Shown: positions 1 to 64,000 of the stretch, piece by piece
Layout of the letters: every line of letters starts with the position of its first letter
How positions within the stretch are numbered: position 1 is the first letter of the stretch
Source of the DNA: Mucilaginibacter yixingensis
GTDB taxonomy: Bacteria > Bacteroidota > Bacteroidia > Sphingobacteriales > Sphingobacteriaceae
DNA: 64,000 bases
Reading direction: 5' to 3'
Assembly: GCF_041080815.1 (NCBI RefSeq)
Contig: NZ_CP160205.1
Coordinates: 1,612,001 to 1,676,000 of the forward strand
The notes under the pieces: model-generated
Databases searched by the model: none
What the model saw: only the letters and a program-made list of their open reading frames with translations
What the model was told of the DNA's origin: nothing
Made by a program: the position numbers and the translations under genes

Positions 1-1
1 C

Positions 2-1393
2 TACAACCGCATAACCCCTGAAATACTGTTTGAAATTACCGCTGTTGTGGGTAACGAGAACGTGCTGACCCAACGGTCTGAAATGGAAAACTATAGCCAT
101 GACGAAACCGAGGATCTGCATTTTTATCCCGAGGTAGTAGTGAAGCCCGCTACACCCGAGCAGGTATCGGTCTTATTAAAACTTTGTAACCAGCATCTTA
201 TTCCCGTTACGCCGCGCGGTGCGGGTACGGGCCTGAGTGGAGGCGCTTTGCCTGTAAAAGGTGGTGTGTTGCTGGCCATGGAGCGTTTTAACAGAATTAT
301 AGAGATTGATGAGCAGAGCCTGCAAGCCACGGTTGAGCCCGGCGTAATTACCGAGGTGTTTATGAACGCGGTTGCACAAAAAGGTTTGCTTTACCCTGTT
401 GATCCGGCTAGTAAGGGCAGTTGTTTTATTGGAGGCAACGTGTCGCACGGTTCGGGCGGGCCGAGGGTGGTGAAATATGGAACTATCCGTGAGTATATTC
501 TGAATTTGCAGGTGGTGTTGACCAATGGCGATATTATCTGGACTGGTGCCAATACGCTTAAATATGCTTCTGGTTATAATTTAACTCAGTTGATGATTGG
601 CAGCGAAGGGACGCTGGGAGTTGTTACCAAAATTGTGACTAAACTGATACCTGCACCTACACAGGATGTGCTGATGCTGGCGTCGTTTCCGGATAATAAC
701 GCGGCTTGTGCGGCAGTGTCGGCTATATTTAGGGCAGGGGTAGTGCCATCGGCATTGGAGTTTATGGAACGCAGGGGAGTGGAGTGGGTGATAGCACACG
801 ACGGAATTGTTTTTGATTTAAAAGATGATGCCGGTGCCTTTCTGCTGATTGAGGTAGACGGTACCAACCAGGAGCAGATTTTTGCTGAATGCGAAAAAAT
901 TAACGTTGTGCTGGAAGAATTTGGTTGCAAGGATGTGCTCTTTGCTGATTCATCGGCTCAGAAAGAAGAACTTTGGCGAATGCGCCGGGTGATGGGGATC
1001 TCGGTAAAATCAAACTCGGTTTATAAAGAAGAAGACACTGTTGTCCCTCGCGCTGAACTGCCGCGATTGATAAAAGGCATAAAAGAAACTGGAGCCAGGT
1101 ACGGCTTTGAATCGGTTTGTTATGGCCACGCGGGTGATGGTAACCTGCACGTTAACATCATTAAAGGCGGGATGAGTGACGAAGATTGGAATACCAAACT
1201 GAAGGACGGCATCCGCGAAATATTTGAACTCACCGTTTCGCTGGGTGGCACACTGAGCGGCGAGCACGGTATTGGCCTGGTACAAAAAGAGTTTATGCCG
1301 ATAAAATATTCAGAAACGCACTTTAGCCTGATGCGTAGTATTAAGGCGGTGTTTGACCCGAAAGGGATCCTAAATCCAGGGAAGATATTTTAA
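2..1393 (+). CDS. FAD-linked 2-hydroxy-acid oxidase, GlcD/D-lactate dehydrogenase type (5' end outside window)
   Basis: Flavoprotein that should oxidise a 2-hydroxy acid (glycolate or D-lactate) to the 2-oxo acid. The frame is already open at base 2 and the residues read there (ITPEILFEITAVVG) look like the normal N-terminus of this family, so the real start is just outside the window; the GTG at 47 is internal. The PCMH-type FAD-binding domain carries RGAGTGLSGG near base 215. The C-terminal FAD-oxidase cap carries HAGDGNLHVN (near 1130) and LSGEHGIG (near 1255). No GlcE or GlcF partner gene follows, so it probably acts as a single-subunit enzyme. Which hydroxy acid it uses cannot be told from sequence. 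Confidence 0.9.
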   Translation, partial: YNRITPEILFEITAVVGNENVLTQRSEMENYSHDETEDLHFYPEVVVKPATPEQVSVLLKLCNQHLIPVTPRGAGTGLSGGALPVKGGVLLAMERFNRIIEIDEQSLQATVEPGVITEVFMNAVAQKGLLYPVDPASKGSCFIGGNVSHGSGGPRVVKYGTIREYILNLQVVLTNGDIIWTGANTLKYASGYNLTQLMIGSEGTLGVVTKIVTKLIPAPTQDVLMLASFPDNNAACAAVSAIFRAGVVPSALEFMERRGVEWVIAHDGIVFDLKDDAGAFLLIEVDGTNQEQIFAECEKINVVLEEFGCKDVLFADSSAQKEELWRMRRVMGISVKSNSVYKEEDTVVPRAELPRLIKGIKETGARYGFESVCYGHAGDGNLHVNIIKGGMSDEDWNTKLKDGIREIFELTVSLGGTLSGEHGIGLVQKEFMPIKYSETHFSLMRSIKAVFDPKGILNPGKIF

Positions 1394-1401
1394 TTTCAGA
1401 A

Positions 1402-1460
1402 TTCGGATGTTCGATTTCGGATTTTTTAAATGACGATAAATCCGAAATCGAACATCCGAA
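1402..1460. repeat. Inverted repeat, TTCGGATGTTCG family
   Basis: Perfect 23-bp arms (1402-1424 and 1438-1460) around a 13-bp loop, between the convergent oxidase and thioesterase genes. A diverged copy of the same sequence lies at 21364-21467, so this is a dispersed repeat rather than a private terminator, although it may also stop transcription here. Confidence 0.85.
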
Positions 1461-1468
1461 ATACGATA

Positions 1469-1915
1469 TCAATTGGTATTAGTCACCAGTCCCGGATCGT
1501 CATAATCTATCATCCTTTGGCGCTCAACCTTAGGGATAGGTACAGATTTTTTAGTCGAATAATCATACGCAATACATACGGTTTTGCCGGTAGTGCAAAT
1601 TTCTTCGCCCTTCTCGGTAATCTTCACCAGTACGTGCATCACGTCAAAGCTGCTGTTGCCAATGCGTGTTGTGCGCACATATACGGCAATTTGATCTTCC
1701 AGCTTTAACGGTTTCAGATAAGTAATTTCTGAACGACCCAGAATAACGCCCACTTTACTCATATCCCACTGGATAATTTCTTTCCAATAGTTAGAACGGG
1801 CAATTTCAAAATAAGTAAGATAGATAGTATTGCTTACGTTGCCGAAGGCATCGATATCAGAAAAACGGATGGGGATGGAGGTGCGAAACGTATAATCGGC
1901 TAAATCTTCAGGCAT
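1469..1915 (-). CDS. Acyl-CoA thioesterase, YbgC/4-hydroxybenzoyl-CoA thioesterase family
   Basis: Hot-dog-fold thioesterase of 148 residues, the normal size for the family. The N-terminal stretch IRFSDIDAFGNVSNTIYLTYFE contains the signature in which the Asp of D-x-D/x-x-G-x-x-x-N-x-x-Y serves catalysis. Its natural thioester is unknown; YbgC-like enzymes act on short acyl-CoA or acyl-ACP. It is a single gene, convergent with the upstream oxidase and divergent from the Hsp20 gene. Confidence 0.8.
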   Translation of the reverse strand: MPEDLADYTFRTSIPIRFSDIDAFGNVSNTIYLTYFEIARSNYWKEIIQWDMSKVGVILGRSEITYLKPLKLEDQIAVYVRTTRIGNSSFDVMHVLVKITEKGEEICTTGKTVCIAYDYSTKKSVPIPKVERQRMIDYDDPGLVTNTN

Positions 1916-1922
1916 TTAATGT

Positions 1923-1964
1923 CAATTTGTCGGTAGAAAATATTTAAAACCGACAAATTGTCGG
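1923..1964. promoter_or_regulatory. Operator-like inverted repeats upstream of the hsp20 gene
   Basis: CAATTTGTCGGT (1923-1934) is perfectly inverted at 1949-1960. A third half-site makes CCGACAA-A-TTGTCGG (1950-1964) a palindrome of its own, giving three TTGTCGG half-sites. It lies 22-64 bp upstream of the sigma-54-like element and does not match the CIRCE (HrcA) sequence. A related TGTCAG dyad sits upstream of grpE. The binding protein is unknown. Confidence 0.7.
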
Positions 1965-1986
1965 CAAGATTGGGCTAAAATCGCGT

Positions 1987-2002
1987 TGGTACAGCAGTTG
2001 AT
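1987..2002 (+). promoter_or_regulatory. Sigma-54-like -24/-12 element of hsp20
   Basis: TGGTACAGCAGTTGAT aligns position by position with TGGCAAGCTTATTGAT in front of grpE (60200-60215). Spacing and bases fit the sigma-54 consensus TGGCAC-N5-TTGCW except that the -12 GC reads GA. It lies 48 bp before the start codon. Inference only; no experimental start site is visible. Confidence 0.4.
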
Positions 2003-2050
2003 CTTAACCAATCACGAAAATAATAAAAAAGAAATAAGGAGAACATAAAA

Positions 2051-2491
2051 ATGACTTTAGTAAAATTTAACAACGGCCACAAATACAACGCAGTTAGTCC
2101 ACGTTTTAGCGACGTTTTAGACTCCATTTTTAACGACTCATTTGCGGGTGAGCGTTTGGCAACCAAAGTGCCTGCTGTAAACATTGCTGAAACCGAAAAC
2201 GAGTTCCATGTAGAGTTAGCAGCTCCTGGTTTGAAAAAAGAAGATTTTAAGATCAGCTTAGATAAAAACGTGTTAAGCGTTAGCGCCGAGAAAAAAGCTG
2301 AACAAGCCGCAGAAGGCAAGAAATACAGCAAACGTGAATATAGCTACAGTTCATTTGTACGTTCATTCACCCTGCCAGAAAGTGCCGACCAATCTAAGAT
2401 TGGTGCCGAATACACTGACGGTATCCTGAAACTGACTGTCGGCAAAAAAGAAGAAGCCAAAGCACAGTCGCGCGAAATTGAAGTAAAGTAA
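2051..2491 (+). CDS. Small heat-shock protein, Hsp20/alpha-crystallin family
   Basis: ATP-independent holdase chaperone that binds unfolding proteins. The 146 residues are typical. A short N-terminal arm is followed by an alpha-crystallin domain (about residues 37-140) with AAPGLKKEDFKISL and the closing strand YTDGILKLTV; the C-terminus is short and charged. The start ATG is preceded by AAGGAG at 2037-2042, a Shine-Dalgarno-like sequence that is unusually strong for Bacteroidota. Upstream lie a triple half-site dyad and a sigma-54-like element shared with grpE, suggesting heat-shock control separate from ordinary promoters. Monocistronic, followed by a terminator. Confidence 0.95.
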   Translation: MTLVKFNNGHKYNAVSPRFSDVLDSIFNDSFAGERLATKVPAVNIAETENEFHVELAAPGLKKEDFKISLDKNVLSVSAEKKAEQAAEGKKYSKREYSYSSFVRSFTLPESADQSKIGAEYTDGILKLTVGKKEEAKAQSREIEVK

Positions 2492-2601
2492 AGCCTCTCT
2501 AACTTTCTACCCAAAGAGAAAGTAAAGCCCTCTCCCTTGGAGAGGGTAGGGCGAGGCCTCAAGACCGTTTTCATAAGAGAGAGGTGTTGGTTTAGTTGAG
2601 G

Positions 2602-2632
2602 AAAGGCCGGTATGCGCAAGCATCCGGCCTTT
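2602..2632 (+). terminator. Terminator after hsp20
   Basis: AAAGGCCGG(T)ATGC, loop GCAA, then GCAT CCGGCCTTT: a 13-bp stem with one bulged T, followed by CATATTTTT. Confidence 0.75.
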
Positions 2633-2649
2633 CATATTTTTGACGAAAG

Positions 2650-2731
2650 TGTCATGCTGAGGAACGAAGCATCTTTGAGGACAGTCCTTATGTATGTCCT
2701 CAGAGATGCTTCACTGTCGTTCAGCATGACA
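2650..2731. repeat. GTCATGCTGAGG-type palindromic repeat
   Basis: Left arm TGTCATGCTGAGGAACGAAG... (2650-2683) and right arm ...CGTTCAGCATGACA (2695-2731) form an imperfect hairpin. The left arm is shared with the repeat at 6087. Confidence 0.8.
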
Positions 2732-2740
2732 TTCACGGAA

Positions 2741-3526
2741 TTAATTGCTTAAAAATTGCTTAACCAAATCCACCGTAACCCGAGGCAGCACGCCGTTAGA
2801 TGGATCATTGCCCATCTCGCCAATAAAGCCGCCATGATGGCCGGGTAATACAATAAGGCTGGCGTTGGGGATCAGCCGGGAAAGTTCAGCAGTATGCTCT
2901 ATTGTAATCACGTCTTTGTCTGACACCATAAGCAGGGTAGGTGCGGTGATGGATTGGAGTTGTTCATCGGGCCAGTCCTGGAAAGTAATCATGCGGTTAC
3001 GGTCTTTCTCAAACATGGTTTGCAGGCCTTCGGTATTTGGGTTTACTTTAAGATAGGCATCTTTCAGTCCTTGCGGCATTACGTCTATCGTAACGTTTGC
3101 CATCCCCTCAAAAAATCCATTAATAAATCCTGATCGCTTGGTAGCGCCGGCAATAGCAATCACTCTGTTAGTCAATTGCGGATGCCGGATAGCCATCTGC
3201 AATACCGTACTACCACCATTGCTGAAACCCATCACATCGGCTTTCCCGATTTTTAAATGATGAAGCAAAGCCGCAACGTCATCAGCATCCTGTGCAAAAC
3301 TTTCTGGCGCATCACGATCGCTGGTGCGGCCATGTGCCTGTAGCTCGACAGCGATGAGTTGGGTGAAACCTGCAAGTAGCGGGATGAGCGTCCCGAAGGT
3401 AGTCTCAATAGTAGACCCGCCGCCGTGAATCAGCACTAACGGCATGGTGCCCTTACCATAGATCTCATAATACATTGAAATGCCGTTTACCGGCGCATAG
3501 CCGGTTTTTACTGCTGCGTTTTCCAT
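2741..3526 (-). CDS. Alpha/beta hydrolase
   Basis: Alpha/beta-hydrolase fold enzyme, 261 residues, no signal peptide, probably cytoplasmic. The oxyanion-hole motif HGGG is at residues 34-37 and the nucleophile elbow G-F-S-N-G puts the catalytic Ser at about residue 102. The acid is Asp203 or Asp205 in MVSDKD, and the base is one of the two His in PGHHGG (230-231). The region between strands 6 and 7 forms a helical cap. The substrate (ester, lactone or similar) cannot be inferred. Single gene with a repeat on its 3' side. Confidence 0.85.
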   Translation of the reverse strand: MENAAVKTGYAPVNGISMYYEIYGKGTMPLVLIHGGGSTIETTFGTLIPLLAGFTQLIAVELQAHGRTSDRDAPESFAQDADDVAALLHHLKIGKADVMGFSNGGSTVLQMAIRHPQLTNRVIAIAGATKRSGFINGFFEGMANVTIDVMPQGLKDAYLKVNPNTEGLQTMFEKDRNRMITFQDWPDEQLQSITAPTLLMVSDKDVITIEHTAELSRLIPNASLIVLPGHHGGFIGEMGNDPSNGVLPRVTVDLVKQFLSN

Positions 3527-3683
3527 GCGGTTATTGTTTTTAGAAAACCCTATGTTGTTGTCAGTCCAATATCGGCTTTAATATTGTGAAAGTGATTGCT
3601 TGCCTAAATGTTTTGTAACTGTCATCCGCTCACACTGTCTTTCGCTATTCCTGGCAATGACAGGCTAAGAGAACTGCAACAAA

Positions 3684-3709
3684 AAAGGGGATGCTTTTGC
3701 ATCCCCTTT
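3684..3709 (-). terminator. Terminator of fabI
   Basis: AAAGGGGATGC, loop TTTT, GCATCCCCTTT: perfect 11-bp stem about 60 bp past the fabI stop, with A/T runs on both sides. Confidence 0.85.
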
Positions 3710-3766
3710 AAATATCTAACCAGAGAAACTAATCTCCAATCAACTAATCACTGATAAACTATCAGA

Positions 3767-4579
3767 TTACTTACCCATGCTCTCCATTACTTCCTGGCTT
3801 ACACCGGTGAAAGAGAAGCCGCCGTCATGGAACAGGTTTTGCATGGTTACCATGCGGGTAAAATCGCTGAATAGCGACACACAATAATCTGCACACTGGT
3901 CTGCATCAGCATTACCCAGCGGACTCATTTTGTCGGCATAATCAATAAAGCCACCAAAACCTTTAACGCCGCTGCCGGCTGTAGTAAGGGTTGGCGATTG
4001 TGATATGGTGTTTACACGTACTTTGTTTTTCTTGCCATAGAAATAACCGAAGTTGCGGGCAATGCTTTCCAGCGCAGCTTTGTTATCGGCCATATCGTTA
4101 TAATCAGGGAATACGCGCTGACCGGCAATATAAGTTAGGGCTACAACAGATCCCCACTCGTTAATGGCGTCCATTTTCATGGCGGTAGCCAGTACACGGT
4201 GCAGGCTCAATGCAGAAATATCGAAACCTTTGTGCGTAAACTCGTAATTGTTCTCATAATAAGGGATGCCTTTACGCACGTTAATACTCATACCAATTGA
4301 GTGCAGTACAAAATCAACACCACCGTTAAAATGCTCCATAGACTTGGTAAACAGGTTCTGTACGTCATCGTTGCTGGTTACATCGGCTGGAATAACGGGT
4401 GCGTTGCACTCTTCGGCCAGTGCGTTTAGCTCGCCCATGCGCAGGGCCAGCGGAGAGTTGGTAAGTACAATTTCTGCACCTTCCTGTACGGCACGCTGGG
4501 CCACTTTCCATGCAATTGATTGCGAGTTTAATGCACCGAAGATGATGCCTTTTTTACCTTTTAATAAATTATAAGCCAT
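3767..4579 (-). CDS. fabI: Enoyl-[acyl-carrier-protein] reductase (NADH)
   Basis: Catalyses the last reduction of each fatty-acid elongation cycle, trans-2-enoyl-ACP to acyl-ACP. It is a divergent SDR with the nucleotide-binding segment GKKGIIFGALNSQSIAWKVA at the N-terminus and the FabI-type Y-x6-K pair in DYNDMADNKAALES, which replaces the Y-x3-K of ordinary SDRs. The C-terminus keeps the substrate-loop region (TAGSGVKGFGGF). I place the start at the ATG giving MAYNLLKGKKG; an in-frame ATG 27 bases upstream would add nine residues not expected in the family. It lies 35 bp behind the TonB-C gene on the same strand, with its own terminator. Confidence 0.95.
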   Translation of the reverse strand: MAYNLLKGKKGIIFGALNSQSIAWKVAQRAVQEGAEIVLTNSPLALRMGELNALAEECNAPVIPADVTSNDDVQNLFTKSMEHFNGGVDFVLHSIGMSINVRKGIPYYENNYEFTHKGFDISALSLHRVLATAMKMDAINEWGSVVALTYIAGQRVFPDYNDMADNKAALESIARNFGYFYGKKNKVRVNTISQSPTLTTAGSGVKGFGGFIDYADKMSPLGNADADQCADYCVSLFSDFTRMVTMQNLFHDGGFSFTGVSQEVMESMGK

Positions 4580-4614
4580 AGCTGTTAGTTTGTTATGCGA
4601 TGGCAAAGTTATAA

Positions 4615-5424
4615 TTATTTATCAGTTAGTATAAATTGAACAACAATCGATTCTGGGCAAACTATACCGCCTTGTCCGTGAGCGGGTTGCCATTTAGTTT
4701 GAGCAATTAAGCATATTACTTCTTCTTCGCAACCATAGCCAATTCCCTGCACCACACGCGGGTTCACTACCGAACCATCTTTTTCAATCTCAAAATTAAC
4801 TTTAACCAACCCTTCAATATGGTTTTTTACGGCTTGCTCCGGATAGACAAGCTGTTGCTTAATACGCTTTTTTAACCGCTCATTTCCACCAATGGGTTCG
4901 GCTTGACTCTCTATCATTGGGCCAGGCCCACAGTCAAAACATGTTATTTCCTCAAACTTGATTTTCTGTTTTTTACGTTGATTTATTGCGTTGGTTTGCA
5001 CAACAATAGGGTCGGCTTCACTACTAACAGCTGCGGGCTTTATTTCAGGCAAAGTAATTTCTACATATCGGCTGCCACGATTTTGAAACCACGTTGCATA
5101 ACGGCCCGTACCAAAAATTATCAGTGTGTCATTGTGTTTAGCGCCATCTAGTGTAAACCTTCCATTAGCGTCCGTTTTTGCAAGTAAATTTCTGCTGGTT
5201 GCCGAATAATAAGTTAACGATGCTACCGATACATCAGGGACAGGCTTTCCGGTATGATCTAAAACAATACCTCTTAGATTGACGGTATCGATATAAATCG
5301 TTTTATAGGTGGGGTTTGCCGACCTTTCTACATAACTGGCTTGAGCCTCTCCTTTTAAAGAAAAACACAACAGCGCAATTATAAATTGCATGGGGTAGGA
5401 GAAGCAGAAAGATAAACTTTTCAT
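4615..5424 (-). CDS. Carboxypeptidase-regulatory-like and TonB C-terminal domain protein
   Basis: Probable periplasmic protein. A signal-anchor or signal peptide (MKSLSFCFSYPMQFIIALLC) is followed by a CarboxypepD_reg-like beta-sandwich (GIVLDHTGKPVPDVSVAS... about residues 50-115) and a C-terminal TonB-type domain (LVYPEQAVKNHIEGLVKVNF... about 195-265). TonB-C domains of this kind normally contact TonB-dependent outer-membrane receptors or act as envelope linkers. A CFDCGPGP segment with two Cys lies between the domains. I chose the second ATG because it opens directly into the signal sequence. There is no ExbB or ExbD nearby, so it is unlikely to be the energising TonB itself. Confidence 0.75.
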   Translation of the reverse strand: MKSLSFCFSYPMQFIIALLCFSLKGEAQASYVERSANPTYKTIYIDTVNLRGIVLDHTGKPVPDVSVASLTYYSATSRNLLAKTDANGRFTLDGAKHNDTLIIFGTGRYATWFQNRGSRYVEITLPEIKPAAVSSEADPIVVQTNAINQRKKQKIKFEEITCFDCGPGPMIESQAEPIGGNERLKKRIKQQLVYPEQAVKNHIEGLVKVNFEIEKDGSVVNPRVVQGIGYGCEEEVICLIAQTKWQPAHGQGGIVCPESIVVQFILTDK

Positions 5425-5444
5425 GATGACAATACCTGTCACCA

Positions 5445-5470
5445 AAAATAACTAAATATTTAGTTATTTT
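5445..5470. terminator. 26-bp perfect A/T-rich palindrome at the cupin stop codon
   Basis: AAAATAACTAAAT followed directly by its exact complement. It includes the cupin gene's stop codon (5464-5466) and lies 20 bp before the start of the next gene. Probably a terminator, though weak in G+C. Confidence 0.55.
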
Positions 5471-5898
5471 AAATCGTAAGTAATCAGCACCGCCAAATCT
5501 TCATTTCCGGCAGGTTTCAATCCATGGCTGCTGCCTGGTTTAGTGAGGATGGCATCGCCGGTTGTTACGGGGATATCTTTGCCGTTCATTTGCAAAATGC
5601 CGTTGCCGCTGAGGATATAATAAATTTCGTCTTCTTTTTGGAGGTGGTAGCCGATGGACGATCCCGGATGAAGAATGCGTTTACGGAAAGCTATTTTTAG
5701 CGATTGATCTTTACTGAAGAAGGGGACGGCTGTGGTATTACCGCCGCCATTATGGCTGCCGGGCTCTGCTTTTTTGATGTCTTGCTCATGTTCTATAATA
5801 AACCCCTCGCTTTGTGTAGTGGCTGCTGCAGAAAATATGCAGGCGATGATACACCATAGCACCAGCAGTAAGTGCTGCACTTTTAGTTTGTTTTTCAT
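5464..5898 (-). CDS. Secreted cupin-domain protein
   Basis: Single cupin_2 beta-barrel with an N-terminal signal peptide (MKNKLKVQHLLLVLWCIIACIFSAAA). Cupin motif 1 is HPGSSIGYHLQKEDEIYYILSG and motif 2 is GDAILTKPGSSHGLKP, with the His and Glu residues expected to hold a metal. The start is placed at the ATG that opens the signal peptide; upstream in-frame codons add an unlikely leader. Substrate and reaction are unknown; isolated secreted cupins can be isomerases, dioxygenases or sugar-binding proteins. Confidence 0.75.
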   Translation of the reverse strand: MKNKLKVQHLLLVLWCIIACIFSAAATTQSEGFIIEHEQDIKKAEPGSHNGGGNTTAVPFFSKDQSLKIAFRKRILHPGSSIGYHLQKEDEIYYILSGNGILQMNGKDIPVTTGDAILTKPGSSHGLKPAGNEDLAVLITYDLK

Positions 5899-6290
5899 GA
5901 AGATGTTATAGCAATAGTAGGTTTCAACTACTAAGATAGACAGCAGCTCATTGATAATCAATGTTATTTGTGTGATAAGGTTGTAACAATCGCTTTACAT
6001 TGATGGCGCGGGGAAAGCTACTGACTTGTCATTTGGCTGAAATAGCCTTTTTATCGCTTTAAATAGCATCATGAATTTAAGGGACTTGTCATGCTGAGGA
6101 ACGAAGCATCTCTGAGGACTATTTTGGGAGAAGCGTGGTGGGTGGGCCTCTCCGCGCGAGTCTTCGACAAGCTCAGACTGACAGCCCTCTCGTTTGTCAT
6201 TTCACCTTCATGGTCCCGCTGCCGGGATTCTGCTGCTCAGCCTGACAATTGGGCTTCTTAATTTCATAACATTACCGGAGAGTGTGAGGT
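5899..6290. other. Intergenic region between cupin and recN
   Basis: About 390 bp without a convincing gene. The cupin side is A/T-rich and should hold its promoter. The recN side is filled by a chimeric palindromic repeat (6087-6183). I see no RNA gene. Confidence 0.7.
6087..6183. repeat. Chimeric palindromic repeat (GTCATGCTGAGG left half, TCTTCGACAAGCTC right half)
   Basis: The left half (TGTCATGCTGAGGAACGAAG...) matches the repeat at 2650. The right half, from about 6136, is almost identical over 50 bp to 27404-27453. The two halves no longer pair well, so it looks like a recombinant of two subfamilies. Confidence 0.8.
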
Positions 6291-7967
6291 CTAAACCCCT
6301 AGCAATTCTCTTGCGTTCTGCAATGCGCTTTCGCCAGGCTTGTCGCCGCTTAGCATTTTGGCTATTTCGGTAATGCGTTCGCCATCATCAAGACGGCGCA
6401 GTCGGGTGTAGGTAACATCGGCCTGGTGGTCTTTATAAACAAAGTAATGGCTATTACCCTTGCTGGCAATTTGCGGCAGGTGCGTAATACTGATCACTTG
6501 CATATTTTGCGATAGTTGCTCCATGATCTGGCCAACTTTGTGTGCTACCTCGCCAGATACACCGGTGTCAATCTCATCAAAAATAATGGTAGGCAGGGCG
6601 GTGTAACGTGCAATGAGCGATTTGATGCTCAGCATCAAACGCGATAATTCACCGCCCGACGCTACTTTGCTCATCTCTGCCAGCGCATGGCCCTTGTTGG
6701 CGGTGAAGAGGAAGCGCACCTGATCGAGGCCGTTTTCCCCCAATCCCCCTGAAGGAGAGTTATGTGCCGATGCTGTGGCGAGCTCTATTTTCATGGCTGA
6801 GTTGCCCATGCCCATTTCTGCCAGTGCTTCCAGTACTTGTTTTTCTATGGCAGGGATGGCTTGCTGGCGACGGTTAGATAACCCGGTGGCCATTTGCAGC
6901 AGCTCGGCTTGCTCGGCGGCTATTTGTTTTTGCAGTTTTTCTATCGCTTCATCGCTAAACAGCGCGTTCTGAATCTTATCACTCAGATCTTGCTGTATCT
7001 GTAACAGTTCGGTGTTGGTGCTAACGCGATGTTTCTTTTGCAGGTTATAGATCAGGCTTAAACGGGTGTTTACCTCTTCGGCGCGGGCCGGATCGGTGTG
7101 GGTCTGCTGCTCCAGGTGGTCTATCTCTGCCGAAATATCTTTCAATTCGATCACCGTACTGTTTAATCGCTGATGCAGATCAGCTATCTGCGGATTGAAT
7201 TTCTCTAATGCCGATAGTTGCTGACCGGCCTCACGCAGTTGCAGCAGGGCAGCGGCTTCGCCTTCCTGTAACAGGTAATTAGCGCTAAGCAGGCTGCGTT
7301 TAATCTCGTCGGCGTTGTTGAGCGTGTATAGTTCTTGTTCCAGCTGTTCCTGCTCATCGGCGGCCAGGGCGGCGGCATCCAGCTCATCAAACTGAAACTG
7401 GAAGTAATCCAAATCTGCCTTAGCTTTGTCGCTTTCTTCAATCAACTGTTTTAGCTCTGCATTTAGCTTACGCCAAGCTTTATATTTGGTCTGATAGGCC
7501 GATAATTCTATTGCGTGGCCAGCAACGGCATCAACCACCAGTAACTGAAACTGCGGACTATTAATTTCCAGCGTAGCGTGTTGCGAATGGATCTCTATCA
7601 GCTTTTCGCCCAGTGCTTTCAGCGTGGTGAGGTTCACTGGTGTATCATTCACAAAGGCGCGCGATTTACCATCGGCGCTAATCTCGCGGCGCAATACGGT
7701 TTCGGCTTCGTAGTCCAGGTCGTTATCCTCAAAAAAGCTTTTCAAATGGAAACCATCTATCTTAAACTGACCCTCAATCACACATTTTTTCTGCTGATTA
7801 AAAAAATAGCGGCTCTCGGCCCGCTGACCGAGTATGAGCGACAACGCGCCCAAAATGATAGATTTACCCGCGCCGGTCTCGCCAGTCAATATATTCAAGC
7901 CTGCATCAAAACCAATCTGCAGGTTGTCAATCAAAGCGTAGTTGTTAATAGTTAGCTGTTGAAGCAT
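6291..7967 (-). CDS. recN: DNA repair protein RecN
   Basis: SMC-like ATPase that acts early in recombinational repair of double-strand breaks. It has 558 residues, normal for RecN. Walker A GETGAGKS lies near residue 34, a long coiled-coil spans roughly 160-370, the ABC signature SGGELSRLML is near 437 and Walker B/D-loop IIFDEIDTGVSG is near 465. Oddity: the segment NSPSGGLGENG near residues 396-408, just before the signature half, is encoded by a C-rich sequence (6737-6761) that resembles half of the palindromic repeat at 27855-27926, so a repeat has probably been absorbed in frame. The gene is colinear with coaBC and the PorD-like gene but separated from them by blaI-blaR1. Confidence 0.95.
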   Translation of the reverse strand: MLQQLTINNYALIDNLQIGFDAGLNILTGETGAGKSIILGALSLILGQRAESRYFFNQQKKCVIEGQFKIDGFHLKSFFEDNDLDYEAETVLRREISADGKSRAFVNDTPVNLTTLKALGEKLIEIHSQHATLEINSPQFQLLVVDAVAGHAIELSAYQTKYKAWRKLNAELKQLIEESDKAKADLDYFQFQFDELDAAALAADEQEQLEQELYTLNNADEIKRSLLSANYLLQEGEAAALLQLREAGQQLSALEKFNPQIADLHQRLNSTVIELKDISAEIDHLEQQTHTDPARAEEVNTRLSLIYNLQKKHRVSTNTELLQIQQDLSDKIQNALFSDEAIEKLQKQIAAEQAELLQMATGLSNRRQQAIPAIEKQVLEALAEMGMGNSAMKIELATASAHNSPSGGLGENGLDQVRFLFTANKGHALAEMSKVASGGELSRLMLSIKSLIARYTALPTIIFDEIDTGVSGEVAHKVGQIMEQLSQNMQVISITHLPQIASKGNSHYFVYKDHQADVTYTRLRRLDDGERITEIAKMLSGDKPGESALQNARELLGV

Positions 7968-8051
7968 AAAAATTGCCCCCTTTTTGAGAGGACACTAAAG
8001 TACAAATATTATGGTGAGTAGCAGAACAGCCATTGCATCATAATAACCATT

Positions 8052-8137
8052 ACGTCATTGCGAGGTACGAAGCAATCTCTGTACTTGGCATATACGATTT
8101 GCATTTGCAGAGATTGCTTCGTGCCTCGCAATGACGT
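8052..8137. repeat. GTCATTGCGAGG-type palindromic repeat
   Basis: 30-bp arms (8052-8081 and 8108-8137) with one mismatch, 26-bp loop. Same family as 63282-63379, the half-degenerate copy at 28848-28915 and the mini-copy at 39767-39795. Confidence 0.9.
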
Positions 8138-8182
8138 GCCGGATAACCAAAATATTCTTTTCCTGGCTTCAGTTATAAACCA

Positions 8183-8215
8183 AAACATCCGAAGTTTTTA
8201 AAACTTCGGATGTTT
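8183..8215 (-). terminator. Terminator of the blaI-blaR1 unit
   Basis: AAACATCCGAAGTTT pairs with AAACTTCGGATGTTT over 15 bp with a very short loop, 24 bp beyond the blaR1 stop. Confidence 0.85.
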
Positions 8216-8238
8216 GTATAGAGCATTATATCTAATAA

Positions 8239-10308
8239 TTATTGAGCTGGTGTCTTAGGTACTGCAGGTGGTGGAGGGGGTATCATTGGCGACTCGCTTT
8301 TTTTCGGCGCTGCCGGTGGTGGCGGCGGCGGCAAGTTCTTTTTAGGTTTTGCAACATCTGCTTTTTTAGGTGCCTTAGGTGGTTTAGGCGGGCGAGGTGC
8401 TTTCACCGTATCATTGTCATCAAAACTAACGTGCATATCGTTCTTAAAGTCAAACTTCAGATCGGTTTTATCATAGCCCTTTTGTTGCATGTAGTCCTTC
8501 AGCTCTTTTGTTGATTTCTCGAGATCTTTCATCTCGTTCTTCATGTCAGCATTCCAAAACTTGTCTTTAAATTTTTCGGCAATATCTTTTGTTTTTGCCT
8601 TGAACTCGGCGTTATCAGTGTAGGCCGCAATGCTATCGCTAAAAGCTTTAATGGCTTGGTTATGTGCTTTGAAAGCCGGACTGCCGTAAAACTTGCTTAA
8701 CTCGTCAGATAGGGCGGTGCGTTGTTTTTCTAATTCATATTCGGGTTTGGCCATCACTCTGGCGTAGTAGGTGCTTAATTCTGCAACTTTTTTTGCCTGT
8801 TTAGCAAACTCGGGCGAATTGGGATTGAGCTTTTCCAGTTTGGCGCTGGCTTTATCCAACTCTTTCTGATGCTCGTCCATTTTTCCATCAGCATAAAGCT
8901 TGTCCATTTTTTTGGCCACTTCATCCATTTTGACTTGCCATTGTTTCATCTCAGCACTGTTGCCCAATTTGTCCAGCTCGTGGCCATGTTTTTCCAGTTC
9001 TTTTTCCCATTGCTTCATTTTCGGATTTTCAAAAAATGCACGGAAATCAGAGTCCTGTTTCATCAAGTCCTGTTGTGCTTTTTTCGCGGCTTCGCTGTTA
9101 AAATAGTTGTCAATGTTATGGCCGTGCATTTCTACTTTGCTGCGCAGCTCTTGCAGATGGGTGTCATTAATGGTGTCTATGCCGCTAACAATATTGCCAC
9201 TATTTAAATCTTTACGTGGTGTAGCAAGGTATGGTTTTGTTTTAGACGATTTTCTTGTGGTATCCTGTAACAGATGCACAATAGGCGATGGAACGGTTGC
9301 TTTTACTGTCACCTTGCCATGCTCAATTTTAGGATTTAACCAAGCCAGGCAGCTTAGGCTGCAGCCCAGTAGCACCACGGCAAGTAGCGCCGGGCGTATA
9401 TTTACAGAGGTTTTTTTAGTTTTCATGATGCGTTCGATTCTGTTTAAGAGGTCAAAACTTTTGTTTTTTGCGGCCAGCGACAGGTGCCACTGCTGCTGTT
9501 TGTTCTCTTCCAGTTTTAGCAAGGCCCTGGCGTAGATGAGCGGACTACCGGTAACGTGTATCACGGCATCATCGCAACAGTTCTCGCGTTCCTGGTTGAT
9601 GAGTTTGCCGGTAAGCCGGGCAAACGGATTAAAGAATAGAAGGATGCCCACCGCCTGCTGAATGATGTTAAGCAGGTAATCATTACGGCGCACGTGGGCC
9701 AGTTCATGCAGTAAAATAACGGCAATTTCATCGGCATTGAGGTAGTTGCCGATGGTAAATGGCAGCAGAATAATCGGTTTCAAACAACCGGTAATGCAGG
9801 GTACGTCTACCCATTGGCTAAAGCCTACTTGCACATGCTTTTTCAGTCCGAGTTTTACTGAAAGGCGGTTAACCTGATCTTCAAACCCGGCCGGCAGTAC
9901 ATTTTGGCGGATGCGGTAACTGTTGTTCCAGGCCAGCATCAGCTTTAAGGTGTTGAATACTAAACCGGCAAAATAAAGCATGGTGACGTAGGGCATGTAG
10001 CCTGCAAAAATGAAAGAGTAGCGGCTGTCGGGCGCTGTCAACTCACGTAATGCCTCAGGCAGGGTGGCAATAGCGTTTGCAGGTGGGTGCCAGTTGTAAC
10101 GGCTCACCTCGGTATACAGCGTAAGTGCAAACCAGCCCAGCATGGCCATTAAGGAGATGTAAGCTATTTTATATTTCAACACAGACGACGTGGAAGGAAA
10201 GCTTTGCAAATACATGCGCAGCAGCATATAAATAATAAGCCCCTGCCACAAAGAGTGGATAATAGTAATCCCTAAAACCTGGCTGATGTTATAAAACAGA
10301 TTTTCCAT
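8239..10308 (-). CDS. BlaR1-type M56 membrane metallopeptidase with charged and proline-rich C-terminus
   Basis: Signal-transducing zinc protease that cleaves or inactivates the BlaI repressor made by the adjacent gene. Residues 1-330 hold four membrane segments. The gluzincin motif HELAH is at 201-205, and the conserved ERENCCDD is near 241-248 with the Glu as likely third zinc ligand. VPCITGCLKPIILLP, a family hallmark, is near 169-184. Instead of a penicillin-binding sensor domain, the outer part (about 340-625) is Lys/Glu/Asp-rich, predicted helical and repetitive, ending in a proline-rich tail (PKPPKAPKK, PPPPPP, about 630-689). The signal it senses is therefore probably not a beta-lactam. 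It follows blaI by 6 bp on the same transcript. Confidence 0.85.
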   Translation of the reverse strand: MENLFYNISQVLGITIIHSLWQGLIIYMLLRMYLQSFPSTSSVLKYKIAYISLMAMLGWFALTLYTEVSRYNWHPPANAIATLPEALRELTAPDSRYSFIFAGYMPYVTMLYFAGLVFNTLKLMLAWNNSYRIRQNVLPAGFEDQVNRLSVKLGLKKHVQVGFSQWVDVPCITGCLKPIILLPFTIGNYLNADEIAVILLHELAHVRRNDYLLNIIQQAVGILLFFNPFARLTGKLINQERENCCDDAVIHVTGSPLIYARALLKLEENKQQQWHLSLAAKNKSFDLLNRIERIMKTKKTSVNIRPALLAVVLLGCSLSCLAWLNPKIEHGKVTVKATVPSPIVHLLQDTTRKSSKTKPYLATPRKDLNSGNIVSGIDTINDTHLQELRSKVEMHGHNIDNYFNSEAAKKAQQDLMKQDSDFRAFFENPKMKQWEKELEKHGHELDKLGNSAEMKQWQVKMDEVAKKMDKLYADGKMDEHQKELDKASAKLEKLNPNSPEFAKQAKKVAELSTYYARVMAKPEYELEKQRTALSDELSKFYGSPAFKAHNQAIKAFSDSIAAYTDNAEFKAKTKDIAEKFKDKFWNADMKNEMKDLEKSTKELKDYMQQKGYDKTDLKFDFKNDMHVSFDDNDTVKAPRPPKPPKAPKKADVAKPKKNLPPPPPPAAPKKSESPMIPPPPPAVPKTPAQ

Positions 10309-10314
10309 AACGGT

Positions 10315-10692
10315 TTATTTTTTAGGCTGGTCAAATTGGTCGAGATACTTTTTAATGGCGTCAATTTCCTCGTCCGACGCCCGATGGCTGCCCAGTGCCT
10401 GGATAACCAGGCTGGCGGTAGAGCCATCAAAAACGGTGCTGATCATTTTATCAAGCGCGGTTTGCTGTGCCTGCTCACGGCTTACCAGTGCTTTATAAAT
10501 ATGAGTTTTGGCCGAAGCATCGCGACTGGCCAGTCCTTTTTCAAACATGATCTGCATTAGCTTCAGCGTGGTAGTATAGCCCGCATCTTTGCTCTTAGCC
10601 AGTTCCTCATGTACGTCGCGCACGCTGCATGCGCCTTTTTTCCAGAGTACCTGTAAAATCTCTAATTCGCTTTCTGTGGGTTTTACTGCCAT
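10315..10692 (-). CDS. BlaI/MecI/CopY family transcriptional repressor
   Basis: Winged-helix repressor of 125 residues, the usual size. The N-terminal helix-turn-helix reads TESELEILQVLWKKGACSVRDVHEEL, followed by the wing (TTTLKLMQIMFEKGL) and a C-terminal dimerisation region (about 80-125). It should be released from DNA when the M56 protease encoded next is activated. Two identical TACGA-N6-TCGTA operators flank the -7 box of its own promoter, which points to autorepression of the two-gene unit. First gene of the operon. Confidence 0.92.
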   Translation of the reverse strand: MAVKPTESELEILQVLWKKGACSVRDVHEELAKSKDAGYTTTLKLMQIMFEKGLASRDASAKTHIYKALVSREQAQQTALDKMISTVFDGSTASLVIQALGSHRASDEEIDAIKKYLDQFDQPKK

Positions 10693-10708
10693 GACGTTTT
10701 TCTCTATC

Positions 10709-10748
10709 TACGATAATCTTCGTACAAAGATGTACGATGGTTTTCGTA
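10709..10748 (-). promoter_or_regulatory. Tandem BlaI operators
   Basis: Two perfect dyads with the form TACGA-N6-TCGTA at 10709-10724 and 10733-10748, centres 24 bp apart, separated by exactly the 8-bp -7 hexamer region. The arrangement lets two repressor dimers cover the promoter on both sides of the -7 box. Confidence 0.85.
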
Positions 10749-10756
10749 AATGCAAA
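10725..10756 (-). promoter_or_regulatory. Bacteroidota-type promoter of blaI-blaR1
   Basis: On the minus strand TTTG (10753-10756) is followed after 20 bp by CATCTTTG (10725-10732), close to the TTTG / TAnnTTTG (-33/-7) consensus. The start codon is 33 bp further downstream. Confidence 0.65.
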
Positions 10757-11140
10757 TAATTTTTTCAATTTTTTCTATAAGATGCTTGAAAATGAGGGAC
10801 GTTACGGCGGAAAAGAGAAGATTGGAAATGAAGGTTAGAGGACTGATTAAGGTGAGGTGGGTATAAAAGTTAGATCAGGAATAATAACAGGTCGCCCCTT
10901 CAGGGCTTTTAGCTGCGTTTCAACTCCGGAGGAGTGACCTGTTTGTAGCCAAACGGTCGCTAGATAGGCTGAGCTCCATAGGTGCGGCCTGTTGGAGAGT
11001 TGTGGCTATCCTTATATCGAATTCAAGTTAGCTAAGTTAACCAAGTATATCATTGCCGCTCGGAACGAGGCGATGGCATAAGTGGATTTAAAAAAATGAG
11101 GTATAACTAATCTCTGATTAACTGATCCTTGATCTCTCTA
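10749..11140. other. Intergenic region between blaI and the PorD-like gene
   Basis: About 390 bp without a gene. Contents: the -33 box of blaI, a GC-box repeat cluster (10886-10993) and A/T-rich sequence next to the stop of the PorD-like gene. No terminator hairpin with a T-tract is obvious for that gene. Confidence 0.6.
10886..10993. repeat. AACAGGTCGC-type repeat cluster
   Basis: On the minus strand three related units can be read: AACAGGCCGCACCT-ATGGAGCT, AACAGGTCACTCCT-CCGGAGTT, and an inverted unit ending GGGGCGACCTGTT. The outer two pair as an inverted repeat. It resembles a clustered dispersed repeat rather than a terminator. Confidence 0.6.
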
Positions 11141-12037
11141 TTACTGCCCCTGCAATTTCTGATACTTGGTGCCATTTGCGGGATCTGCCTGACTGAGCAC
11201 ATTAAGTGCCTGCACGCGCTCCTGCGGATCGGCCTGGCCATAAATGTTTACCAGTTCATCGCCTTTGGCGCTGAAAAACAGTGTGGGTAGCATAGAACCG
11301 ATACGGGTACGATCCAGTTGGGTAAGCAGCGGTAAAATGCCGTCAATTACCTTGCGGCCCTGAGTAACGTTATCGGCCATAGCGTCAAGACCGGTGCGAT
11401 GGTAGGTATAAACAAACTCGCGCAGTGGGGCGTAAGTTTTGTTGTTGAGGTTCTCTGCCAGCCAATAGCGGTTAAGGTTGCTGTCAAAAGCTTTCCAACC
11501 TTTAAAATTGGATGATTGCGCGTTGGTTACCACATTTTGAGCCGCGGCGAAATAAGGCGAGCCGCCAAATTTGGAGAAACTATCGTAATCCATACCCACA
11601 ATAATATAGGCGTAGTAAGCCATTACGGCGCTCAGGTTATTTTGAAAGGTTTGATCGCTGTAGTCGATGGTTTGGCCTTCGGTATACACAAAGTCAAAGT
11701 CCTTATCGTTAACATTGAGCAGGGTAGAGGTATAGCTGGAATTATACACCGGGCGCGATGATTGCACTTGTAGCTCAGCACTGAAATTGCTGCTGCCATC
11801 CCACGACGTGATATTGAGTACGAATGAACAGTCGATGCGCTCTGCAGGCAAAATCTCGTCGGCTGCCCATTTACGGCCGTTCAGAAAATCTTTCATCGCC
11901 GTCTCCAGCGATTGGAAGATGCGCTTATTGCTGGTTTGTATTTTGGGCGCCAGCACTTGTACGCGAGCGTTAAGGTCCTGCGCGTGGGCAACCAGGGCCA
12001 GGCAAAATGTTAGTGCAAGTACCAGCAGTTTCTTCAT
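11141..12037 (-). CDS. DUF4835 family exported protein (PorD-like)
   Basis: 298 residues with a signal peptide (MKKLLVLALTFCLALVAHAQ). The mature part matches what I know of the DUF4835 family (NARVQVLAPKIQTSNKRIFQSLE at its start, ERIDCSFVLNI, VQSSRPVYNSSY, YYAYIIVGMDYDSFSKFGG). The family is restricted to Bacteroidota, and some databases link it to type IX secretion under the name PorD; that assignment is from memory and not shown here. The start codon overlaps the coaBC stop by 4 bp, so the two are translationally coupled. In many Bacteroidota this gene is followed directly by recN; here blaI-blaR1 intervenes. Confidence 0.8.
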   Translation of the reverse strand: MKKLLVLALTFCLALVAHAQDLNARVQVLAPKIQTSNKRIFQSLETAMKDFLNGRKWAADEILPAERIDCSFVLNITSWDGSSNFSAELQVQSSRPVYNSSYTSTLLNVNDKDFDFVYTEGQTIDYSDQTFQNNLSAVMAYYAYIIVGMDYDSFSKFGGSPYFAAAQNVVTNAQSSNFKGWKAFDSNLNRYWLAENLNNKTYAPLREFVYTYHRTGLDAMADNVTQGRKVIDGILPLLTQLDRTRIGSMLPTLFFSAKGDELVNIYGQADPQERVQALNVLSQADPANGTKYQKLQGQ

Positions 12038-13233
12038 GCGTTTATCAGTTGCATCAGTTTATCGCAAATATCGCGGGCCACGTCTTCTTTGGTTTTCAGG
12101 TCGAACACGGTTTTCTGCAGATCGCTATCAATGATGGTAATCTTATTGGTATCGGTTTGAAAACCAGCCCCGCTGTCGTTTAACGAATTTAATACAATAA
12201 AGTCCAGATTTTTGCTTTGCAGTTTTTTTATGGCGTTATCTTCTTCGTCATTGGTTTCCAGTGCAAAACCCACCAGTACCTGGCCGTCGCGTTTGCGGGC
12301 TCCCAGGGTTTTTAGAATATCGGTAGTTTTCTTGAGTTCGATGTTGAGGCCAGCGTCTTGCTTTTTGATTTTCTGTGTGGCCACTTGCGCTGGGGTATAA
12401 TCGGCCACGGCAGCACTCATAATGCAAGCATCGGCATCTTCAAAATGTTGCAGGCAGGCGGCCAGCATATCTGCAGCAGAGGTTACATCAACACGAGTTA
12501 CCTGTTGTTTGCTTTTCTGGGCTGTTGGTCCGGCAACGAGGGTTACGTCGGCACCCAATTCTGCCAAACGGTCTGCAATGGCAAACCCCATTTTGCCGGA
12601 CGAATGATTACCAATAAAACGTACCGGATCAATAGCTTCATAAGTGGGGCCGGCGGTTACCAGCATTTTTTGCCCAACGAGAGGCAATTTGCTGCGAATG
12701 TCGCTTGTCAGAAAATCAATGATTTCTTCTGGCTCGGCCATTCGGCCTTCACCGTGCAAACCACTGGCCAGTTCGCCGTTACCGGGAGGGATCATGATGT
12801 TGCCGAAGCTTTTAAGGCGGGCCACGTTCTGGAGCGTAGACTCATGCTTCCACATATCCAGATCCATTGCAGGCGCAAAATATACCGGGCATTTAGCCGA
12901 TAAATAAACGGCTGTGAACAGATTATCTACCTGTCCGTTTGCCATTTTACTTAAAGTGTTGGCGCTGGCCGGAGCAATAACCATCAGATCGGCCCAGAGA
13001 CCCAGCTCTACGTGGTTATTCCACTCGCCAGTTTCGGTTTTAAAGTACTCGGTATAAACCGGATTTTTTGAAAGGGTAGATAGCGTGAGTGGTGTGATAA
13101 AATTAACAGCACCGGGCGTCATTACCACCTGTACATCAGCTCCCGCTTTAACCAGGAGGCGTACCAACATGGCCGATTTATAAGCCGCAATGCTTCCGCA
13201 AACTCCCAGCAATACTTTTTTACCTTTCAGCAT
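12034..13233 (-). CDS. coaBC: Bifunctional phosphopantothenoylcysteine decarboxylase / phosphopantothenate-cysteine ligase
   Basis: Carries out two steps of coenzyme A synthesis: CTP-dependent ligation of cysteine to 4'-phosphopantothenate, then FMN-dependent decarboxylation. 399 residues. The N-terminal CoaC flavoprotein domain (1-185) starts with KKVLLGVCGSIAAYKS and contains the active-site His in NNHVELG, plus APASANTLSKMANGQVDN and the FAPAMDLDMW substrate clamp. The CoaB domain (about 190-399) shows TAGPTYEAIDPVRFIGNHSSGKMG and the dimer-contact KIKK. Start is an ATG with no better upstream choice. Confidence 0.96.
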   Translation of the reverse strand: MLKGKKVLLGVCGSIAAYKSAMLVRLLVKAGADVQVVMTPGAVNFITPLTLSTLSKNPVYTEYFKTETGEWNNHVELGLWADLMVIAPASANTLSKMANGQVDNLFTAVYLSAKCPVYFAPAMDLDMWKHESTLQNVARLKSFGNIMIPPGNGELASGLHGEGRMAEPEEIIDFLTSDIRSKLPLVGQKMLVTAGPTYEAIDPVRFIGNHSSGKMGFAIADRLAELGADVTLVAGPTAQKSKQQVTRVDVTSAADMLAACLQHFEDADACIMSAAVADYTPAQVATQKIKKQDAGLNIELKKTTDILKTLGARKRDGQVLVGFALETNDEEDNAIKKLQSKNLDFIVLNSLNDSGAGFQTDTNKITIIDSDLQKTVFDLKTKEDVARDICDKLMQLINA

Positions 13234-13315
13234 AGAGCAAAAATAGTTTTTTTATCTGCAATTGGTATTTGTGCAACGGTTTCTGAGCACGAAGTTGGCT
13301 TAAAGGCCCTAAAAC

Positions 13316-13352
13316 AAAACAGGATTATCAGTCATCCTGATAATCCTGTTTT
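13316..13352 (-). terminator. Terminator of the 13.4-kb lipoprotein gene
   Basis: Perfect 16-bp stem AAAACAGGATTATCAG with a 5-nt loop, 24 bp past the stop codon. Between stop and hairpin lies AAATCCTGGTTCAG, a motif repeated at the ClC stop (45287-45300). Confidence 0.9.
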
Positions 13353-13375
13353 AAATCTTGAAATCCTGGTTCAGA

Positions 13376-14440
13376 CTACTGATACTGGATATAAATAGGC
13401 TGTGGTTTATATTTCAGCACTTCCTCAGGCGTTAACATGTGGTGTGGCGCTTTCTTCAAGTCGTTTTTGTAGAACAATTTGAAACCGGTGAACTGTACAG
13501 GCTCAGGGTAAATAAAGTTGCGGTAAGTGCCCAGTTTCAGATCTGGTTCGCCCCATCCATCCATGTTCATTACAATCTGTACCTCTTTGTGCAGTTTAAT
13601 GTTTTTGGTGTTGGTTACCATCTTTTTAGTAAAGCGGTGCACTACCAGAATTTTTGGAGGCAGGTTATATTTTCTAACCAGTTTAGCCAGGTAATCTGAT
13701 ACGTAGTTTACATCCTCAGCATCATAAGTGCCAATTTTTCTGCCTGGTTTAGAACCGTCTTTCATAGAAAACTCAGGGTCCATTCCAAAGTGTACTTGTG
13801 GCATAGCCAGGTATTTCTCCAGCAAAGGCAGCTCAGCGTGGATGTTGCTTAACGCAACCTGTACGTCAAGGAAAACTATAGCATGTGCTTTTTTAGCCAA
13901 TACCAGTACGCTGTCAATTTGTTTAAATGGCATGCGGTAACGGTATTTGCCATCTTTACCGCCATCGCCCTGGGCAACTACAGCAATGTAATGCAGTGCC
14001 GGTTGTACCGGGGTTTTAGGGTCGGCTTTTTGCCAGTTTTTAACCTCGCCTTTTAGTTTGGCCAGCATTTCATTTGGCGGCAATTCGCCAAGGATACCCA
14101 TTCTTTTAGAGTACAGGTTGCCATAGAACGCAACCACACGTTTAAATGGCAGGATGGCACCATCCAACGGATATGGTTGTTTTTTAACAGGCCATTTGCC
14201 GGTGGTATCGCCATGGGCCAGGCGTTTATCAAGCGAATCATATAACGCTTTGTTTAGCGGTGGATAAACCACTTTTCCGGTATCGGCTACATTGTCTTCG
14301 CCGGTAGCGTTGGTTTTAGCAGTCGCTGTTTTTTTAGCCGAATCTGAGGAGGTAGATGTGTTGCTGCTTTTGCAACTGGTGAAAACCACTAACGAGAGGG
14401 TTAAACAAGCTGTAGATAGCAGTATTGGTTTTAATTTCAT
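13376..14440 (-). CDS. Lipoprotein of unknown function
   Basis: Lipoprotein with a clear signal and lipobox (LSLVVFTSC, Cys near residue 23), then a Ser/Thr/Lys-rich linker (about 24-55) and a compact domain. Conserved-looking segments are VVAFYGNLYSKRMGILGELP, YIAVVAQGDGG, HFGMDPEFSM and IVMNMDGWG. The alternation of short strands with Asp/Gly turns is compatible with a TIM-barrel or glycosidase-like fold, but I do not recognise a family and give no function. The start is the ATG that opens the signal peptide; an upstream ATG adds 13 implausible residues. Monocistronic, strong terminator. Confidence 0.8.
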   Translation of the reverse strand: MKLKPILLSTACLTLSLVVFTSCKSSNTSTSSDSAKKTATAKTNATGEDNVADTGKVVYPPLNKALYDSLDKRLAHGDTTGKWPVKKQPYPLDGAILPFKRVVAFYGNLYSKRMGILGELPPNEMLAKLKGEVKNWQKADPKTPVQPALHYIAVVAQGDGGKDGKYRYRMPFKQIDSVLVLAKKAHAIVFLDVQVALSNIHAELPLLEKYLAMPQVHFGMDPEFSMKDGSKPGRKIGTYDAEDVNYVSDYLAKLVRKYNLPPKILVVHRFTKKMVTNTKNIKLHKEVQIVMNMDGWGEPDLKLGTYRNFIYPEPVQFTGFKLFYKNDLKKAPHHMLTPEEVLKYKPQPIYIQYQ

Positions 14441-14531
14441 AAGCGTATTAATGCCCCATTTTGGCGGTAGGCGATGCAAAGTAACATCAATTTGCCGAAA
14501 TTGTTGCGAAAGTTATCAACAAGATGGGGAG

Positions 14532-14615
14532 TAGTGAGATGTGAATTGTGAGTGGTGAATAGTGAGTAGTTGAGGAAGGAGATCAAACTCACCACTCACA
14601 ATTCACATCTCACTA
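14532..14615. repeat. Inverted repeat (GTGAGATGTGAATTGTGAG type) that supplies a stop codon
   Basis: Perfect 27-bp arms at 14532-14558 and 14589-14615. The outer end of the right arm, read on the minus strand, is TAG and is the stop codon of the methyltransferase gene. Confidence 0.9.
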
Positions 14616-15497
14616 TAAAGTTTTCCGAAACTTACCGAAAACCCCCAGCGGAAGCTTTATCCCCGATGTCGCCTGCAAATAAAGCTCGCCAATCTCCAGA
14701 TTCTCTACCTGCGGGAAAGAACCACGGATCAGGTTTTCTACAATAACGGATGAAAAGCCCAGTGAGTAGGTATTCAGAATCAGGAAATGCTCTTTAGGGT
14801 CAAGTAGTTGCACAACGTCCTGCATCATTTCCTGGATGTGGTCCTCAAGCTTCCATTTCTCGCCGTTGGGGCCGTGGCCGTAGGCGGGAGGATCGAGGAT
14901 GATGCCGTTGTATTTTTTGCCGCGTTTAATCTCGCGTTTTACAAATTTCAGTGCGTCTTCAACCACCCAGCGGATATCCTGCAAGCCAGAAAGCTCCTGG
15001 TTCTCATTGCTCCAGGTAACTACCTGACGGATAGAATCTACGTGCGTAGTGTCAGCGCCGGCCGCACGGGCTATCAGCGAAGCGCCGCCTGTGTAGGCAA
15101 ACAGGTTAAGCACCTTCGGACTAGGCGTTTTAAATTTTTTGATAGTTGACGAGATATAATCCCAGTTAACAGCCTGCTCGGGGAAGATACCCACGTGCTT
15201 GAACGATGTTAGTGCCAGGCGAAACTTAATAGCCGCTTCCGGGTTTTTATACTCAATGTGCCAACGGTCGGGCGTTGCAGGGTTTTTCTTTACCCAATCG
15301 CCAGATGTGGCGCTGCGGCCTTTAAAACGGATGTGATGCAGTTTTTGCCACTCGCTTTGCGGCATGGCTTTGGCCCAAACGGCCTGAGGCTCCGGACGAA
15401 TCAGAATAACATTGCCAAAGCGTTCCAGCTTCTCAAAATCGCCGCAATCAATCAGTTCATAATCTTTCCAGTGTGCGGGGGTGAGGAGTTGGATCAT
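14613..15497 (-). CDS. Class I SAM-dependent methyltransferase, rRNA (cytosine-C5) RlmI-like
   Basis: Predicted rRNA methyltransferase. The Rossmann core begins with the SAM-binding motif VLNLFAYTGGASL (about residues 125-137), followed by the acidic ribose contact THVDSI and the catalytic-type motif LDPPAYG (about 200-206). The N-terminal part resembles the RlmI/RlmL substrate-binding half but has no clear PUA domain, so the exact RNA target is uncertain. I start at MIQLLTPAHW because the longer frame runs back into a dispersed repeat (15507-15545). The stop codon lies at the edge of another inverted repeat. Confidence 0.8.
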   Translation of the reverse strand: MIQLLTPAHWKDYELIDCGDFEKLERFGNVILIRPEPQAVWAKAMPQSEWQKLHHIRFKGRSATSGDWVKKNPATPDRWHIEYKNPEAAIKFRLALTSFKHVGIFPEQAVNWDYISSTIKKFKTPSPKVLNLFAYTGGASLIARAAGADTTHVDSIRQVVTWSNENQELSGLQDIRWVVEDALKFVKREIKRGKKYNGIILDPPAYGHGPNGEKWKLEDHIQEMMQDVVQLLDPKEHFLILNTYSLGFSSVIVENLIRGSFPQVENLEIGELYLQATSGIKLPLGVFGKFRKTL

Positions 15498-15506
15498 AGT
15501 TTTGCT

Positions 15507-15670
15507 TTTAGTCCGGGAGCCGGGGAAGTCCGAAAGTCCGGGAGAATTTATCTGCAAAAATAATATTTTAGTCCGGAAGTCGGGAAAGTCAGAAAGTCCG
15601 AAAGATAATTAGATGGTTTTCGATAATAAATCTTCCCGACTTTCGGACTTTTCGGTCTTCCGGACTAAAA
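15507..15670. repeat. AGTCCGGAAGTC-type repeats
   Basis: One copy (15507-15545) lies just upstream of the methyltransferase start. Next to it an imperfect hairpin has perfect 14-bp ends TTTTAGTCCGGAAG (15566-15579 and 15657-15670). It ends 1 bp before the mlaF stop codon. A diverged relative is at 25321-25433. Confidence 0.85.
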
Positions 15671-15671
15671 C

Positions 15672-16424
15672 CTACAACTTCTCCTTTGCCGCCTGCATAA
15701 ACTTACTGGCAAATACAAAGTCGTTCAGCTCATTATTGTCGGTGTGGGCAATTTCTTTGTTGCTGCCTTCCCACCATTTCTGGCCGTTGTGCAGAAAGAT
15801 GATATGATCGCCAATACCCATTACCGAGTTCATATCGTGCGTTACTACTACGGTAGTTGTCTGGTATTCTTCGGTCAGTTCGGCAATCAGTTCGTCAATC
15901 AAGATGGAAGTTTTAGGGTCGAGACCAGAGTTGGGCTCGTCCACAAATAAATATTTAGGCTGCATGCTGATGGCGCGGGCAATACCCACACGCTTTTTCA
16001 TACCGCCCGATAGTTCTGAAGGGAACAGTTTGTTTTTACCTTTCAGGTTAACCCGTTCCAGGCAAAAATTGGCGCGATCGAGCTTTTCGGCGCGGGTCTG
16101 ATCGGTAAACAGGTTGAGGGGGAACATGATGTTTTCTTCAACAGTCATCGAGTCAAACAGGGCCGAGTTCTGGAACAGCATGCCAATTTCTTTACGAATG
16201 GGTACACGCTCTTCAAAGCCCATGGTGGTAAAGTTCTCGCCATTGTAGAAAATCTCACCTTGGGTTGGCTCATGCAGGCCCACTACGCATTTGAGCAGGG
16301 TAGTTTTACCAGAACCGGAGCCACCAATAATCAGGTTGTTTTTACCCGGTTTGAACTGTGCGCTGATACCACGCAATACATGGTTTTCGCCGAAGGCTTT
16401 ATGTATGTCTTTAACTTCGATCAT
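15672..16424 (-). CDS. mlaF: ABC transporter ATP-binding protein, MlaF type
   Basis: ATPase of a lipid-transport (MCE/Mla) ABC system that moves phospholipids between the membranes. Walker A GGSGSGKTTLLK is near residue 36, the signature LSGGMKKRVGIARAI (the GGM-K-K-R variant typical of MlaF) near 139, and Walker B YLFVDEPNSGLDP near 160, followed by the H-loop VVVTHDM. It starts inside the mlaE stop (4-bp overlap), so the pair is cotranslated. No MlaD/MCE substrate-binding gene follows in the window. Confidence 0.9.
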   Translation of the reverse strand: MIEVKDIHKAFGENHVLRGISAQFKPGKNNLIIGGSGSGKTTLLKCVVGLHEPTQGEIFYNGENFTTMGFEERVPIRKEIGMLFQNSALFDSMTVEENIMFPLNLFTDQTRAEKLDRANFCLERVNLKGKNKLFPSELSGGMKKRVGIARAISMQPKYLFVDEPNSGLDPKTSILIDELIAELTEEYQTTTVVVTHDMNSVMGIGDHIIFLHNGQKWWEGSNKEIAHTDNNELNDFVFASKFMQAAKEKL

Positions 16425-17152
16425 AGCAGCATACGGGTAATAACAAGATCAGCAAACAGAACTGCAATACAGCTGTAAACCACACCTTTGGTGGCTGATT
16501 GACCCACTTCCAACGCACCACCAGATGTGTAAAAACCCTGATAAGCACAAACAGAAGTAATGATAAAACCAAACACTATAGACTTAACAACAGAGGTTTG
16601 CAGCGTTAGCGAGTTAAAAGCATCGCGCAAACCGTAAATATATTGGCTGGTAGAGATATCGTTAGAGGCGGCACAGGCGCCATATCCACCCGTTAGACCC
16701 AATAAAATAGAGACAACGTTCAACATCGGGAACATCAGCAATCCTGCAATCACTTTTGGTGAGATGAGGTAGCCCGGTGCATTAACGCCCATAATTTCCA
16801 GTGCATCAATTTGCTCGGTTACACGCATGGTGCCAATTTGCGAGGCAATGCTAGAGCCTACACGACCGGCCAACACCAGCGCGGATATAGTTGGGCTAAA
16901 CTCCAAAATGGTTGAGTCTCTGGCAATACTACCGGCAATGCTTTTTGGCACCAGCGGGCTGCTCAGCTGGAAGGCCACCTGGATAACGGCCACCGCACCA
17001 ATAAATACCGAGATGATACAGATAATGCCCAGCGACCCGATGCCAACAGACACCATTTCGCGCATCACTTCAGCCCAGTATACACTGAACTTTTCGGGCT
17101 TTTTAAAGCTGAGTTTTAACAGGAGAAGGTATCGGCCGAAGCTATGGAACAT
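16421..17152 (-). CDS. mlaE: ABC transporter permease, MlaE family
   Basis: Inner-membrane permease partner of MlaF. 243 residues with about five to six hydrophobic segments. Family hallmarks are the loop ARDSTILEFSPTISALVLAGRVGSSIASQIGTMRVTEQIDALEIMG (residues about 75-120), which holds the E-Q-I-D-A-L motif contacting the ATPase, and LISPKVIAGLLMFPMLN. It is the first gene of the mlaEF pair and diverges from the SDR gene at 17316. Role in envelope lipid asymmetry is inferred from the family. Confidence 0.92.
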   Translation of the reverse strand: MFHSFGRYLLLLKLSFKKPEKFSVYWAEVMREMVSVGIGSLGIICIISVFIGAVAVIQVAFQLSSPLVPKSIAGSIARDSTILEFSPTISALVLAGRVGSSIASQIGTMRVTEQIDALEIMGVNAPGYLISPKVIAGLLMFPMLNVVSILLGLTGGYGACAASNDISTSQYIYGLRDAFNSLTLQTSVVKSIVFGFIITSVCAYQGFYTSGGALEVGQSATKGVVYSCIAVLFADLVITRMLL

Positions 17153-17315
17153 GTTCTAAAAAAAGGTAAACCGCGTTAAAAATAGTGTTTTTTGGTAATA
17201 TGCTTTAGCCTTGGCACTATTTACGCTAATTTTAAAGCATTAAACTATTAACAATGCTTTAATAAGGCGCATTCAGGCTCAATTGTTTGTGCCCTCATTA
17301 AAAACACTTAGCCCT

Positions 17316-18020
17316 ATGAACAACGCCATCATCACCGGCGCTACCCGCGGTATGGGTCGTGCTATCAGTATAGCTTTTGCCAAAGAAGGTTTTAACCTGG
17401 CCGTTTGCGCCCGCAATGCAGGTGAACTGGAAGCCTTTAAACAAGAGCTGCTGCAAATTAATCCGCAGATAAAAGTTGCTGCCGTTACGGCCGATATCAG
17501 TCTGAAAGAGCAGATCCATGCCTTTGCCAGCCAGGCAGAACAGGAGTTGGGAGACATCAATATCATTGTCAATAACGCCGGCATTTATCAGCCCACCAGT
17601 ATTTTGGATGACGAGGATAGTGTGTTTAACCGGTTGATGAATACCAATCTTCTACCGGCTTATGAGCTGTACCGGTACTTCGGTAAAAAGCTGATTGCAG
17701 CGCGCAGGGGCCATATTTTTACCATTTGTTCATCAGCCTCAAAAAATGTGGTGAAAGAAGCTGGTACCTACAGTGTAACAAAGTTTGCCTTGCTGGGTCT
17801 TAATAATGTTATGCGACAGGAAATGCAGCAATATGGCGTAAAAGTTACTGCGGTGATACCGGGATCAACCCTCACCTCATCGTGGGACGGCACTACCATT
17901 CCGGCCGAACGTTTTATACTGCCTGAGGATATTGCCTCGGCCATTGTAAATGCTTATAAAATGAGCCCGGGAGCCAATGTAGATGAAATAGTCATGATGC
18001 CCGTTTTCGGTCAGCTATAA
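17316..18020 (+). CDS. Short-chain dehydrogenase/reductase, 3-oxoacyl-ACP reductase-like
   Basis: Classical SDR of 234 residues. The cofactor motif TGATRGMGRAI is at the N-terminus (residues 6-16) and favours NADP(H) because of the Arg. NNAG is near 83-86, and the catalytic Tyr and Lys are in TYSVTKFALLG. Substrate is unknown; FabG-like SDRs without a fatty-acid cluster often act on other ketones or alcohols. I start at MNNAIITGA, since an upstream in-frame GTG would put extra residues before the cofactor strand. A 25-bp gap to the PspC gene suggests possible cotranscription. Confidence 0.85.
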   Translation: MNNAIITGATRGMGRAISIAFAKEGFNLAVCARNAGELEAFKQELLQINPQIKVAAVTADISLKEQIHAFASQAEQELGDINIIVNNAGIYQPTSILDDEDSVFNRLMNTNLLPAYELYRYFGKKLIAARRGHIFTICSSASKNVVKEAGTYSVTKFALLGLNNVMRQEMQQYGVKVTAVIPGSTLTSSWDGTTIPAERFILPEDIASAIVNAYKMSPGANVDEIVMMPVFGQL

Positions 18021-18045
18021 TACTCACTTAAAACAAGACAACATC

Positions 18046-18609
18046 ATGGACAAGAAATTATACCGCGACGAATCCCAGAAAAAAGTAGGGGGAGTATGCG
18101 CGGGTTTAGCAGACCATTTTGGCACCGAAGTATCAACCATGCGGTTAATATTTGTGCTGGGCCTGTTTCTACACGGCCTTAGCGGGCTGGTATATGTTAT
18201 TTTATGGATTGTATTGCCGGCCAAAAATTTTGCCCCCAAACAACCATTTGTTGATTATACCATGCCGCCACAACAACCTTATACCGATTACAACGTACCG
18301 CCACAGTCACCCTACACAGACTATACTGTGCCGCCCGTACCCCCAATGGATCCGCAGCCGCCAAGACCGATAAGAAACGGCCCATCTACAGGGGCTATAA
18401 TTGGTGGCAGCATTATGGTGATGATAGGGGTACTGATATTGCTTAAGCAGTTCCACATACTTTCTATCTGGCATTTTATGCACTTCTGGCCGGTTAGCCT
18501 TATTATAGTGGGCGTAATCTTTGTGATCAGCAGCTTTATGGGCAACTCTGCGCCGGCAGAAGAGAAAGATCAGGATAATTCAATTAACGACAACCCTCCA
18601 ACAGTTTAA
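18046..18609 (+). CDS. PspC-domain membrane protein
   Basis: Envelope-stress type membrane protein. The N-terminal PspC domain (residues 1-65) starts LYRDESQKKVGGVCAGLADHFG and has one long membrane helix (LIFVLGLFLHGLSGLVYVILW). A proline/tyrosine-rich linker follows with three imperfect 11-residue repeats of the form QPYTDYNVPPQ (about 66-98). Two further membrane helices close the protein (about 115-165), so it combines a PspC head with a LiaF/DUF5668-like membrane tail. 5 bp ahead of the LiaF-like gene: one operon. Confidence 0.88.
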   Translation: MDKKLYRDESQKKVGGVCAGLADHFGTEVSTMRLIFVLGLFLHGLSGLVYVILWIVLPAKNFAPKQPFVDYTMPPQQPYTDYNVPPQSPYTDYTVPPVPPMDPQPPRPIRNGPSTGAIIGGSIMVMIGVLILLKQFHILSIWHFMHFWPVSLIIVGVIFVISSFMGNSAPAEEKDQDNSINDNPPTV

Positions 18610-18614
18610 AAATC

Positions 18615-19586
18615 ATGAAACGCGATAAATTAATTCCGGGCATCATTTTGATAGGCCTGGGTGTGATATTCTTGCTGCACAGTTTTGGTATTGTGCATTT
18701 CCATTGGTTTAACTTTATACGCATGTGGCCGGTGTTCCTGGTTATTGCAGGTTTTAACCTTATGCTCTCTAACGTACGCGCCGGATGGGCAAGTGCTTTA
18801 AGAATCATAGTGGTACTGGGCGGCATTTGTGTACTGCTGTTTGCCAGTATTGACGACCGCCGTTCGGGCTGGCCTGGCTTTACGTTCCGTTATAATATTG
18901 ATGACGATAATGATTCAGACAATAGTTCGGACGACCGGAAGATTGTTAAAATGGAAGGTACTAATGAGTACACGGAATCCTTCCACCCCGACGCAAAGGA
19001 AGCTAAATTGAAAATTCAAGGCGGTGCCACCCGCTATGAACTGCGTGATAGTACTGCCGATCTATTCCACGCCGTGGCCACAGGTTATGGTAGCAACTAC
19101 AATTTTAACAGCGAAGGTAAAGACTCGTTATACACCATTAACTTCAACATGGCTAAAAACAGTCACCGGTTTAATTGGAATGATAATGACCACGGTAATG
19201 AAGCGAAAATAAAATTGAATACGCTGCCGGTTTGGGATATTGATATCAACACCGGTGCTACCGAGGTGAACTTTGACCTGAGTAAATTCAAAATCCGTAA
19301 CCTGGATCTGAACGGCGGCGCCGCATCATTCAAAGTGAAAATGGGCCAGCCGCTGGCTGATACCCGTTTGGATATCAATACAGGTGTATCTGAGGTGAAG
19401 ATCAGTATCCCGAAGGATGCCGCTTGCCAGATTACCACAGGTTCTGGCCTGTCATCAAACCAGTTTGACGGGTTCAATAAAACCGGCGATAAGCGCTATG
19501 AAACTCCGGGCTTTGCTAACGCGGCTAACAAAATGTACATCAACATTAGTGGCGGAATCTCAGACTTTAAGGTGGAGCGATATTGA
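18615..19586 (+). CDS. LiaF/DUF5668-like membrane protein with beta-helical (toast-rack) C-terminal domain
   Basis: 323 residues. Residues 1-80 hold three to four membrane helices (IPGIILIGLGVIFLLHSFGI, FNFIRMWPVFLVIAGFNLML, ALRIIVVLGGICVLLFAS). A short acidic linker (DDDNDSDNSSDD) leads into a repetitive beta domain of the kind called cell-wall-active antibiotics response or toast-rack (DIDINTGATEVNFDLSKFKIRNLDLNGGA... and a parallel repeat DTRLDINTGVSEVKISIPK). In Firmicutes LiaF-type proteins restrain stress two-component systems; here no such system is adjacent, so regulatory role is inference. Middle gene of the PspC operon. Confidence 0.8.
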   Translation: MKRDKLIPGIILIGLGVIFLLHSFGIVHFHWFNFIRMWPVFLVIAGFNLMLSNVRAGWASALRIIVVLGGICVLLFASIDDRRSGWPGFTFRYNIDDDNDSDNSSDDRKIVKMEGTNEYTESFHPDAKEAKLKIQGGATRYELRDSTADLFHAVATGYGSNYNFNSEGKDSLYTINFNMAKNSHRFNWNDNDHGNEAKIKLNTLPVWDIDINTGATEVNFDLSKFKIRNLDLNGGAASFKVKMGQPLADTRLDINTGVSEVKISIPKDAACQITTGSGLSSNQFDGFNKTGDKRYETPGFANAANKMYINISGGISDFKVERY

Positions 19587-19590
19587 GATT

Positions 19591-19676
19591 GTTCATAGTT
19601 TATGGATCTTAGCTATAGGGGGCTAAATTAAATTCTCGAACTTATATCTATTAACTATGAACCATGATCTATGAAC
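19591..19676. repeat. GTTCATAG / CTATGAAC intergenic repeat
   Basis: GTTCATAGTTTATGG at the left end pairs imperfectly with CCATGATCTATGAAC at the right end. Same family as 58775-58959. It fills the gap between the LiaF-like and RDD genes. Confidence 0.65.
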
Positions 19677-19680
19677 TAAC

Positions 19681-20298
19681 ATGACCCATAAACTCGAAAA
19701 ATACCTGCTTGTAATAAACGGAAGGCCTGAAGGGCCTTTCGCTGTTGATGAGCTACGGCAAAGAGGCCTTAAGCCTGGCGATTTTGTGCGTACCGACGGC
19801 ATGGCCGATTATAAGGAGGCACACGAAGTGCCTGAGTTGCGGGCGCTGTTCGGTTTTAAGAAGCAGACAGTCGCCCCGCAATACTTCGGTAGTTTTGACC
19901 AGCGGTTACTGGCCTCGGTAATTGATTGGTTGTTGGTTTCGGCGGGGTTTGCTATTGTGGCGTTATGCATTGTGCTAGCTATACAAAATCAGATGATGCG
20001 TTCTGTTATTGCTGTTAGCTTGGCGGTGATTATCCCGGTTGCCAATTTTATCTATCATGTAGCGATGGAAAGCTCGGCCCAACAAGCTACTTACGGCAAG
20101 CAGATCCTCAAAATCAAAGTGACCGATATGGAAGGGCGGCGCATTACGACCAACAGGGCAGTGGGGCGCAATCTGGCACGTGTGTTTTCGGTTTGTACTT
20201 TTTACCTGGGATATCTTTATAGCTTCTTCAACAAAAAACAGCAGTGTTTGCACGATGTGGTGGCAGGCACTCTGGTGGTGAAGGATAGGTTGATTTAA
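19681..20298 (+). CDS. GYF_2-like and RDD domain membrane protein
   Basis: 205 residues. The N-terminal 60 residues (YLLVINGRPEGPFAVDELRQRGLKPGDFVRTDGMADYKEAHEVPEL) form a GYF_2-type domain. The rest is an RDD domain: FGSFDQRLLASVIDWLLV carries the Arg and Asp that name it, followed by two membrane helices, then the conserved YGKQILKIKV and the Asp of CLHDVVAGTLVV. RDD proteins have been linked to cation exchange, but function here is open. Probably the last gene of the PspC/LiaF-like cluster, separated by a dispersed repeat. Confidence 0.82.
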   Translation: MTHKLEKYLLVINGRPEGPFAVDELRQRGLKPGDFVRTDGMADYKEAHEVPELRALFGFKKQTVAPQYFGSFDQRLLASVIDWLLVSAGFAIVALCIVLAIQNQMMRSVIAVSLAVIIPVANFIYHVAMESSAQQATYGKQILKIKVTDMEGRRITTNRAVGRNLARVFSVCTFYLGYLYSFFNKKQQCLHDVVAGTLVVKDRLI

Positions 20299-20310
20299 TA
20301 CCTCTCCCAA

Positions 20311-20531
20311 CCCTCTCCGAAAGAGTAATAGCCCATAAAAAGGCAGGAGTATAATAAATCCCTCCTTGGGGAGGGGCGCGGTAGCATTGTGAAGAGGTAG
20401 GGAGGGGTGTAAACGATATCTGATCCCATAAACCCCTCCCTACACCCTCCCAAGGGAGGGAATCGCACAGGCCTTCACATCTTTAGATGCTCACTGCCTT
20501 TTTATGAGCTATTACTCTCTGAAGGAGAGGG
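20311..20531. repeat. Nested composite inverted repeat
   Basis: Outer arms CTCTCCGAAAGAGTAATAGC..ATAAAAAGGCAG (20311-20346) and their complement (20494-20531) enclose CCCTCCTTGGGGAGGGG (20360-20376), a GGTAGGGAGGGGTGTA / TACACCCTCCC pair (about 20397-20451) and CCCTCCC-AAGGGAGGG (20445-20460). It occupies the whole gap between two convergent genes. Confidence 0.8.
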
Positions 20532-20591
20532 CTTTTAATATTTAGATAACACAAAGAGCCTCTGTGTTTAAAAATAACAAACCTTTCGGAA

Positions 20592-21293
20592 TCACTTCAG
20601 CTTGGCTAACTTACGTTTGTCGGCCGGCAAAGTCTCGAAGTTTTTGTAGCACGAATCGATATAACGCAGCAGATTAAAATCGGACGAAGTATACTGCGGA
20701 ACGGTCGGCATATATCTCACTCTAAACGCCATTAACTCATCGCCATTAAGTGGCAGATATTTACTTAGGTTGCGCAGCGCAAAAACGGTATCAATAATCA
20801 GGCGATAGCGTTCGGTATATACCCATTGTGCTCCTTTGGCCTGCTGTCTTTCTTCTTTTTTATTTGACCAGATGCGAAGGGATATACCGCCCTTCAGGTT
20901 GCCGTTATTGTCGCGCTGGTAAATCATGGTTTGGTTATGAAAATCACGGTCATAAGTTTTGAAGCTTTGTACTTGTTGTACGTTTACGTTCACTTCATTC
21001 AACATATGTTTTTTAGGTTCCAGAAACACTTCTTTGGGCTTGAAGTTGATCAACACCAATGTATCTACTTCATACCCGAAGTTGTTGAATACGACCACAT
21101 CGTTCAGCGCCGCGTCGATATTGAAATGGCCTTTATCATCGGTCTCCGTAAATTTCTTTGTCCGCAGGTTTTGGATTCGCACACCGGCCAGGTAAATGCG
21201 GGTTTTGTTTTCAAATACCCTTCCGCTCAGTTTTTGCTGGGCGTTGGCGGTAAATACGAAAAGCGATAAGATGAGCAGGCATAGGTAACGCAT
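20592..21293 (-). CDS. Exported carboxypeptidase-regulatory-like domain protein
   Basis: 233 residues with a signal peptide (MRYLCLLILSLFVFTANAQ). A CarboxypepD_reg-like beta-sandwich follows (QKLSGRVFENKTRIYLAGVRIQN... about residues 20-95), in which such proteins place a TonB-receptor or surface-anchoring plug; no receptor barrel is present. The C-terminal part (about 100-233) is charged and ends in RYIDSCYKNFETLPADKRKL. Function unknown, probably periplasmic or outer-membrane associated. Single gene, convergent with the RDD gene across the nested repeat. Confidence 0.8.
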   Translation of the reverse strand: MRYLCLLILSLFVFTANAQQKLSGRVFENKTRIYLAGVRIQNLRTKKFTETDDKGHFNIDAALNDVVVFNNFGYEVDTLVLINFKPKEVFLEPKKHMLNEVNVNVQQVQSFKTYDRDFHNQTMIYQRDNNGNLKGGISLRIWSNKKEERQQAKGAQWVYTERYRLIIDTVFALRNLSKYLPLNGDELMAFRVRYMPTVPQYTSSDFNLLRYIDSCYKNFETLPADKRKLAKLK

Positions 21294-21363
21294 GCCCTAA
21301 TTTACATGATGACTTTGATTGTAAGTGTTAAGAGATAGTTAAAAGTGGGGGCGCTCGATTTCG

Positions 21364-21467
21364 AATTTCGGATGTTCAATTTTGGATTTACTATTTGCGC
21401 TTGCTTATGACGCGTATAAATAGTCATTTTTGATTTCTTTTAAATCCGAAATCGAACCTCCGAAATT
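21364..21467. repeat. Inverted repeat, TTCGGATGTTCG family, second copy
   Basis: 27-bp arms (21364-21390 and 21441-21467) with about three mismatches and a 50-bp loop. It is the same sequence as the repeat at 1402-1460 and ends 5 bp from the mqnC stop codon. Confidence 0.85.
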
Positions 21468-21472
21468 CCCAA

Positions 21473-22597
21473 TTAATAATTAATCACCTGTTCCTCCAAT
21501 TGTGAAGGTAACTCGCGCCAGTCATATTTCTGAGTGCGTAGCTGTGGCTCAAAACCGGCCTCGCGGATGGCGGTCTGGATGCCTTGCGCGGTGAAGCGGT
21601 GTGGCGCACCGGCGGCAGATACTACGTTCTCCTCAATCATAATCGACCCGAAATCATTAGCACCTGCGTGGAGACAGGTTTGGGCCACTTGTTTACCAAC
21701 GGTTAGCCATGAGGCCTGGATATTTTTGATATTAGGCAGCATAATACGGCTCAAGGCAATCATGCGGATATATTCATCGCCAGATACGTTGTTGGTAATG
21801 CCGCGCACTTTACGCAATAGGGTACCATCGTCCTGGAACGGCCACGGAATAAAGGCGATAAAGCCGTGGTGCCCTTCCGGCTTTTCAGACTGTACCTGAC
21901 GGATCCATACCAGATGTTCAAAGCGCTCTTCAATGGTTTCCACGTGGCCAAACATCATGGTTGCTGATGTTGGCAGGTTAAGTTTGTGTGCTGCACGCAT
22001 CACGTCCAGCCATTCTTTACCGCCGCATTTACCTTTTGAGATAAGACGACGCACGCGGTCGTTCAATATCTCGGCACCGGCGCCTGGCAATGAGTCCAGG
22101 CCAGCCTCTTGCAGGGCTTTCAGCACATCGTAATGGCTCATGCCTTCCAGTTTGGACACGTGTGCAATCTCCGGCGGACCGAGCGAGTGCAGTTTCAGCG
22201 TTGGATAGAGCTCTTTTAGTTGTTTAAACAGATCTGCGTAGAAAGCCAGCCCCAGATCCGGGTGGTGGCCGCCCTGCAACAACAGTTGATCGCCGCCATA
22301 GCGGAAAGTCTCTTCTATCTTGCGTTTGTAGGTTTCAATATCGGTTATATAGCTATCCTCGTGCCCAGGGCGACGAAAGAAGTTACAGAACTTGCAGTTG
22401 GCAATACAAACGTTGGTGGTGTTTACATTACGGTCTATCTGCCAGGTTACTTTACCATGGGGTACCTGTATTTTACGCAACTGGTTGGCCACATAAGCCA
22501 ACTCTGCGGTAGGTGCGTTGTGGTAAAGATGTACGCCTTCTTCAATAGAAAGAAACTCAAAGTTTAGCGCGCGCTGTAACAGTTCGGCAGTATTCAT
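21473..22597 (-). CDS. mqnC: Cyclic dehypoxanthinyl futalosine synthase
   Basis: Radical-SAM enzyme of the futalosine route to menaquinone. The cluster-binding motif CIANCKFC lies near residue 63. The segment LLLQGGHHPDLGLAFYADLF fits MqnC rather than its paralogue MqnE. The C-terminal part holds SWLTVGKQVAQTCLHAGANDFGSIMIEENVV, also an MqnC signature. 374 residues from the ATG giving MNTAELLQRAL; an upstream ATG adds 13 residues without support. It implies respiration with menaquinone made by the alternative pathway, as in other Bacteroidota. Other mqn genes are not in the window. Confidence 0.92.
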   Translation of the reverse strand: MNTAELLQRALNFEFLSIEEGVHLYHNAPTAELAYVANQLRKIQVPHGKVTWQIDRNVNTTNVCIANCKFCNFFRRPGHEDSYITDIETYKRKIEETFRYGGDQLLLQGGHHPDLGLAFYADLFKQLKELYPTLKLHSLGPPEIAHVSKLEGMSHYDVLKALQEAGLDSLPGAGAEILNDRVRRLISKGKCGGKEWLDVMRAAHKLNLPTSATMMFGHVETIEERFEHLVWIRQVQSEKPEGHHGFIAFIPWPFQDDGTLLRKVRGITNNVSGDEYIRMIALSRIMLPNIKNIQASWLTVGKQVAQTCLHAGANDFGSIMIEENVVSAAGAPHRFTAQGIQTAIREAGFEPQLRTQKYDWRELPSQLEEQVINY

Positions 22598-22762
22598 AGC
22601 TGCAAAAGTACGCACATTTAAAATGCCATATTCCACAAAAACACACCAAAGTGTCAGTTTTTAAAAAGACGGTTTTACTTTTCATTTCTAATTCACTCAA
22701 TAGCTTGTAATTAGATGTAAAGATCAACCAGTAGCAACTACTGTTTAACTAAAGCCTTTACC

Positions 22763-23515
22763 ATGAAAAAACTATTCTTTATCCCGTTTGCGGCAACCCT
22801 GCTGCTATCGGCTTGCCAAACCTATCAGCTTAATACTATGAGCAGTGTCAATGCAGCAATTGACGACAAAACCGGAAAGTTTAATGTAGAGAACGACTCG
22901 GTAAAAATAACGTACTCATTCAGCGGTAAAAATGCCCCTATCAATGTTGCGGTTTATAATAAATTAAATGAACCAATTTATGTAGACTGGAAACGATCTG
23001 CCTATATTATTGATAAAAAGGCGGTTAGCTTTTCAGATCGTGCCGTTAAAGTGAATGGTACATTTGACGCAGCTACTTCGCGTTCAACCGGTGCCTCATA
23101 TACCAGCGGCAGTTTGCAGGCAACAGCCAATCTGCCCGAGAATATCATGTTCATCCCGCCGCATGCACAGGTTGATAAAACCTTATTGGAGATGGCGCCA
23201 GAGCAAAACCGCTTTATTGAAGATTCACTGGTAACCAAGGTGCAAATTAATGATCAGCTTACTGCCGAGCCGTTTAACGCAAGGATGGCTAAGTTTAATA
23301 AAAACAACTCGCCGTTGTTTTTTAAAAGCTACATTACCATGTATACCATCAATAACAATATACAGAAATTTATGACTTATACTAATGAGTTTTATGTTTC
23401 AGAAACAGTAGAGTCTGCTCATGGTCCGGAAAGCTTCTCGTGGTTCAAACCACAACGCGGCGATACTTTCTACAGCAACATCAAATCGCAATGGGGAAGT
23501 GCGGGCGCTAATTAA
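22763..23515 (+). CDS. Lipoprotein of unknown function
   Basis: 250 residues beginning with a lipoprotein signal (MKKLFFIPFAATLLLSAC, Cys at residue 18). The rest is predicted mostly beta (KITYSFSGKNAPINVAVYNKLNEPIYVDWKRSAYII...), with two regions that look like immunoglobulin-type sandwiches. I recognise no family. A small hairpin CAGTAG-CAA-CTACTG lies 20 bp before the ATG. Monocistronic, ended by a bidirectional terminator shared with the next, opposite gene. Confidence 0.8.
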   Translation: MKKLFFIPFAATLLLSACQTYQLNTMSSVNAAIDDKTGKFNVENDSVKITYSFSGKNAPINVAVYNKLNEPIYVDWKRSAYIIDKKAVSFSDRAVKVNGTFDAATSRSTGASYTSGSLQATANLPENIMFIPPHAQVDKTLLEMAPEQNRFIEDSLVTKVQINDQLTAEPFNARMAKFNKNNSPLFFKSYITMYTINNNIQKFMTYTNEFYVSETVESAHGPESFSWFKPQRGDTFYSNIKSQWGSAGAN

Positions 23516-23553
23516 ATCTTTAGATACATAATTCCTAAACCTTATAAAAAGGT

Positions 23554-23575
23554 AAAGGGGGGCTAGCCCCCCTTT
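23554..23575. terminator. Bidirectional terminator
   Basis: AAAGGGGGGC-TA-GCCCCCCTTT between convergent genes; 1 bp from the stop codon of the small basic protein gene, so transcription of both ends here. Confidence 0.9.
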
Positions 23576-23576
23576 A

Positions 23577-23774
23577 TTATGGTTTTGTTACAGTTTTTGA
23601 TTTTTCTACTTTCTTTTTGACTTTGTAGCCGTTATAGTGTTTATGCTTGCTAAACACATTGTGCACTTTCTGGCCAAGGGTAGAGGTTCGCTTAACTTTA
23701 ACCTTCTCTGGTGTTTGCGCAAATGCGATGCTGAAACCCAGCACCATCATTAGCATTAACGTTAGCTTTTTCAT
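23577..23774 (-). CDS. Small exported basic protein of unknown function
   Basis: 65 residues: a signal peptide MKKLTLMLMMVLGFSIAFAQ followed by a 45-residue mature part with about 15 Lys/Arg and several His/Tyr (VKVKRTSTLGQKVHNVFS, KVKKKVEKS). No family recognised. The signal peptide, the in-frame ATG and the terminator touching the stop codon support a real gene. A nucleic-acid- or lipid-A-binding role is possible from charge alone, but that is only speculation. Confidence 0.65.
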   Translation of the reverse strand: MKKLTLMLMMVLGFSIAFAQTPEKVKVKRTSTLGQKVHNVFSKHKHYNGYKVKKKVEKSKTVTKP

Positions 23775-23851
23775 AGGGTTATATTTTCTAATATAACTGC
23801 TTTTTTTGGGAAAAAGTTTTAACCAATAGGTGTTTTTGATTTTCTTTTGGT

Positions 23852-25300
23852 TTATTTATTTAATCCGTACCGTAATATGGGCATACTCATACAATGGAAA
23901 CCACCTCGCGCGCGTGAAAGTTCTGCTGATGGCATCAGGATCAATGTATCCTGCATGGTATCTGGATCAGCCTCATTGTCTTCAATGCGGCGCAGCAAGT
24001 CTGCTACTTTAATCACCTTAAAGCCGTTTTGGCGAAAGGCTTCAACAGTTTTGGTGTTTCTGTCGTAACCCAAAACCACGCCCTCGCGCAGGGCCAGCAG
24101 GTTGCAGGAGTCTGTCCATTGCTCGCGCGAGTCATACGGGAAAATACCGTTGCCAGAGTAGATAAAGCGGGTAGGAGTTGAGCTACCCAGATCATTCCGG
24201 CTCACATCGTCCAGCAGTTCTTCAATAGAGGCAAAACGGCGCGGTGCCAGTTCTCCTGCTTCAAACTGAAAGATCTCCACTTTATCACGGCCTTTGCGCT
24301 CGCCCAGCCAGTCGGTAGGCTCAGCAGTTTCCGGGTCGATATCTTTTTTACTTAATGATCCCAACATTACCCAGGTGTCGCGTTTTACCTGTGTAAAAAT
24401 GGTATCAATATGCATGTAATCGCGCTTGTGCGGAATTTTTACCACCGTTACCTTGTTTACTACTTTATTTTCAAACAATAGCTTAATGGCCTCATTAGCG
24501 CCACTGACAGAGGTACGCTCGCTGCAACCAATGATGACGTGGTTAGGAGCTACCACCATTACATCACCGCCCTCTAAAGTAGTTTTGCCTTCGGTGTCCT
24601 CGCCCGGGCGCAGAAAGTGCTGCACGGTTTCAGGAATCTCGATGATGTTATCACGATAGGCGACAAACAACGGGTGATTAAAAAAGATGTAACGTACCAG
24701 CAGTGTTTCGCGCGAGCGCGCTTTTTTTGCCGGTTTGTTAATCAGAATATGGCTATTGATAACGATGCCGATATCGCGCGAGAAGATCAGATTAGGGATA
24801 GGCGCGAAGATCATATTATCATCACCCATAGCGCCTGAAATAAAGATCTTAGCCAGCTCGATAGGTGGCGTTTCTATCAGTTGTTGTTGCAGGCGATAGT
24901 TGCAGCCCTCTATAGCGCAAACAGATGCTACCAGCTTTTCGCAAATGCTCTCGTCGGCCAGTATATCGGCCAGCAGCATTTCTAGCTCAATTACTTTGGT
25001 TGATGCATGGAAGGCTGCATTATCTGGCTTAAAGAAAGCACGATTATGTGCGCGGGAGTTCACTTCCTCTAGCCGGCCTTTTATCTTTTCTGGATCGAGG
25101 AAATAGAGCAACAGTTTAACGTAGTGGTCGTACTCGTTTTTGCGCATGGTATCCAGGTGCACAATATCTTCAAACAGCCAATCCTGCGCTTTTGATGGCA
25201 CTACTTTACCCAATCCGCTATCCGGACTGTGTATCAACAAGGCCTTCAGCGTACCAACTTCTGAGCCAACCCCTAGTTTAAAATTGTTATCAGATAACAT
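23852..25300 (-). CDS. Arginine deiminase family protein
   Basis: Guanidine-modifying enzyme of the arginine deiminase type (arginine to citrulline and ammonia). 482 residues. Conserved catalytic pieces: LEGGD near residue 243, HIDTIFT near 297 with the catalytic His, and the C-terminal RARGGFHCMSMPI with the nucleophilic Cys near 472. It is somewhat longer than classical ArcA (about 410) with extra sequence in the middle and is the form common in Bacteroidota. No ornithine carbamoyltransferase or carbamate kinase is adjacent, so a full ADI pathway is not shown. It diverges from argS across a repeat. Confidence 0.85.
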   Translation of the reverse strand: MLSDNNFKLGVGSEVGTLKALLIHSPDSGLGKVVPSKAQDWLFEDIVHLDTMRKNEYDHYVKLLLYFLDPEKIKGRLEEVNSRAHNRAFFKPDNAAFHASTKVIELEMLLADILADESICEKLVASVCAIEGCNYRLQQQLIETPPIELAKIFISGAMGDDNMIFAPIPNLIFSRDIGIVINSHILINKPAKKARSRETLLVRYIFFNHPLFVAYRDNIIEIPETVQHFLRPGEDTEGKTTLEGGDVMVVAPNHVIIGCSERTSVSGANEAIKLLFENKVVNKVTVVKIPHKRDYMHIDTIFTQVKRDTWVMLGSLSKKDIDPETAEPTDWLGERKGRDKVEIFQFEAGELAPRRFASIEELLDDVSRNDLGSSTPTRFIYSGNGIFPYDSREQWTDSCNLLALREGVVLGYDRNTKTVEAFRQNGFKVIKVADLLRRIEDNEADPDTMQDTLILMPSAELSRARGGFHCMSMPILRYGLNK

Positions 25301-25320
25301 AGGTAGCTAAGTTAGCGCTT

Positions 25321-25433
25321 TTAGTCTGAAAGTCGGAAAGGCAGCAAGTCTGAAAGACCTTTAAAATTTAAGAATGATAATCGTCCTCACTTTATGTCTT
25401 TCGGAGGCTCCGTCTTCCGGACTTCCCGACTAA
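25321..25433. repeat. AGTCCGGAAGTC-type inverted repeat
   Basis: TTAGTCTGAAAGTCGG (25321-25336) pairs imperfectly with CCGGACTTCCCGACTAA (25417-25433). It fills the gap between the divergent arginine deiminase and argS genes and stops 17 bp before the argS ATG. Same family as 15507-15670. Confidence 0.75.
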
Positions 25434-25450
25434 TTATTACTTTTGCGCCA

Positions 25451-27214
25451 ATGGACTTTATAATAGACGCTACCTTAAAAGCTGTTAAGCATCTTTACAA
25501 TACAGATATTACGCCTGCCGATGTCAGTCTGCAACAAACCCGTAAGGAGTTTGAAGGGCAGTTAACCATAGTTACCTTTCCGTTTACCAAGCTATCGCGC
25601 AAATCGCCCGAGCAAACAGGGGCCGATATTGGCGAATACCTGAAAGAGAACGTAAAAGAAGTAGCGGGCTATAATGTGATCAAAGGTTTCCTGAATATTT
25701 CTATTGCTGATAGCTACTGGCTGGAGCAATTCTATACCAACGTACTGGGGGCCAACTATAACGAGGTTAAGCCGAACGGTACAAAGGTGATGGTAGAATA
25801 TTCATCGCCCAACACTAATAAACCACTGCACTTAGGGCATATCCGTAACAACCTGCTGGGGTATTCGGTAGCGCAAATTTTGACTGCTGGCGGTTACGAA
25901 GTGATCAAAGCCAATTTGGTGAATGATCGTGGTATCCACATTTGCAAAAGTATGCTGGCCTGGCAAAAATTCGGTAACGGAGAAACGCCGGAAAGTAGCG
26001 GCCTGAAAGGCGACCATCTGGTGGGTAAGTACTATGTGATTTTTGATAAAGAATACAAAAAACAGATAAACGAGCTAAAAGCTGCCGGTCAGACCGAAGA
26101 AGAGGCCAAAAAGAACGCTCCGTTGATTGTTGAAGCCCAGCAAATGCTGCAAAAATGGGAAGCAGGCGATAAAGAAGTAATCAGCTTGTGGGAAACCATG
26201 AATAGCTGGGTGTACGCTGGGTTTGAAAAGACCTACAACTCGCTGGGTGTAGATTTTGATAAATATTACTACGAGAGCAACACCTACCTGTTAGGTAAAG
26301 ATATAGTTGAAGAAGGTTTAGCCAGCGGCGTTTTCTTCCAGAAAGAAGACGGCTCGGTTTGGATCGATCTGACTGCCGATGGCCTTGATCAGAAACTGGT
26401 CCGCCGTGGCGATGGTACCTCGGTTTACATTACCCAGGATATGGGTACCGCCCAATTGAAGTATGACGATTACCAGGTAGATCAGTCTATCTACGTAGTG
26501 GGTAACGAGCAGGATTATCACTTTAAAGTGTTGTTCCTTATCCTTGAAAAACTCGGTAAAAGCTGGGCTAAAGGTCTGTACCATTTGTCATACGGTATGG
26601 TTGACTTGCCATCTGGCAAAATGAAAAGCCGCGAAGGCACTGTTGTGGATGCCGACGACTTGATTGCCGAGATGGAAGCCACCGCAAAAGAGCAGACCGA
26701 AGCGCTGGGTAAGGTAGACGGTTTTAGCGAGGAAGAAAAGAGCGAGCTGTACCACACTATCGGTATGGGCGCCCTGAAATATTTCCTGCTAAAAGTTGAG
26801 CCGAAGAAACGCCTGCTGTTTGACCCGAATGAGTCGATAGATTTTCAGGGGCATACCGGTCCGTTTATTCAGTATACACATGCCCGTATTTGCTCGGTAG
26901 TGGGCAGGGCAGAGGTGAATATTGATGACGAGATTGATGCAGAACTATTTGGCGTAGAGCGCGATCTGATCATCTTGTTGACCCAATATCGCGATATGAT
27001 CCAGCAAGCTGCTAAAGATTATAACCCTGCGGCTGTGGCTAACTATGTTTATGAGCTGGCTAAAGCATTCAATAAGTTCTATCACGAGAAATCAATCCTG
27101 CAGGCTGATACCAAAGAGCAAATGCAGTTCCGTTTGCAACTAGCCAAAGCCTCGGCCGCGGTGATTAAAGCCGGCATGAAACTGCTGGGCATTGAAGTGC
27201 CGGAGCGGATGTGA
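25451..27214 (+). CDS. argS: Arginyl-tRNA synthetase
   Basis: Charges tRNA-Arg. 587 residues from the ATG giving MDFIIDATLK; the frame stays open further upstream but only through a dispersed repeat, so those codons are not used. Class I landmarks: the N-terminal Add-1 tRNA-binding domain (1-100), PNTNKPLHLGH (HIGH motif, 120-130), and GKMKSREG near residue 394, in the place of KMSKS. The C-terminal anticodon-binding helical domain begins near 455 and ends in MKLLGIEVPERM. A good terminator follows. Divergent from the arginine deiminase gene; a functional link through arginine is only suggestive. Confidence 0.96.
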   Translation: MDFIIDATLKAVKHLYNTDITPADVSLQQTRKEFEGQLTIVTFPFTKLSRKSPEQTGADIGEYLKENVKEVAGYNVIKGFLNISIADSYWLEQFYTNVLGANYNEVKPNGTKVMVEYSSPNTNKPLHLGHIRNNLLGYSVAQILTAGGYEVIKANLVNDRGIHICKSMLAWQKFGNGETPESSGLKGDHLVGKYYVIFDKEYKKQINELKAAGQTEEEAKKNAPLIVEAQQMLQKWEAGDKEVISLWETMNSWVYAGFEKTYNSLGVDFDKYYYESNTYLLGKDIVEEGLASGVFFQKEDGSVWIDLTADGLDQKLVRRGDGTSVYITQDMGTAQLKYDDYQVDQSIYVVGNEQDYHFKVLFLILEKLGKSWAKGLYHLSYGMVDLPSGKMKSREGTVVDADDLIAEMEATAKEQTEALGKVDGFSEEEKSELYHTIGMGALKYFLLKVEPKKRLLFDPNESIDFQGHTGPFIQYTHARICSVVGRAEVNIDDEIDAELFGVERDLIILLTQYRDMIQQAAKDYNPAAVANYVYELAKAFNKFYHEKSILQADTKEQMQFRLQLAKASAAVIKAGMKLLGIEVPERM

Positions 27215-27240
27215 TTTCGAGGTAAAAGGATAAAAGTAAA

Positions 27241-27270
27241 AGGCGAAAGGTTTTGTAAAATCTTTCGCCT
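27241..27270 (+). terminator. Terminator of argS
   Basis: AGGCGAAAG, 12-nt loop, CTTTCGCCT followed by TTTT, 27 bp after the stop codon. Confidence 0.85.
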
Positions 27271-27282
27271 TTTTATATACCG

Positions 27283-27368
27283 GTCATCCCGAATTTATTT
27301 CGGGACCCCATATGCTTAGCTGGGTAGTTAGATTTGCCTTTGGGATGCCGAAACAAGTTCGGCACGAC
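27283..27368. repeat. GTCATCCCGAA...GTTCGGCACGAC palindromic repeat
   Basis: Ends read GTCATCCCGAATTTATTTCG and CCGAAACAAGTTCGGCACGAC. It is the reverse orientation of the copy at 62254-62340, with near identity over about 27 bp at each end and divergence in the middle. Confidence 0.85.
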
Positions 27369-27381
27369 GTGTGAAGCTGGA

Positions 27382-27453
27382 TGTCATGCTGGGCTTGTCG
27401 AAGCATGGTGGGAGGGCCTCTCCGCGCGAGTCTTCGACAAGCTCAGACTGACA
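27382..27453. repeat. GTCATGCTGGGCTTGTCG-type palindromic repeat
   Basis: TGTCATGCTGGGCTTGTCGAAG on the left pairs imperfectly with CTTCGACAAGCTCAGACTGACA on the right. The right half is almost identical to 6136-6184. Confidence 0.8.
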
Positions 27454-27478
27454 GGCTCTTTATCAGCATTGGTTTTAA

Positions 27479-28297
27479 TCAAAACTTCTCCTCAATCCCC
27501 AACCCAAACAAAGCAAAATCATACTTCACCGGATCGAGCGGGTCAAATTGCTTGAGGCGTTCGGTTAGTTCAACGGCGGTTTGCCAGTCGGTCTGTTTGC
27601 GGTTAATGAGCAGGAGTTTACGGGCCACACGGTCAACGTGCAAATCGCAGGGTATAATCAAGTCAGCAGGAGAGAGTTTGTTCCAGATCCCGAAATCTAC
27701 ACCGAAATCATCTTTACGCACCATCCAGCGCAGAAACATGTTCAACCGCTTGCAGGTTGATTTTTGCGAAGGCGATGAAACGTGTTTCTTAGTGCGGTGA
27801 GGATAATCAGGCAGCGAGAAGAAATAAGAGCGAAAATGATTCAGCGCAGCTTCGGCCCCCCAGCCCCCTAAAGGGGGAGTTATTATGCGCCCTCCTTCTT
27901 GCTCCCCCTTTAGGGGGCTGGGGGGCTTGGGTACGAACGCGTCCTCCAAACTATTGAAGTTTTCATAATGATAGCGGAAGAATGCAATAAAATACAGCGT
28001 ATCCACATCATTAAAAGTACGATGCTTGAATTTGAGTAGTTTTTTCAGATCGGGTTCCTCATGGTTCATGATAAAATCATAAGGCGCACCATCCATTAGT
28101 TCAATCAGCTCTTTACATTTTTTGATGATGGTAACCCGTTGTCCCCAGGCTAGGGTTGCTGCCCAGAAGCCCATAATCTCGATGTCCTGTTTTTTGCTGA
28201 ACAGATGCGGAATGCTGATCGGGTCGTTCTCGATAAAACCGGGCTGGTTGTATTGGGCTACTTTGGCATCGAGAAAGGCTTTGAGGTTTTCGATCAT
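27479..28297 (-). CDS. TIGR02757/DUF2400 family protein carrying an in-frame repeat insertion
   Basis: Conserved Bacteroidota protein of unknown biochemical role, 272 residues. Family-typical stretches are DPISIPHLFSKKQDIEIMGF, LAWGQRVTIIKKCKELI, NMFLRWMVRKDD and LIIPCDLHVDRVARKLLL; the helical layout recalls HhH-GPD-type proteins but I see no catalytic set. Oddity: residues about 124-149 (PKPPSPLKGEQEGG and ITPPLGGWG) are encoded by a perfect 25-bp inverted repeat (27855-27926). This Pro/Gly segment sits between two helices and is most likely a repeat insertion that happened to keep the frame. Ends next to a palindromic repeat. Confidence 0.85.
   Translation of the reverse strand: MIENLKAFLDAKVAQYNQPGFIENDPISIPHLFSKKQDIEIMGFWAATLAWGQRVTIIKKCKELIELMDGAPYDFIMNHEEPDLKKLLKFKHRTFNDVDTLYFIAFFRYHYENFNSLEDAFVPKPPSPLKGEQEGGRIITPPLGGWGAEAALNHFRSYFFSLPDYPHRTKKHVSSPSQKSTCKRLNMFLRWMVRKDDFGVDFGIWNKLSPADLIIPCDLHVDRVARKLLLINRKQTDWQTAVELTERLKQFDPLDPVKYDFALFGLGIEEKF
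27855..27926. repeat. Perfect 25-bp inverted repeat inside a coding gene
   Basis: Arms 27855-27879 and 27902-27926 are exact complements (GCCCCCCAGCCCCC...), loop 22 bp. The arm sequence resembles 6737-6761 inside recN and the C/G-rich boxes of the composite repeat at 20311-20531. Confidence 0.92.
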
Positions 28298-28364
28298 GTT
28301 GGGAAGAGATTCAAGAAGTAAGAGTCAAGAAACAGGAGGAATGCCCCTGGCTTTTGGCCATCTT

Positions 28365-28399
28365 CAGACTTACGAAGTTTAAAAAACTTCGTAAGTCTG
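28365..28399 (-). terminator. Terminator of the SUKH gene
   Basis: Perfect 16-bp stem CAGACTTACGAAGTTT with a 3-nt loop, 13 bp past the stop codon. Confidence 0.85.
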
Positions 28400-28412
28400 C
28401 ATGGGGAGCATT

Positions 28413-28829
28413 TTAATAAATAGAATTATCGCTTATATTGATCTTGCGCACAGCTTCAGCGAACGAGTCCGCTATTGGATACTCATCAATATGGTCATAA
28501 TATTTGTATATCCCTGGTCTATTTTTATGAAACCCTATAAAGCTGCTACAAATTAAAAAATCGCAAAACCCAATAAAGTCTTGATCCTTAAATTGAGCTG
28601 ATTCTTCTATTATTCTTTCAAGAGACCAGAATGAAAACATATGTTGTTGCCATTCATAGTCTTCAAACCCATTGGCAGTTAAGTAAAGGGCTTTGAAATC
28701 GCTTGGAAAAGTATAGTCTAAAAAAGCTTCAGCACTTGATAACGCATTTTGCGATGCTGGAGGGTTCAGCTTGGTCTCACTTTCAGACCATGTAGATAGT
28801 GCTTTTTCAATCCAAGCTTCCATGTTCAT
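28413..28829 (-). CDS. SMI1/KNR4 (SUKH) family protein
   Basis: 138 residues. The SUKH fold is suggested by the N-terminal helix MEAWIEKALSTWSESE, the hallmark segment FPSDFKALYLTANGFED (about residues 40-56), the W/F-rich strand MFSFWSLERIIEES, and the closing IGFHKNRPGIYKYYDHIDEYPIADSFAEAVRKI. SUKH proteins are often immunity proteins of polymorphic toxins, but no toxin gene is in the window, so it is an orphan and may have another role. Strong own terminator. Codons and composition look like the neighbours. Confidence 0.7.
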   Translation of the reverse strand: MNMEAWIEKALSTWSESETKLNPPASQNALSSAEAFLDYTFPSDFKALYLTANGFEDYEWQQHMFSFWSLERIIEESAQFKDQDFIGFCDFLICSSFIGFHKNRPGIYKYYDHIDEYPIADSFAEAVRKINISDNSIY

Positions 28830-28847
28830 TCGTTGGGTTTTATTTAG

Positions 28848-28915
28848 GAAAGCAATCTCTTCGATATACTTTCGGTTAAGTATGGCGACGAGATTGCTTC
28901 GTTCCTCGCAATGAC
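28848..28915. repeat. Half-degenerate GTCATTGCGAGG-type repeat
   Basis: The right arm GAGATTGCTTCGTTCCTCGC..ATGAC (28890-28915) is intact; the left arm is reduced to AAAGCAATCTCTTCG. Confidence 0.7.
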
Positions 28916-28932
28916 AAATATGCTAAAAAGCT

Positions 28933-30087
28933 TTATGCCAGTGCTTGTTTCAAATCATCCAGCAGATCATCCACATCTTCTACACCTACGCTCAGGCGCA
29001 GCAGGTTGTCTACCACACCGGCCGCCTCGCGCACTTCTTTCGGGATAGACGCGTGCGTCATGGTAGCAGGGTGGTTGATCAATGATTCTACACCGCCCAG
29101 TGATTCGGCCAGGGTGAACACTTTGAAAGAACCGGCTATGCGGAATGTTTCCTGTAAGTCGGCTCCTTTTAACACGATAGAGATCATGCCGCCAAAATCG
29201 CGCATTTGCTGTTTGGCTATTTCGTGATTCGGATGATCGGTAAAGCCCGGCCAGTAAATTTTTTCAACCTTAGGGTGTGTTTTCAAAAACTCAGCCACTT
29301 TGCGGCCGTTCTCGCAATGGGCCTTCATACGCAGGTGCAGGGTTTTGATACCACGCAGCACCAGGAAGCTATCCATCGGGCCGGGAGTGGCACCGCAAGC
29401 GTTGTAGATGAACCACAGGCGTTTGTACAGGTCGTCATCGTTCATCATCAGGGCACCCATTACCACGTCGCTGTGGCCGCCGATGTACTTGGTTACCGAG
29501 TGCATTACCATATCGGCACCCAGATCCATCGGGTTTTGCAGGTAGGGCGACGCAAAGGTGTTATCTACCACCAGCGTCAGGTTTTTCTCTTTGGTGATCT
29601 TAGAGATAGCCGCAATATCAACCACCTGCATGGTAGGGTTGGTTGGGGTTTCAATCCAAACCAGTTTGGTTTTATCGTTGGTGTACTGACGGATAATCTC
29701 CGGGTCAGACAAGTCAAGGAAATGGAACTTGATGCCGTAGTTGGCAAATATCTTGGTAAAAATGCGGTAAGAACCGCCGTACAGATCGTTACCGGCAATT
29801 ACCTCGTCGCCCGCTTGCAGTAGTTTCATTACCGCATCGGTAGCGCCCATGCCACTGCTAAAGGCTAAGCCATGTTTAGCATTTTCCAATGCAGCCAAAC
29901 ATTCCTCCAGCGCCTTGCGGGTTGGGTTGGTACCACGTGAGTACTCATAACCCTGATTATCGCCCGGCGATTTTTGCCAGTAAGTTGATGTCTGGTAAAT
30001 CGGCGTCATAACCGCGCCGGTAGTTGGGTCAGGATGCTGACCTGCGTGTATGGCTTTTGTTGCGAATTTCATTTTTGAGTTGTTCAT
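28933..30087 (-). CDS. Cystathionine gamma-synthase / trans-sulfuration PLP enzyme
   Basis: PLP enzyme of the Cys/Met metabolism family, 384 residues. Signature pieces: YEYSRGTNPTRKALEECLAALE, the phosphate-binding SSGMGA near residue 79, the ASP-binding VDNTFASPYLQNP, and SVTKYIGGHSD with the PLP-binding Lys near 200. The C-terminus has SLGGVESLINHPATMTH, common to gamma-synthases and gamma-lyases. Whether it makes cystathionine (MetB) or breaks it (gamma-lyase) cannot be decided from these motifs. Single gene, no linked met genes. A second ATG five codons in is equally possible as start. Confidence 0.88.
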   Translation of the reverse strand: MNNSKMKFATKAIHAGQHPDPTTGAVMTPIYQTSTYWQKSPGDNQGYEYSRGTNPTRKALEECLAALENAKHGLAFSSGMGATDAVMKLLQAGDEVIAGNDLYGGSYRIFTKIFANYGIKFHFLDLSDPEIIRQYTNDKTKLVWIETPTNPTMQVVDIAAISKITKEKNLTLVVDNTFASPYLQNPMDLGADMVMHSVTKYIGGHSDVVMGALMMNDDDLYKRLWFIYNACGATPGPMDSFLVLRGIKTLHLRMKAHCENGRKVAEFLKTHPKVEKIYWPGFTDHPNHEIAKQQMRDFGGMISIVLKGADLQETFRIAGSFKVFTLAESLGGVESLINHPATMTHASIPKEVREAAGVVDNLLRLSVGVEDVDDLLDDLKQALA

Positions 30088-30108
30088 AGTTAATGATCAT
30101 AATAAAAG

Positions 30109-30199
30109 ATGTCATCCCGAACGATAGTGAGGGATCTTTTCGATTTTGCATCCCGATTGATCGCTCCGAAAAGATCTCTCCCTACGGTCGAGATGACAT
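30109..30199. repeat. GTCATCCCGAACGA-type palindromic repeat
   Basis: Ends ATGTCATCCCGAACGATAGT and GGTCGAGATGACAT; inner arms GGGATCTTTTCG / CGAAAAGATCTCTCCC. Same family as 34410 and 41655. Confidence 0.8.
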
Positions 30200-30249
30200 A
30201 CTTATTAACTTTAGGTCAACGGAAAGGGAAATATTCCACTCACCAAACC

Positions 30250-31722
30250 TTAATACGCCCGTGCAAACAGCACCCGCTTGTTAGACGGCTTGCCGGTATA
30301 AATACACTTGCCTTCTTCTTCCTTAGCGTCCAAAGGTATGCAACGGATTGTTGCCTTAGTTTCATCTTTTATCTTTTGCTCGGTCTCAGGCGTGCCATCC
30401 CAATGTGCGGCGATGAATCCCGGCTGCTCGTCAAGCAGGCGTTTAAACTCTTCGTAATCGTTAGCTTCAACGGTGTTGGCTTCGCGGAAATCGAATGCTT
30501 TTTTAAACATATTTTGCTGAATATCTGCCAGCAGTTGCTCCACTTTATCGGCCAGGCCTTCCTGCGTTGTGCTTTCTTTGGTTTTGGTATCGCGGCGGGC
30601 AAGCTCAACGGTGCCATTCTGCAAATCTCGGCTACCGATGGCAATACGCAATGGCACGCCTTTCAACTCCCACTCGGCAAATTTAAAGCCCGGGCGTTGG
30701 GTATCGCGGTTGTCAAACTTAACGGAGATGTTTTTAGCTTTCAGTTCTTTGGTCAGGCCTTTTACGTACTCGCTAATGGTATCCAGTTCCTCGTCACTCT
30801 TGAAAATCGGAACTACCACTACCTGGATTGGCGCCAGCATAGGCGGGATCACCAAGCCTGCATCATCAGAGTGCGACATAATGAGCGCGCCCAGCAAACG
30901 GGTTGATACCCCCCATGAGGTAGCCCAAACAAAATCCTGCTTGCCTTCGCGGTTAGTAAATTTTACATCAAATGCCTTGGCAAAGTTCTGACCCAGGAAG
31001 TGCGATGTGCCGGCCTGTAAAGCTTTACCATCCTGCATCAGTGCTTCAATACAATAAGTATCCAACGCGCCAGCAAAACGCTCATTAGGTGTTTTACGAC
31101 CGCGAACTACCGGCAACGCCAGCCAGTTCTCGGCAAAATCTGCATAAACTTCCAGCATTTGTTCAGCTTCGGCAATTGCTTCTTCTGAAGTAGCGTGAGC
31201 GGTGTGGCCTTCCTGCCACAAAAACTCTGATGTACGCAGGAACAGGCGGGTACGCATTTCCCAGCGCATTACGTTAGCCCACTGGTTAACCAGGATAGGC
31301 AAATCCCGGTATGATTGGATCCAGCCTTTGTAGGTGTTCCAGATAATGGTTTCTGATGTAGGACGGATGATCAGTTCTTCTTCCAATTTGGCATCGCTGT
31401 CTACAATGATCTGGCCATTACCGTCATTTTTAAGACGATAATGCGTAACCACGGCGCACTCTTTGGCAAAGCCCTCTACGTGGCTGGCTTCTTTAGAGAA
31501 GAATGATTTGGGGATTAGCAGCGGGAAGTAAGCGTTGCTGTGACCAGTGTCTTTAAACATTTTGTCTAAAACCGCCTGCATTTTTTCCCAGATAGAATAA
31601 CCGTACGGTTTAATAACCATACAGCCGCGAACAGGTGAGTATTCGGCCAGATCGGCCTTGATCACCAGGTCGTTATACCATTGCGAGTAGTCTTCTTCTT
31701 TGCTAATAATTCCTTTGCTCAT
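30250..31722 (-). CDS. proS: Prolyl-tRNA synthetase, archaeal/eukaryotic type
   Basis: Charges tRNA-Pro. 490 residues, the short form without the inserted editing domain of E. coli ProRS, plus the C-terminal extension typical of the archaeal/eukaryal class. Class II motifs: motif 1 region [20 protein letters not shown], motif 2 FRWE-like [24 protein letters not shown] (near residues 155-180), motif 3 [16 protein letters not shown] near 270. Anticodon-binding domain about 285-390. The C-terminus ends RVLFARAY. Single gene. Confidence 0.96.
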
Positions 31723-31913
31723 TTCAGCGGATTTTTTTGAAAATTTTTATTGGGGGGAATTAAACCTTTTGGGCGTAACGGTGGTCTTAGTTAATGATAC
31801 CCCCCTCGTTTTTATTCCTGATTAATTTTACCGTACTTTTACGATCTTATTGTCGCCAAATTTATAAATTTAAAGATTATTTGGGCCCACTTTTCACAAA
31901 CAGACACTATAAC

Positions 31914-32789
31914 ATGAAACGGAACATCCTTAACGGAATTATCCTGATCAGCGCATTGGCGCTGGGTTCCTGTTCTACTCAAAAACTCGCATCAAACCAG
32001 GGGGATGACGATGTTTACAACACTAATGCCAGAGCCGGCGATAGTCCGGAGTATATAGCGCGCAGCAACGCGCCCGTGCAAGACCGTTATTATAACGATG
32101 GCGGTTATGACGATGACTACTATTACTATGATAGCTATGCATCGCGCATCAATCGTTTTAGCTATTACTCGCCGTTTAATTACTATGATAACCTGTATTA
32201 TGGCTACTCGCCTTATTATTATGGCGGCGTGGGCTGGAGCCCTTACCTGGGTTATGGTTTAGGCATTGGTATAGGTTACGGCGGTTACTATGGTTACAGT
32301 CCGTACTGGGGTTTAGGCAGTTTCTATGATCCGCTGTATTATGGTTACGGTTATGGCTACAGCCCATATTCATACTGGGGGATAGGCTACGGCTATGGTG
32401 GCGGTTATTGGGGTATTTACTCTGCCAATAACAGGTCAAATATCACACGTCCATCACGTTTAGGTTCAACTGTTGGCGGCGGGATGATTGGTACGGTTCG
32501 CGGAGGTGGCGTAGTGCCCGGCCGTGGCGATAGTCGTATTTACCCTGATTTTGTGCCCAACCGTCCATCTCGTATTTACGGTACTACCGGTACCAATGGT
32601 GGCCGTACCATGACCACAACATCATCGCGCCAGCCAAGTGATCAGCAAACGCAAAGACCTACTTATACACCAACCGAGCGTCCGTCATACACGCCTTCGT
32701 CATCAAGCAGCAATAGTAGCGGCGGTGGTGGTGGCGGTGGCCGAAGCAGCGGTGGTGGCGGCGGTGGTAGTCGGCCGGGCAGACCTTAA
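31914..32789 (+). CDS. Tyr/Gly-rich lipoprotein
   Basis: 291 residues. Lipoprotein signal MKRNILNGIILISALALGSC with Cys at residue 20. The centre (about 60-180) is extremely rich in Tyr, Gly and Ser (YYSPFNYYDNLYYGYSP, GYGLGIGIGYGGYYGYSPYWG), a composition seen in low-complexity and amyloid-like surface proteins. The C-terminal third is Thr/Pro/Ser then Gly-rich (RPTYTPTERPSYTPSSSS, GGGGGGGRSSGGG). I choose this ATG because it begins the signal; longer upstream frame has no support. 23 bp ahead of the OmpP1 gene: likely one operon. Function unknown. Confidence 0.82.
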   Translation: MKRNILNGIILISALALGSCSTQKLASNQGDDDVYNTNARAGDSPEYIARSNAPVQDRYYNDGGYDDDYYYYDSYASRINRFSYYSPFNYYDNLYYGYSPYYYGGVGWSPYLGYGLGIGIGYGGYYGYSPYWGLGSFYDPLYYGYGYGYSPYSYWGIGYGYGGGYWGIYSANNRSNITRPSRLGSTVGGGMIGTVRGGGVVPGRGDSRIYPDFVPNRPSRIYGTTGTNGGRTMTTTSSRQPSDQQTQRPTYTPTERPSYTPSSSSSNSSGGGGGGGRSSGGGGGGSRPGRP

Positions 32790-32812
32790 TCTAGAACACG
32801 ATATCACGATCT

Positions 32813-34318
32813 ATGAAAATTAAACATACAGTGCTTACAGTGGCCGCACTGGCTGCTGCAACAGGAGCATTTGCACAAACCTCGCAGATATTTGCGCAGG
32901 ATGCTATTAAGTTTTCAACCTTTCAGCCGGGCTCAACCGCGCGGGTGAAGGCGGTAGGTAATGCCTCCTACGCCGTCGGGGGCGACCTGAGCTCAATCAG
33001 CGGCAACCCGGCGGGTATCGGTCTGTTTACCCGTTCTGAAATGAGCATCACGCCCGAGTTTAATGGTCAGAAAACCGGTTCCAATTTCCTGGGTTCGGCA
33101 AACTCAGCCAGTAAGTCGACGGGTAACTTTAACAATGCTTCTGTTGTGTTTTATAACAGAGTAAACACCCCCAAAGGTGCCGATAAAACCAAAGGGCTGT
33201 TGAGCCTTAACTTTGGTTTATCTTATAATCGCACTAATGACTTCTATCAAAACGCATATTACGCGGGGCACAACAGTACGTCGTCTATATCAGATTATTA
33301 CGCTCAGTTGGCTAATAATTCAAACTATATAGATAAAAGCGGTCATGCCATTTTGCCTGATGGCGCGCTGGAGACCATGGCCTACAATCAATACCTGATT
33401 GATAGCGTAGGGGCCAATAAAACCAACCCTAATGATCCGTATGCACTTTATGACTCTAACGTGGCTACGGGTGTTAACCAGGCTAAAACAATAGTGTCAT
33501 CAGGCGGGCAGTCTAACTTTGATGTAAGTATGGGCGGTAACGTGAGTAACAAGTTGTATTTCGGTTTAGGGTTAGGCTTTACTAACATCCGTTATAATGC
33601 CACCAAAACGTTCTCAGAATCTGGCACAGAGCTGTATAACTTCAATACCACTTTTCAGTCAGATTACCTGGTAGATCAAATTACCAAGGGTAACGGTTTT
33701 AACGCACGCCTGGGTTTAATTTATCGCCCGGAAAACTTTATCCGTTTGGGTGTAAACATCAGCACGCCAACCTGGTATAATATTACTGATGATACCCGCG
33801 AAGGTATTGCCACTAAGTATAAGACAGCACAGGGCATGAACGATTATTCAGATTATCACTCTGAATATAACCTGCGCACACCGTGGCGTATTGGCGGCGG
33901 TATTGCCTTTGTGAGCAAGTACGGCTTAATTACCGGCGATATTGATTATGTTGACTATACCACCACCCACCTGAGTGGCTATGATGGCGATGCCGACGAT
34001 AACTATTACATCCAGAAGCTTTACCGCTCAACCGTCAATGTGCGCGGTGGTATTGAGGCCCGTGTAACACAAAACTTTTATCTGCGTGGTGGCTACGGCA
34101 TACAGGGCAGTCCGCGTAAGGATGTGCTGGGTGATACCAAAACCATTAGCGGTGGTATAGGCTACCGTTTCGGCGATTATTATATCGACGCTACTTATAC
34201 CAACGTGAAAAACAGCGAAGCAAATGCTACCTACGCTGTAAACGGGCTGCCAACTCCAATTGGCAACCTGAGCAATCAATACAATAATGTGTATATGACT
34301 TTTGGCATGAGGTTTTAA
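32813..34318 (+). CDS. OmpP1/FadL family outer-membrane transport protein
   Basis: 501-residue beta-barrel of the FadL/TodX type, which lets hydrophobic compounds such as fatty acids cross the outer membrane. Signal peptide MKIKHTVLTVAALAAATGAFAQ. The characteristic N-terminal hatch follows: GSTARVKAVGNASYAVGGDLSSISGNPAGIGLFTRSEM, matching the family's N-P-A-G motif. The rest alternates amphipathic strands and ends in an aromatic residue (VYMTFGMRF), the expected barrel-assembly signal. Pairs with the upstream Tyr/Gly-rich lipoprotein. Well terminated. Confidence 0.9.
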   Translation: MKIKHTVLTVAALAAATGAFAQTSQIFAQDAIKFSTFQPGSTARVKAVGNASYAVGGDLSSISGNPAGIGLFTRSEMSITPEFNGQKTGSNFLGSANSASKSTGNFNNASVVFYNRVNTPKGADKTKGLLSLNFGLSYNRTNDFYQNAYYAGHNSTSSISDYYAQLANNSNYIDKSGHAILPDGALETMAYNQYLIDSVGANKTNPNDPYALYDSNVATGVNQAKTIVSSGGQSNFDVSMGGNVSNKLYFGLGLGFTNIRYNATKTFSESGTELYNFNTTFQSDYLVDQITKGNGFNARLGLIYRPENFIRLGVNISTPTWYNITDDTREGIATKYKTAQGMNDYSDYHSEYNLRTPWRIGGGIAFVSKYGLITGDIDYVDYTTTHLSGYDGDADDNYYIQKLYRSTVNVRGGIEARVTQNFYLRGGYGIQGSPRKDVLGDTKTISGGIGYRFGDYYIDATYTNVKNSEANATYAVNGLPTPIGNLSNQYNNVYMTFGMRF

Positions 34319-34369
34319 GCGCGGTTGATTGAGTGAGTGGTGGATTGGTGAGCGGTTAAGAGAATTAAC

Positions 34370-34401
34370 AAAAATAGCGATGGTAAACCATCGCTATTTT
34401 T
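34370..34401 (+). terminator. Terminator of the OmpP1 gene
   Basis: AAAAATAGCGATGGT, 2-nt centre, and its exact complement ending in TTTTT. Confidence 0.9.
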
Positions 34402-34409
34402 GTATTACT

Positions 34410-34500
34410 TGTCATCTCGACCAGCGGGAGAGATCTTTTCTAAGCGATATGCTGACTCAGCATGATCGAAAAAATCCCTCACGTTCGTTCGGGACGACAT
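34410..34500. repeat. GTCATCTCGACC-type palindromic repeat
   Basis: TGTCATCTCGACCAGCGGGA...AGATCTTTTC on the left and GATCGAAAAAATCCC...GTTCGGGACGACAT on the right; partly mismatched arms. Same family as 30109 and 41655. Confidence 0.75.
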
Positions 34501-34514
34501 AGGTTTCACCCCCC

Positions 34515-34994
34515 TCAATCCTCGTCATTAAATGAGCGTAGCATCCAGGTGTTTTTCTCTTTAAACTGCATAAAGCGATTGATCATATCATTGGTGCCGT
34601 CGTCGCCGGCATTGGCAGTAATTTCCAATATTTCACGTTCCATGGCAATCAGGGTGGCCATGTCTTCAATCAGGGCTTTTACCATGGCGGTATCTTTCAT
34701 GCCGATGGTGTTCACCTCTTTCAGTTGAGATTTGCTGATGTAATCGGCAAAAGAGCTGTACGGCGGCTTGCCCAGGGTAAGAATACGCTCGGCCAGTTCG
34801 TCTATAGTGGTTAATGCTGCGGTATATAGTTCTTCAAATTTAAGGTGCAGGGTAAAAAAGCTTTTGCCTTTTACGTTCCAGTGGCATCCTCTTAATTTTT
34901 GATAATGAATGTGGTAATTGGCCAACAGATCATTAAGGTGGTCTACTACAGGTTTTACCTGTTTTTCTTCAAGGCTGATTTCTTTAGCGTTCAT
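34515..34994 (-). CDS. dps: DNA starvation/stationary-phase protection protein Dps
   Basis: Ferritin-like miniferritin that oxidises and stores iron and protects DNA. 159 residues, typical. The ferroxidase site of Dps lies at subunit interfaces; its ligands appear in YHIHYQKLRGCHWNVKGKSFFTLHLKFEELY (two His, Asp/Glu-type positions). The four-helix core continues with DELAERILTLGKPP. The N-terminal tail has several Lys for DNA contact. Single gene; I see no clear PerR or OxyR box in the 110-bp upstream gap. Confidence 0.92.
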   Translation of the reverse strand: MNAKEISLEEKQVKPVVDHLNDLLANYHIHYQKLRGCHWNVKGKSFFTLHLKFEELYTAALTTIDELAERILTLGKPPYSSFADYISKSQLKEVNTIGMKDTAMVKALIEDMATLIAMEREILEITANAGDDGTNDMINRFMQFKEKNTWMLRSFNDED

Positions 34995-35107
34995 AGTGTT
35001 TGATGATATATGGGGTAAATGTAAAAAATGCCCTATTTGTTTTGAGGTCGAAATTTAAGCTTTACAATAGGTTTACATAATGCTATCAATTGCCCATATT
35101 TGCGGTT

Positions 35108-35860
35108 ATGACGCATTTGCAACCCGTGTTTAGTCGCCAGTTTAACGGTGTGGTTTGGCGCATGGAAATAGATCCCATCAGCCATACATTATTCATCGAA
35201 TTACGGAATGAAACCGATAAGCAGGTGAGCTTTGCATCGATAGACGTAGCCGCCGGTCGCCTTAATTTTGAAGGACTAACCACCGACGAACGCTGGCTAA
35301 CCGGAATGGAGGGCGCCTACAACGGCGTGCTGCTGTTGCACCATTACGAAAGTAATGCCAGCCCAACGCACAAAGCCCTTATTGCCATTGATGGAAAAAC
35401 AGGAGAGCAGCTCTGGGCAAACTACAACTGGATGTTTGACCATTTTACGGTAAACGGTGCAGTGGTGTCAGACGCGCGCCTGCAACCCCGCAAATTGATG
35501 CTGGCCAACCTGCAAACCGGCGAGCTATTGCGCCCCTATGACCCTCAGTTAGATACAGAACCCGATACCCAAATTGGCCTGCCAGACATCGTTTTACCGG
35601 AGGGGGAGTTGCCCATACAACCTTATGGAAATATGATGCACCGTCTGTTATATAACAGTTATAGAATTGTATCTTTGCACGCGCTAAACACTGCTGGATC
35701 GCTGACGCAGCATTTGTATGTGATGATGGGAAGTGATGTTTTATATCACGATTTGTTGAATGCCGATATACAAAAATTGCAGCCGGAGGCGTTTGTACAG
35801 TACAACAACCATTTGATATACCTTAAACACAGATCAGCACTTAGTATTGTTAACTTGTAA
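35108..35860 (+). CDS. DUF4905 family protein
   Basis: 250 residues, Bacteroidota-restricted family, function unknown. It reads as a beta-propeller-like protein (repeated strands such as VVWRMEIDPISHTLFIELRN, KALIAIDGKTGEQLWANYNW, KLMLANLQTGELLRPY). No signal peptide, so cytoplasmic. Starts at ATG giving MTHLQPVFSRQF; an ATG 18 bases earlier is possible. First gene of a tight run: 17 bp to the LysM gene, which overlaps udk. Confidence 0.8.
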   Translation: MTHLQPVFSRQFNGVVWRMEIDPISHTLFIELRNETDKQVSFASIDVAAGRLNFEGLTTDERWLTGMEGAYNGVLLLHHYESNASPTHKALIAIDGKTGEQLWANYNWMFDHFTVNGAVVSDARLQPRKLMLANLQTGELLRPYDPQLDTEPDTQIGLPDIVLPEGELPIQPYGNMMHRLLYNSYRIVSLHALNTAGSLTQHLYVMMGSDVLYHDLLNADIQKLQPEAFVQYNNHLIYLKHRSALSIVNL

Positions 35861-35877
35861 AAACCGGAGTAAAACAA

Positions 35878-37047
35878 ATGAGGTTTAAGATTTTTTTATT
35901 TGTACCCCTATTAATCACTGTTAATCACGTATTCGCCAAGCCGGTGTTTGATTCGGTAGGCGTTGAAAATCAGAACGGAAAGAAGATCATCCTGCATAAA
36001 ATTGAGCCGAAAGAAACTTACTTTGCGGTCGGTCGCAGGTATGATGTAAAACCCAATATTATTATCCAATTTAATAACAACGCGGTATTGAAGCCGGGCA
36101 TGACTATCAAAGTGCCAACAGAACGCCCTTTTGAAGAAAGTGCGCCTAAGAAGGCCGCAGTTGCTGCTGCACCTGCCAAAACCGAGCAATATAAAGTATC
36201 ACCTCATGAAACCCTGTACTCTATAGCCAAACGTTTTGGCACCACGGTAGATGAAGTGAAACGTCAGAATAACCTTACGTCGGATGTGTTGACACCCGGC
36301 GAAATTTTAACTTTTACTACTGGTGGTTCAGCTCCGGTTAAGCCTGTTGCTCAACAAGAAAGCAAGCCGGTAGAAAGCAAACCGGCACAGGTAGTGCAAC
36401 AAGCGCCTCAGCCGGTAAAACAAGAACCAGCAAAACAACAACCGGTACAACAAGCACCGCAGCCTGCTCAGCAAGCACAACAGCCTGTTGATCTGCACAA
36501 TACCCAGCAATACAAAGTGTCTGCCGGTGAAACATTGTACACTATTGCCAAACGCTTTGGCACTTCTGTAGAAGATATCACCAATCTGAATAAACTGACC
36601 ACCACCTCGTTGAGCCCGGGTCAGATTCTAACTGTACGCAGTGGTATGCCGCCGGCGTCTGCGCAGCCTATTGTTGCCAAAGCAGATACCACTTCGGTGG
36701 CTGGTGATAGCGTGAATGTTGACCATGATATGCGCGCCAATCGCTACGGTTTGTTCATGAAGAACGAGAAAGGTTCTGCGGTATCAATGGACGATCCAGG
36801 CTTTGACCCGAACAAGAAGTTGGTACTGCATCGTACTGCGCCTATCGGCACGGTAATAAAAATTACCAACCCAATGACCAACCGTACCACTTTTGCAAAA
36901 GTAGTGGGTACTTTTACTGATAACGAGAACACTAAAGACGCTATTTTGGTAGTAACCAAAAACGTTGCCGATGCGTTGGGCGTGTTAGACAAAAAATTCC
37001 GTGTAAACATCAGCTACGGCGTTCCTACTAATGATCAGCAACAATAA
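35878..37047 (+). CDS. Exported LysM-repeat protein with C-terminal RlpA-like barrel
   Basis: 389 residues with a signal peptide (MRFKIFLFVPLLITVNHVFA). Three LysM peptidoglycan-binding modules: a diverged one at 38-80 and two strong ones at 104-147 (YKVSPHETLYSIAKRFGTTVDEV) and 211-255 (YKVSAGETLYTIAKRFGTSVEDI), separated by a Gln/Pro/Ala/Val-rich linker (155-205). The C-terminal domain (about 275-385) resembles a double-psi beta-barrel as in RlpA (HRTAPIGTVIKITNPMTNRTTFAKVVGTF). Likely periplasmic cell-wall binding. The last 17 bases overlap udk, an unusual partner. Confidence 0.85.
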   Translation: MRFKIFLFVPLLITVNHVFAKPVFDSVGVENQNGKKIILHKIEPKETYFAVGRRYDVKPNIIIQFNNNAVLKPGMTIKVPTERPFEESAPKKAAVAAAPAKTEQYKVSPHETLYSIAKRFGTTVDEVKRQNNLTSDVLTPGEILTFTTGGSAPVKPVAQQESKPVESKPAQVVQQAPQPVKQEPAKQQPVQQAPQPAQQAQQPVDLHNTQQYKVSAGETLYTIAKRFGTSVEDITNLNKLTTTSLSPGQILTVRSGMPPASAQPIVAKADTTSVAGDSVNVDHDMRANRYGLFMKNEKGSAVSMDDPGFDPNKKLVLHRTAPIGTVIKITNPMTNRTTFAKVVGTFTDNENTKDAILVVTKNVADALGVLDKKFRVNISYGVPTNDQQQ

Positions 37048-37675
37048 GCCGTTTGTAATTGGTGTGGCCGGTGGAAGCGGCTCTGGTAAAACGTTTTTTC
37101 TGAAATGTTTCTTCTCGCATTTTACAGAGGAGGAAGTAAGCCTGGTATCACAAGATGACTATTATATCCCCGTGGCGCATAACATGACGCCCGAGGAAAA
37201 TAAGCTGTATAACTTTGACCTGCCTGCTACCATTGATCGTAATGCGTTTACGGCCGATATGGAAAGCCTGATTGCTGGTAAATCTATCATCAAGGCCGAG
37301 TATACTTTTAATAACCCCAACGCGGTGCCCAAAATGCTGGAGATTAAGCCGGCTCCGATTGTGATTATTGAGGGCTTATTCATTATGCACTTTCGCGAGA
37401 TTGCCGAGCAGTTGGACATGAAGATTTTTATCGACACCGATGAAGATATTGCCCTGCAGCGCCGCCTGAAACGCGATCTGCAGGAGCGCGGCTACTCGCA
37501 CGATGATGTGATGTATAAATGGCTGAACCACGTGGTGCCAGCCTACAAAGAGTTTTTACTGCCCTATAAAGATGAATGCGATAAGGTGATTACCAATAAC
37601 ACCCACGTTGCAGAAGATATCATCCATATAACCGAAGAAATATCAAGAGAGCTGAGGGAAAAAGTGCTGCGATAG
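37031..37675 (+). CDS. udk: Uridine kinase
   Basis: Phosphorylates uridine (and cytidine) in pyrimidine salvage. 214 residues. P-loop GVAGGSGSGKTFFLK at 12-26, then the substrate-site segments QDDYYIP and NFDLPATIDRNAF, the Walker B-like IVIIEGLFIMH and the LID region RRLKRDLQERGYS. The start codon lies inside the end of the LysM gene (17-bp overlap), so it is translated from the same mRNA. A clear case of a housekeeping kinase in an envelope-type operon. Confidence 0.93.
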   Translation: MISNNKPFVIGVAGGSGSGKTFFLKCFFSHFTEEEVSLVSQDDYYIPVAHNMTPEENKLYNFDLPATIDRNAFTADMESLIAGKSIIKAEYTFNNPNAVPKMLEIKPAPIVIIEGLFIMHFREIAEQLDMKIFIDTDEDIALQRRLKRDLQERGYSHDDVMYKWLNHVVPAYKEFLLPYKDECDKVITNNTHVAEDIIHITEEISRELREKVLR

Positions 37676-37699
37676 TATACTTTTAAAACCAAACCGCCT

Positions 37700-39745
37700 G
37701 TGAAGAGCAAATTACTGGTACTACTATGCTGTCTGTTGTGTTTAAAAGCAGCGGCGCAAAATAATGATCTGTCGGCCATTCGTAATCAATGCCGTAACCT
37801 GTTATTGTCTGATACCGCTTATGCTAATGAGCGCAGCTTTCAGTTTCCGGAGGATGTTATTTATACTACCAATGCCGAAGGCTACTATCGCTCTTTAACC
37901 CCAGAAGGCACCTGGAAAGATCTGGAGTATAATCGACCGGATATTCCCGCGCGCTGGCCGCCAATCTGGCACCTGTACCGTGTGATATTGCTGTGCAAGG
38001 CTTACCATAAAAATGCCGATAGCCGTTATCTAACGGCTATTCATCAAGCATTGAACTATTACATCAGAAACGATTTTAAGTGCAACAACTGGTGGCAGAA
38101 CGAGATTAACGTTCCCTTTGCCTTCTGCAGTATTATGCTGATGCTGGATAGAAATGCTACGCAAGAGGAGTTAGCATTTGCCGAAAGACTTATTCCGCGC
38201 GCTCAGCAAAAAAATCCGGTGGGGCAAAACAAGATCTGGCAGCACGATATTGAGGCACGTTTTGCCTTGCTGCATAATGATCAGGCTGCTTTTCAAAAGG
38301 CCTTGCAAAACCTGCAATCGGTAATCACCGTTTCGACAGGAGAGGGCGTACAGCCTGATTATTCTTATCAACAGCACGGCCCCATGTTGCAGTTTGGTAA
38401 CTATGGTTTGCACTTTGTAAACAGTACGCTGTTCTGGATCAAATTAACGGCGGGATCGGCGTTTGCTTTTAGTCCGGAGAAACAGCAGATTGTGTTGGAC
38501 TATTGCAAGAATGGCTTGCGTTGGACGGTGTTTAGAGGAAATATGGATATCACTGCCGTCGGCCGTCAGATCAGGCCAGACTTTACCCGCAAACGCGGTG
38601 AAGTGATGCGTGATGCTTTCAGCCTGATTCCTGGCATATTACCCGCTTACAATCCTTGCGATTTTTTGATCGATGGTATCGGCACCACACCGGCTTGTAC
38701 TTTTGGCGGTAATAAAGGTTTTTGGCGCAGCGATTACATGATACAACTGCAGCACGATCAGTATATGATGAGCGTGAAAACTAACGGCCAGTTTGTAAAA
38801 CCTGTAGAATCTATTAATGGCGAAAATCTAAAAGGTACGCTGTTAAATGACGGTGTGGCTCTAATACAACGTGACGGTTACGAATACACCAATCTGGAGG
38901 CCGCATGGCGCTGGGAAATGCTGCCCGGCACTACTACAGATACCACCTGGAACGTGCTCGATCCAAAGTTTCATGCCACATCAAATCAATCAGGTTTTGT
39001 GGGGCAGGCTTCAAATGGTACCAGTGGTGTGAGCGCCATGTATTACAACAGGGCAGGGCTTACCGCTTATAAAAGCTACTTTTTTATTGATGATATGATG
39101 GTGGCAATGGGTGCAGGCATTAATAGCGCTGATAGGAAGCATATTATTACTACCATAAATCAGCGTACCTATAACAGCAGTACCGGCAAGCAGCTAAAAG
39201 GACAAGGCTGGTTTTGGCACGACAACATTGGCTACTTTTTCCCGGTACAAGAAGCCGAGCTAAAATTCAGAGTAGATTACCGCCAGGGCGATTGGGGGGG
39301 GATAGATGTGGCATCTGCCGGCAAAAAACTAATTGACTCGGTTGGTACCTGGTATATCAGCCAGGCGCATAGTGATAAATATGTGTATATGGTAAAACCC
39401 AATATAGGCGTGGTTGCCACACATAAAATGGCCACCCATAATCCTATAAAAGTATTAGCCAACAGCAACCAGGTACAGGCAGTACAAGGAGGCAACACCA
39501 TTATGGCTGTTTTCTACAGACCGGGTACACTTTATATTACAGAGTCGCAAAGGTTGCAAACCAGTCAGCCTTGTGTGTTTATTTATAGCCGAAATGGTAA
39601 AAGCACCAGTCTGTCGGTATCAGATCCAACGCGTAAGCTTACTTCGGTAGTTATCAGTATCAATGGTAATCCAATACCTGTTTCATTACCTCAGGGGGAG
39701 TTGGCAGGATCTACCGTGCCGGTTGACGTTACTGCGAGGAATTAA
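37700..39745 (+). CDS. Polysaccharide lyase family 8 enzyme
   Basis: Secreted lyase that cleaves uronic-acid polysaccharides by beta-elimination (chondroitin, hyaluronan or xanthan; the exact one is not clear). 681 residues. Signal peptide MKSKLLVLLCCLLCLKAAAQ, translated from a GTG start 24 bp past udk. The alpha/alpha-toroid (about 25-330) carries NWWQNEINVPF (130-140) and the catalytic pair in DYSYQQHGPMLQFGNYG (His226, Tyr235). The beta-sandwich C-terminal domains follow (about 340-681). No SusC/SusD or sulfatase genes are near, so this is not a polysaccharide-utilisation locus. Last gene of the run starting with DUF4905. Confidence 0.9.
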   Translation: MKSKLLVLLCCLLCLKAAAQNNDLSAIRNQCRNLLLSDTAYANERSFQFPEDVIYTTNAEGYYRSLTPEGTWKDLEYNRPDIPARWPPIWHLYRVILLCKAYHKNADSRYLTAIHQALNYYIRNDFKCNNWWQNEINVPFAFCSIMLMLDRNATQEELAFAERLIPRAQQKNPVGQNKIWQHDIEARFALLHNDQAAFQKALQNLQSVITVSTGEGVQPDYSYQQHGPMLQFGNYGLHFVNSTLFWIKLTAGSAFAFSPEKQQIVLDYCKNGLRWTVFRGNMDITAVGRQIRPDFTRKRGEVMRDAFSLIPGILPAYNPCDFLIDGIGTTPACTFGGNKGFWRSDYMIQLQHDQYMMSVKTNGQFVKPVESINGENLKGTLLNDGVALIQRDGYEYTNLEAAWRWEMLPGTTTDTTWNVLDPKFHATSNQSGFVGQASNGTSGVSAMYYNRAGLTAYKSYFFIDDMMVAMGAGINSADRKHIITTINQRTYNSSTGKQLKGQGWFWHDNIGYFFPVQEAELKFRVDYRQGDWGGIDVASAGKKLIDSVGTWYISQAHSDKYVYMVKPNIGVVATHKMATHNPIKVLANSNQVQAVQGGNTIMAVFYRPGTLYITESQRLQTSQPCVFIYSRNGKSTSLSVSDPTRKLTSVVISINGNPIPVSLPQGELAGSTVPVDVTARN

Positions 39746-39766
39746 TTTCTTCATCTCCTGTTATCC

Positions 39767-39795
39767 ACGTCATTGCGAGATTCTTGCAATGACGT
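39767..39795. repeat. Mini-copy of the GTCATTGCGAGG-type repeat
   Basis: ACGTCATTGC, 9-bp centre GAGATTCTT, GCAATGACGT. It keeps only the outer ends of the family found at 8052 and 63282. Confidence 0.8.
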
Positions 39796-39889
39796 GAGGG
39801 CGAGTATCCCACCATTTTTCAAAATATCTTAAACAAATATTTAGCGCCCGCTGTTCACCTAACTGACATTGAAACTAATAGATTACTTT

Positions 39890-40096
39890 ATGAAGAAGCA
39901 ATTTTTAACGCTTGCTGTAGTAGCGGGCATTATCGGTTCAGTTGCAGTGGGTTGCAGCTCAGAAAAATCGGCGAGCAGCAGCTCAGACACTACCAAGATG
40001 GATTCAGCCAGCACAACCACACCTCCGGCTGCTACTGATACCATGAAAACAGACACCACTAAAAAGGATACCACTAAAACGCCGCCAAAAATGTAA
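39890..40096 (+). CDS. Small Thr/Ser/Asp-rich lipoprotein
   Basis: 68 residues. Lipoprotein signal MKKQFLTLAVVAGIIGSVAVGC with the lipobox Cys at 22. The mature part is low complexity, with repeated KDTTK/TDTTK units and Pro near the end (TTTPPAATDTMK, TKTPPKM). Such short lipoproteins are common in Sphingobacteriaceae and have no known function. I start at the ATG of the signal, seven codons after the first ATG. Ended by a perfect 38-bp palindrome. Confidence 0.75.
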   Translation: MKKQFLTLAVVAGIIGSVAVGCSSEKSASSSSDTTKMDSASTTTPPAATDTMKTDTTKKDTTKTPPKM

Positions 40097-40103
40097 CACG
40101 TAT

Positions 40104-40141
40104 AAAAAGCAGAGGCCCCAGTACTGGGGCCTCTGCTTTTT
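40104..40141. terminator. Perfect 38-bp palindromic bidirectional terminator
   Basis: 19 bases AAAAAGCAGAGGCCCCAGT followed directly by their exact complement, between convergent genes, with A and T tracts on both ends. Confidence 0.95.
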
Positions 40142-40154
40142 ATGATTTGTCTGA

Positions 40155-40616
40155 TTATTTCAGTGCGTCGAACGCATATTTGGCATCGCTCCAAAACTCA
40201 TCTAAAGCGGTAATTCGCGGTTTAAAAAAGCTAATTAATTCGGGCCAGCTGTTTCGGTTAAATATGCTTACGTCTTTAATTTCTTTATAAATGCGGCTGT
40301 AGGTTTTGCCTTCCAGATTGGTATAAAATGGCTGCCATTCCCATTCTTCGCCCAGGTAGCCGTTCAGTATGTTTTTTAGTTCCAGAAATTGCTCGTAAAA
40401 GAGCTCCTGTATGCCCAGATCGGCATGGGTGATCTCTATAGCAATGTGCGCCGACCGGTTTTCGGCGCGCATCCTGAAGAAAACGCTCTTTACCCCGGTT
40501 TTATAGTTCATCCAATTGATCTTTAACCCCTCGGCTGATAGCTGCGGCGAGATATACTGCCCAAAGGTTGTCCAAAACTCCTGCCTGATCTGTGTTGACT
40601 CTGCTCTTGAGAACAT
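40155..40616 (-). CDS. DUF4268 family protein
   Basis: 153 residues, cytoplasmic. The pattern IRQEFWTTFGQYISPQ, WMNYKTGVKSVFFRMRAENRSAHIAIEI, and WPELISFFKPRITALDEFWSDAKY matches the DUF4268 family, some members of which resemble nuclease-like or restriction-associated folds; no catalytic residues are evident here and no role can be assigned. I start at MFSRAESTQIRQEF rather than at an ATG 48 bases earlier. Ends at the 38-bp palindromic terminator. Confidence 0.7.
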   Translation of the reverse strand: MFSRAESTQIRQEFWTTFGQYISPQLSAEGLKINWMNYKTGVKSVFFRMRAENRSAHIAIEITHADLGIQELFYEQFLELKNILNGYLGEEWEWQPFYTNLEGKTYSRIYKEIKDVSIFNRNSWPELISFFKPRITALDEFWSDAKYAFDALK

Positions 40617-40710
40617 CCTGCAAGTATAACCATCCGCAGCCAACAAACCGGCATCTGCCTGCAATAAAATGGTGCTTTAAGTTTATCTTCGCTTAACCAT
40701 CTATAAACTA

Positions 40711-41601
40711 ATGAAACAAATTTTATTCGTATTAGCACTATCTCTGCTTTGTCCTTTATTTGGCCAGGCTCAACAGAAACCATTGTTTGATACCTTGCAA
40801 AAGCCACAATTGATATCGCGCCAGTTCAGTTTTACCGAAGGACCGTCTGTAGATAAGAAGGGAAATATCTATTTTACAGATCAACCCAATAATAAGATCT
40901 GGAAGTACGATACCGACGGCAAGCTGTCTGTTTTTATGGATAGCGCCGGCCGGGCCAATGGAACTTATTTCGATAAAAAAGGAAATTTGATTGCTTGTGC
41001 CGATGAGCATGATCAACTATGGGCCATCTCCCCTAAAGGTAAAGTAACCATTCTGCTGAAAAGCATCGGCGGGCACCGAATGAATGGTCCGAATGATTGT
41101 TGGGTGGATAATAAAGGCGGGATCTACTTCACCGATCCCTATTATCAGCGCGAATATTGGGACAGGAAGAAAACTGATCTGGACGGAGAGAAAGTCTACT
41201 ACCTGCCCAAAGGTGCTACTGATCCAATAATAGTAGAAGACCAGCTGCGCAAACCCAATGGCATTGCCGGCACGCCAGATGGCAAATACCTGTACGTGAC
41301 CGATATTGGCGCCAGCAAAACCTATAAATATGAAATCGGTGCTGATGGCAAGCTCAGCAACAGGCAACTGTTCTGCAACATGGGATCGGATGGAATGACG
41401 CTGGATGCCGAGGGGAACGTTTACCTAACCGGCCGCGGCGTTACGGTGTTTGATCCATCGGGGCAGAAAATCGCTCACATAGACATCTCTGAGCCGTGGA
41501 CAGCCAATATCTGTTTTGGCGGTAAAGACCGGAAGCTACTCTTTATTACCGCATCTACCGCTATTTATACCTTACAGATGAATGTTAGGGGAGTGGAGTA
41601 A
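40711..41601 (+). CDS. Exported SMP-30/gluconolactonase-like protein
   Basis: Six-bladed beta-propeller lactonase-type enzyme, 296 residues with a signal peptide (MKQILFVLALSLLCPLFGQAQ). Metal-site residues typical of the family appear in FTEGPSVDKKGNIYFTD (Glu), GPNDCWVDNKGGIYFTD (Asn/Asp) and RKPNGIAGTPDGKYLYVTD (Asn, Asp). It probably hydrolyses a sugar lactone in the periplasm; the substrate is unknown. Single gene, good terminator. Confidence 0.88.
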   Translation: MKQILFVLALSLLCPLFGQAQQKPLFDTLQKPQLISRQFSFTEGPSVDKKGNIYFTDQPNNKIWKYDTDGKLSVFMDSAGRANGTYFDKKGNLIACADEHDQLWAISPKGKVTILLKSIGGHRMNGPNDCWVDNKGGIYFTDPYYQREYWDRKKTDLDGEKVYYLPKGATDPIIVEDQLRKPNGIAGTPDGKYLYVTDIGASKTYKYEIGADGKLSNRQLFCNMGSDGMTLDAEGNVYLTGRGVTVFDPSGQKIAHIDISEPWTANICFGGKDRKLLFITASTAIYTLQMNVRGVE

Positions 41602-41613
41602 GGATTATATAGA

Positions 41614-41644
41614 ACAAGAAAAGCGGCTATGCCGCTTTTCTTGT
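41614..41644 (+). terminator. Terminator of the SMP-30 gene
   Basis: ACAAGAAAAGCGGC, loop TAT, exact 14-bp complement ending in TTTTCTTGT. Confidence 0.9.
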
Positions 41645-41654
41645 CTTATAGCAC

Positions 41655-41743
41655 TGTCATCCCGACGAAGGAGGGATCTTTTCTGAACGATATGTCGGAT
41701 AGGCATGCACTTGCGAAAAGATCCCTCCTTCGTCGGGATGTCA
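41655..41743. repeat. GTCATCCCGACGAAGG-type palindromic repeat
   Basis: 29-bp arms TGTCATCCCGACGAAGGAGG... and ...CCTTCGTCGGGATGTCA with one mismatch. The best-preserved copy of the family at 30109 and 34410. Together with the terminator it fills most of the 280-bp gap; the rest is A/T-rich promoter-like sequence before the DUF1800 gene. Confidence 0.88.
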
Positions 41744-41881
41744 ATCTATTTTAAATGATCAATTCATCACAATAATGAAAAAAAGATGAAATTTTTTTCA
41801 TCGGGTTAAACCTATTAATTTTATGATAGTCATAGGAATGTAAAACGACCTTAAACGTTAACCAGTTAAGCCCCTATTATC

Positions 41882-42676
<795 letters not shown>

Positions 42677-43881
42677 TGAATGCCTTGCAAAAAGCGCAGC
42701 AAGCTAAAAAAACACAAGGCCTTAATGAGAATTACGCCCGCGAGGTAATGGAACTACACACCCTGGGTGTCGATGGTGGCTATACTCAACAAGATGTTAC
42801 CCAAGCCGCCCGTGTGCTAACCGGCTGGACCGTCTTCCCGATGGGCCAATACGGCGGTGGCGCTGCTGGTGGTATGCAAAGGCAGATTGAGCGCTTTGGC
42901 GAAGACAAACTGCGTGCCCAGGGCATGGTACACGATGGTGATTTCCTGTTCGCGCCTAATCGTCATGACAGTGGTCAGAAGGTGGTGCTAGGCAAAAAAT
43001 TTGGTCCTAATGACGGTTACCAGGAAGGGGTAGATCTGTTGGAGATGCTGGCTCATCATCCATCAACTGCAAAGTTTATTACCCGCAAGCTGGCCGTGCG
43101 CTTTGTGAGCGATAATCCGCCGCAAACGCTGCTGGATAAGATGGCCAAAACCTTTAAAGATAAAGACGGCGATATCCGCGAAGTGCTCATTACCATGGTT
43201 TCGTCGCCAGAGTTTTGGAACGCACAGGCGTTGCGCGAGAAAACAAAATCACCTTTTGAGCTGGTCATCAGTTCGGTACGTAGCTTGAATGCAGAGATCA
43301 ATCAGCCTTATCAATTATATACCTGGGCCAATAAAATGGGTCAGCATTTGTACGGTTATCAGGCACCAACCGGTTTCCCAGATCGCGGTCAGTACTGGAT
43401 CAATACCGGCGCACTGCTTAGTCGCATGAACTTTGGCTTAGCCCTGGCGACCGAACGCATCCCCGGCGTTCGGGTTGATTTGGCCGCTTTGAATAATCAC
43501 CACGAACCGGAAAGTCCACAGGCTGCATTAACAATTTATAGTAAACTGATTATGCCCGAGCGTAACCTTGATCAGGCTATTAAACAATTGACGCCAATGC
43601 TGTCTGACCCAAATCTTGCCAAAAAAGTAAGTGCTGCGGCTGATAAAGCTGCCCCTGCAAAAACGGCAGACGTGCAGGATATGAACGCCGGCGGACAAGA
43701 TATGATGATGGCCAGCGCTGATGCGCCACGCAAAAACCGTCAGGGAGGCGGTTTTAGAAATGGTGGCCAAATGGCGCAGGGCAACAACTCCATGCTCTCG
43801 CAGGTGGTGGGCGTTATTATTGGTTCACCAGAGTTTCAAAGAAGATAGTTTTACCCCTTAAATAATCAAATCACACAGATC

Positions 43882-45153
43882 ATGGTATCACGCAGAGGCT
43901 TTTTAAAATCAGGCGGTTTGGCGCTGTTGGGCGTTGGATTGATGGGTGGCATTCCCGGCTTTATTGCCGAGGCTGTTGCCGGCGAGAAGATGTTGGCGCC
44001 TTACAAAAAGAAAAAAATTATGGTGTGCATCTTCCAACGCGGCGCGATGGACGGGTTGATGGCTGTAACTCCGTTTACGGATCAGGCGCTGCAAGCCGCA
44101 AGGCCCACGTTGTTCATGTCGGCAGCGCAAGGCGGCGGTCGCACCAAGCCGCTGATTGATCTTGATGGCCGCTTCGGCATGCACCCTTCGCTGGCTGCGT
44201 TTGAGCCGCTGTTTAAAGATAAGCGTTTGGCCATTGTGCATGGCATCGGTTCGCCAAATAACACGCGCTCGCACTTTGATGCGCAAGATTATATGGAATC
44301 GGGTACGCCATTTAATAAGGGTACCTCAAGCGGCTGGCTGAACAGGGCTGTAGGCTTGTTGGGGCACGATGCCGCTACGCCTTTCCAGGCGGTGAGTTTA
44401 ACCTCATCACTGCCAAGATCATTTTATGGCGATAATCCTTCGGTAGCTATCAGCAATCTACAGGATTTTGCCATCCAAATGCGTGGTAACCCAAGCGGTG
44501 CCAACATGGCTGCCAAAAGCTTTGAGGATTTGTATGATCAGACTTCGTCAAGCTTACTCAAATCAACCGGGAAAGAAAGCTTTGATGCGGTAAAGATGTT
44601 GCAGAAAACCGATGTGCGGAACTATCGCCCGGCTAATAACGCAAATTATCCAAACTCGGCCTTGGGTAACGCCCTGAAACAAATTGCACAATTGATAAAA
44701 ATGGACGTAGGGTTGGAGATAGCCTTTACCGAATCGAACGGATGGGATACCCACTTTAACCAGGGGACTGACACCGGTATCTTTGCCCGCAACGTGGCCG
44801 ATCTGAGTAATTGCATCACCGCGTTCTGGACTGATATTGATGCGTATCAGGACGATGTAACCGTAATGACCATGACCGAATTTGGCCGTACCGTGCACCA
44901 AAACGGTACCGGTGGCACAGATCATGGGCGTGCCTCATGTAACTTTATTTTAGGTAACGATGTTGCAGGTGGACAAGTTCACGGTAACATGAAACCGCTT
45001 ACTCCTGATAACCTGGAAGATGGCCGCGACCTTGCCGTTACCACAGATTTCCGCGCGGTGTTTAGTGAGGTGGCAGATAAGCACCTGAAGTTTAGTAACG
45101 ATAAAGTGTTGTTCCCGGATTGGAAGGGGGAGAAGATAGGCGTGATGTCTTAA
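43882..45153 (+). CDS. DUF1501 family twin-arginine-exported protein
   Basis: 423 residues, alkaline-phosphatase-superfamily-like fold of unknown reaction. The twin-arginine signal SRRGFLKSGGLALLGVGLMGG marks export in folded state. Family pieces: FQRGAMDGLMAVTPFTD, GRFGMHPSLAAFEPLFKD, HGIGSPNNTRSHFDAQDYMESGTP, WDTHFNQGTDTGIFARNVADL and TMTEFGRTVHQNGTGGTDHGRAS. DUF1501 nearly always follows DUF1800, as here (33 bp apart), so the two act together; the partner is frameshifted in this sequence. Confidence 0.9.
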   Translation: MVSRRGFLKSGGLALLGVGLMGGIPGFIAEAVAGEKMLAPYKKKKIMVCIFQRGAMDGLMAVTPFTDQALQAARPTLFMSAAQGGGRTKPLIDLDGRFGMHPSLAAFEPLFKDKRLAIVHGIGSPNNTRSHFDAQDYMESGTPFNKGTSSGWLNRAVGLLGHDAATPFQAVSLTSSLPRSFYGDNPSVAISNLQDFAIQMRGNPSGANMAAKSFEDLYDQTSSSLLKSTGKESFDAVKMLQKTDVRNYRPANNANYPNSALGNALKQIAQLIKMDVGLEIAFTESNGWDTHFNQGTDTGIFARNVADLSNCITAFWTDIDAYQDDVTVMTMTEFGRTVHQNGTGGTDHGRASCNFILGNDVAGGQVHGNMKPLTPDNLEDGRDLAVTTDFRAVFSEVADKHLKFSNDKVLFPDWKGEKIGVMS

Positions 45154-45298
45154 ACCAGGATTTAACGGATTTTTAGAATTTACAAGATACTTATAAATAG
45201 CAAAAGAGGCGCAATATTGCGCCTCTTTTGCTATTATAGGATTTCTTATATGTCAACAAAAAATCCTAAAAATCTTAAAAATTCGTTAAATCCTGGTT
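45153..45298. repeat. AACCAGGATTTAACG inverted repeat flanking a terminator
   Basis: AACCAGGATTTAACGGATTTTT (left) and its complement with one mismatch (45277-45298) enclose the 36-bp palindrome. The left end starts at the last base of the DUF1501 stop codon and the right end reaches the first base of the ClC stop codon. Confidence 0.85.
45198..45233. terminator. Perfect 36-bp palindromic bidirectional terminator
   Basis: TAGCAAAAGAGGCGCAAT followed by its exact complement, between convergent genes. Confidence 0.92.
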
Positions 45299-47154
45299 CA
45301 GGCTGAGTACTCCTTCAAAATCATCCTATACTTATTTAGGATGCTTGATTTAGATACAAAGCCTTCAAAATGCCCTTCGTTGTCAACAACCGGCAGGTTC
45401 CAGGTTGCGGTTTCATCAAATTTCTTTACAATATCGCGTACCGGCTCATCGTGTGTAATGAGGGCAGGCGGCATGGTCATAACCTCTTGCACGTTCATGG
45501 TATGATACAGGTGCGTATCAAACATAATCGGGCGGATATCATCTATCATCACTACACCCTCCAGCGATTTGTTTTCATCAACCACTGCAATCACGTTGCG
45601 TTTGCCGGAGCGTACCAATTCAATCAGATCTGTAAATGGCGCTTGTGGCTGGATGGTTTGAATATCGCGATCAATCAGCTCAGGTGTGCGTAATAACGAC
45701 AACAGGTTCTGGTCATGCTCGCGGGTAAATACCTTACCCTGATCTGCCAGATGCTTTACCTCTGGCGACATTGGCGAGAAACGTTTAGAGATGAGGTAAG
45801 AAACTACCGAGGAAATCATCAGCGGCAAAAACATATCATACCCAAAGCTCGATTCGGCAATAAGGAAGATGGCCGTAAGCGGGGCATACATTACACCGCT
45901 CATTACGCCCGCCATGCCTACCAGTACCATATTAGCCACAGGCACATCATGGAAGCCTAATTGGGTACAAACCATCGCCATAAAATAACCCAGTGCACCG
46001 CCCGCAAATAACGATGGCGCAAAGTTACCGCCGGTACCCCCGCTATAAATAGTAATGCCGCTGGCAAATACTTTAAAAAGGCAAATCAGCCCTAAAAATA
46101 GCAGCACAAACCAGGCATGGTAGTCAAAATATTTTAAGAAACTAGCTGCAATGATATGCTGAATCTCGCCGTTGACCAAGCCCTTAACAGTGCTGTAACC
46201 CTCGCCAAACAGCGGCGGAAACAGTACACACAGTATAGATAGCATTGCGCCACCAATAAGCGCTTTTTGCAAACGGGTACGTTTGGAGTGCTTAAATTTA
46301 TGCTCTATCCATTCTGCAACTACAATGTAATAGCGGGCATAAAAACCACAAGCCACGCCCAGCGCCAGGTGAAAAGGAATGTTTTTGTAGTTGAAAATAT
46401 GGCGCCCCGGGAACAGGAACAAAGTTTCTTCGTTCAGCAAAATGCGAGTTACCAAGCTTCCGCAAACAGCGGCAATCACCAACGGAATAAAGTCGGTAAA
46501 CACTACGCCTGTCAACAGAATCTCAAACGCAAACATCATCCCGGCAATAGGGGCGTTAAATGCAGCCGCAATACCAGCTGTAGCGCCAGCGGCCAGTAGT
46601 AAGGTACGGTCGCGGTAATCCAGTTTGTAGGTTTGCGCAAAGTTTGAACCTATGGCTGAGCCTGTTACCGCAATAGGGGCTTCCAGACCGGCAGAACCAC
46701 CCAAACCTACCGTAATGGCACTTTGCACAATTTGCGAGTACATTTTTACATGCGATACCATACTGGAATGCTGCGCAATCTCATATAAAATTGCCGGCAC
46801 GCCCTTCAGCTCGTTATCTCTTTTGGAAAAGAACACCTTTACGGCTAATGCTGTAAAGAAGATACCACACAGCGGGAAGATGAGATAGAAATAGATTTGC
46901 TGCTCAAACTGGAATTTATGCGTTATCAGGTAATGAATATAATGTACTACCGATTTTAAGAACACACCGGCCAGACCGGCTGATGTACCCACAAGGATGC
47001 CAGACAGGATCAAAAACTGCGTTCGGTTTAAACGGCCGCGGATCCATAAAATTATAATTTCATAACTGCGCACGTTGCGCAGGCTTTTTTCGCGGAAGTC
47101 TCGTTGGAATTTGAAGAAACTGTGAAACTTCTTTAACCGGGAATAGTCACTCAC
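45298..47154 (-). CDS. ClC-family chloride channel/transporter with C-terminal CBS pair
   Basis: 618 residues. About ten to twelve membrane helices (residues 40-450) and two CBS domains (about 480-610). ClC selectivity sequences: GLGGSAGLEAPI (in place of the classic G-x-E-G-P, with the gating Glu kept), ITIYSGGTGGNFAPSLFAGGALG, and the inner Tyr region. The CBS pair (ELIDRDIQTIQPQAPFTDLIELV..., MNVQEVMTMPPALITHDEPV) should bind adenine nucleotides and tune activity. Whether it exchanges Cl-/H+ or conducts passively is not decidable. Single gene, convergent with DUF1501. Confidence 0.92.
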   Translation of the reverse strand: MSDYSRLKKFHSFFKFQRDFREKSLRNVRSYEIIILWIRGRLNRTQFLILSGILVGTSAGLAGVFLKSVVHYIHYLITHKFQFEQQIYFYLIFPLCGIFFTALAVKVFFSKRDNELKGVPAILYEIAQHSSMVSHVKMYSQIVQSAITVGLGGSAGLEAPIAVTGSAIGSNFAQTYKLDYRDRTLLLAAGATAGIAAAFNAPIAGMMFAFEILLTGVVFTDFIPLVIAAVCGSLVTRILLNEETLFLFPGRHIFNYKNIPFHLALGVACGFYARYYIVVAEWIEHKFKHSKRTRLQKALIGGAMLSILCVLFPPLFGEGYSTVKGLVNGEIQHIIAASFLKYFDYHAWFVLLFLGLICLFKVFASGITIYSGGTGGNFAPSLFAGGALGYFMAMVCTQLGFHDVPVANMVLVGMAGVMSGVMYAPLTAIFLIAESSFGYDMFLPLMISSVVSYLISKRFSPMSPEVKHLADQGKVFTREHDQNLLSLLRTPELIDRDIQTIQPQAPFTDLIELVRSGKRNVIAVVDENKSLEGVVMIDDIRPIMFDTHLYHTMNVQEVMTMPPALITHDEPVRDIVKKFDETATWNLPVVDNEGHFEGFVSKSSILNKYRMILKEYSA

Positions 47155-47322
47155 TTTTGGACGGGTTTTTATAAAAATAGGGTATTTATCACTTTTTAGT
47201 CTGGAAAAATGTGAATTTAGGGCATAAACACGACGATAATGTCATTGAGGCTTTTTTAACGATTCTAACCGGAAATGTTTTTTGCTTATTGGTTAGGTTG
47301 AAATAGCCTGATAAATTTCCAT

Positions 47323-49716
47323 TTACAGAATCCTCACACTGTAGTTTTTCTGCTCCCAACGTTGCTCATTATTCCAATACCATGTAAAATCAACACCTGT
47401 GCCATTGAGTTTGTTTGCAGGCAAATCAGTATAGTGAATGCCCAACCCGCTGTAGTTGCTTGGGCTTTCATTAACGGTTTTCCACTCATCGGTTGTCCAC
47501 CTAACGGTTACCGGTGTCCTGGTTTCAATCCGCAGCGCATTTCCTCTGTTTAAGTGATGGCAGGGGAGGTCTACACGCCAGAAATCAAACTTAGAGCCAA
47601 TTTGGTGCTCAACGTAACGCTCGCGGGTATGGTCGGGCAAATCAAACTGGCTGCCTTTGTTAATAGATGCGCAAAGCTTCACATATTCGGCATGAGCCCA
47701 AACCAACGGCACGGCAGAGCCGGTGTGCTGACCAAGGAAGAGGTCTTTTTCCGGAATGGCATCTGTATCCCAAACCTGCTCGGGCAATAGATCGTGCGCG
47801 GCAAAGTTTTGCATGGTTTGCAGCATTTCAATGGCGGCATGCATGTTACCGGCAGACAGTTCATAATGCCCGCGCTCGCCGGTAAGCAGTGGCCATGCGC
47901 GACCGATCCCTGTGCCATCGTACGGACTGCCATCGGCCTTTTCGCCATAGCCATCATTGTTATAGCGATGCCAGCAAGGGCCATGGGGTGTATCCACCTT
48001 CAATAGTTTGTCTATCACCTTAATGGTATTGCGCATGCGCGGATTATTGGCGTCACGCAAGCCGAAACGTACCAATGCCAGCGCATCGGCGCTGATCAGT
48101 TCTGCTATTTTGACGTTCTTAGCATCTTCGGGACGATTTTTTACGCCAATGATGCGGTCGCCCAGGTCGCGTGCAGGAGAGCCGTCTGGATTGATACGGA
48201 TGTAGTAGCCATCAATATTTAAATCGCGTGATAGCGTTGTGTTTTCTGCATAGAGCCAGTTTTCCAGTTGGCTGTTCCAATAATCGGCAGTTTCACGGCA
48301 ATACTGGGCCATATCAGGTTGGTTACGGTCTTCGGCAAAATTGGCGGCTGAGAGCAGCGCGGCAATGCATACAGAGATGGTTGATATTGATATGCCGCTT
48401 TCTTCCTCCCAACGTTCCTGCGGAGAGATAGGTCCATTGCTGATCAAAAAGCTGATGCCTCTTTTAACGCTATCCCAACAGGCATCTTCCAAGTGTGCGC
48501 TTAACGTATTTTCCCTGCGGCAGCGGCCAACCAGCAGGATAGGGAAGGCAATTTGATCCAGTTGTAAGCCGTTCCAGTAAGGTTTGCCCTCCAGCCACAT
48601 GTTTTGTGGCCAGCGGCCATCATGTTCCTGGGTGCTGATGAGGTAGGTGAGCACGCGCATAGCATCCTCTTTAGCCCCAAAGGCTAGAAAACCGCCGGTA
48701 CATTGCACCAGATCGCGCGGCCAGACTAGGTGATAACCGCCAATGTTTTCATCACCTTTGTCAAAGCCCCAGGGGATAGACATGCTGGCTATTACACCGC
48801 CCGGAAAACGGTCGGCCTCGTGCATACGCATAATGGCCACACTGTTTCTAAACAGTTTGCTCTCTTTTATGCTGTCGGGCAGGCGGCACTCATTAATGTT
48901 TTCGTGCCATTGTTGCCACTGTTTAATATAGGTGAAACGGGCAGAGTCATAGCCCTCAATCAAACTTCCGCGGGCATTCTGCGCGGCCTCAAACTCGTCG
49001 CGACCGAAACCCAGGGCCAGTGTAAATTCATCGCCTACCGCATTTAGGTCAATCTCGGCTATCAGGGCCACATTGCCATCTTCGGCACGGGTATATTGCC
49101 ATTGCATTTCTTTATGTGCCAGCACATCCTGATAACCGTCTGACGTGCCCACATAGCCTACAGAGCGTTTCAAAAATGGATGACAAGAGCTAAGGGCTAT
49201 GCTGATGCCATCGCGTTTGGCAAATAACATATCTACACCTTTGTAATCAGCCAGCCAGGCGGTGTTGCCTGCCGCTATGTTGCCAATGTGCGGTGCCAGG
49301 AGCACAAATATTTTAAAGTCAGACCGATTGCCGGTGATGGGTTTAAACCTTACCTTTTGCAGCAGGGTGCTGCGTAGTGGATCTGTAATGATCTCTTTTT
49401 CTATTACATACCGGTTTTGCTTGCAGATATTCTGGATTTGATATGCGGGGATGCCAGGTTCTACAGTGTGCGTTTTGTGTACGGTATTGCGTTTTTCTTC
49501 CGAGAAAAAATCGTGGCCATCCGTTACCAGCAGTTCCATGTCGCGGATGCAGGCATTGTCCTCGCGCGGATAATAAACCTCGTTAACGGTGCCATGGCTC
49601 AGCGTAAAACTAATCTGGCTGAAAGCGCTTAGCGATTTACCGATGCCTGATTTAGCGCTCGATGTCCACTTTCCAGGGATGCCCGGAGCGCCGGGGGCGT
49701 TAGAATTGTCAATCAT
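47323..49716 (-). CDS. Glycoside hydrolase family 15, glucoamylase/glucodextranase-like
   Basis: 797 residues. An N-terminal super-beta-sandwich (about 20-270; SQISFTLSHGTVNEVYYPREDNACIRD is typical) precedes the alpha/alpha-six barrel (about 290-690), with GGYHLVWPRDLVQCTGGF, DGRWPQNMWLEGKPYWNGLQLDQIAFPILL, the acid-Glu region PQERWEEESG and the base-Glu region LLPEQVWDTDAIPE. No signal peptide, so cytoplasmic, where it would trim alpha-glucans to glucose. A C-terminal beta tail (about 700-797) closes the protein. Third gene of a minus-strand run (unknown protein, PAP2, GH15) with 32-bp spacing. Confidence 0.9.
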   Translation of the reverse strand: MIDNSNAPGAPGIPGKWTSSAKSGIGKSLSAFSQISFTLSHGTVNEVYYPREDNACIRDMELLVTDGHDFFSEEKRNTVHKTHTVEPGIPAYQIQNICKQNRYVIEKEIITDPLRSTLLQKVRFKPITGNRSDFKIFVLLAPHIGNIAAGNTAWLADYKGVDMLFAKRDGISIALSSCHPFLKRSVGYVGTSDGYQDVLAHKEMQWQYTRAEDGNVALIAEIDLNAVGDEFTLALGFGRDEFEAAQNARGSLIEGYDSARFTYIKQWQQWHENINECRLPDSIKESKLFRNSVAIMRMHEADRFPGGVIASMSIPWGFDKGDENIGGYHLVWPRDLVQCTGGFLAFGAKEDAMRVLTYLISTQEHDGRWPQNMWLEGKPYWNGLQLDQIAFPILLVGRCRRENTLSAHLEDACWDSVKRGISFLISNGPISPQERWEEESGISISTISVCIAALLSAANFAEDRNQPDMAQYCRETADYWNSQLENWLYAENTTLSRDLNIDGYYIRINPDGSPARDLGDRIIGVKNRPEDAKNVKIAELISADALALVRFGLRDANNPRMRNTIKVIDKLLKVDTPHGPCWHRYNNDGYGEKADGSPYDGTGIGRAWPLLTGERGHYELSAGNMHAAIEMLQTMQNFAAHDLLPEQVWDTDAIPEKDLFLGQHTGSAVPLVWAHAEYVKLCASINKGSQFDLPDHTRERYVEHQIGSKFDFWRVDLPCHHLNRGNALRIETRTPVTVRWTTDEWKTVNESPSNYSGLGIHYTDLPANKLNGTGVDFTWYWNNEQRWEQKNYSVRIL

Positions 49717-49748
49717 TTCAGACGATGTTTAACATGCAAATTAACGCT

Positions 49749-50513
49749 TCAAAACGTACCTGCAATATATACACCGTTAATATTTGATAGCCGGGCAGGC
49801 ATAATTACAATATTGTTACGGTTTTTGGGTAGCAAGGCCTGCTTCAATACCGGGTAAACCAGATATGCCAGTTTAGCGGAAGCTATGCCAATACCAGCGC
49901 CGGTTATCACATCGCTCATATAATGAAAGTTGTTGCGAACCCTCAAAACGGCAATCAGTGCGGCTGCCGAATATCCGCCAACGGTAAACCAAACAGAGCG
50001 GTCGCCATACTCTTGCGAAAGGAATTCGGCAGCAAGAAAGGCGGTCGCCGAGTGTCCGGACGGAAACCCGTGCAGTGTGTTGCCGTTTATGTCTGGCCGG
50101 CTCATACCGCGTTTCATTAGCTTAGTGGTTGATATCATCAGGCCTTCGGCGATGACGTAGGTAAAGGTACGGTCGGCAAAGTTATGTTTACCCTGTATGC
50201 CAAATGTGTTCAATGCATAAACAGCTGCGGCAGGCGAGTATTGTAGAATATCATCAACATGATATAGCAGGCGGTTTTTTGAATTAGAGAAATTACGCTG
50301 TACGTAAAAATCGGCATTACGCAAAGATTGACTATGAAATGAAAGCACACCGTAGCTGATGAGTGCTGTGGGCAGGATATAAGAAGCCACGGTTTGATGT
50401 TGGGCACTATCTGCGGGTGGGGTGGCCACAGTGTCTGCAGGGGCAATGTTGGCCGCAAAAGAGCTCGCCGCAAAAAATAGCCGCAGCAATAATAGAGTAA
50501 AGCCTTTTTTCAA
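49749..50513 (-). CDS. Exported phosphatase PAP2 family protein
   Basis: 254 residues with a signal peptide (MKKGFTLLLLRLFFAASSFA). PAP2 phosphatase motifs: the Lys/Arg-rich first motif in TTKLMKRGMSRP, HGFPSGHSATAF with the catalytic His, and RVRNNFHYMSDVITGAGIG with the nucleophilic His. Likely dephosphorylates an undecaprenyl- or lipid-phosphate at the periplasmic face. Little hydrophobic sequence outside the core, unlike membrane PAP2 proteins, so it may be a periplasmic acid phosphatase of the class A type. Operon with the neighbours (23 and 32 bp gaps). Confidence 0.85.
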   Translation of the reverse strand: MKKGFTLLLLRLFFAASSFAANIAPADTVATPPADSAQHQTVASYILPTALISYGVLSFHSQSLRNADFYVQRNFSNSKNRLLYHVDDILQYSPAAAVYALNTFGIQGKHNFADRTFTYVIAEGLMISTTKLMKRGMSRPDINGNTLHGFPSGHSATAFLAAEFLSQEYGDRSVWFTVGGYSAAALIAVLRVRNNFHYMSDVITGAGIGIASAKLAYLVYPVLKQALLPKNRNNIVIMPARLSNINGVYIAGTF

Positions 50514-50536
50514 TAGGTTAATTGGGTGGTGATAAC

Positions 50537-51232
50537 TTAGATAGGAGAAATCAACTCAAGCGTGTGCTTGTCTTTTACAACGCATTTAATAAAAATCCGG
50601 GTAGGGACGGCCTCTCCGTTAATGGTGCCGGGGATGAAGGTTTTGTCTTCATCGTTCATCACATTAATATTAACATTGAGGTCTCTGGCATAGCTACCTA
50701 TCATCACATGATAGGTAAAATCAGCCAGGCGTCCGTACGGGCTAATTAGCAATTCTATGTTAACCCGTATGTTGCTGTTTGGAGCGTCAAACAAATCAGC
50801 TGGCTTTTCAAACAGATTTAAATAAGGCAAATAGCCATAGTAGCGTCCACCAATGCGTACAGGTTTAGTAACCAGATCTGCGCGTGTTATTTTCTTGTCA
50901 AATACATAATTAAACGTGGTGCTTTCGCCTTCGGGCGCTTCGTATTTCAGCGTGTCTGTATTGTAATCAAAAACCTGCATCAGTTTGCTTTGATCATCAA
51001 AAAAACGCCATATACCAGCACGTTTATTGTTGTTATATACGCCAAAGGCAATAGCGTTATTTTTTTTGCCCGCCAGCTGATAAAGGCCAGCCTTAACATC
51101 GGGCTTATTTTTTAATACTCTATAGCGCGCTGTGATGTTTTTACCGGCTTTTTGGACAACAGAAACAGTATCCTGCCCAACAGATATGGTGGATAGTGAA
51201 ACAAAAAAAGCGAACAAAAAAATGGCCCTCAC
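50537..51232 (-). CDS. Exported protein of unknown function
   Basis: 231 residues with a signal peptide (MRAIFLFAFFVSLSTISVGQ). The middle contains KAGLYQLAGKKNNAIAFGVYNNNKRAGIWRFFDDQSKLMQVFDYN, resembling the MORN-like antitoxin or toxin-related repeats (YKNGKRHGxW) often present in Bacteroidota exported proteins. The C-terminal half has beta-strand character and a TonB-C-like phrase (NIELLISPYGRLADFTYHV). I cannot assign a role. First gene of the run with PAP2 and GH15. Confidence 0.72.
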   Translation of the reverse strand: MRAIFLFAFFVSLSTISVGQDTVSVVQKAGKNITARYRVLKNKPDVKAGLYQLAGKKNNAIAFGVYNNNKRAGIWRFFDDQSKLMQVFDYNTDTLKYEAPEGESTTFNYVFDKKITRADLVTKPVRIGGRYYGYLPYLNLFEKPADLFDAPNSNIRVNIELLISPYGRLADFTYHVMIGSYARDLNVNINVMNDEDKTFIPGTINGEAVPTRIFIKCVVKDKHTLELISPI

Positions 51233-51350
51233 GTATAATTATTTGTGCCAATATAACACTAAATAAATTGTGATAAATATTTTTTAAAAGTTGCTTTTTA
51301 ACCACGATTGTTGTTTAAACTTGTATATACTTAACTATTAATCGCCTCTA

Positions 51351-51923
51351 ATGACCGCCGCCTTGTCTTATCCTCCCGCGGGTTACAAACCTGTTAGCTT
51401 TTCTGTTACCACCATTACCGAGCTGATGATACCTTCATACGCCAATTTTGGTGGTAAAATACACGGCGGTATATTGTTGTCACTAATGGACAAGGTTGCC
51501 TATGTATGCGCAGCCAAACATGCCGGTAACTACTGCGTAACAGCGTCTATTGATGCGGTTAATTTTTTGGCGCCGGTTGAGGTTGGCGATCTGGTGTCGC
51601 TCATTGCGTCAGTTAACTACGTTGGTAAAACATCTATGGTGGTGGGCATCAAGGTGATTTCTGAGAACGTAAAAGCCAGCGTTGTTCAACATACCAATAC
51701 CAGCTATTTTACAATGGTAGCTAAGGATGATCAAAACAAGCCGGCAGAAGTGCCTGGCCTGATATTGGAGACTCAGGAGCAAGTAAGACGATTTGAGGAA
51801 GCACGCAAACGCAAGGAGCTAAAGCAGTCTTACGGCCAGGAAATGCAAAAAATAAAAGCCGAACTTGATTACGATACCTGCCGCGAAACATTGGCAGGCG
51901 AGCGATGCTGGATTAATTTATAA
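51351..51923 (+). CDS. Acyl-CoA thioesterase, hot-dog ACOT/YciA type
   Basis: 190 residues. The hot-dog thioesterase core (about 18-130) carries MIPSYANFGGKIHGGILLSLMDKVAYVCAAKHAG with the catalytic N-x-x-G-x-x-H-G-G/Asp arrangement of acyl-CoA hydrolases and SIDAVNFLAPVEVGDLVSLIASV. It likely hydrolyses short to medium acyl-CoA. The C-terminal extension (about 140-190) is charged and helical, ending in Cys-containing DYDTCRETLAGERCWINL, which is unusual for YciA. Separate from the histidine kinase gene by 27 bp, so may be cotranscribed. Confidence 0.85.
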   Translation: MTAALSYPPAGYKPVSFSVTTITELMIPSYANFGGKIHGGILLSLMDKVAYVCAAKHAGNYCVTASIDAVNFLAPVEVGDLVSLIASVNYVGKTSMVVGIKVISENVKASVVQHTNTSYFTMVAKDDQNKPAEVPGLILETQEQVRRFEEARKRKELKQSYGQEMQKIKAELDYDTCRETLAGERCWINL

Positions 51924-51950
51924 ACTAGTTATAACGATTGACCTTTTAAT

Positions 51951-53873
51951 TTGCTGAAAAAGCCGATAATATTTTGGTTAATGACGGCCTGCATCTTTGT
52001 ATTTGGGTGCCTGTCCGTTTTTGCCGCTGCCAGTACCGAGCGGTTGGATACTGTTGCGGGCAAAAACGAGGTGGACCGTATTGTTAATCTGTCAATAAAA
52101 GAAACACTTACCAGGCCTGATTCTTCAAGAGCACTGGCCGGTCGGTCGCTAATTCTGGCCAAAAAATTGAATTACGATCTGGGCATAGGCCGTAGTTTTT
52201 TTCAGATAGGGATGACCTACTGGGCGCAGTCTGTAGTGCCAGTAAGCCAGTTTTATATGATGCTGGCCGCACCTTACTTAAAAAATGATAAAGCCTGGCT
52301 GGCCACCTGCTATCGCTGCATGGGGCGCAACTATGTAGATCTTCGGCAATATCCTCAGGCCATGCAGTACTTTAAAAAAGGACTAAAGTTGGTGGGCAAT
52401 AGCCCCGAAGGAAAAGCGGAAATGTATACGGAGATTACGGTCTTGTACAGCACTTCCCGCCAGTACGATGTTTGCCTGCGTTATGTAGATACAGCTTTGA
52501 CCTACAGCCGGCGCGTACACAATGATGATTTTATCAGTATTCTATATAGTCGCTTGGGGCAGGTTTACCTGGAGAAGAACAAGCTTGAAATAGCCGATAA
52601 ATGGCTGGATAGTTGCCTGACTATGTCTGTTAGGTTAAAAAACACCCGGTTACATGCCATTACACTGATGGATAAGTCGCGCTTGTTTCTGATGAGAAAA
52701 CAATATCAGAAAGCGGTCGACTACGCCAACAAAGGTTATCAGGTTGCTGATGAGTTAGGGTCCACACGTTTAAAGATAAGAGCTGTGGGGTTATTGGCCA
52801 GCGTTAGCGAACAGCAGGGCAATACAGCCAAAGCCTATGCATTGCAAAAGCAAGTGCTCAGCATGCGGAAGGAGATGGATAGGGAAGGCGGACAAAAAGC
52901 CATCCAGCTGGTTATTGATTACTCCATACTTAACCGTAAGCTTAACGATATTGAATCATTAAGCCGGACCAATGAGGCTAACCAAGCGAGAATTAAGTCG
53001 CAACACCGCATTATCGCATTGTTGGTAGTGTTATTGGTTACCGCCTTAATTACCTTGCTGATCACCTATTTATATTATCGGCAGAAACAAAACCTCAATA
53101 ATAAGTTGAAAACTCAGCATCAGCGATTGTCTGATCAAAAGCAACTGATAGAGGCCCAGCGCGCTGATCTGGAAGAAGTAAACAGGGTTAAAAACAAGCT
53201 GCTGGCCATTATAGGGCATGATCTGCGCACACCCATTGCCAATTTAAACAGCATTACCAGTCTTTTTGCTGATGGGCATATTACTACAGACGAACTGAAC
53301 AGATTAATGGTTGATATCATCCCGATTGTTCGGGGTGCGGAGCTTACGCTGGCTAATCTGACGGATTTTGCACAAAGTCAGATTAAAGGAAAAAAAGTAC
53401 ACGCTTCAAGAGTTGATGTTTGCCAAATTAGTAATGAGACCGAAGAAATATTCAGGCATCAACTGAAAAGGAAGGGTATCATATTTATCAATGAATGCGT
53501 GTCGGGGTGTTTTGCTACAGCAGATGCCAATCACGTTAAAGTTGTGATGCGTAACCTGATAGGTAACGCAATTAAGTTTACCGAATATAAGGGCAGGGTT
53601 AAGGTGACTTGCCAGGAAAATAAAGAGATGCTGGAGATTTGCGTAGAAGATAACGGTATTGGCATGTCGGCAGAGCACGCCTCTAAAGTGTTTAACAATA
53701 GCGAGCATATTTCTAAAGTAGGCACTATGGGTGAGAGTGGCACCGGGCTTGGCCTGATGCTGTGCAGAGAACTAATTGCTTTGAACGGCGGTGAACTGTG
53801 GGTAGAAACTCATGAAAAAGAAGGGTGTCGTTTTAGTTTCTCGTTACCGCTGGCAACCCAGCCAATCGCCTGA
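51951..53873 (+). CDS. TPR-containing sensor histidine kinase
   Basis: 640 residues beginning at a TTG (next Met is 10 codons on). A signal peptide (about 1-27) is followed by tetratricopeptide-type helical repeats outside the membrane (about 60-330), one membrane helix (IIALLVVLLVTALITLLITYLYY, 354-376), a coiled coil (380-415), and the cytoplasmic kinase: H-box AIIGHDLRTPIANLN with His423, N-box MRNLIGNAIKFTEY, G1 VEDNGIGM and G2 GTGLGLML. No receiver or response regulator gene is next to it, so it is an orphan sensor. It probably senses a periplasmic or protein signal by its TPRs. Confidence 0.9.
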   Translation: MLKKPIIFWLMTACIFVFGCLSVFAAASTERLDTVAGKNEVDRIVNLSIKETLTRPDSSRALAGRSLILAKKLNYDLGIGRSFFQIGMTYWAQSVVPVSQFYMMLAAPYLKNDKAWLATCYRCMGRNYVDLRQYPQAMQYFKKGLKLVGNSPEGKAEMYTEITVLYSTSRQYDVCLRYVDTALTYSRRVHNDDFISILYSRLGQVYLEKNKLEIADKWLDSCLTMSVRLKNTRLHAITLMDKSRLFLMRKQYQKAVDYANKGYQVADELGSTRLKIRAVGLLASVSEQQGNTAKAYALQKQVLSMRKEMDREGGQKAIQLVIDYSILNRKLNDIESLSRTNEANQARIKSQHRIIALLVVLLVTALITLLITYLYYRQKQNLNNKLKTQHQRLSDQKQLIEAQRADLEEVNRVKNKLLAIIGHDLRTPIANLNSITSLFADGHITTDELNRLMVDIIPIVRGAELTLANLTDFAQSQIKGKKVHASRVDVCQISNETEEIFRHQLKRKGIIFINECVSGCFATADANHVKVVMRNLIGNAIKFTEYKGRVKVTCQENKEMLEICVEDNGIGMSAEHASKVFNNSEHISKVGTMGESGTGLGLMLCRELIALNGGELWVETHEKEGCRFSFSLPLATQPIA

Positions 53874-53915
53874 TGTCGTTTTTTCCATTATACAAGCTTA
53901 CAACCTTTATGAGTA

Positions 53916-53937
53916 TATAGAGGCAAATGCCTCTATA
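53916..53937 (+). other. Hairpin downstream of the histidine kinase gene
   Basis: TATAGAGGCA-AA-TGCCTCTATA, a perfect 10-bp stem without a T-tract. May stabilise the 3' end. Confidence 0.45.
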
Positions 53938-54044
53938 CGGTAAAGAAAGCGTAAATTATTTTTTATGGAATGATGGGCAATAGAAAAATTCTGTTATTTT
54001 TGAAACGGTTATTTTAATAGGGGTATTGAATAACTATCACCAAG

Positions 54045-54065
54045 ACCGGGTCCATAGGGCCCGGT
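54045..54065 (+). terminator. Terminator downstream of the histidine kinase gene
   Basis: ACCGGGTCC, loop ATA, GGGCCCGGT followed by TTTATTGTTTAATTA on the plus strand; one G-T pair in the stem. The T-tract direction fits the kinase gene rather than the opposite YciF-like gene. Confidence 0.65.
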
Positions 54066-54103
54066 TTTATTGTTTAATTACTTTGCGGCTGTTGATACTC
54101 AAA

Positions 54104-54622
54104 TTAAGCATTTTGCTGAGCCAGATACTCGTTAGTAATCATGAGGAATAACCGGTCATCATCTACCGATTCATCAAAGCTTTCAATCAGCAACTGATCA
54201 ATTTCTCCATAATTTAATGATCCGGCCAGTATACGCAGCATACGGTAGGCGGTAATATTGATATGCTCAATCAGCTGCATGTAAAGCATCAAATCCATAT
54301 CGCTTAGCAGCTCCATACCAATGCCACGACGCTCCAGCGTAAATACTTCTTTGAAAATAGACTGTACAGGTATGCAATCAGCATCAGAGGGTATGATGCC
54401 GGCTTTCTCATAAATCTCGTCCAGGCGATCCAGTTGTTTCTTTACATCATCCCAAAGCTCTTCTAAGGCTAATTGCAGATTGCGGAAAGAGGCTATATTA
54501 ACCAGGCGTTCCAGCGTATCATTTAGATAGTGCTTGCCAAAATAAAGACGATTAAGGTGATGGGCAAAAAGCTGTTTCAGAGCATCAGGATCTGTTACTT
54601 GGGGGTTTGAGGCGTTTTTCAT
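54104..54622 (-). CDS. DUF892/YciF-like ferritin-like protein
   Basis: 172 residues, four-helix bundle of the YciE/YciF family. Matching segments: LFAHHLNRLYFGKHYLNDTLERL (first helix), LQLALEELWDDVKKQLDRLDEIYEKAG (second), MDLMLYMQLIEHINITAYRMLRILAGSLNYGEIDQLL (third) and ESVDDDRLFLMITNEYL (fourth). YciF proteins are stress-linked and bind a di-iron site; several of the expected Glu/His ligands are visible but not complete, so iron binding is unproven. Cytoplasmic, single gene. Confidence 0.75.
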   Translation of the reverse strand: MKNASNPQVTDPDALKQLFAHHLNRLYFGKHYLNDTLERLVNIASFRNLQLALEELWDDVKKQLDRLDEIYEKAGIIPSDADCIPVQSIFKEVFTLERRGIGMELLSDMDLMLYMQLIEHINITAYRMLRILAGSLNYGEIDQLLIESFDESVDDDRLFLMITNEYLAQQNA

Positions 54623-54727
54623 TATGAATCAGGGTAAGTTAATAGCTAAAGTTATGGTTTTTAGCATTATTATATTAAAGCCTGAAACGGAAAACGGGAT
54701 GAATAGTTTTTAAAAGAATGGACGATA

Positions 54728-55378
54728 TTATGACGCCAATTGGTCATCGCCCAGCATTAGTTTTACCAGGCGATAAATAGGATACACAAAAAACGGTGCC
54801 ATTAGAATGTCCATTGTGTAATGTACATGTTGAACCAACAGCAGGCACGCTACCGTAAATACAGCTATTAAGCCCAGTATTCTATCGCCTTTTTTCTCGA
54901 GTGTAAGATATATTAGCAGCAGGGTAGTTGTATGGCCAGAAAAGAAAAGGTCTTTAGTGATGGTGGCGTGACCGTAAAAAATACCGGTAAGCGGGTCAGT
55001 CAATTGAATTAAACCGGCAGGCGGATCCAACTTTACAATACTGATGGTGAACATGCGTACTATCAGTGTAAGTGCATAGGCCCATACGTAAGTAACATAC
55101 ATTGATGGCCTGCGTGCCGCGCGGTAGAATGCCAGCCCGCCCATGCCCCAAATAATGGCAAAAATAACCACAGACATATTATGAGCCGGTATTTGAGCCA
55201 ATACCCAGTCATTTACCTGCACGCCTTTGCGCAACTCAATATTGGCAAAAAATGATGGCAGTATGCATAACACCACAGCCAGCAATACCGAGCCGGTAAT
55301 CATCTGGAAACGGCCCATGGATGAGTTCCAAACCAGCTTCCAGGTTTCTTTTAACGATATACTATTAGATCTGCTCAA
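54728..55378 (-). CDS. PAP2_C membrane protein, sphingomyelin-synthase-like
   Basis: 216 residues with about six membrane helices. The two catalytic motifs of the PAP2_C/sphingomyelin synthase type are present: KDLFFSGHTTTLLLIYL (His in S-G-H-T) and LLVQHVHYTMDILMAPFFVY (the second His and Asp in H-Y-T-x-D). Sphingobacteria make sphingolipids, so it may transfer a phospho-head group to ceramide or act on lipid phosphates; this is inference. Single gene. A TTAAGGCC...GGCCTTAA dyad lies in its leader (55393-55425). Confidence 0.78.
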   Translation of the reverse strand: MSRSNSISLKETWKLVWNSSMGRFQMITGSVLLAVVLCILPSFFANIELRKGVQVNDWVLAQIPAHNMSVVIFAIIWGMGGLAFYRAARRPSMYVTYVWAYALTLIVRMFTISIVKLDPPAGLIQLTDPLTGIFYGHATITKDLFFSGHTTTLLLIYLTLEKKGDRILGLIAVFTVACLLLVQHVHYTMDILMAPFFVYPIYRLVKLMLGDDQLAS

Positions 55379-55487
55379 CGCTCAAAATCAGATTAAGGCC
55401 CGCAAAAATACGGTTTCGGCCTTAAATGTTAAATATATTTTAAATAAAGATCAATATAAAGGATGAAATTGAGATGAATGGTTTACA

Positions 55488-55525
55488 AAAAAATAACGCG
55501 AACTGTCAGGCCCGCGTTATTTTTT
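55488..55525 (-). terminator. Terminator of the yceI-like gene
   Basis: AAAAAATAACGCG and its exact 13-bp complement around a 12-nt loop, about 80 bp past the stop codon. Confidence 0.8.
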
Positions 55526-55603
55526 AGCTATTAGTTTAATGGTAATTGGTGAATTGCAGTAGTGGATACCTACTCACAACTCAACATTCTCAACTCACTA
55601 AAA

Positions 55604-56179
55604 TTAGTCTTTAGTTACTTCAGCGTTAGCGTCAAGAGTTACTTCATCGCTTAACATAGCGTTGCCAAATTTAGCACCTACACCAAAGTCGCTGCGTTTA
55701 ATGGTACCGGTAATTTTAAAACCGGCAGTATTTTTTTTGCTCATCTGGTTAACGTAAGTACCGCGCAGTTTAACATCCAGGGTAACTGGTTTAGTTACAC
55801 CGTGCAGGGTAAGGTTACCGGTTACTTTATAAGTTTTATCGGCTACTTTTTTGAAAGATGTGCTTTTGAAGCTCATTTTTGGATATTTAGCAGCGTCAAA
55901 AAAGTCAGCGCTTTTCAGGTGGGTATCGCGTTGATCGTTATCGGTGTTAACAGAAGCTACATCAGCGTTCAGGTCAACAACAGCATCGCTAAAGTCATCT
56001 TTAGATGAGGTTACTTTTGCGCTGAATGATTTGAATGAACCTTCAACGTCTGATACCATCATGTGGGTAACAGTAAAGCCTAATTTAGAGTGAGCATTGT
56101 CTACAGTCCAGCTATTGTCGGCAGCAGGTTTAAAAGCAAACAGGGCAACAGTAGCGGCGAGAGTGATAAATTTTTTCAT
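55604..56179 (-). CDS. YceI family exported lipid-binding protein
   Basis: 191 residues. Signal peptide MKKFITLAATVALFAFKPAA, then the YceI eight-stranded lipocalin-like barrel: WTVDNAHSKLGFTVTHMMVSDVEGSFKSFSA, VDLNADVASVNTDNDQRDTHLKSADFFDA, GNLTLHGVTKPVTLDV and IKRSDFGVGAKFGNAMLSDEVTL. These proteins bind isoprenoid-type lipids in the periplasm. A classic, well-conserved member. Single gene. Confidence 0.92.
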   Translation of the reverse strand: MKKFITLAATVALFAFKPAADNSWTVDNAHSKLGFTVTHMMVSDVEGSFKSFSAKVTSSKDDFSDAVVDLNADVASVNTDNDQRDTHLKSADFFDAAKYPKMSFKSTSFKKVADKTYKVTGNLTLHGVTKPVTLDVKLRGTYVNQMSKKNTAGFKITGTIKRSDFGVGAKFGNAMLSDEVTLDANAEVTKD

Positions 56180-56313
56180 TGTTTTTAAATTAAATGTTTA
56201 AACATACAAATGTTGGCATAATACTTTACTCCTGCAATTGATCTATATCAAGAAATTGTCATGATTGTAAATAGGTGGAGAAATGAAGCAATCTCGTCTT
56301 ACTGGTGTGCGAT

Positions 56314-56375
56314 GACGAGAGATCTCTGAGGACAAGCTAATAGGACTTTTCGTAGAGATGCTGCGTTCCTCGGCT
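56314..56375. repeat. Degenerate GTCATGCTGAGG-type repeat
   Basis: GAGATCTCTGAGGAC and AGAGATGCTGCGTTCCTCGGC keep parts of the family at 2650; the ends are lost. Confidence 0.5.
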
Positions 56376-56432
56376 TGAGATATAGAATTTGGTGCCACGC
56401 CGTTTTGGCCTCCAACCGGAGTTAGTTACCCA

Positions 56433-57194
56433 TTAAAACAAGCGTTTAATGATGCGCAGTTTGTGCGTGTACTTCTTTTGATCAGCAGCGTAAATGCCCT
56501 GATTATCTATAGTATCTATACGCACCTTGCCAGAGGCATGGATAATTTGCTCGTTATTGAGCATAATGCCTACGTGTACAATGCGGCCTTCATCATTATC
56601 AAAAAATGCCAGATCACCTAATTTGGCCTCCTGCAGAAAGTCTACTGTGTTGCCTTGCTCGGCCTGCATGTAGGCGTCGCGTTTCAGTAATATATTTTGC
56701 GTGCGCATTACTGCCTGGGTAAAGCCAGAGCAGTCAATACCAAAGTGTGTGCGGCCGCCCCACAGGTAGGGGGTGTTTAAAAATGATTTGGCGATAGCCT
56801 CAAAATCCGGTTGCTCACCAATCTCAGTCATTATTTCAAAAGCATCATCTGCAATATCAACGATGGTGCCTTTCAGAAAAGATAATGAGCTGCCGAAAGG
56901 CAGGTATACCATAGAATCATCAGTTCGTTTCCTGGCCTGAGTAACCGGGTGGATAGTAAAAGTAGCCGGGTTTTCTATGAGTGATTGATAGGAGGCCTGC
57001 TCCAGCGTTTTAAAAAGCAATTTATTTAGCCAACCCTCATAACCATCAAACGCGGTGATGACGCGGGCCCATTGCCCGTTCCATTCCATAATCTCAAATG
57101 CCTCGCCAAATAAAATTTGCGATACCTGTTCGGCGCGTTCAGAAGGCTGGGCGCGCAGGGGAGCCATTGCCAGGTTACAAATGCCGTATTCCAT
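56433..57194 (-). CDS. SH3-domain NlpC/P60 (C40) peptidase
   Basis: Predicted cell-wall endopeptidase, 253 residues, no signal peptide visible. Two SH3b-like modules (1-60 with MAPLRAQPSERAEQVSQILFGEAF..., and about 75-115) precede the NlpC/P60 papain-like domain (about 130-253). The nucleophile Cys lies in LWGGRTHFGIDCSGFTQAVMR, the His in GRIVHVGIML and the third polar residue in IIHASGKVRID. This architecture matches YkfC-type dipeptidyl peptidases that act on gamma-D-Glu-linked muropeptides. Single gene, divergent from nothing close. Confidence 0.88.
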   Translation of the reverse strand: MEYGICNLAMAPLRAQPSERAEQVSQILFGEAFEIMEWNGQWARVITAFDGYEGWLNKLLFKTLEQASYQSLIENPATFTIHPVTQARKRTDDSMVYLPFGSSLSFLKGTIVDIADDAFEIMTEIGEQPDFEAIAKSFLNTPYLWGGRTHFGIDCSGFTQAVMRTQNILLKRDAYMQAEQGNTVDFLQEAKLGDLAFFDNDEGRIVHVGIMLNNEQIIHASGKVRIDTIDNQGIYAADQKKYTHKLRIIKRLF

Positions 57195-57244
57195 AGGAGA
57201 TGATTTTAAGGCTTAATAAACCACTAAAATAATAAGAAACAAAA

Positions 57245-57268
57245 AAAGGAATGCGTTAACATTCCTTT
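57245..57268 (-). terminator. Terminator of the ferredoxin gene
   Basis: AAAGGAATG, 6-nt loop, CATTCCTTT, 22 bp past the stop codon. Confidence 0.8.
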
Positions 57269-57290
57269 AGTATCTAAAATGATATGCTCA

Positions 57291-57644
57291 TTATTCGTTC
57301 ATGTGCAGCCAGTCTTTTTTGGCCAGCAGCTCTTCTTCAGATTCGCGTACGTCTTCGTCGTCCACACAGCAATCTACCGGACAAACGGCAGCACACTGAG
57401 GCTCGTCGTGGAAACCCACACACTCAGTACACTTGTCTGGAACAATATAATAGATATCATCGCTCAGGGCGGCTTGTGTTTCTTCGGCATTCAGGGTGTT
57501 ACCGTCGCCAAAGTCAATAACGCCGCGCAGGCCTGTTCCATCGCTAAAACGCCAAGCAGCGCCGGCATCGTAGATAGCGTTATTTGGGCACTCCGGTTCA
57601 CAAGCTCCGCAGTTTATGCATTCGTCGGTGATTTTAATCGCCAT
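57291..57644 (-). CDS. Dicluster 4Fe-4S ferredoxin
   Basis: 117 residues. Two clusters: C-I-N-C-G-A-C-E-P-E-C-P near residues 9-20 and the C-terminal set CTEC..., CAAVCPVDCC near 76-98, separated by an insertion DDIYYIVPDKC. It should pass electrons between redox enzymes in the cytoplasm. The start is the ATG giving MAIKITDECI; the longer reading adds an implausible leader into the intergenic zone. It lies divergently opposite the acyl-CoA reductase (103-bp gap), a conserved neighbour in Bacteroidota, so the two may work together. Confidence 0.93.
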   Translation of the reverse strand: MAIKITDECINCGACEPECPNNAIYDAGAAWRFSDGTGLRGVIDFGDGNTLNAEETQAALSDDIYYIVPDKCTECVGFHDEPQCAAVCPVDCCVDDEDVRESEEELLAKKDWLHMNE

Positions 57645-57746
57645 TTTATAAAATATCTTAACTAGTAAATTTAACTTTGCCTTGCTAAAACAAGGATGCA
57701 AATATAACAAAAAATGCTTTTATGGGGTTATAAACCCACCATCAAT

Positions 57747-58772
57747 ATGTCAAAATTTATACCACAACAATATATTAATGCTTTTTCGGCCCTGGGCCAG
57801 CAATTGAATCACCCGGAAGGAGAGCTGCGCAGCCTCATTCAAAGCGAACATTTATACAATCCGTGGTTCACCCAACAGAGCGTTCTTGACGCGGTAATGG
57901 CCATAGGAGCCATGCTGAGCGAAGAAAATTTAGCCCAATGGCTGAGCCGTTACCCCGAAGCCGGCGCTAATCCCTCAAAAAAAGTTGGATTGATTTTGGC
58001 CGGAAATATTCCGCTGGTTGGTTTTCACGATGTGCTATGCGTACTAATTTCTGGCCATGAGGCGCTGATCAAAACCTCTGCACAAGACACTCGTTTAATT
58101 AAATATGTACTGCAGTTATTAACAGAAATTGAACCGGATTTTGCCGGCAAATATCAGTTTGTTGAGCGATTGGCCGGTTTTGAGGCCGTGATTGCTACCG
58201 GTAGCAACAATACATCGCGCTATTTTGAGTTCTATTTTGGCAAGGTGCCTCACATCATTCGGAAAAACCGTAACAGTGTTGCGTTGCTTACCGGCAATGA
58301 AACTACAGCGCAGTTGCACCAGTTAGGGAATGATATTTTTGAGTACTTCGGTTTGGGCTGCCGTAATGTATCTAAAATGATGGTGCCTGAGGGGTATGAT
58401 TTTGTGCCATTTTTTGAGTCTATTGAAAGTTATAACGAAATATCAAATCACCATAAGTACCATAATAATTACGATTATAATAAATCTATCTATCTGGTAA
58501 ACAAGGATAAGCATCTGGATAATGGTTTTTTACTGGTGAAAGAGGATACCGGACTAACATCGCCGTTGGCCGTTTTGCACTATGAAACTTATACAGATTT
58601 GGCAGATGCCGAACAAAAGCTGCAAGCACAAACAGACAACATACAATGCGTGGTAACCATAGCCAACGTTAACCTGAATAACCAGGTAGTGGGCTTTGGC
58701 CAGAGCCAGCACCCTGCCGTTTGGGATTATGCCGATGGTGTAGATACCATGCGGTTTTTAGCAGCGTTGTAA
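57747..58772 (+). CDS. LuxC-like acyl-CoA reductase
   Basis: 341 residues. Member of the acyl-CoA reductase family (LuxC), which reduces long-chain acyl-CoA to aldehyde. Conserved text: KKVGLILAGNIPLVGFHDVLCVLISGHEALIKTSAQDTRLIKYVL, VIATGSNNTSRYFEFYFGKVPHIIRKNRNSVALLTG and FEYFGLGCRNVSKMMVPEGYDF, in which the Cys fits the thioester-forming residue. I start at MSKFIPQQYI since the upstream in-frame ATG lies in the gap. Divergent from the ferredoxin gene. Confidence 0.85.
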   Translation: MSKFIPQQYINAFSALGQQLNHPEGELRSLIQSEHLYNPWFTQQSVLDAVMAIGAMLSEENLAQWLSRYPEAGANPSKKVGLILAGNIPLVGFHDVLCVLISGHEALIKTSAQDTRLIKYVLQLLTEIEPDFAGKYQFVERLAGFEAVIATGSNNTSRYFEFYFGKVPHIIRKNRNSVALLTGNETTAQLHQLGNDIFEYFGLGCRNVSKMMVPEGYDFVPFFESIESYNEISNHHKYHNNYDYNKSIYLVNKDKHLDNGFLLVKEDTGLTSPLAVLHYETYTDLADAEQKLQAQTDNIQCVVTIANVNLNNQVVGFGQSQHPAVWDYADGVDTMRFLAAL

Positions 58773-58774
58773 GC

Positions 58775-58959
58775 GGTTCATGGTTCATAGGTGATGGTTC
58801 ATGGGCCGGTTAATTGCGGGGGATAAGACAGAAAACTATGAACTACGATCTATCAACCATGAACTATATTAATATAAATTATACCTTTGGAAATGCGGTA
58901 AATGGAGTAGTGATGGCAGATATAGAATTGCTATGAACTATGATCCATTAACCACGAAC
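58775..58959. repeat. GGTTCATGG / CTATGAAC intergenic repeat cluster
   Basis: GGTTCATGGTTCATAGG and GATGGTTCATGG on the left face CTATGAACTACGATCTA, CAACCATGAAC and a further CTATGAACTATGATCC copy on the right, forming several alternative hairpins. Same family as 19591-19676. Fills the gap before the small FtsE-linked gene. Confidence 0.65.
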
Positions 58960-58964
58960 TAACA

Positions 58965-59168
58965 ATGTACATCATTAAAGTAAAAGGCGTTGCCAAGATA
59001 CCCGATTACGTGCAGCTGCGCGACGAGCAGTTTACGCTGCTGGCTTATTTTAGGGTAGACAGGCCCGAGAAATCGCTGGATAAAATTGGTTTGAGCGATA
59101 AAGCCGATTATATTATGAACCTGATCAAAGAGCTGCCATTCGGGCAGATCATGAAACTTGAATTGTAA
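58965..59168 (+). CDS. Small conserved protein upstream of ftsE
   Basis: 67 residues, no signal peptide and no membrane helix. Sequence KVKGVAKIPDYVQLRDEQFTLLAYFRV... DYIMNLIKELPFGQIMKLEL suggests a compact alpha/beta protein. I do not recognise a named family. It precedes ftsE by 6 bp, so the two are cotranscribed and probably linked, possibly as a regulator or adaptor of the ABC ATPase. A dispersed repeat lies just upstream of its start. Confidence 0.75.
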   Translation: MYIIKVKGVAKIPDYVQLRDEQFTLLAYFRVDRPEKSLDKIGLSDKADYIMNLIKELPFGQIMKLEL

Positions 59169-59174
59169 CGGAAA

Positions 59175-59855
59175 ATGATAGGAAATACCATTATAAAGCT
59201 GGAAGGTGTAGACGTTTTTCAACAGAAGCACCTGGTACTCTCAAACGTTAACCTGCATATTGATAAAGGCGATTTTGTATGGCTCATCGGTCAAACCGGT
59301 TCGGGTAAAAGTAGCTTGCTGAAAGTGATTTACGGCGATGTTGCCATTACTGGTGGTGAAGGCCATGCCGGCGGTTACGATTTGAAAAAGCTGGCTGTTA
59401 AAGATGTACCTTTTCTGCGCCGTAAGCTGGGTATTGTTTTCCAGGATTTCCAATTATTGACCGACCGTTCTATTGAAGATAACCTGCGCTTTGTAATGCG
59501 CGCAACCGGCTGGACCGACAAAAACCTGATCACCGAGCGTACGCTTGATGTGCTGGAGAAAGTTGGTTTGCGCTCTAAAGTGAAAAAAATGCCGCATGAG
59601 CTATCAGGTGGCGAGCAACAGCGCGTGGTAATTGCCCGCGCACTGATTAACGACCCGGAAATCATCCTGGCCGATGAACCTACCGGTAACCTTGACCCCG
59701 ATACGTCTGAAGAGATTGTAATGCTGTTGAAACAGATCAGTCAGTCAGGCACCGCTGTGTTGATTGCTACGCATGATTATCATATCATCCGCGCTTTCCC
59801 ATCACGTATCATCAAATGCGAGGCAGGTAAGGTGATTGAGGATGCGGAGCTGTAA
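59175..59855 (+). CDS. ftsE: Cell-division ABC ATP-binding protein FtsE
   Basis: 226 residues. ATPase that with FtsX links division to peptidoglycan hydrolases. Walker [18 protein letters not shown] near 38, Q-loop [16 protein letters not shown], signature [15 protein letters not shown] near 137, Walker [17 protein letters not shown] near 158 and H-loop ATHDYHII. The Q-loop and the GNLDP text fit FtsE rather than general lipoprotein exporters. No ftsX follows; in Bacteroidota it is often unlinked. It follows the small protein gene by 6 bp. Confidence 0.9.
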
Positions 59856-59946
59856 GTTTTAGTGAGTGGTGAATAATGCGTGGTTGGCTACGGTCAATTC
59901 TTGCCTTTTTGTTCCTGAGTTTTTCTTGTAGCAATCGTTCATCATA

Positions 59947-60111
59947 AACCCGGGTGCAGCGGAAACCCCGCAACGTGGGTTGATGGTGCGGCGGGCAGGT
60001 GAGGAGTTGGAGCGGAAGACGGGGCTGTGGTGGCCGAAATATGATAAACGCTCGTTTTCAAGATACTCTATTTTATCTCAAAATAAATTACCGGCTAAAG
60101 CCTATAACTGA
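59947..60111 (+). other. GC-rich structured element or small ORF of 42 codons
   Basis: Nested stems are visible: AACCC (59947-59951) with GGGTT (59977-59981), and inside them GCGG (59959-59962) with CCGC (59968-59971). From the ATG at 59983 a 42-codon frame runs to TGA at 60109-60111, encoding MVRRAGEELERKTGLWWPKY and then a basic tail. The element is far richer in G+C than the sequence on either side. It could be a small RNA, a dispersed element or a real peptide gene; I cannot choose. Confidence 0.4.
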
Positions 60112-60119
60112 GAAAGAAC

Positions 60120-60139
60120 TGTCAGTTCAAAAACTGACA
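60120..60139. promoter_or_regulatory. TGTCAGTT-N4-AACTGACA dyad upstream of grpE
   Basis: Perfect 8-bp arms (60120-60127 and 60132-60139). Further TGTCA/TGCCA half-sites follow at 60155-60159 and 60174-60178. Related to the TTGTCGG half-sites upstream of hsp20; no CIRCE sequence. Confidence 0.6.
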
Positions 60140-60199
60140 CCTGCCAACTATTACTGTCACTGCTACTTAAAACTGCCACCCTGACGTACCAAACTTAAA

Positions 60200-60215
60200 T
60201 GGCAAGCTTATTGAT
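60200..60215 (+). promoter_or_regulatory. Sigma-54-like -24/-12 element of grpE-dnaJ
   Basis: TGGCAAGCTTATTGAT, same spacing and nearly same bases as at 1987-2002 before hsp20, with GA instead of GC at -12. 32 bp before the grpE ATG. Confidence 0.4.
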
Positions 60216-60247
60216 TTGCACTATGCGATCATCATTTGATAAAAATT

Positions 60248-60841
60248 ATGTTCAAGAAAAAGAAAAATCACGATAACAATACACCAGAAAATAAAGACAA
60301 CGTGGCAGAGGAAACAAAGTTAGCAGGTGAAGAAACACCACAAACCGAAGAAAATGCGCAGGAACAGGCTGCTGCCGAGCAACCAGAACTTTCTGCAGAA
60401 GATAAATTGAAGGAAGAACTGGCACAGGCAAATGATAAATATCTGCGTCTGTATGCCGAGTTTGATAACTTCCGTCGCCGTACTACTAAGGAGCGCGTAG
60501 AGTTGTTGCAGACTGCAGGTAAAGAGGTGATTGTGTCTTTATTGCCGGTGCTGGACGATTTTGAGCGTGCCATCAAATCTATGGAAACAGCTACAGATCT
60601 TACCGCCATTAAAGAAGGTGTGATGCTGGTACAAAACAAGGTAAAAAGCATTTTAGGCAGCAAAGGCTTGAAAGAGATGGACGCCCGCGGCGCCGCTTTT
60701 GATGCCGACCTGCACGAGGCTATTACCAACATCCCGGCTCCGCTGGATGAGCTGAAAGGCAAAGTGGTTGACGAGCTGGAAAAAGGCTACTATCTGAATG
60801 ATAAGGTGGTGCGTTTTGCCAAAGTAGTGGTAGGTGCGTAA
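60248..60841 (+). CDS. grpE: Nucleotide exchange factor GrpE
   Basis: Co-chaperone that releases ADP from DnaK. 197 residues from the ATG giving MFKKKKNHDNN; a TTG four codons earlier is less likely. An acidic Glu/Gln-rich N-terminal tail (1-50) is followed by a long coiled-coil helix (ELAQANDKYLRLYAEFDNFRRRT, about 65-100) and the C-terminal beta domain ending in EKGYYLNDKVVRFAKVVVG, a clear GrpE signature. Followed by dnaJ; dnaK is not in the window. The upstream region carries a dyad and a sigma-54-like element shared with hsp20. Confidence 0.96.
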   Translation: MFKKKKNHDNNTPENKDNVAEETKLAGEETPQTEENAQEQAAAEQPELSAEDKLKEELAQANDKYLRLYAEFDNFRRRTTKERVELLQTAGKEVIVSLLPVLDDFERAIKSMETATDLTAIKEGVMLVQNKVKSILGSKGLKEMDARGAAFDADLHEAITNIPAPLDELKGKVVDELEKGYYLNDKVVRFAKVVVGA

Positions 60842-60849
60842 TTTAAGGA

Positions 60850-60983
60850 GTGAATGAGTGAGTTTTGAATGAGTGAATATGATACTCATTACTGCTCACT
60901 CGTTTGGTTTGAAATATTTAGAAATATTCGGTGATGGTGCTTTTTGAAAATGGTATTCGCTCATTCAAAACTCACTCATTCAC
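60850..60983. repeat. Long inverted repeat between grpE and dnaJ
   Basis: 30-bp arms GTGAATGAGTGAGTTTTGAA... (60850-60879) and their complement (60954-60983) with one mismatch, 74-bp loop. It starts 9 bp after the grpE stop and ends 16 bp before dnaJ, so it would fold in the shared mRNA. Confidence 0.88.
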
Positions 60984-60999
60984 TCATTCACAATAAGAA

Positions 61000-62163
61000 A
61001 TGTCAAAAAGAGATTATTATGACGTGCTGGGTGTAGCCCGAGGCTCCAGCGCTGAAGATATTAAGAAAGCCTATCGTAAACTGGCGATCAAATATCACCC
61101 CGATAAAAACCCGGGCGACAAACAGGCCGAAGAGAACTTTAAAGAGGCTGCCGAAGCTTACGAGGTGCTGAGCAATCAGGATAAGCGTCAGCGTTATGAT
61201 CAGTTTGGTCATGCAGCCAATGCTGGTTCTGCCGCAGGTGCCGGTGGTTATGGCGGTGGCATGAATATGGAAGACATCTTCAGCCAGTTTGGTGATATTT
61301 TTGGCGGCAGCAATCCGTTTGAAGGTTTCTTCGGTGGCGGCGGTAGGCAACAGGGCGGCGGCAGACGTGTGGTGCGTGGCAATGACCTGCGCATTAAAGT
61401 ACGCCTGACGCTGGAAGAAATTGCCAACGGCGTTGAAAAGAAAATAAAGGTAAACAAGCAGGTCATCTGTAAAACCTGTGATGGCTCGGGCGCCAAAGAT
61501 CAATCGGCTTTCCAAACCTGTAAAACCTGTGGCGGCAGCGGTGCAGTGCGCAGAGTAACCAACACCATACTGGGCCAGATGCAAACTACCAGCACTTGTC
61601 CTACTTGTAATGGAGAGGGTACAGTAATCACTTCAAAATGTAACGTTTGTCATGGTGATGGCGTGGTGCGTGGCGAAGAAACTATCAGCATCAACATCCC
61701 TGCCGGCGTAAGCGAAGGCATGCAGCTGAGCATGAGTGGCAAAGGTAACGCAGCCCCTCGCGGCGGTATCCCTGGCAATCTGATTATTCTGGTTGAAGAG
61801 ATTCCGCATGAAACGTTGAAACGCGATGGTAACAACGTAATCTATGATATGCACATCAGTTTTATAGATGCGGCCTTAGGTACCAGCATTGAAGTGCCAA
61901 CCATTGACGGCAAGGCCAAAATTAAAATTGAGCCGGGCACGCAAGGTGGTCGCATCCTGCGCCTGAAAGGCAAAGGTGTGCCAGAAGTAAACAGCTACCA
62001 CCGTGGCGATCAACTGGTGCACATCAATATCTGGACACCAAAAGCACTGAACCGCGAAGAGCGCGAATTGCTGGAGAAACTGGCTAACTCGCCAAATTTC
62101 AAGCCTAACCCAGGTAAGAATGAAAAGAGTTTCTTTGAACGGATGAAAGAGTATTTTGAGTAA
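61000..62163 (+). CDS. dnaJ: Chaperone DnaJ (Hsp40)
   Basis: Class A J-protein, 387 residues. J domain (1-70) with [15 protein letters not shown] and HPD in [10 protein letters not shown], then a Gly-rich linker ([26 protein letters not shown]), the zinc-binding Cys repeats [41 protein letters not shown] (about 160-220), and two C-terminal beta domains. All eight Cys are present. It delivers substrates to DnaK and stimulates its ATPase. Behind grpE in the same transcript across a 158-bp spacer that is nearly all a hairpin; convergent with the WD40 gene. Confidence 0.97.
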
Positions 62164-62206
62164 TACCCCTCCCGACCTCCCCGAAAGGGAGGAGAGTTGA
62201 AATATA

Positions 62207-62244
62207 AAAACATCAAAGGCCGCGTTAGCGGCCTTTGATGTTTT
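62207..62244. terminator. Bidirectional terminator of dnaJ and the WD40 gene
   Basis: AAAACATCAAAGGCCGC, loop GTTA, exact 17-bp complement ending in TTTT. Confidence 0.92.
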
Positions 62245-62253
62245 ATATGTTAT

Positions 62254-62340
62254 GTCGTGCCGAACTTGTTTCGGCATCCCACGTGCTAAGTGGTCGTGTG
62301 CAACTTAGCCTATGGGGTCCCGAAACAAGTTCGGGATGAC
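62254..62340. repeat. GTCGTGCCGAAC...TTCGGGATGAC palindromic repeat
   Basis: Opposite-orientation copy of 27283-27368, with GTCGTGCCGAACTTGTTTCG at one end and CGAAACAAGTTCGGGATGAC at the other. Confidence 0.88.
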
Positions 62341-62355
62341 TTAGGAAGAGATTTG

Positions 62356-63258
62356 TTAAATCCCGGTCCCCCACACCATAATGTTCTTATCATCACCCGT
62401 ACTAATCAACTGATCATCATTCCAAACCAGTTTATTAACCGATAGTACATGGGCCGGATAACCTTTCTCGCGACTGATGATCTTCCGCAGACTGAAATCT
62501 TCGGTATCCCAGATCTTGATGCTTTTGTCCATACTGGCGGTAGCAAACAAAGGTTGGGTAGGATGAACGGCGATATGATTGATGGCAAATAAATGTGCCG
62601 GGATATTTTTCACTAATTCAAAGCTATTGGCATCCCAGATTTTCAATTGTGCATCGCGGGCCCCGGAGTAGATGTGTCGGCCGTCGGCAGAGTAGGCAGT
62701 TGCAAAGACCGACATGGTGTGCCCGGTCAGTGTAGCTTGCGGACTATAGTCGTCTAAATTAAAAACGGCCACGCTGTTATCGCGACAACCAAATGCTGCG
62801 CTTTTTTGATCGGGCGAAATGGCAATACTGCGGATGGTATCATGCGATACTTTAACCACATGCACACGTTCCAGGGTATCCAGATTCCAAACGCTTGTGG
62901 TACCATCTTCTGAGGCCACCAGCAGTTCTTTTTTGTTGGGGACGGATTGGATATCAAAAACAGGTTTAGTGTGGAAGTTTAAGCCTTTAATCAGTTTCTG
63001 CTGAATGAAATCGAATACCAGTACTTGTCCACTGCGCAGACCGGCAAACATCAGCGGATAACCTGCCGGGCAATGGATAGCATAAATTGACGCATTGACC
63101 GGAAACATCACCTTGATGAACGAGTTAGTTTTCAGGCTCCATTCTACCAGTCCCTTATCGTTACCGCCAGAAAACAGGATGCCTGGCTTTTGTGAGAGCG
63201 TTAAAGCGTATACGGGATTGCCGTGGCCAGTTAATTCGGTGAGTTTTTCTATGGTCAT
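62356..63258 (-). CDS. WD40-repeat protein
   Basis: 300 residues made almost wholly of WD40-like repeats, about seven blades, forming a beta-propeller. Clear repeats: ATLTGHTMSVFATAYSADGRHIYSGARDAQLKIWDAN, INHIAVHPTQPLFATASMDKSIKIWD and LSVNKLVWNDDQLISTGDDKNIMVWG. No signal peptide, so a cytoplasmic scaffold or protein-interaction module. No linked enzyme gene reveals the partner. Convergent with dnaJ and ended by the shared terminator. Confidence 0.88.
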   Translation of the reverse strand: MTIEKLTELTGHGNPVYALTLSQKPGILFSGGNDKGLVEWSLKTNSFIKVMFPVNASIYAIHCPAGYPLMFAGLRSGQVLVFDFIQQKLIKGLNFHTKPVFDIQSVPNKKELLVASEDGTTSVWNLDTLERVHVVKVSHDTIRSIAISPDQKSAAFGCRDNSVAVFNLDDYSPQATLTGHTMSVFATAYSADGRHIYSGARDAQLKIWDANSFELVKNIPAHLFAINHIAVHPTQPLFATASMDKSIKIWDTEDFSLRKIISREKGYPAHVLSVNKLVWNDDQLISTGDDKNIMVWGTGI

Positions 63259-63281
63259 TTGTCGGTGGGCATTATCCTAAA

Positions 63282-63379
63282 ACGTCATTGCGAGGAACGA
63301 AGCAATCTCTGCAAAGGACATTCCGACTTGTATGACGGCCTGGCAATTACAGAGATTGCTTCGTTCCTCGCAATGACGT
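63282..63379. repeat. GTCATTGCGAGG-type palindromic repeat, perfect copy
   Basis: 30-bp arms (63282-63311 and 63350-63379) are exact complements around a 38-bp loop. Best copy of the family also found at 8052, 28848 and 39767. Confidence 0.92.
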
Positions 63380-63383
63380 GATG

Positions 63384-63977
63384 TTATTTATGACGAGACT
63401 CTAAGTTTTTTGCAATCGTTTCAAGGCTTAAGCCTTTTTCACGCAGCAATACAATTAGGTGAAACACCAGGTCTGAAGCCTCGTTAATCAGGTCGGTCTC
63501 TGTTTCGGCAAGGGCGGCAATTACCGTTTCTACACCTTCTTCGCCAACTTTCTGGGCAATTTTGTTGAGGCCTTTACTGCGCAGTTTGTTAACGTATGAT
63601 CCTTCTACCGGGTTCTCAAAACGGTCGTTCACAATCTGTTCCAGCTCCATAATGAAGTTCTGGTTATACTCGGTATTAAAGCAGCTGCGTGAGCCGGTGT
63701 GGCAAGTTGGGCCATCAGGTTTTACCTTGATAAGGATGGTATCGTTATCGCAATCAATAGCCATGCTTTTTACATGCAGAAAATTGTTGCTGGTTTCGCC
63801 TTTTGTCCACAAGCGTTGTTTTGAGCGCGAGAAGAAGGTGACGATTTTTTCCTTTTCGGTTTTCTCGTAAGCTTCCTGGTTCATGTAACCCAGCATCAGC
63901 ACCTCAAGGGTTTTCTCGTCTTGTATAACTACCGGCACAAGGCCGTCGGTTTTGCTAAAATCTATTTCCATTAACAT
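63384..63977 (-). CDS. hisIE: Bifunctional phosphoribosyl-AMP cyclohydrolase / phosphoribosyl-ATP pyrophosphatase
   Basis: Two consecutive steps of histidine synthesis. The HisI domain (1-105) carries metal- and Cys-rich segments IDCDNDTILIKVKPDGPTCHTGSRSCF. The HisE domain (about 108-197) follows, with VGEEGVETVIAALAETETDLINEASDLVFHLIVLL as the MazG-like metal-binding helix region. Length 197 is normal for the fused form. Only 23 bases remain upstream in the window; the rest of the his genes would lie beyond it. Start may be the ATG here or the next one two codons on. Confidence 0.95.
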   Translation of the reverse strand: MLMEIDFSKTDGLVPVVIQDEKTLEVLMLGYMNQEAYEKTEKEKIVTFFSRSKQRLWTKGETSNNFLHVKSMAIDCDNDTILIKVKPDGPTCHTGSRSCFNTEYNQNFIMELEQIVNDRFENPVEGSYVNKLRSKGLNKIAQKVGEEGVETVIAALAETETDLINEASDLVFHLIVLLREKGLSLETIAKNLESRHK

Positions 63978-64000
63978 CTATTCTAAACCTGTCAAACTAT

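What the first reader, a model, noticed from the sequence alone, without database searches (positions are those of the whole stretch)
1923..60215. Two heat-shock loci share a sigma-54-like element and TGTCRG dyads
The hsp20 and grpE genes, 58 kb apart, both have TGGYA-N6-TTGAT (1987-2002 and 60200-60215) at 48 and 32 bp before the start codon, preceded by perfect inverted repeats built on TTGTCGG (1923-1964) or TGTCAG (60120-60139). The spacing equals sigma-54 -24/-12 sites, but both have GA instead of GC at -12. Neither locus has a CIRCE box. This suggests a shared heat-shock regulon using an unusual RpoN-type promoter or an unknown activator. Caveat: the match was noticed after the fact and only two loci are in the window.
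Basis: partly seen in the sequence, partly recalled or inferred. Interest (0 to 1): 0.72.

Follow-up and report, generated by a model that had tools for sequence, protein, structure and literature searches.

The report
Sigma-54 heat-shock regulon, candidate activator
Two heat-shock genes in this bacterium share a sigma-54-type promoter plus a paired DNA signal that recurs at other chaperone genes and in front of one activator gene in related bacteria, so a testable candidate for the switch that turns on heat-shock genes can be named.

Summary
The host is inferred to be a Mucilaginibacter. hsp20 and grpE carry TGGYA-N6-TTGAT, conserved in relatives at a fixed place. They share one dyad, CYGACA-N3-TGTCRG: 1919-1933 and 1950-1964 for hsp20, and a degenerate copy at 60173-60187 for grpE (not the 60120-60139 repeat). 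In the class the dyad lies 10-12, 21-22, 32 or 42-44 nt before the -24 element, on one helical face. -24/-12-like sites also precede dnaK, clpB, htpG, lon and groES in Mucilaginibacter. The base after TTG is A or T at 121 of 138 distinct sites, so 'GA instead of GC' is the rule.

Sigma-54 control of these genes is already published for Flavobacterium psychrophilum; the text I read names no activator. I propose one: a 414-aa enhancer-binding protein without a receiver domain, encoded between miaB and lptE, upstream of groES-groEL. A likely orthologue is in 105 of 105 class genomes sampled. The same dyad overlaps the sigma-A promoter of its operon in 22 of 22 first-fetched genomes. In a genome with exactly one such protein, dyad and promoter still precede dnaK, htpG and grpE.

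Binding, activation and heat induction are inferred, not measured. New variant of a known kind.

The parts
1919..1933 (.). distal dyad of hsp20, ATGTCAATTTGTCGG (proposed activator site 2)
   Evidence: a second copy about 30 bp upstream of the proximal one is visible by eye in most Mucilaginibacter hsp20 upstreams
1950..1964 (.). proximal dyad of hsp20, CCGACAAATTGTCGG, 22 nt before TGG
   Evidence: gap 21 or 22 in 20 of the 22 same-genus loci with a site
1986..2002 (+). hsp20 -24/-12 element TTGGTACAGCAGTTGAT; start expected near 2013 (inferred from spacing)
2051..2491 (+). hsp20 (small heat-shock protein)
   Evidence: Pfam HSP20 2.3e-25
60173..60187 (.). grpE dyad, degenerate copy CTGCCACCCTGACGT, 12 nt before TGG
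   Evidence: intact CTGACANNNTGTCGG-like copies at the same place in relatives
60200..60215 (+). grpE -24/-12 element TGGCAAGCTTATTGAT; start expected near 60226 (inferred from spacing)
60249..60841 (+). grpE, taking the ATG at 60249 as start
   Evidence: Pfam GrpE 9.9e-42 on the ORF 60236-60841; sequence
61000..62163 (+). dnaJ, next gene on the same strand, probably co-transcribed with grpE (inferred)
   Evidence: Pfam DnaJ domains
   Evidence: no counterpart seen

Best explanation
hsp20 and grpE belong to a sigma-54 heat-shock regulon of the class. RNA polymerase with sigma-54 sits on the -24/-12 element (TTGGNA-N6-TTG, with A or T rather than C at -12). Dimers of one enhancer-binding protein (EBP) bind CTGNCA-N3-TGTCAR dyads placed in whole helical turns upstream and open the closed complex by ATP hydrolysis. 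The proposed activator is the 414-aa protein between miaB and lptE (G000:C1:4478394-4479635), upstream of secG-groES-groEL. It has a sigma-54 AAA+ domain, a variable linker and a Fis-type HTH, but no receiver or other recognised sensor domain, so like PspF it must be controlled in trans. It represses its own sigma-A promoter through the same dyad. Shown: sequence conservation, phasing, regulon membership, gene order, the dyad at the activator's promoter. Inferred: binding, activation, autorepression, heat induction, the trans signal.
For: (1) -24/-12-like sites at heat-shock genes: Mucilaginibacter 41 of 43 gene upstreams (dnaK, clpB, htpG, lon, groES) against about 0.6 expected; rest of class 38 of 65 against about 1; other classes 3 of 21. 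(2) Phasing: 108 dyads found 0-51 nt before distinct sites, at gaps 10-12 (76), 21-22 (20), 32 (1), 42-44 (9), and 2 off-phase (3 and 35); 2 in the reversed-sequence control. (3) rpoN present; RpoN box ARRTVAKYRE identical to E. coli and the arginine aligned with E. coli R383 kept. (4) Activator: best match at E <= 4.3e-122 in 105 of 105 class genomes; HTH 80% mean column identity against 49% for the linker in 32 rows, 30 genomes. (5) groES lies just downstream of the EBP in 19 of 25 class genomes where both could be placed. (6) Dyad plus TAnnTTTG before miaB-EBP in 22 of 22 class genomes, 0 of 11,000 mononucleotide shuffles. In the other held sequence, about 3.5 million bases over both strands, the same search gave 8 distinct strings: 6 lie about 1.5 kb before this EBP again (five already counted, one new genome, L338), 2 elsewhere; none within about 1 kb upstream of the other five own EBP genes. 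(7) G154 has one rpoN match and exactly one EBP, this one, yet dyad + site precede dnaK (gap 12), htpG (gap 11) and grpE (gap 12). (8) Independent: F. psychrophilum mapped starts with a sigma-54 motif at groES-groEL, lon, dnaK, grpE-dnaJ, htpG, clpB (PMC9723704).
Against: No expression, binding or mutant data. The proximal dyad is centred near -44 or -55, closer than usual for enhancer sites (recalled). Own dnaK, lon and the Clp-type gene show no dyad scoring 9 of 12 within 75 nt of the site; own groES was not scored because its -12 departs from the pattern. In the rest of the class clpB has a site in 4 of 13 and groES in 5 of 14. In G154 the dnaK and grpE sites depart from the strict pattern (CGGCA; TGGAG), the dnaK dyad is weak, these were found by relaxed search or by eye, and nothing was found for its groES. 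A genus scan (41 genomes) for the composite pattern gives 60 matches against 21 reversed controls; 45 look like grpE or hsp20 by sequence, one is htpG and one clpB. Sequence model R1 (grpE) found neither window gene in the own genome; R2 (hsp20) found hsp20 and, at E 0.49, the dyad before miaB (only 150 candidates scored). The class boundary of the EBP is not sharp: worst class match 4.3e-122, best outside 1.7e-119, with 45-49% full-length homologues in other classes; two class matches align over the first 309-334 residues only. In other classes 0 of 13 EBP neighbourhoods had dyad + TAnnTTTG. Two later class genomes have only imperfect versions of it, and a third has no miaB beside the EBP. 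No natural rpoN knock-out: the four genomes without an rpoN match still hold 2-15 EBP genes, so assembly gaps are likely.
Confidence: 0.78

Rival explanations
1. Sigma-54 promoters are real, but the dyad is bound by a different regulator, for example a repressor that also controls the miaB-EBP operon; the EBP acts without this site or another EBP activates.
For: The dyad lies close to -24, where a repressor could act; it also overlaps a sigma-A promoter at miaB. Own genome holds six strong EBP matches.
Against: G154 has one EBP only and keeps the dyad at three sigma-54 promoters. A class-wide dyad needs a class-wide binder; this EBP is in 105 of 105 and its HTH is highly conserved. Other factors were not surveyed.
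Confidence: 0.17
2. The element is a sigma-A or ECF promoter, or a post-transcriptional feature, that resembles -24/-12 by chance.
For: The -12 C of the sigma-54 consensus is mostly absent.
Against: Fixed GG-N10-G spacing, no TAnnTTTG in the 200 nt before either window gene, and mapped sigma-54-motif starts at the same genes in F. psychrophilum.
Confidence: 0.04
3. Chance: two unrelated matches noticed after the fact.
For: The single pattern occurs 76 times in the genome.
Against: Conserved position and sequence in relatives, and recurrence at dnaK, clpB, htpG, lon, groES.
Confidence: 0.01

Closest known systems
Flavobacterium psychrophilum SM4 (sigma-54) promoters, PMC9723704 (passages and section 15 part 1 read)
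   Same: sigma-54 -24/-12 motif mapped before groES-groEL, lon, dnaK, grpE-dnaJ, htpG, clpB; a sigma-54 regulator-lptE transcript lies near groES by locus tag
   Different: the text I read names no activator for these genes, no operator dyad, no phasing and no autoregulation; hsp20 is not in the selected table I read; supplements not read
Computed sigma-54 regulons, PMC12316311 (passages read)
   Same: GroEL, GroES, IbpA, GrpE, DnaK, DnaJ enriched as sigma-54 targets in Bacteroidota
   Different: no activator or dyad in the passages read
PspF and the phage-shock response (recalled)
   Same: enhancer-binding protein with no N-terminal sensor domain, stress regulon, negative autoregulation
   Different: C-terminal linker, gene context and targets differ; below the NCBIfam PspF cut-off
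Myxococcus xanthus HsfA-HsfB control of lonD (recalled)
   Same: sigma-54-type activator of a heat-shock gene
   Different: two-component response regulator; the protein here lacks a receiver domain
HrcA-CIRCE and sigma-32 heat-shock control (recalled)
   Same: controls the same chaperone genes elsewhere
   Different: CIRCE absent from the window; an exact CIRCE appears in 1 of 451 loci held then, a groES upstream of another class. hrcA and rpoH genes were not searched for

Membership tests
sigma-54 (-24/-12) promoter | GG at -24 and G at -13 with ten bases between | tested here: met
   both window sites; invariant TGG and TTG in 22 chosen grpE sequences and 15 chosen hsp20 sequences
sigma-54 (-24/-12) promoter | C at -12 | tested here: not met
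   A 88, T 33, C 14, G 3 of 138 distinct sites; window sites have A. So it departs from the textbook consensus, though mapped promoters at the same genes elsewhere are called sigma-54
sigma-54 (-24/-12) promoter | rpoN in the genome | tested here: met
   G000:C1:3606640-3607116, 388 of 392 phylum genomes
sigma-54 (-24/-12) promoter | transcription lost without rpoN, start 12 nt after the -12 element | not testable with these tools
   needs experiment
SM4-type chaperone regulon of Bacteroidota | same promoter type at groES, dnaK, grpE, htpG, clpB, lon | tested here: met
   groES with a changed -12
bacterial enhancer-binding protein | sigma-54 AAA+ domain with Walker A and GAFTGA-type loop, plus HTH | tested here: met
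   PF00158 4.3e-68, HTH_8 1.9e-11; own GESGSGKE and GAYTGA; variants of both in the alignment
PspF-like EBP without sensor domain | no N-terminal regulatory domain | tested here: met
   AAA+ begins at residue 12; only AAA+, lid and HTH models exceed their Pfam cut-offs
PspF-like EBP without sensor domain | over the NCBIfam PspF cut-off | tested here: not met
   268.2 bits against 443.55; it is not PspF itself
HrcA-CIRCE | CIRCE inverted repeat upstream | tested here: not met
   0 in window with 3 mismatches

The most novel reading that the evidence does not exclude
Across this class of Bacteroidota the heat-shock response is run by one conserved sensor-less enhancer-binding protein, encoded in the groES-groEL neighbourhood, which activates relaxed -12 sigma-54 promoters from helically phased CTGNCA-N3-TGTCAR dyads and represses its own operon; with no sensor domain, its activity is set by protein-folding state in trans, for example by free chaperone binding it.
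Probability: 0.3. Interest if true: 0.82.

Novelty: new variant of a known kind. Interest (0 to 1): 0.62.

Why it matters
How Bacteroidota switch on chaperone genes has been unclear: sigma-54-motif promoters were mapped in a fish pathogen, but I found no named activator in nine searches of an open-access library. This work gives one named protein, one DNA site and a gene list that a single knock-out and one ChIP experiment could settle. It also shows that sigma-54 sites at these genes should be sought with A or T at -12; a strict TTGC box would miss 124 of the 138 distinct sites.

Tried and rejected
Genomes lacking rpoN as natural knock-outs: rejected, because all four without a match (G286, G333, G353, G404 of 392) still hold 2-15 EBP genes. 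Sequence models R1 and R2 over the own genome: little found beyond hsp20 and the miaB dyad, because only 150 candidates are scored. CIRCE: absent. Composite pattern scan over 41 genus genomes: 60 matches against 21 controls, so it finds grpE and hsp20 but cannot list a full regulon; two of the three own-genome hits lie in coding sequence. A first control on the other five own EBP genes looked only 400 nt upstream; the proposed activator fails that test too, since its dyad lies before miaB, so it said nothing; one search looked about 1 kb upstream and over all other held sequence. The hsp20 locus L052 scored at gap 33 carries the other dyad type (CTGAAAAATTTTCAC) and is not counted as support. 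In one search some start codons were guessed; the G154 grpE start was wrong and was corrected. In one search groES was given a relaxed -12, 21 other-class loci and repeated identical sites were left out; three of the 32 rows are the same G154 protein.

Full report
What was checked. The window is G000:C1:1612001-1676000 of a 5.36-Mb genome. The nearest named GrpE relatives are Mucilaginibacter, so I take the host to be one. Pfam confirms hsp20 at 2051-2491, grpE, and dnaJ at 61000-62163. The pattern on its own is weak evidence: 76 genome matches, against 24 for the reversed control.

Conservation. Upstream sequences of 30 hsp20 homologues and 110 grpE loci were read. grpE: TGGCA-N6-TTG in 109 of 110; the best dyad ends 10-12 nt before TGG in 105 of those 109. 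These counts include contigs held twice; 49 distinct grpE sites remain. Consensus of 22 chosen sequences: CTGACAGCTTGTCGG-N11-TGGCA-N6-TTGATT. hsp20: of 23 same-genus loci 22 have TGGNA-N6-TTG; the dyad ends 21-22 nt before it in 20 of the 22, 44 in one, and one (L052) carries another dyad type; two more distant homologues have gap 11. The two genes therefore share one 15-bp dyad; the window's grpE copy is a worn one.

Regulon. Own htpG and clpB also have a dyad 12 nt before the site, with 9 and 10 of 12 positions. Counts against dinucleotide shuffles: Mucilaginibacter dnaK 11 of 11 (0.09 expected), clpB 9 of 11 (0.20), htpG 11 of 11 (0.10), lon 4 of 4 (0.04), groES 6 of 6 with a relaxed -12 (0.16). 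Rest of class: dnaK 13 of 16, grpE 4 of 6, clpB 4 of 13, htpG 12 of 16, groES 5 of 14. Other classes: 3 of 21 in all. groES of Mucilaginibacter reads TTGGCATAATTGATG, with a changed first base of the -12 triplet.

Phasing and -12. Among distinct class sites, 108 dyads lie at gaps 10-12, 21-22, 32 and 42-44, with two exceptions at 3 and 35; the reversed control gives 2 dyads. Taking each gene-gap value once (23 values), the vector length at period 10.7 is 0.86 and was not reached in 20,000 uniform draws. Relatedness and the choice of upstream length limit this as a formal test. The base after TTG is A 88, T 33, C 14, G 3.

Activator. The own genome has six strong sigma-54 activator matches. One, 414 aa, lies in miaB-EBP-lptE-TPR-secG-groES-groEL, all on one strand. 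It has AAA+, lid and HTH_8 and no sensor domain, and none of the 25 NCBIfam models shown reaches its cut-off. The best match in 105 of 105 class genomes is at E <= 4.3e-122; the best of the other 287 is 1.7e-119, so the border is gradual. groES lies just downstream in 19 of 25 class genomes in which both genes could be placed: 9 of 11 by coordinates and 11 of 15 by fetched neighbourhoods, one genome in both sets. The miaB-EBP operon of 22 of 22 class genomes has TGNCA-N3-TGTC, 18-22 nt (11 in one) before TAnnTTTG, that is over the -33 position. Searching everything else held, about 3.5 million bases over both strands, gives 8 distinct strings: five repeat operons already counted, one is a further genome's (L338, about 1.5 kb before its EBP), one lies in a grpE upstream and one before groES of L430. 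Two later class genomes have only imperfect versions, and a third has no miaB there. Of 13 genomes of other classes, 9 have miaB beside the EBP and none has the dyad with TAnnTTTG.

Single-activator genome. G154 (same class, 2.0 Mb) has one rpoN match and one PF00158 match at E <= 1e-20, which is this EBP beside miaB and lptE. Its htpG has ATGACAAACTGACAA-N11-TGGTACGGGGATTGTG, its dnaK CTGCCATTTTTTCAC-N12-CGGCACGGTGATTGA, and its grpE GGGACAAATTGTCGG-N12-TGGAGCCATAATTGAG (read by eye). Nothing was found for its groES, and no clpB was located. If sigma-54 needs an EBP, as is established, this one must serve any sigma-54 promoter there.

Literature. PMC9723704 (search listing, passages and section 15 part 1) maps sigma-54-motif starts at the same genes and notes three PF00158 proteins without assigning one; its Table 2 lists a sigma-54 regulator-lptE transcript, under another motif, four locus tags from groES. 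PMC12316311 (passages) reports sigma-54 enrichment of chaperone genes in Bacteroidota and calls grpE and groES of Bacteroides thetaiotaomicron sigma-54-dependent. PMC7366714 and PMC12596196 on that species (term counts and passages) hold no 'RpoN'. Supplements were not read. That the activator is not in print rests on the searches in an open-access library only.

Verdict. What this adds is hsp20 with its doubled dyad, the shared phased operator, the rule of A or T at -12, and a strongly supported but untested candidate activator. How the activator senses heat is unknown; control in trans is inferred from the missing sensor domain.

Noticed in passing
L191 (G000:C1:5151500-5155500), hsp20 paralogue on minus strand: A second hsp20 has TGGCACGGGACTTGAA and a different dyad, CTGAAAAATTTTCAC, next to a receiver-like and a PAS/kinase-like ORF (by eye); it may be a second sigma-54 circuit.
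   Followed up: partly
G092, G390, G295, G256: In four class genomes with two EBPs the second EBP gene lies about 2-5 kb from grpE.
   Followed up: no
L413:521-547: Exact CIRCE element before groES in a genome of another class, which suggests HrcA control there instead of sigma-54.
   Followed up: partly
L241, own genome C1:1150690: TGGCAATATTGTTGAT 97 nt before a ClpA/ClpC-type gene; membership in the regulon uncertain, no dyad seen.
   Followed up: partly
window 57714-58772: A 352-aa ORF with no Pfam match.
   Followed up: no
upstream of grpE in several Mucilaginibacter loci: Runs of half-site-like repeats such as actgccactgctactgccac precede the operator.
   Followed up: no
L470 (G008:C59:22000-23600), about position 894: Composite dyad + TGGCA-N6-TTG hit in a Mucilaginibacter before an ORF of unknown function; possible non-chaperone target.
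   Followed up: no
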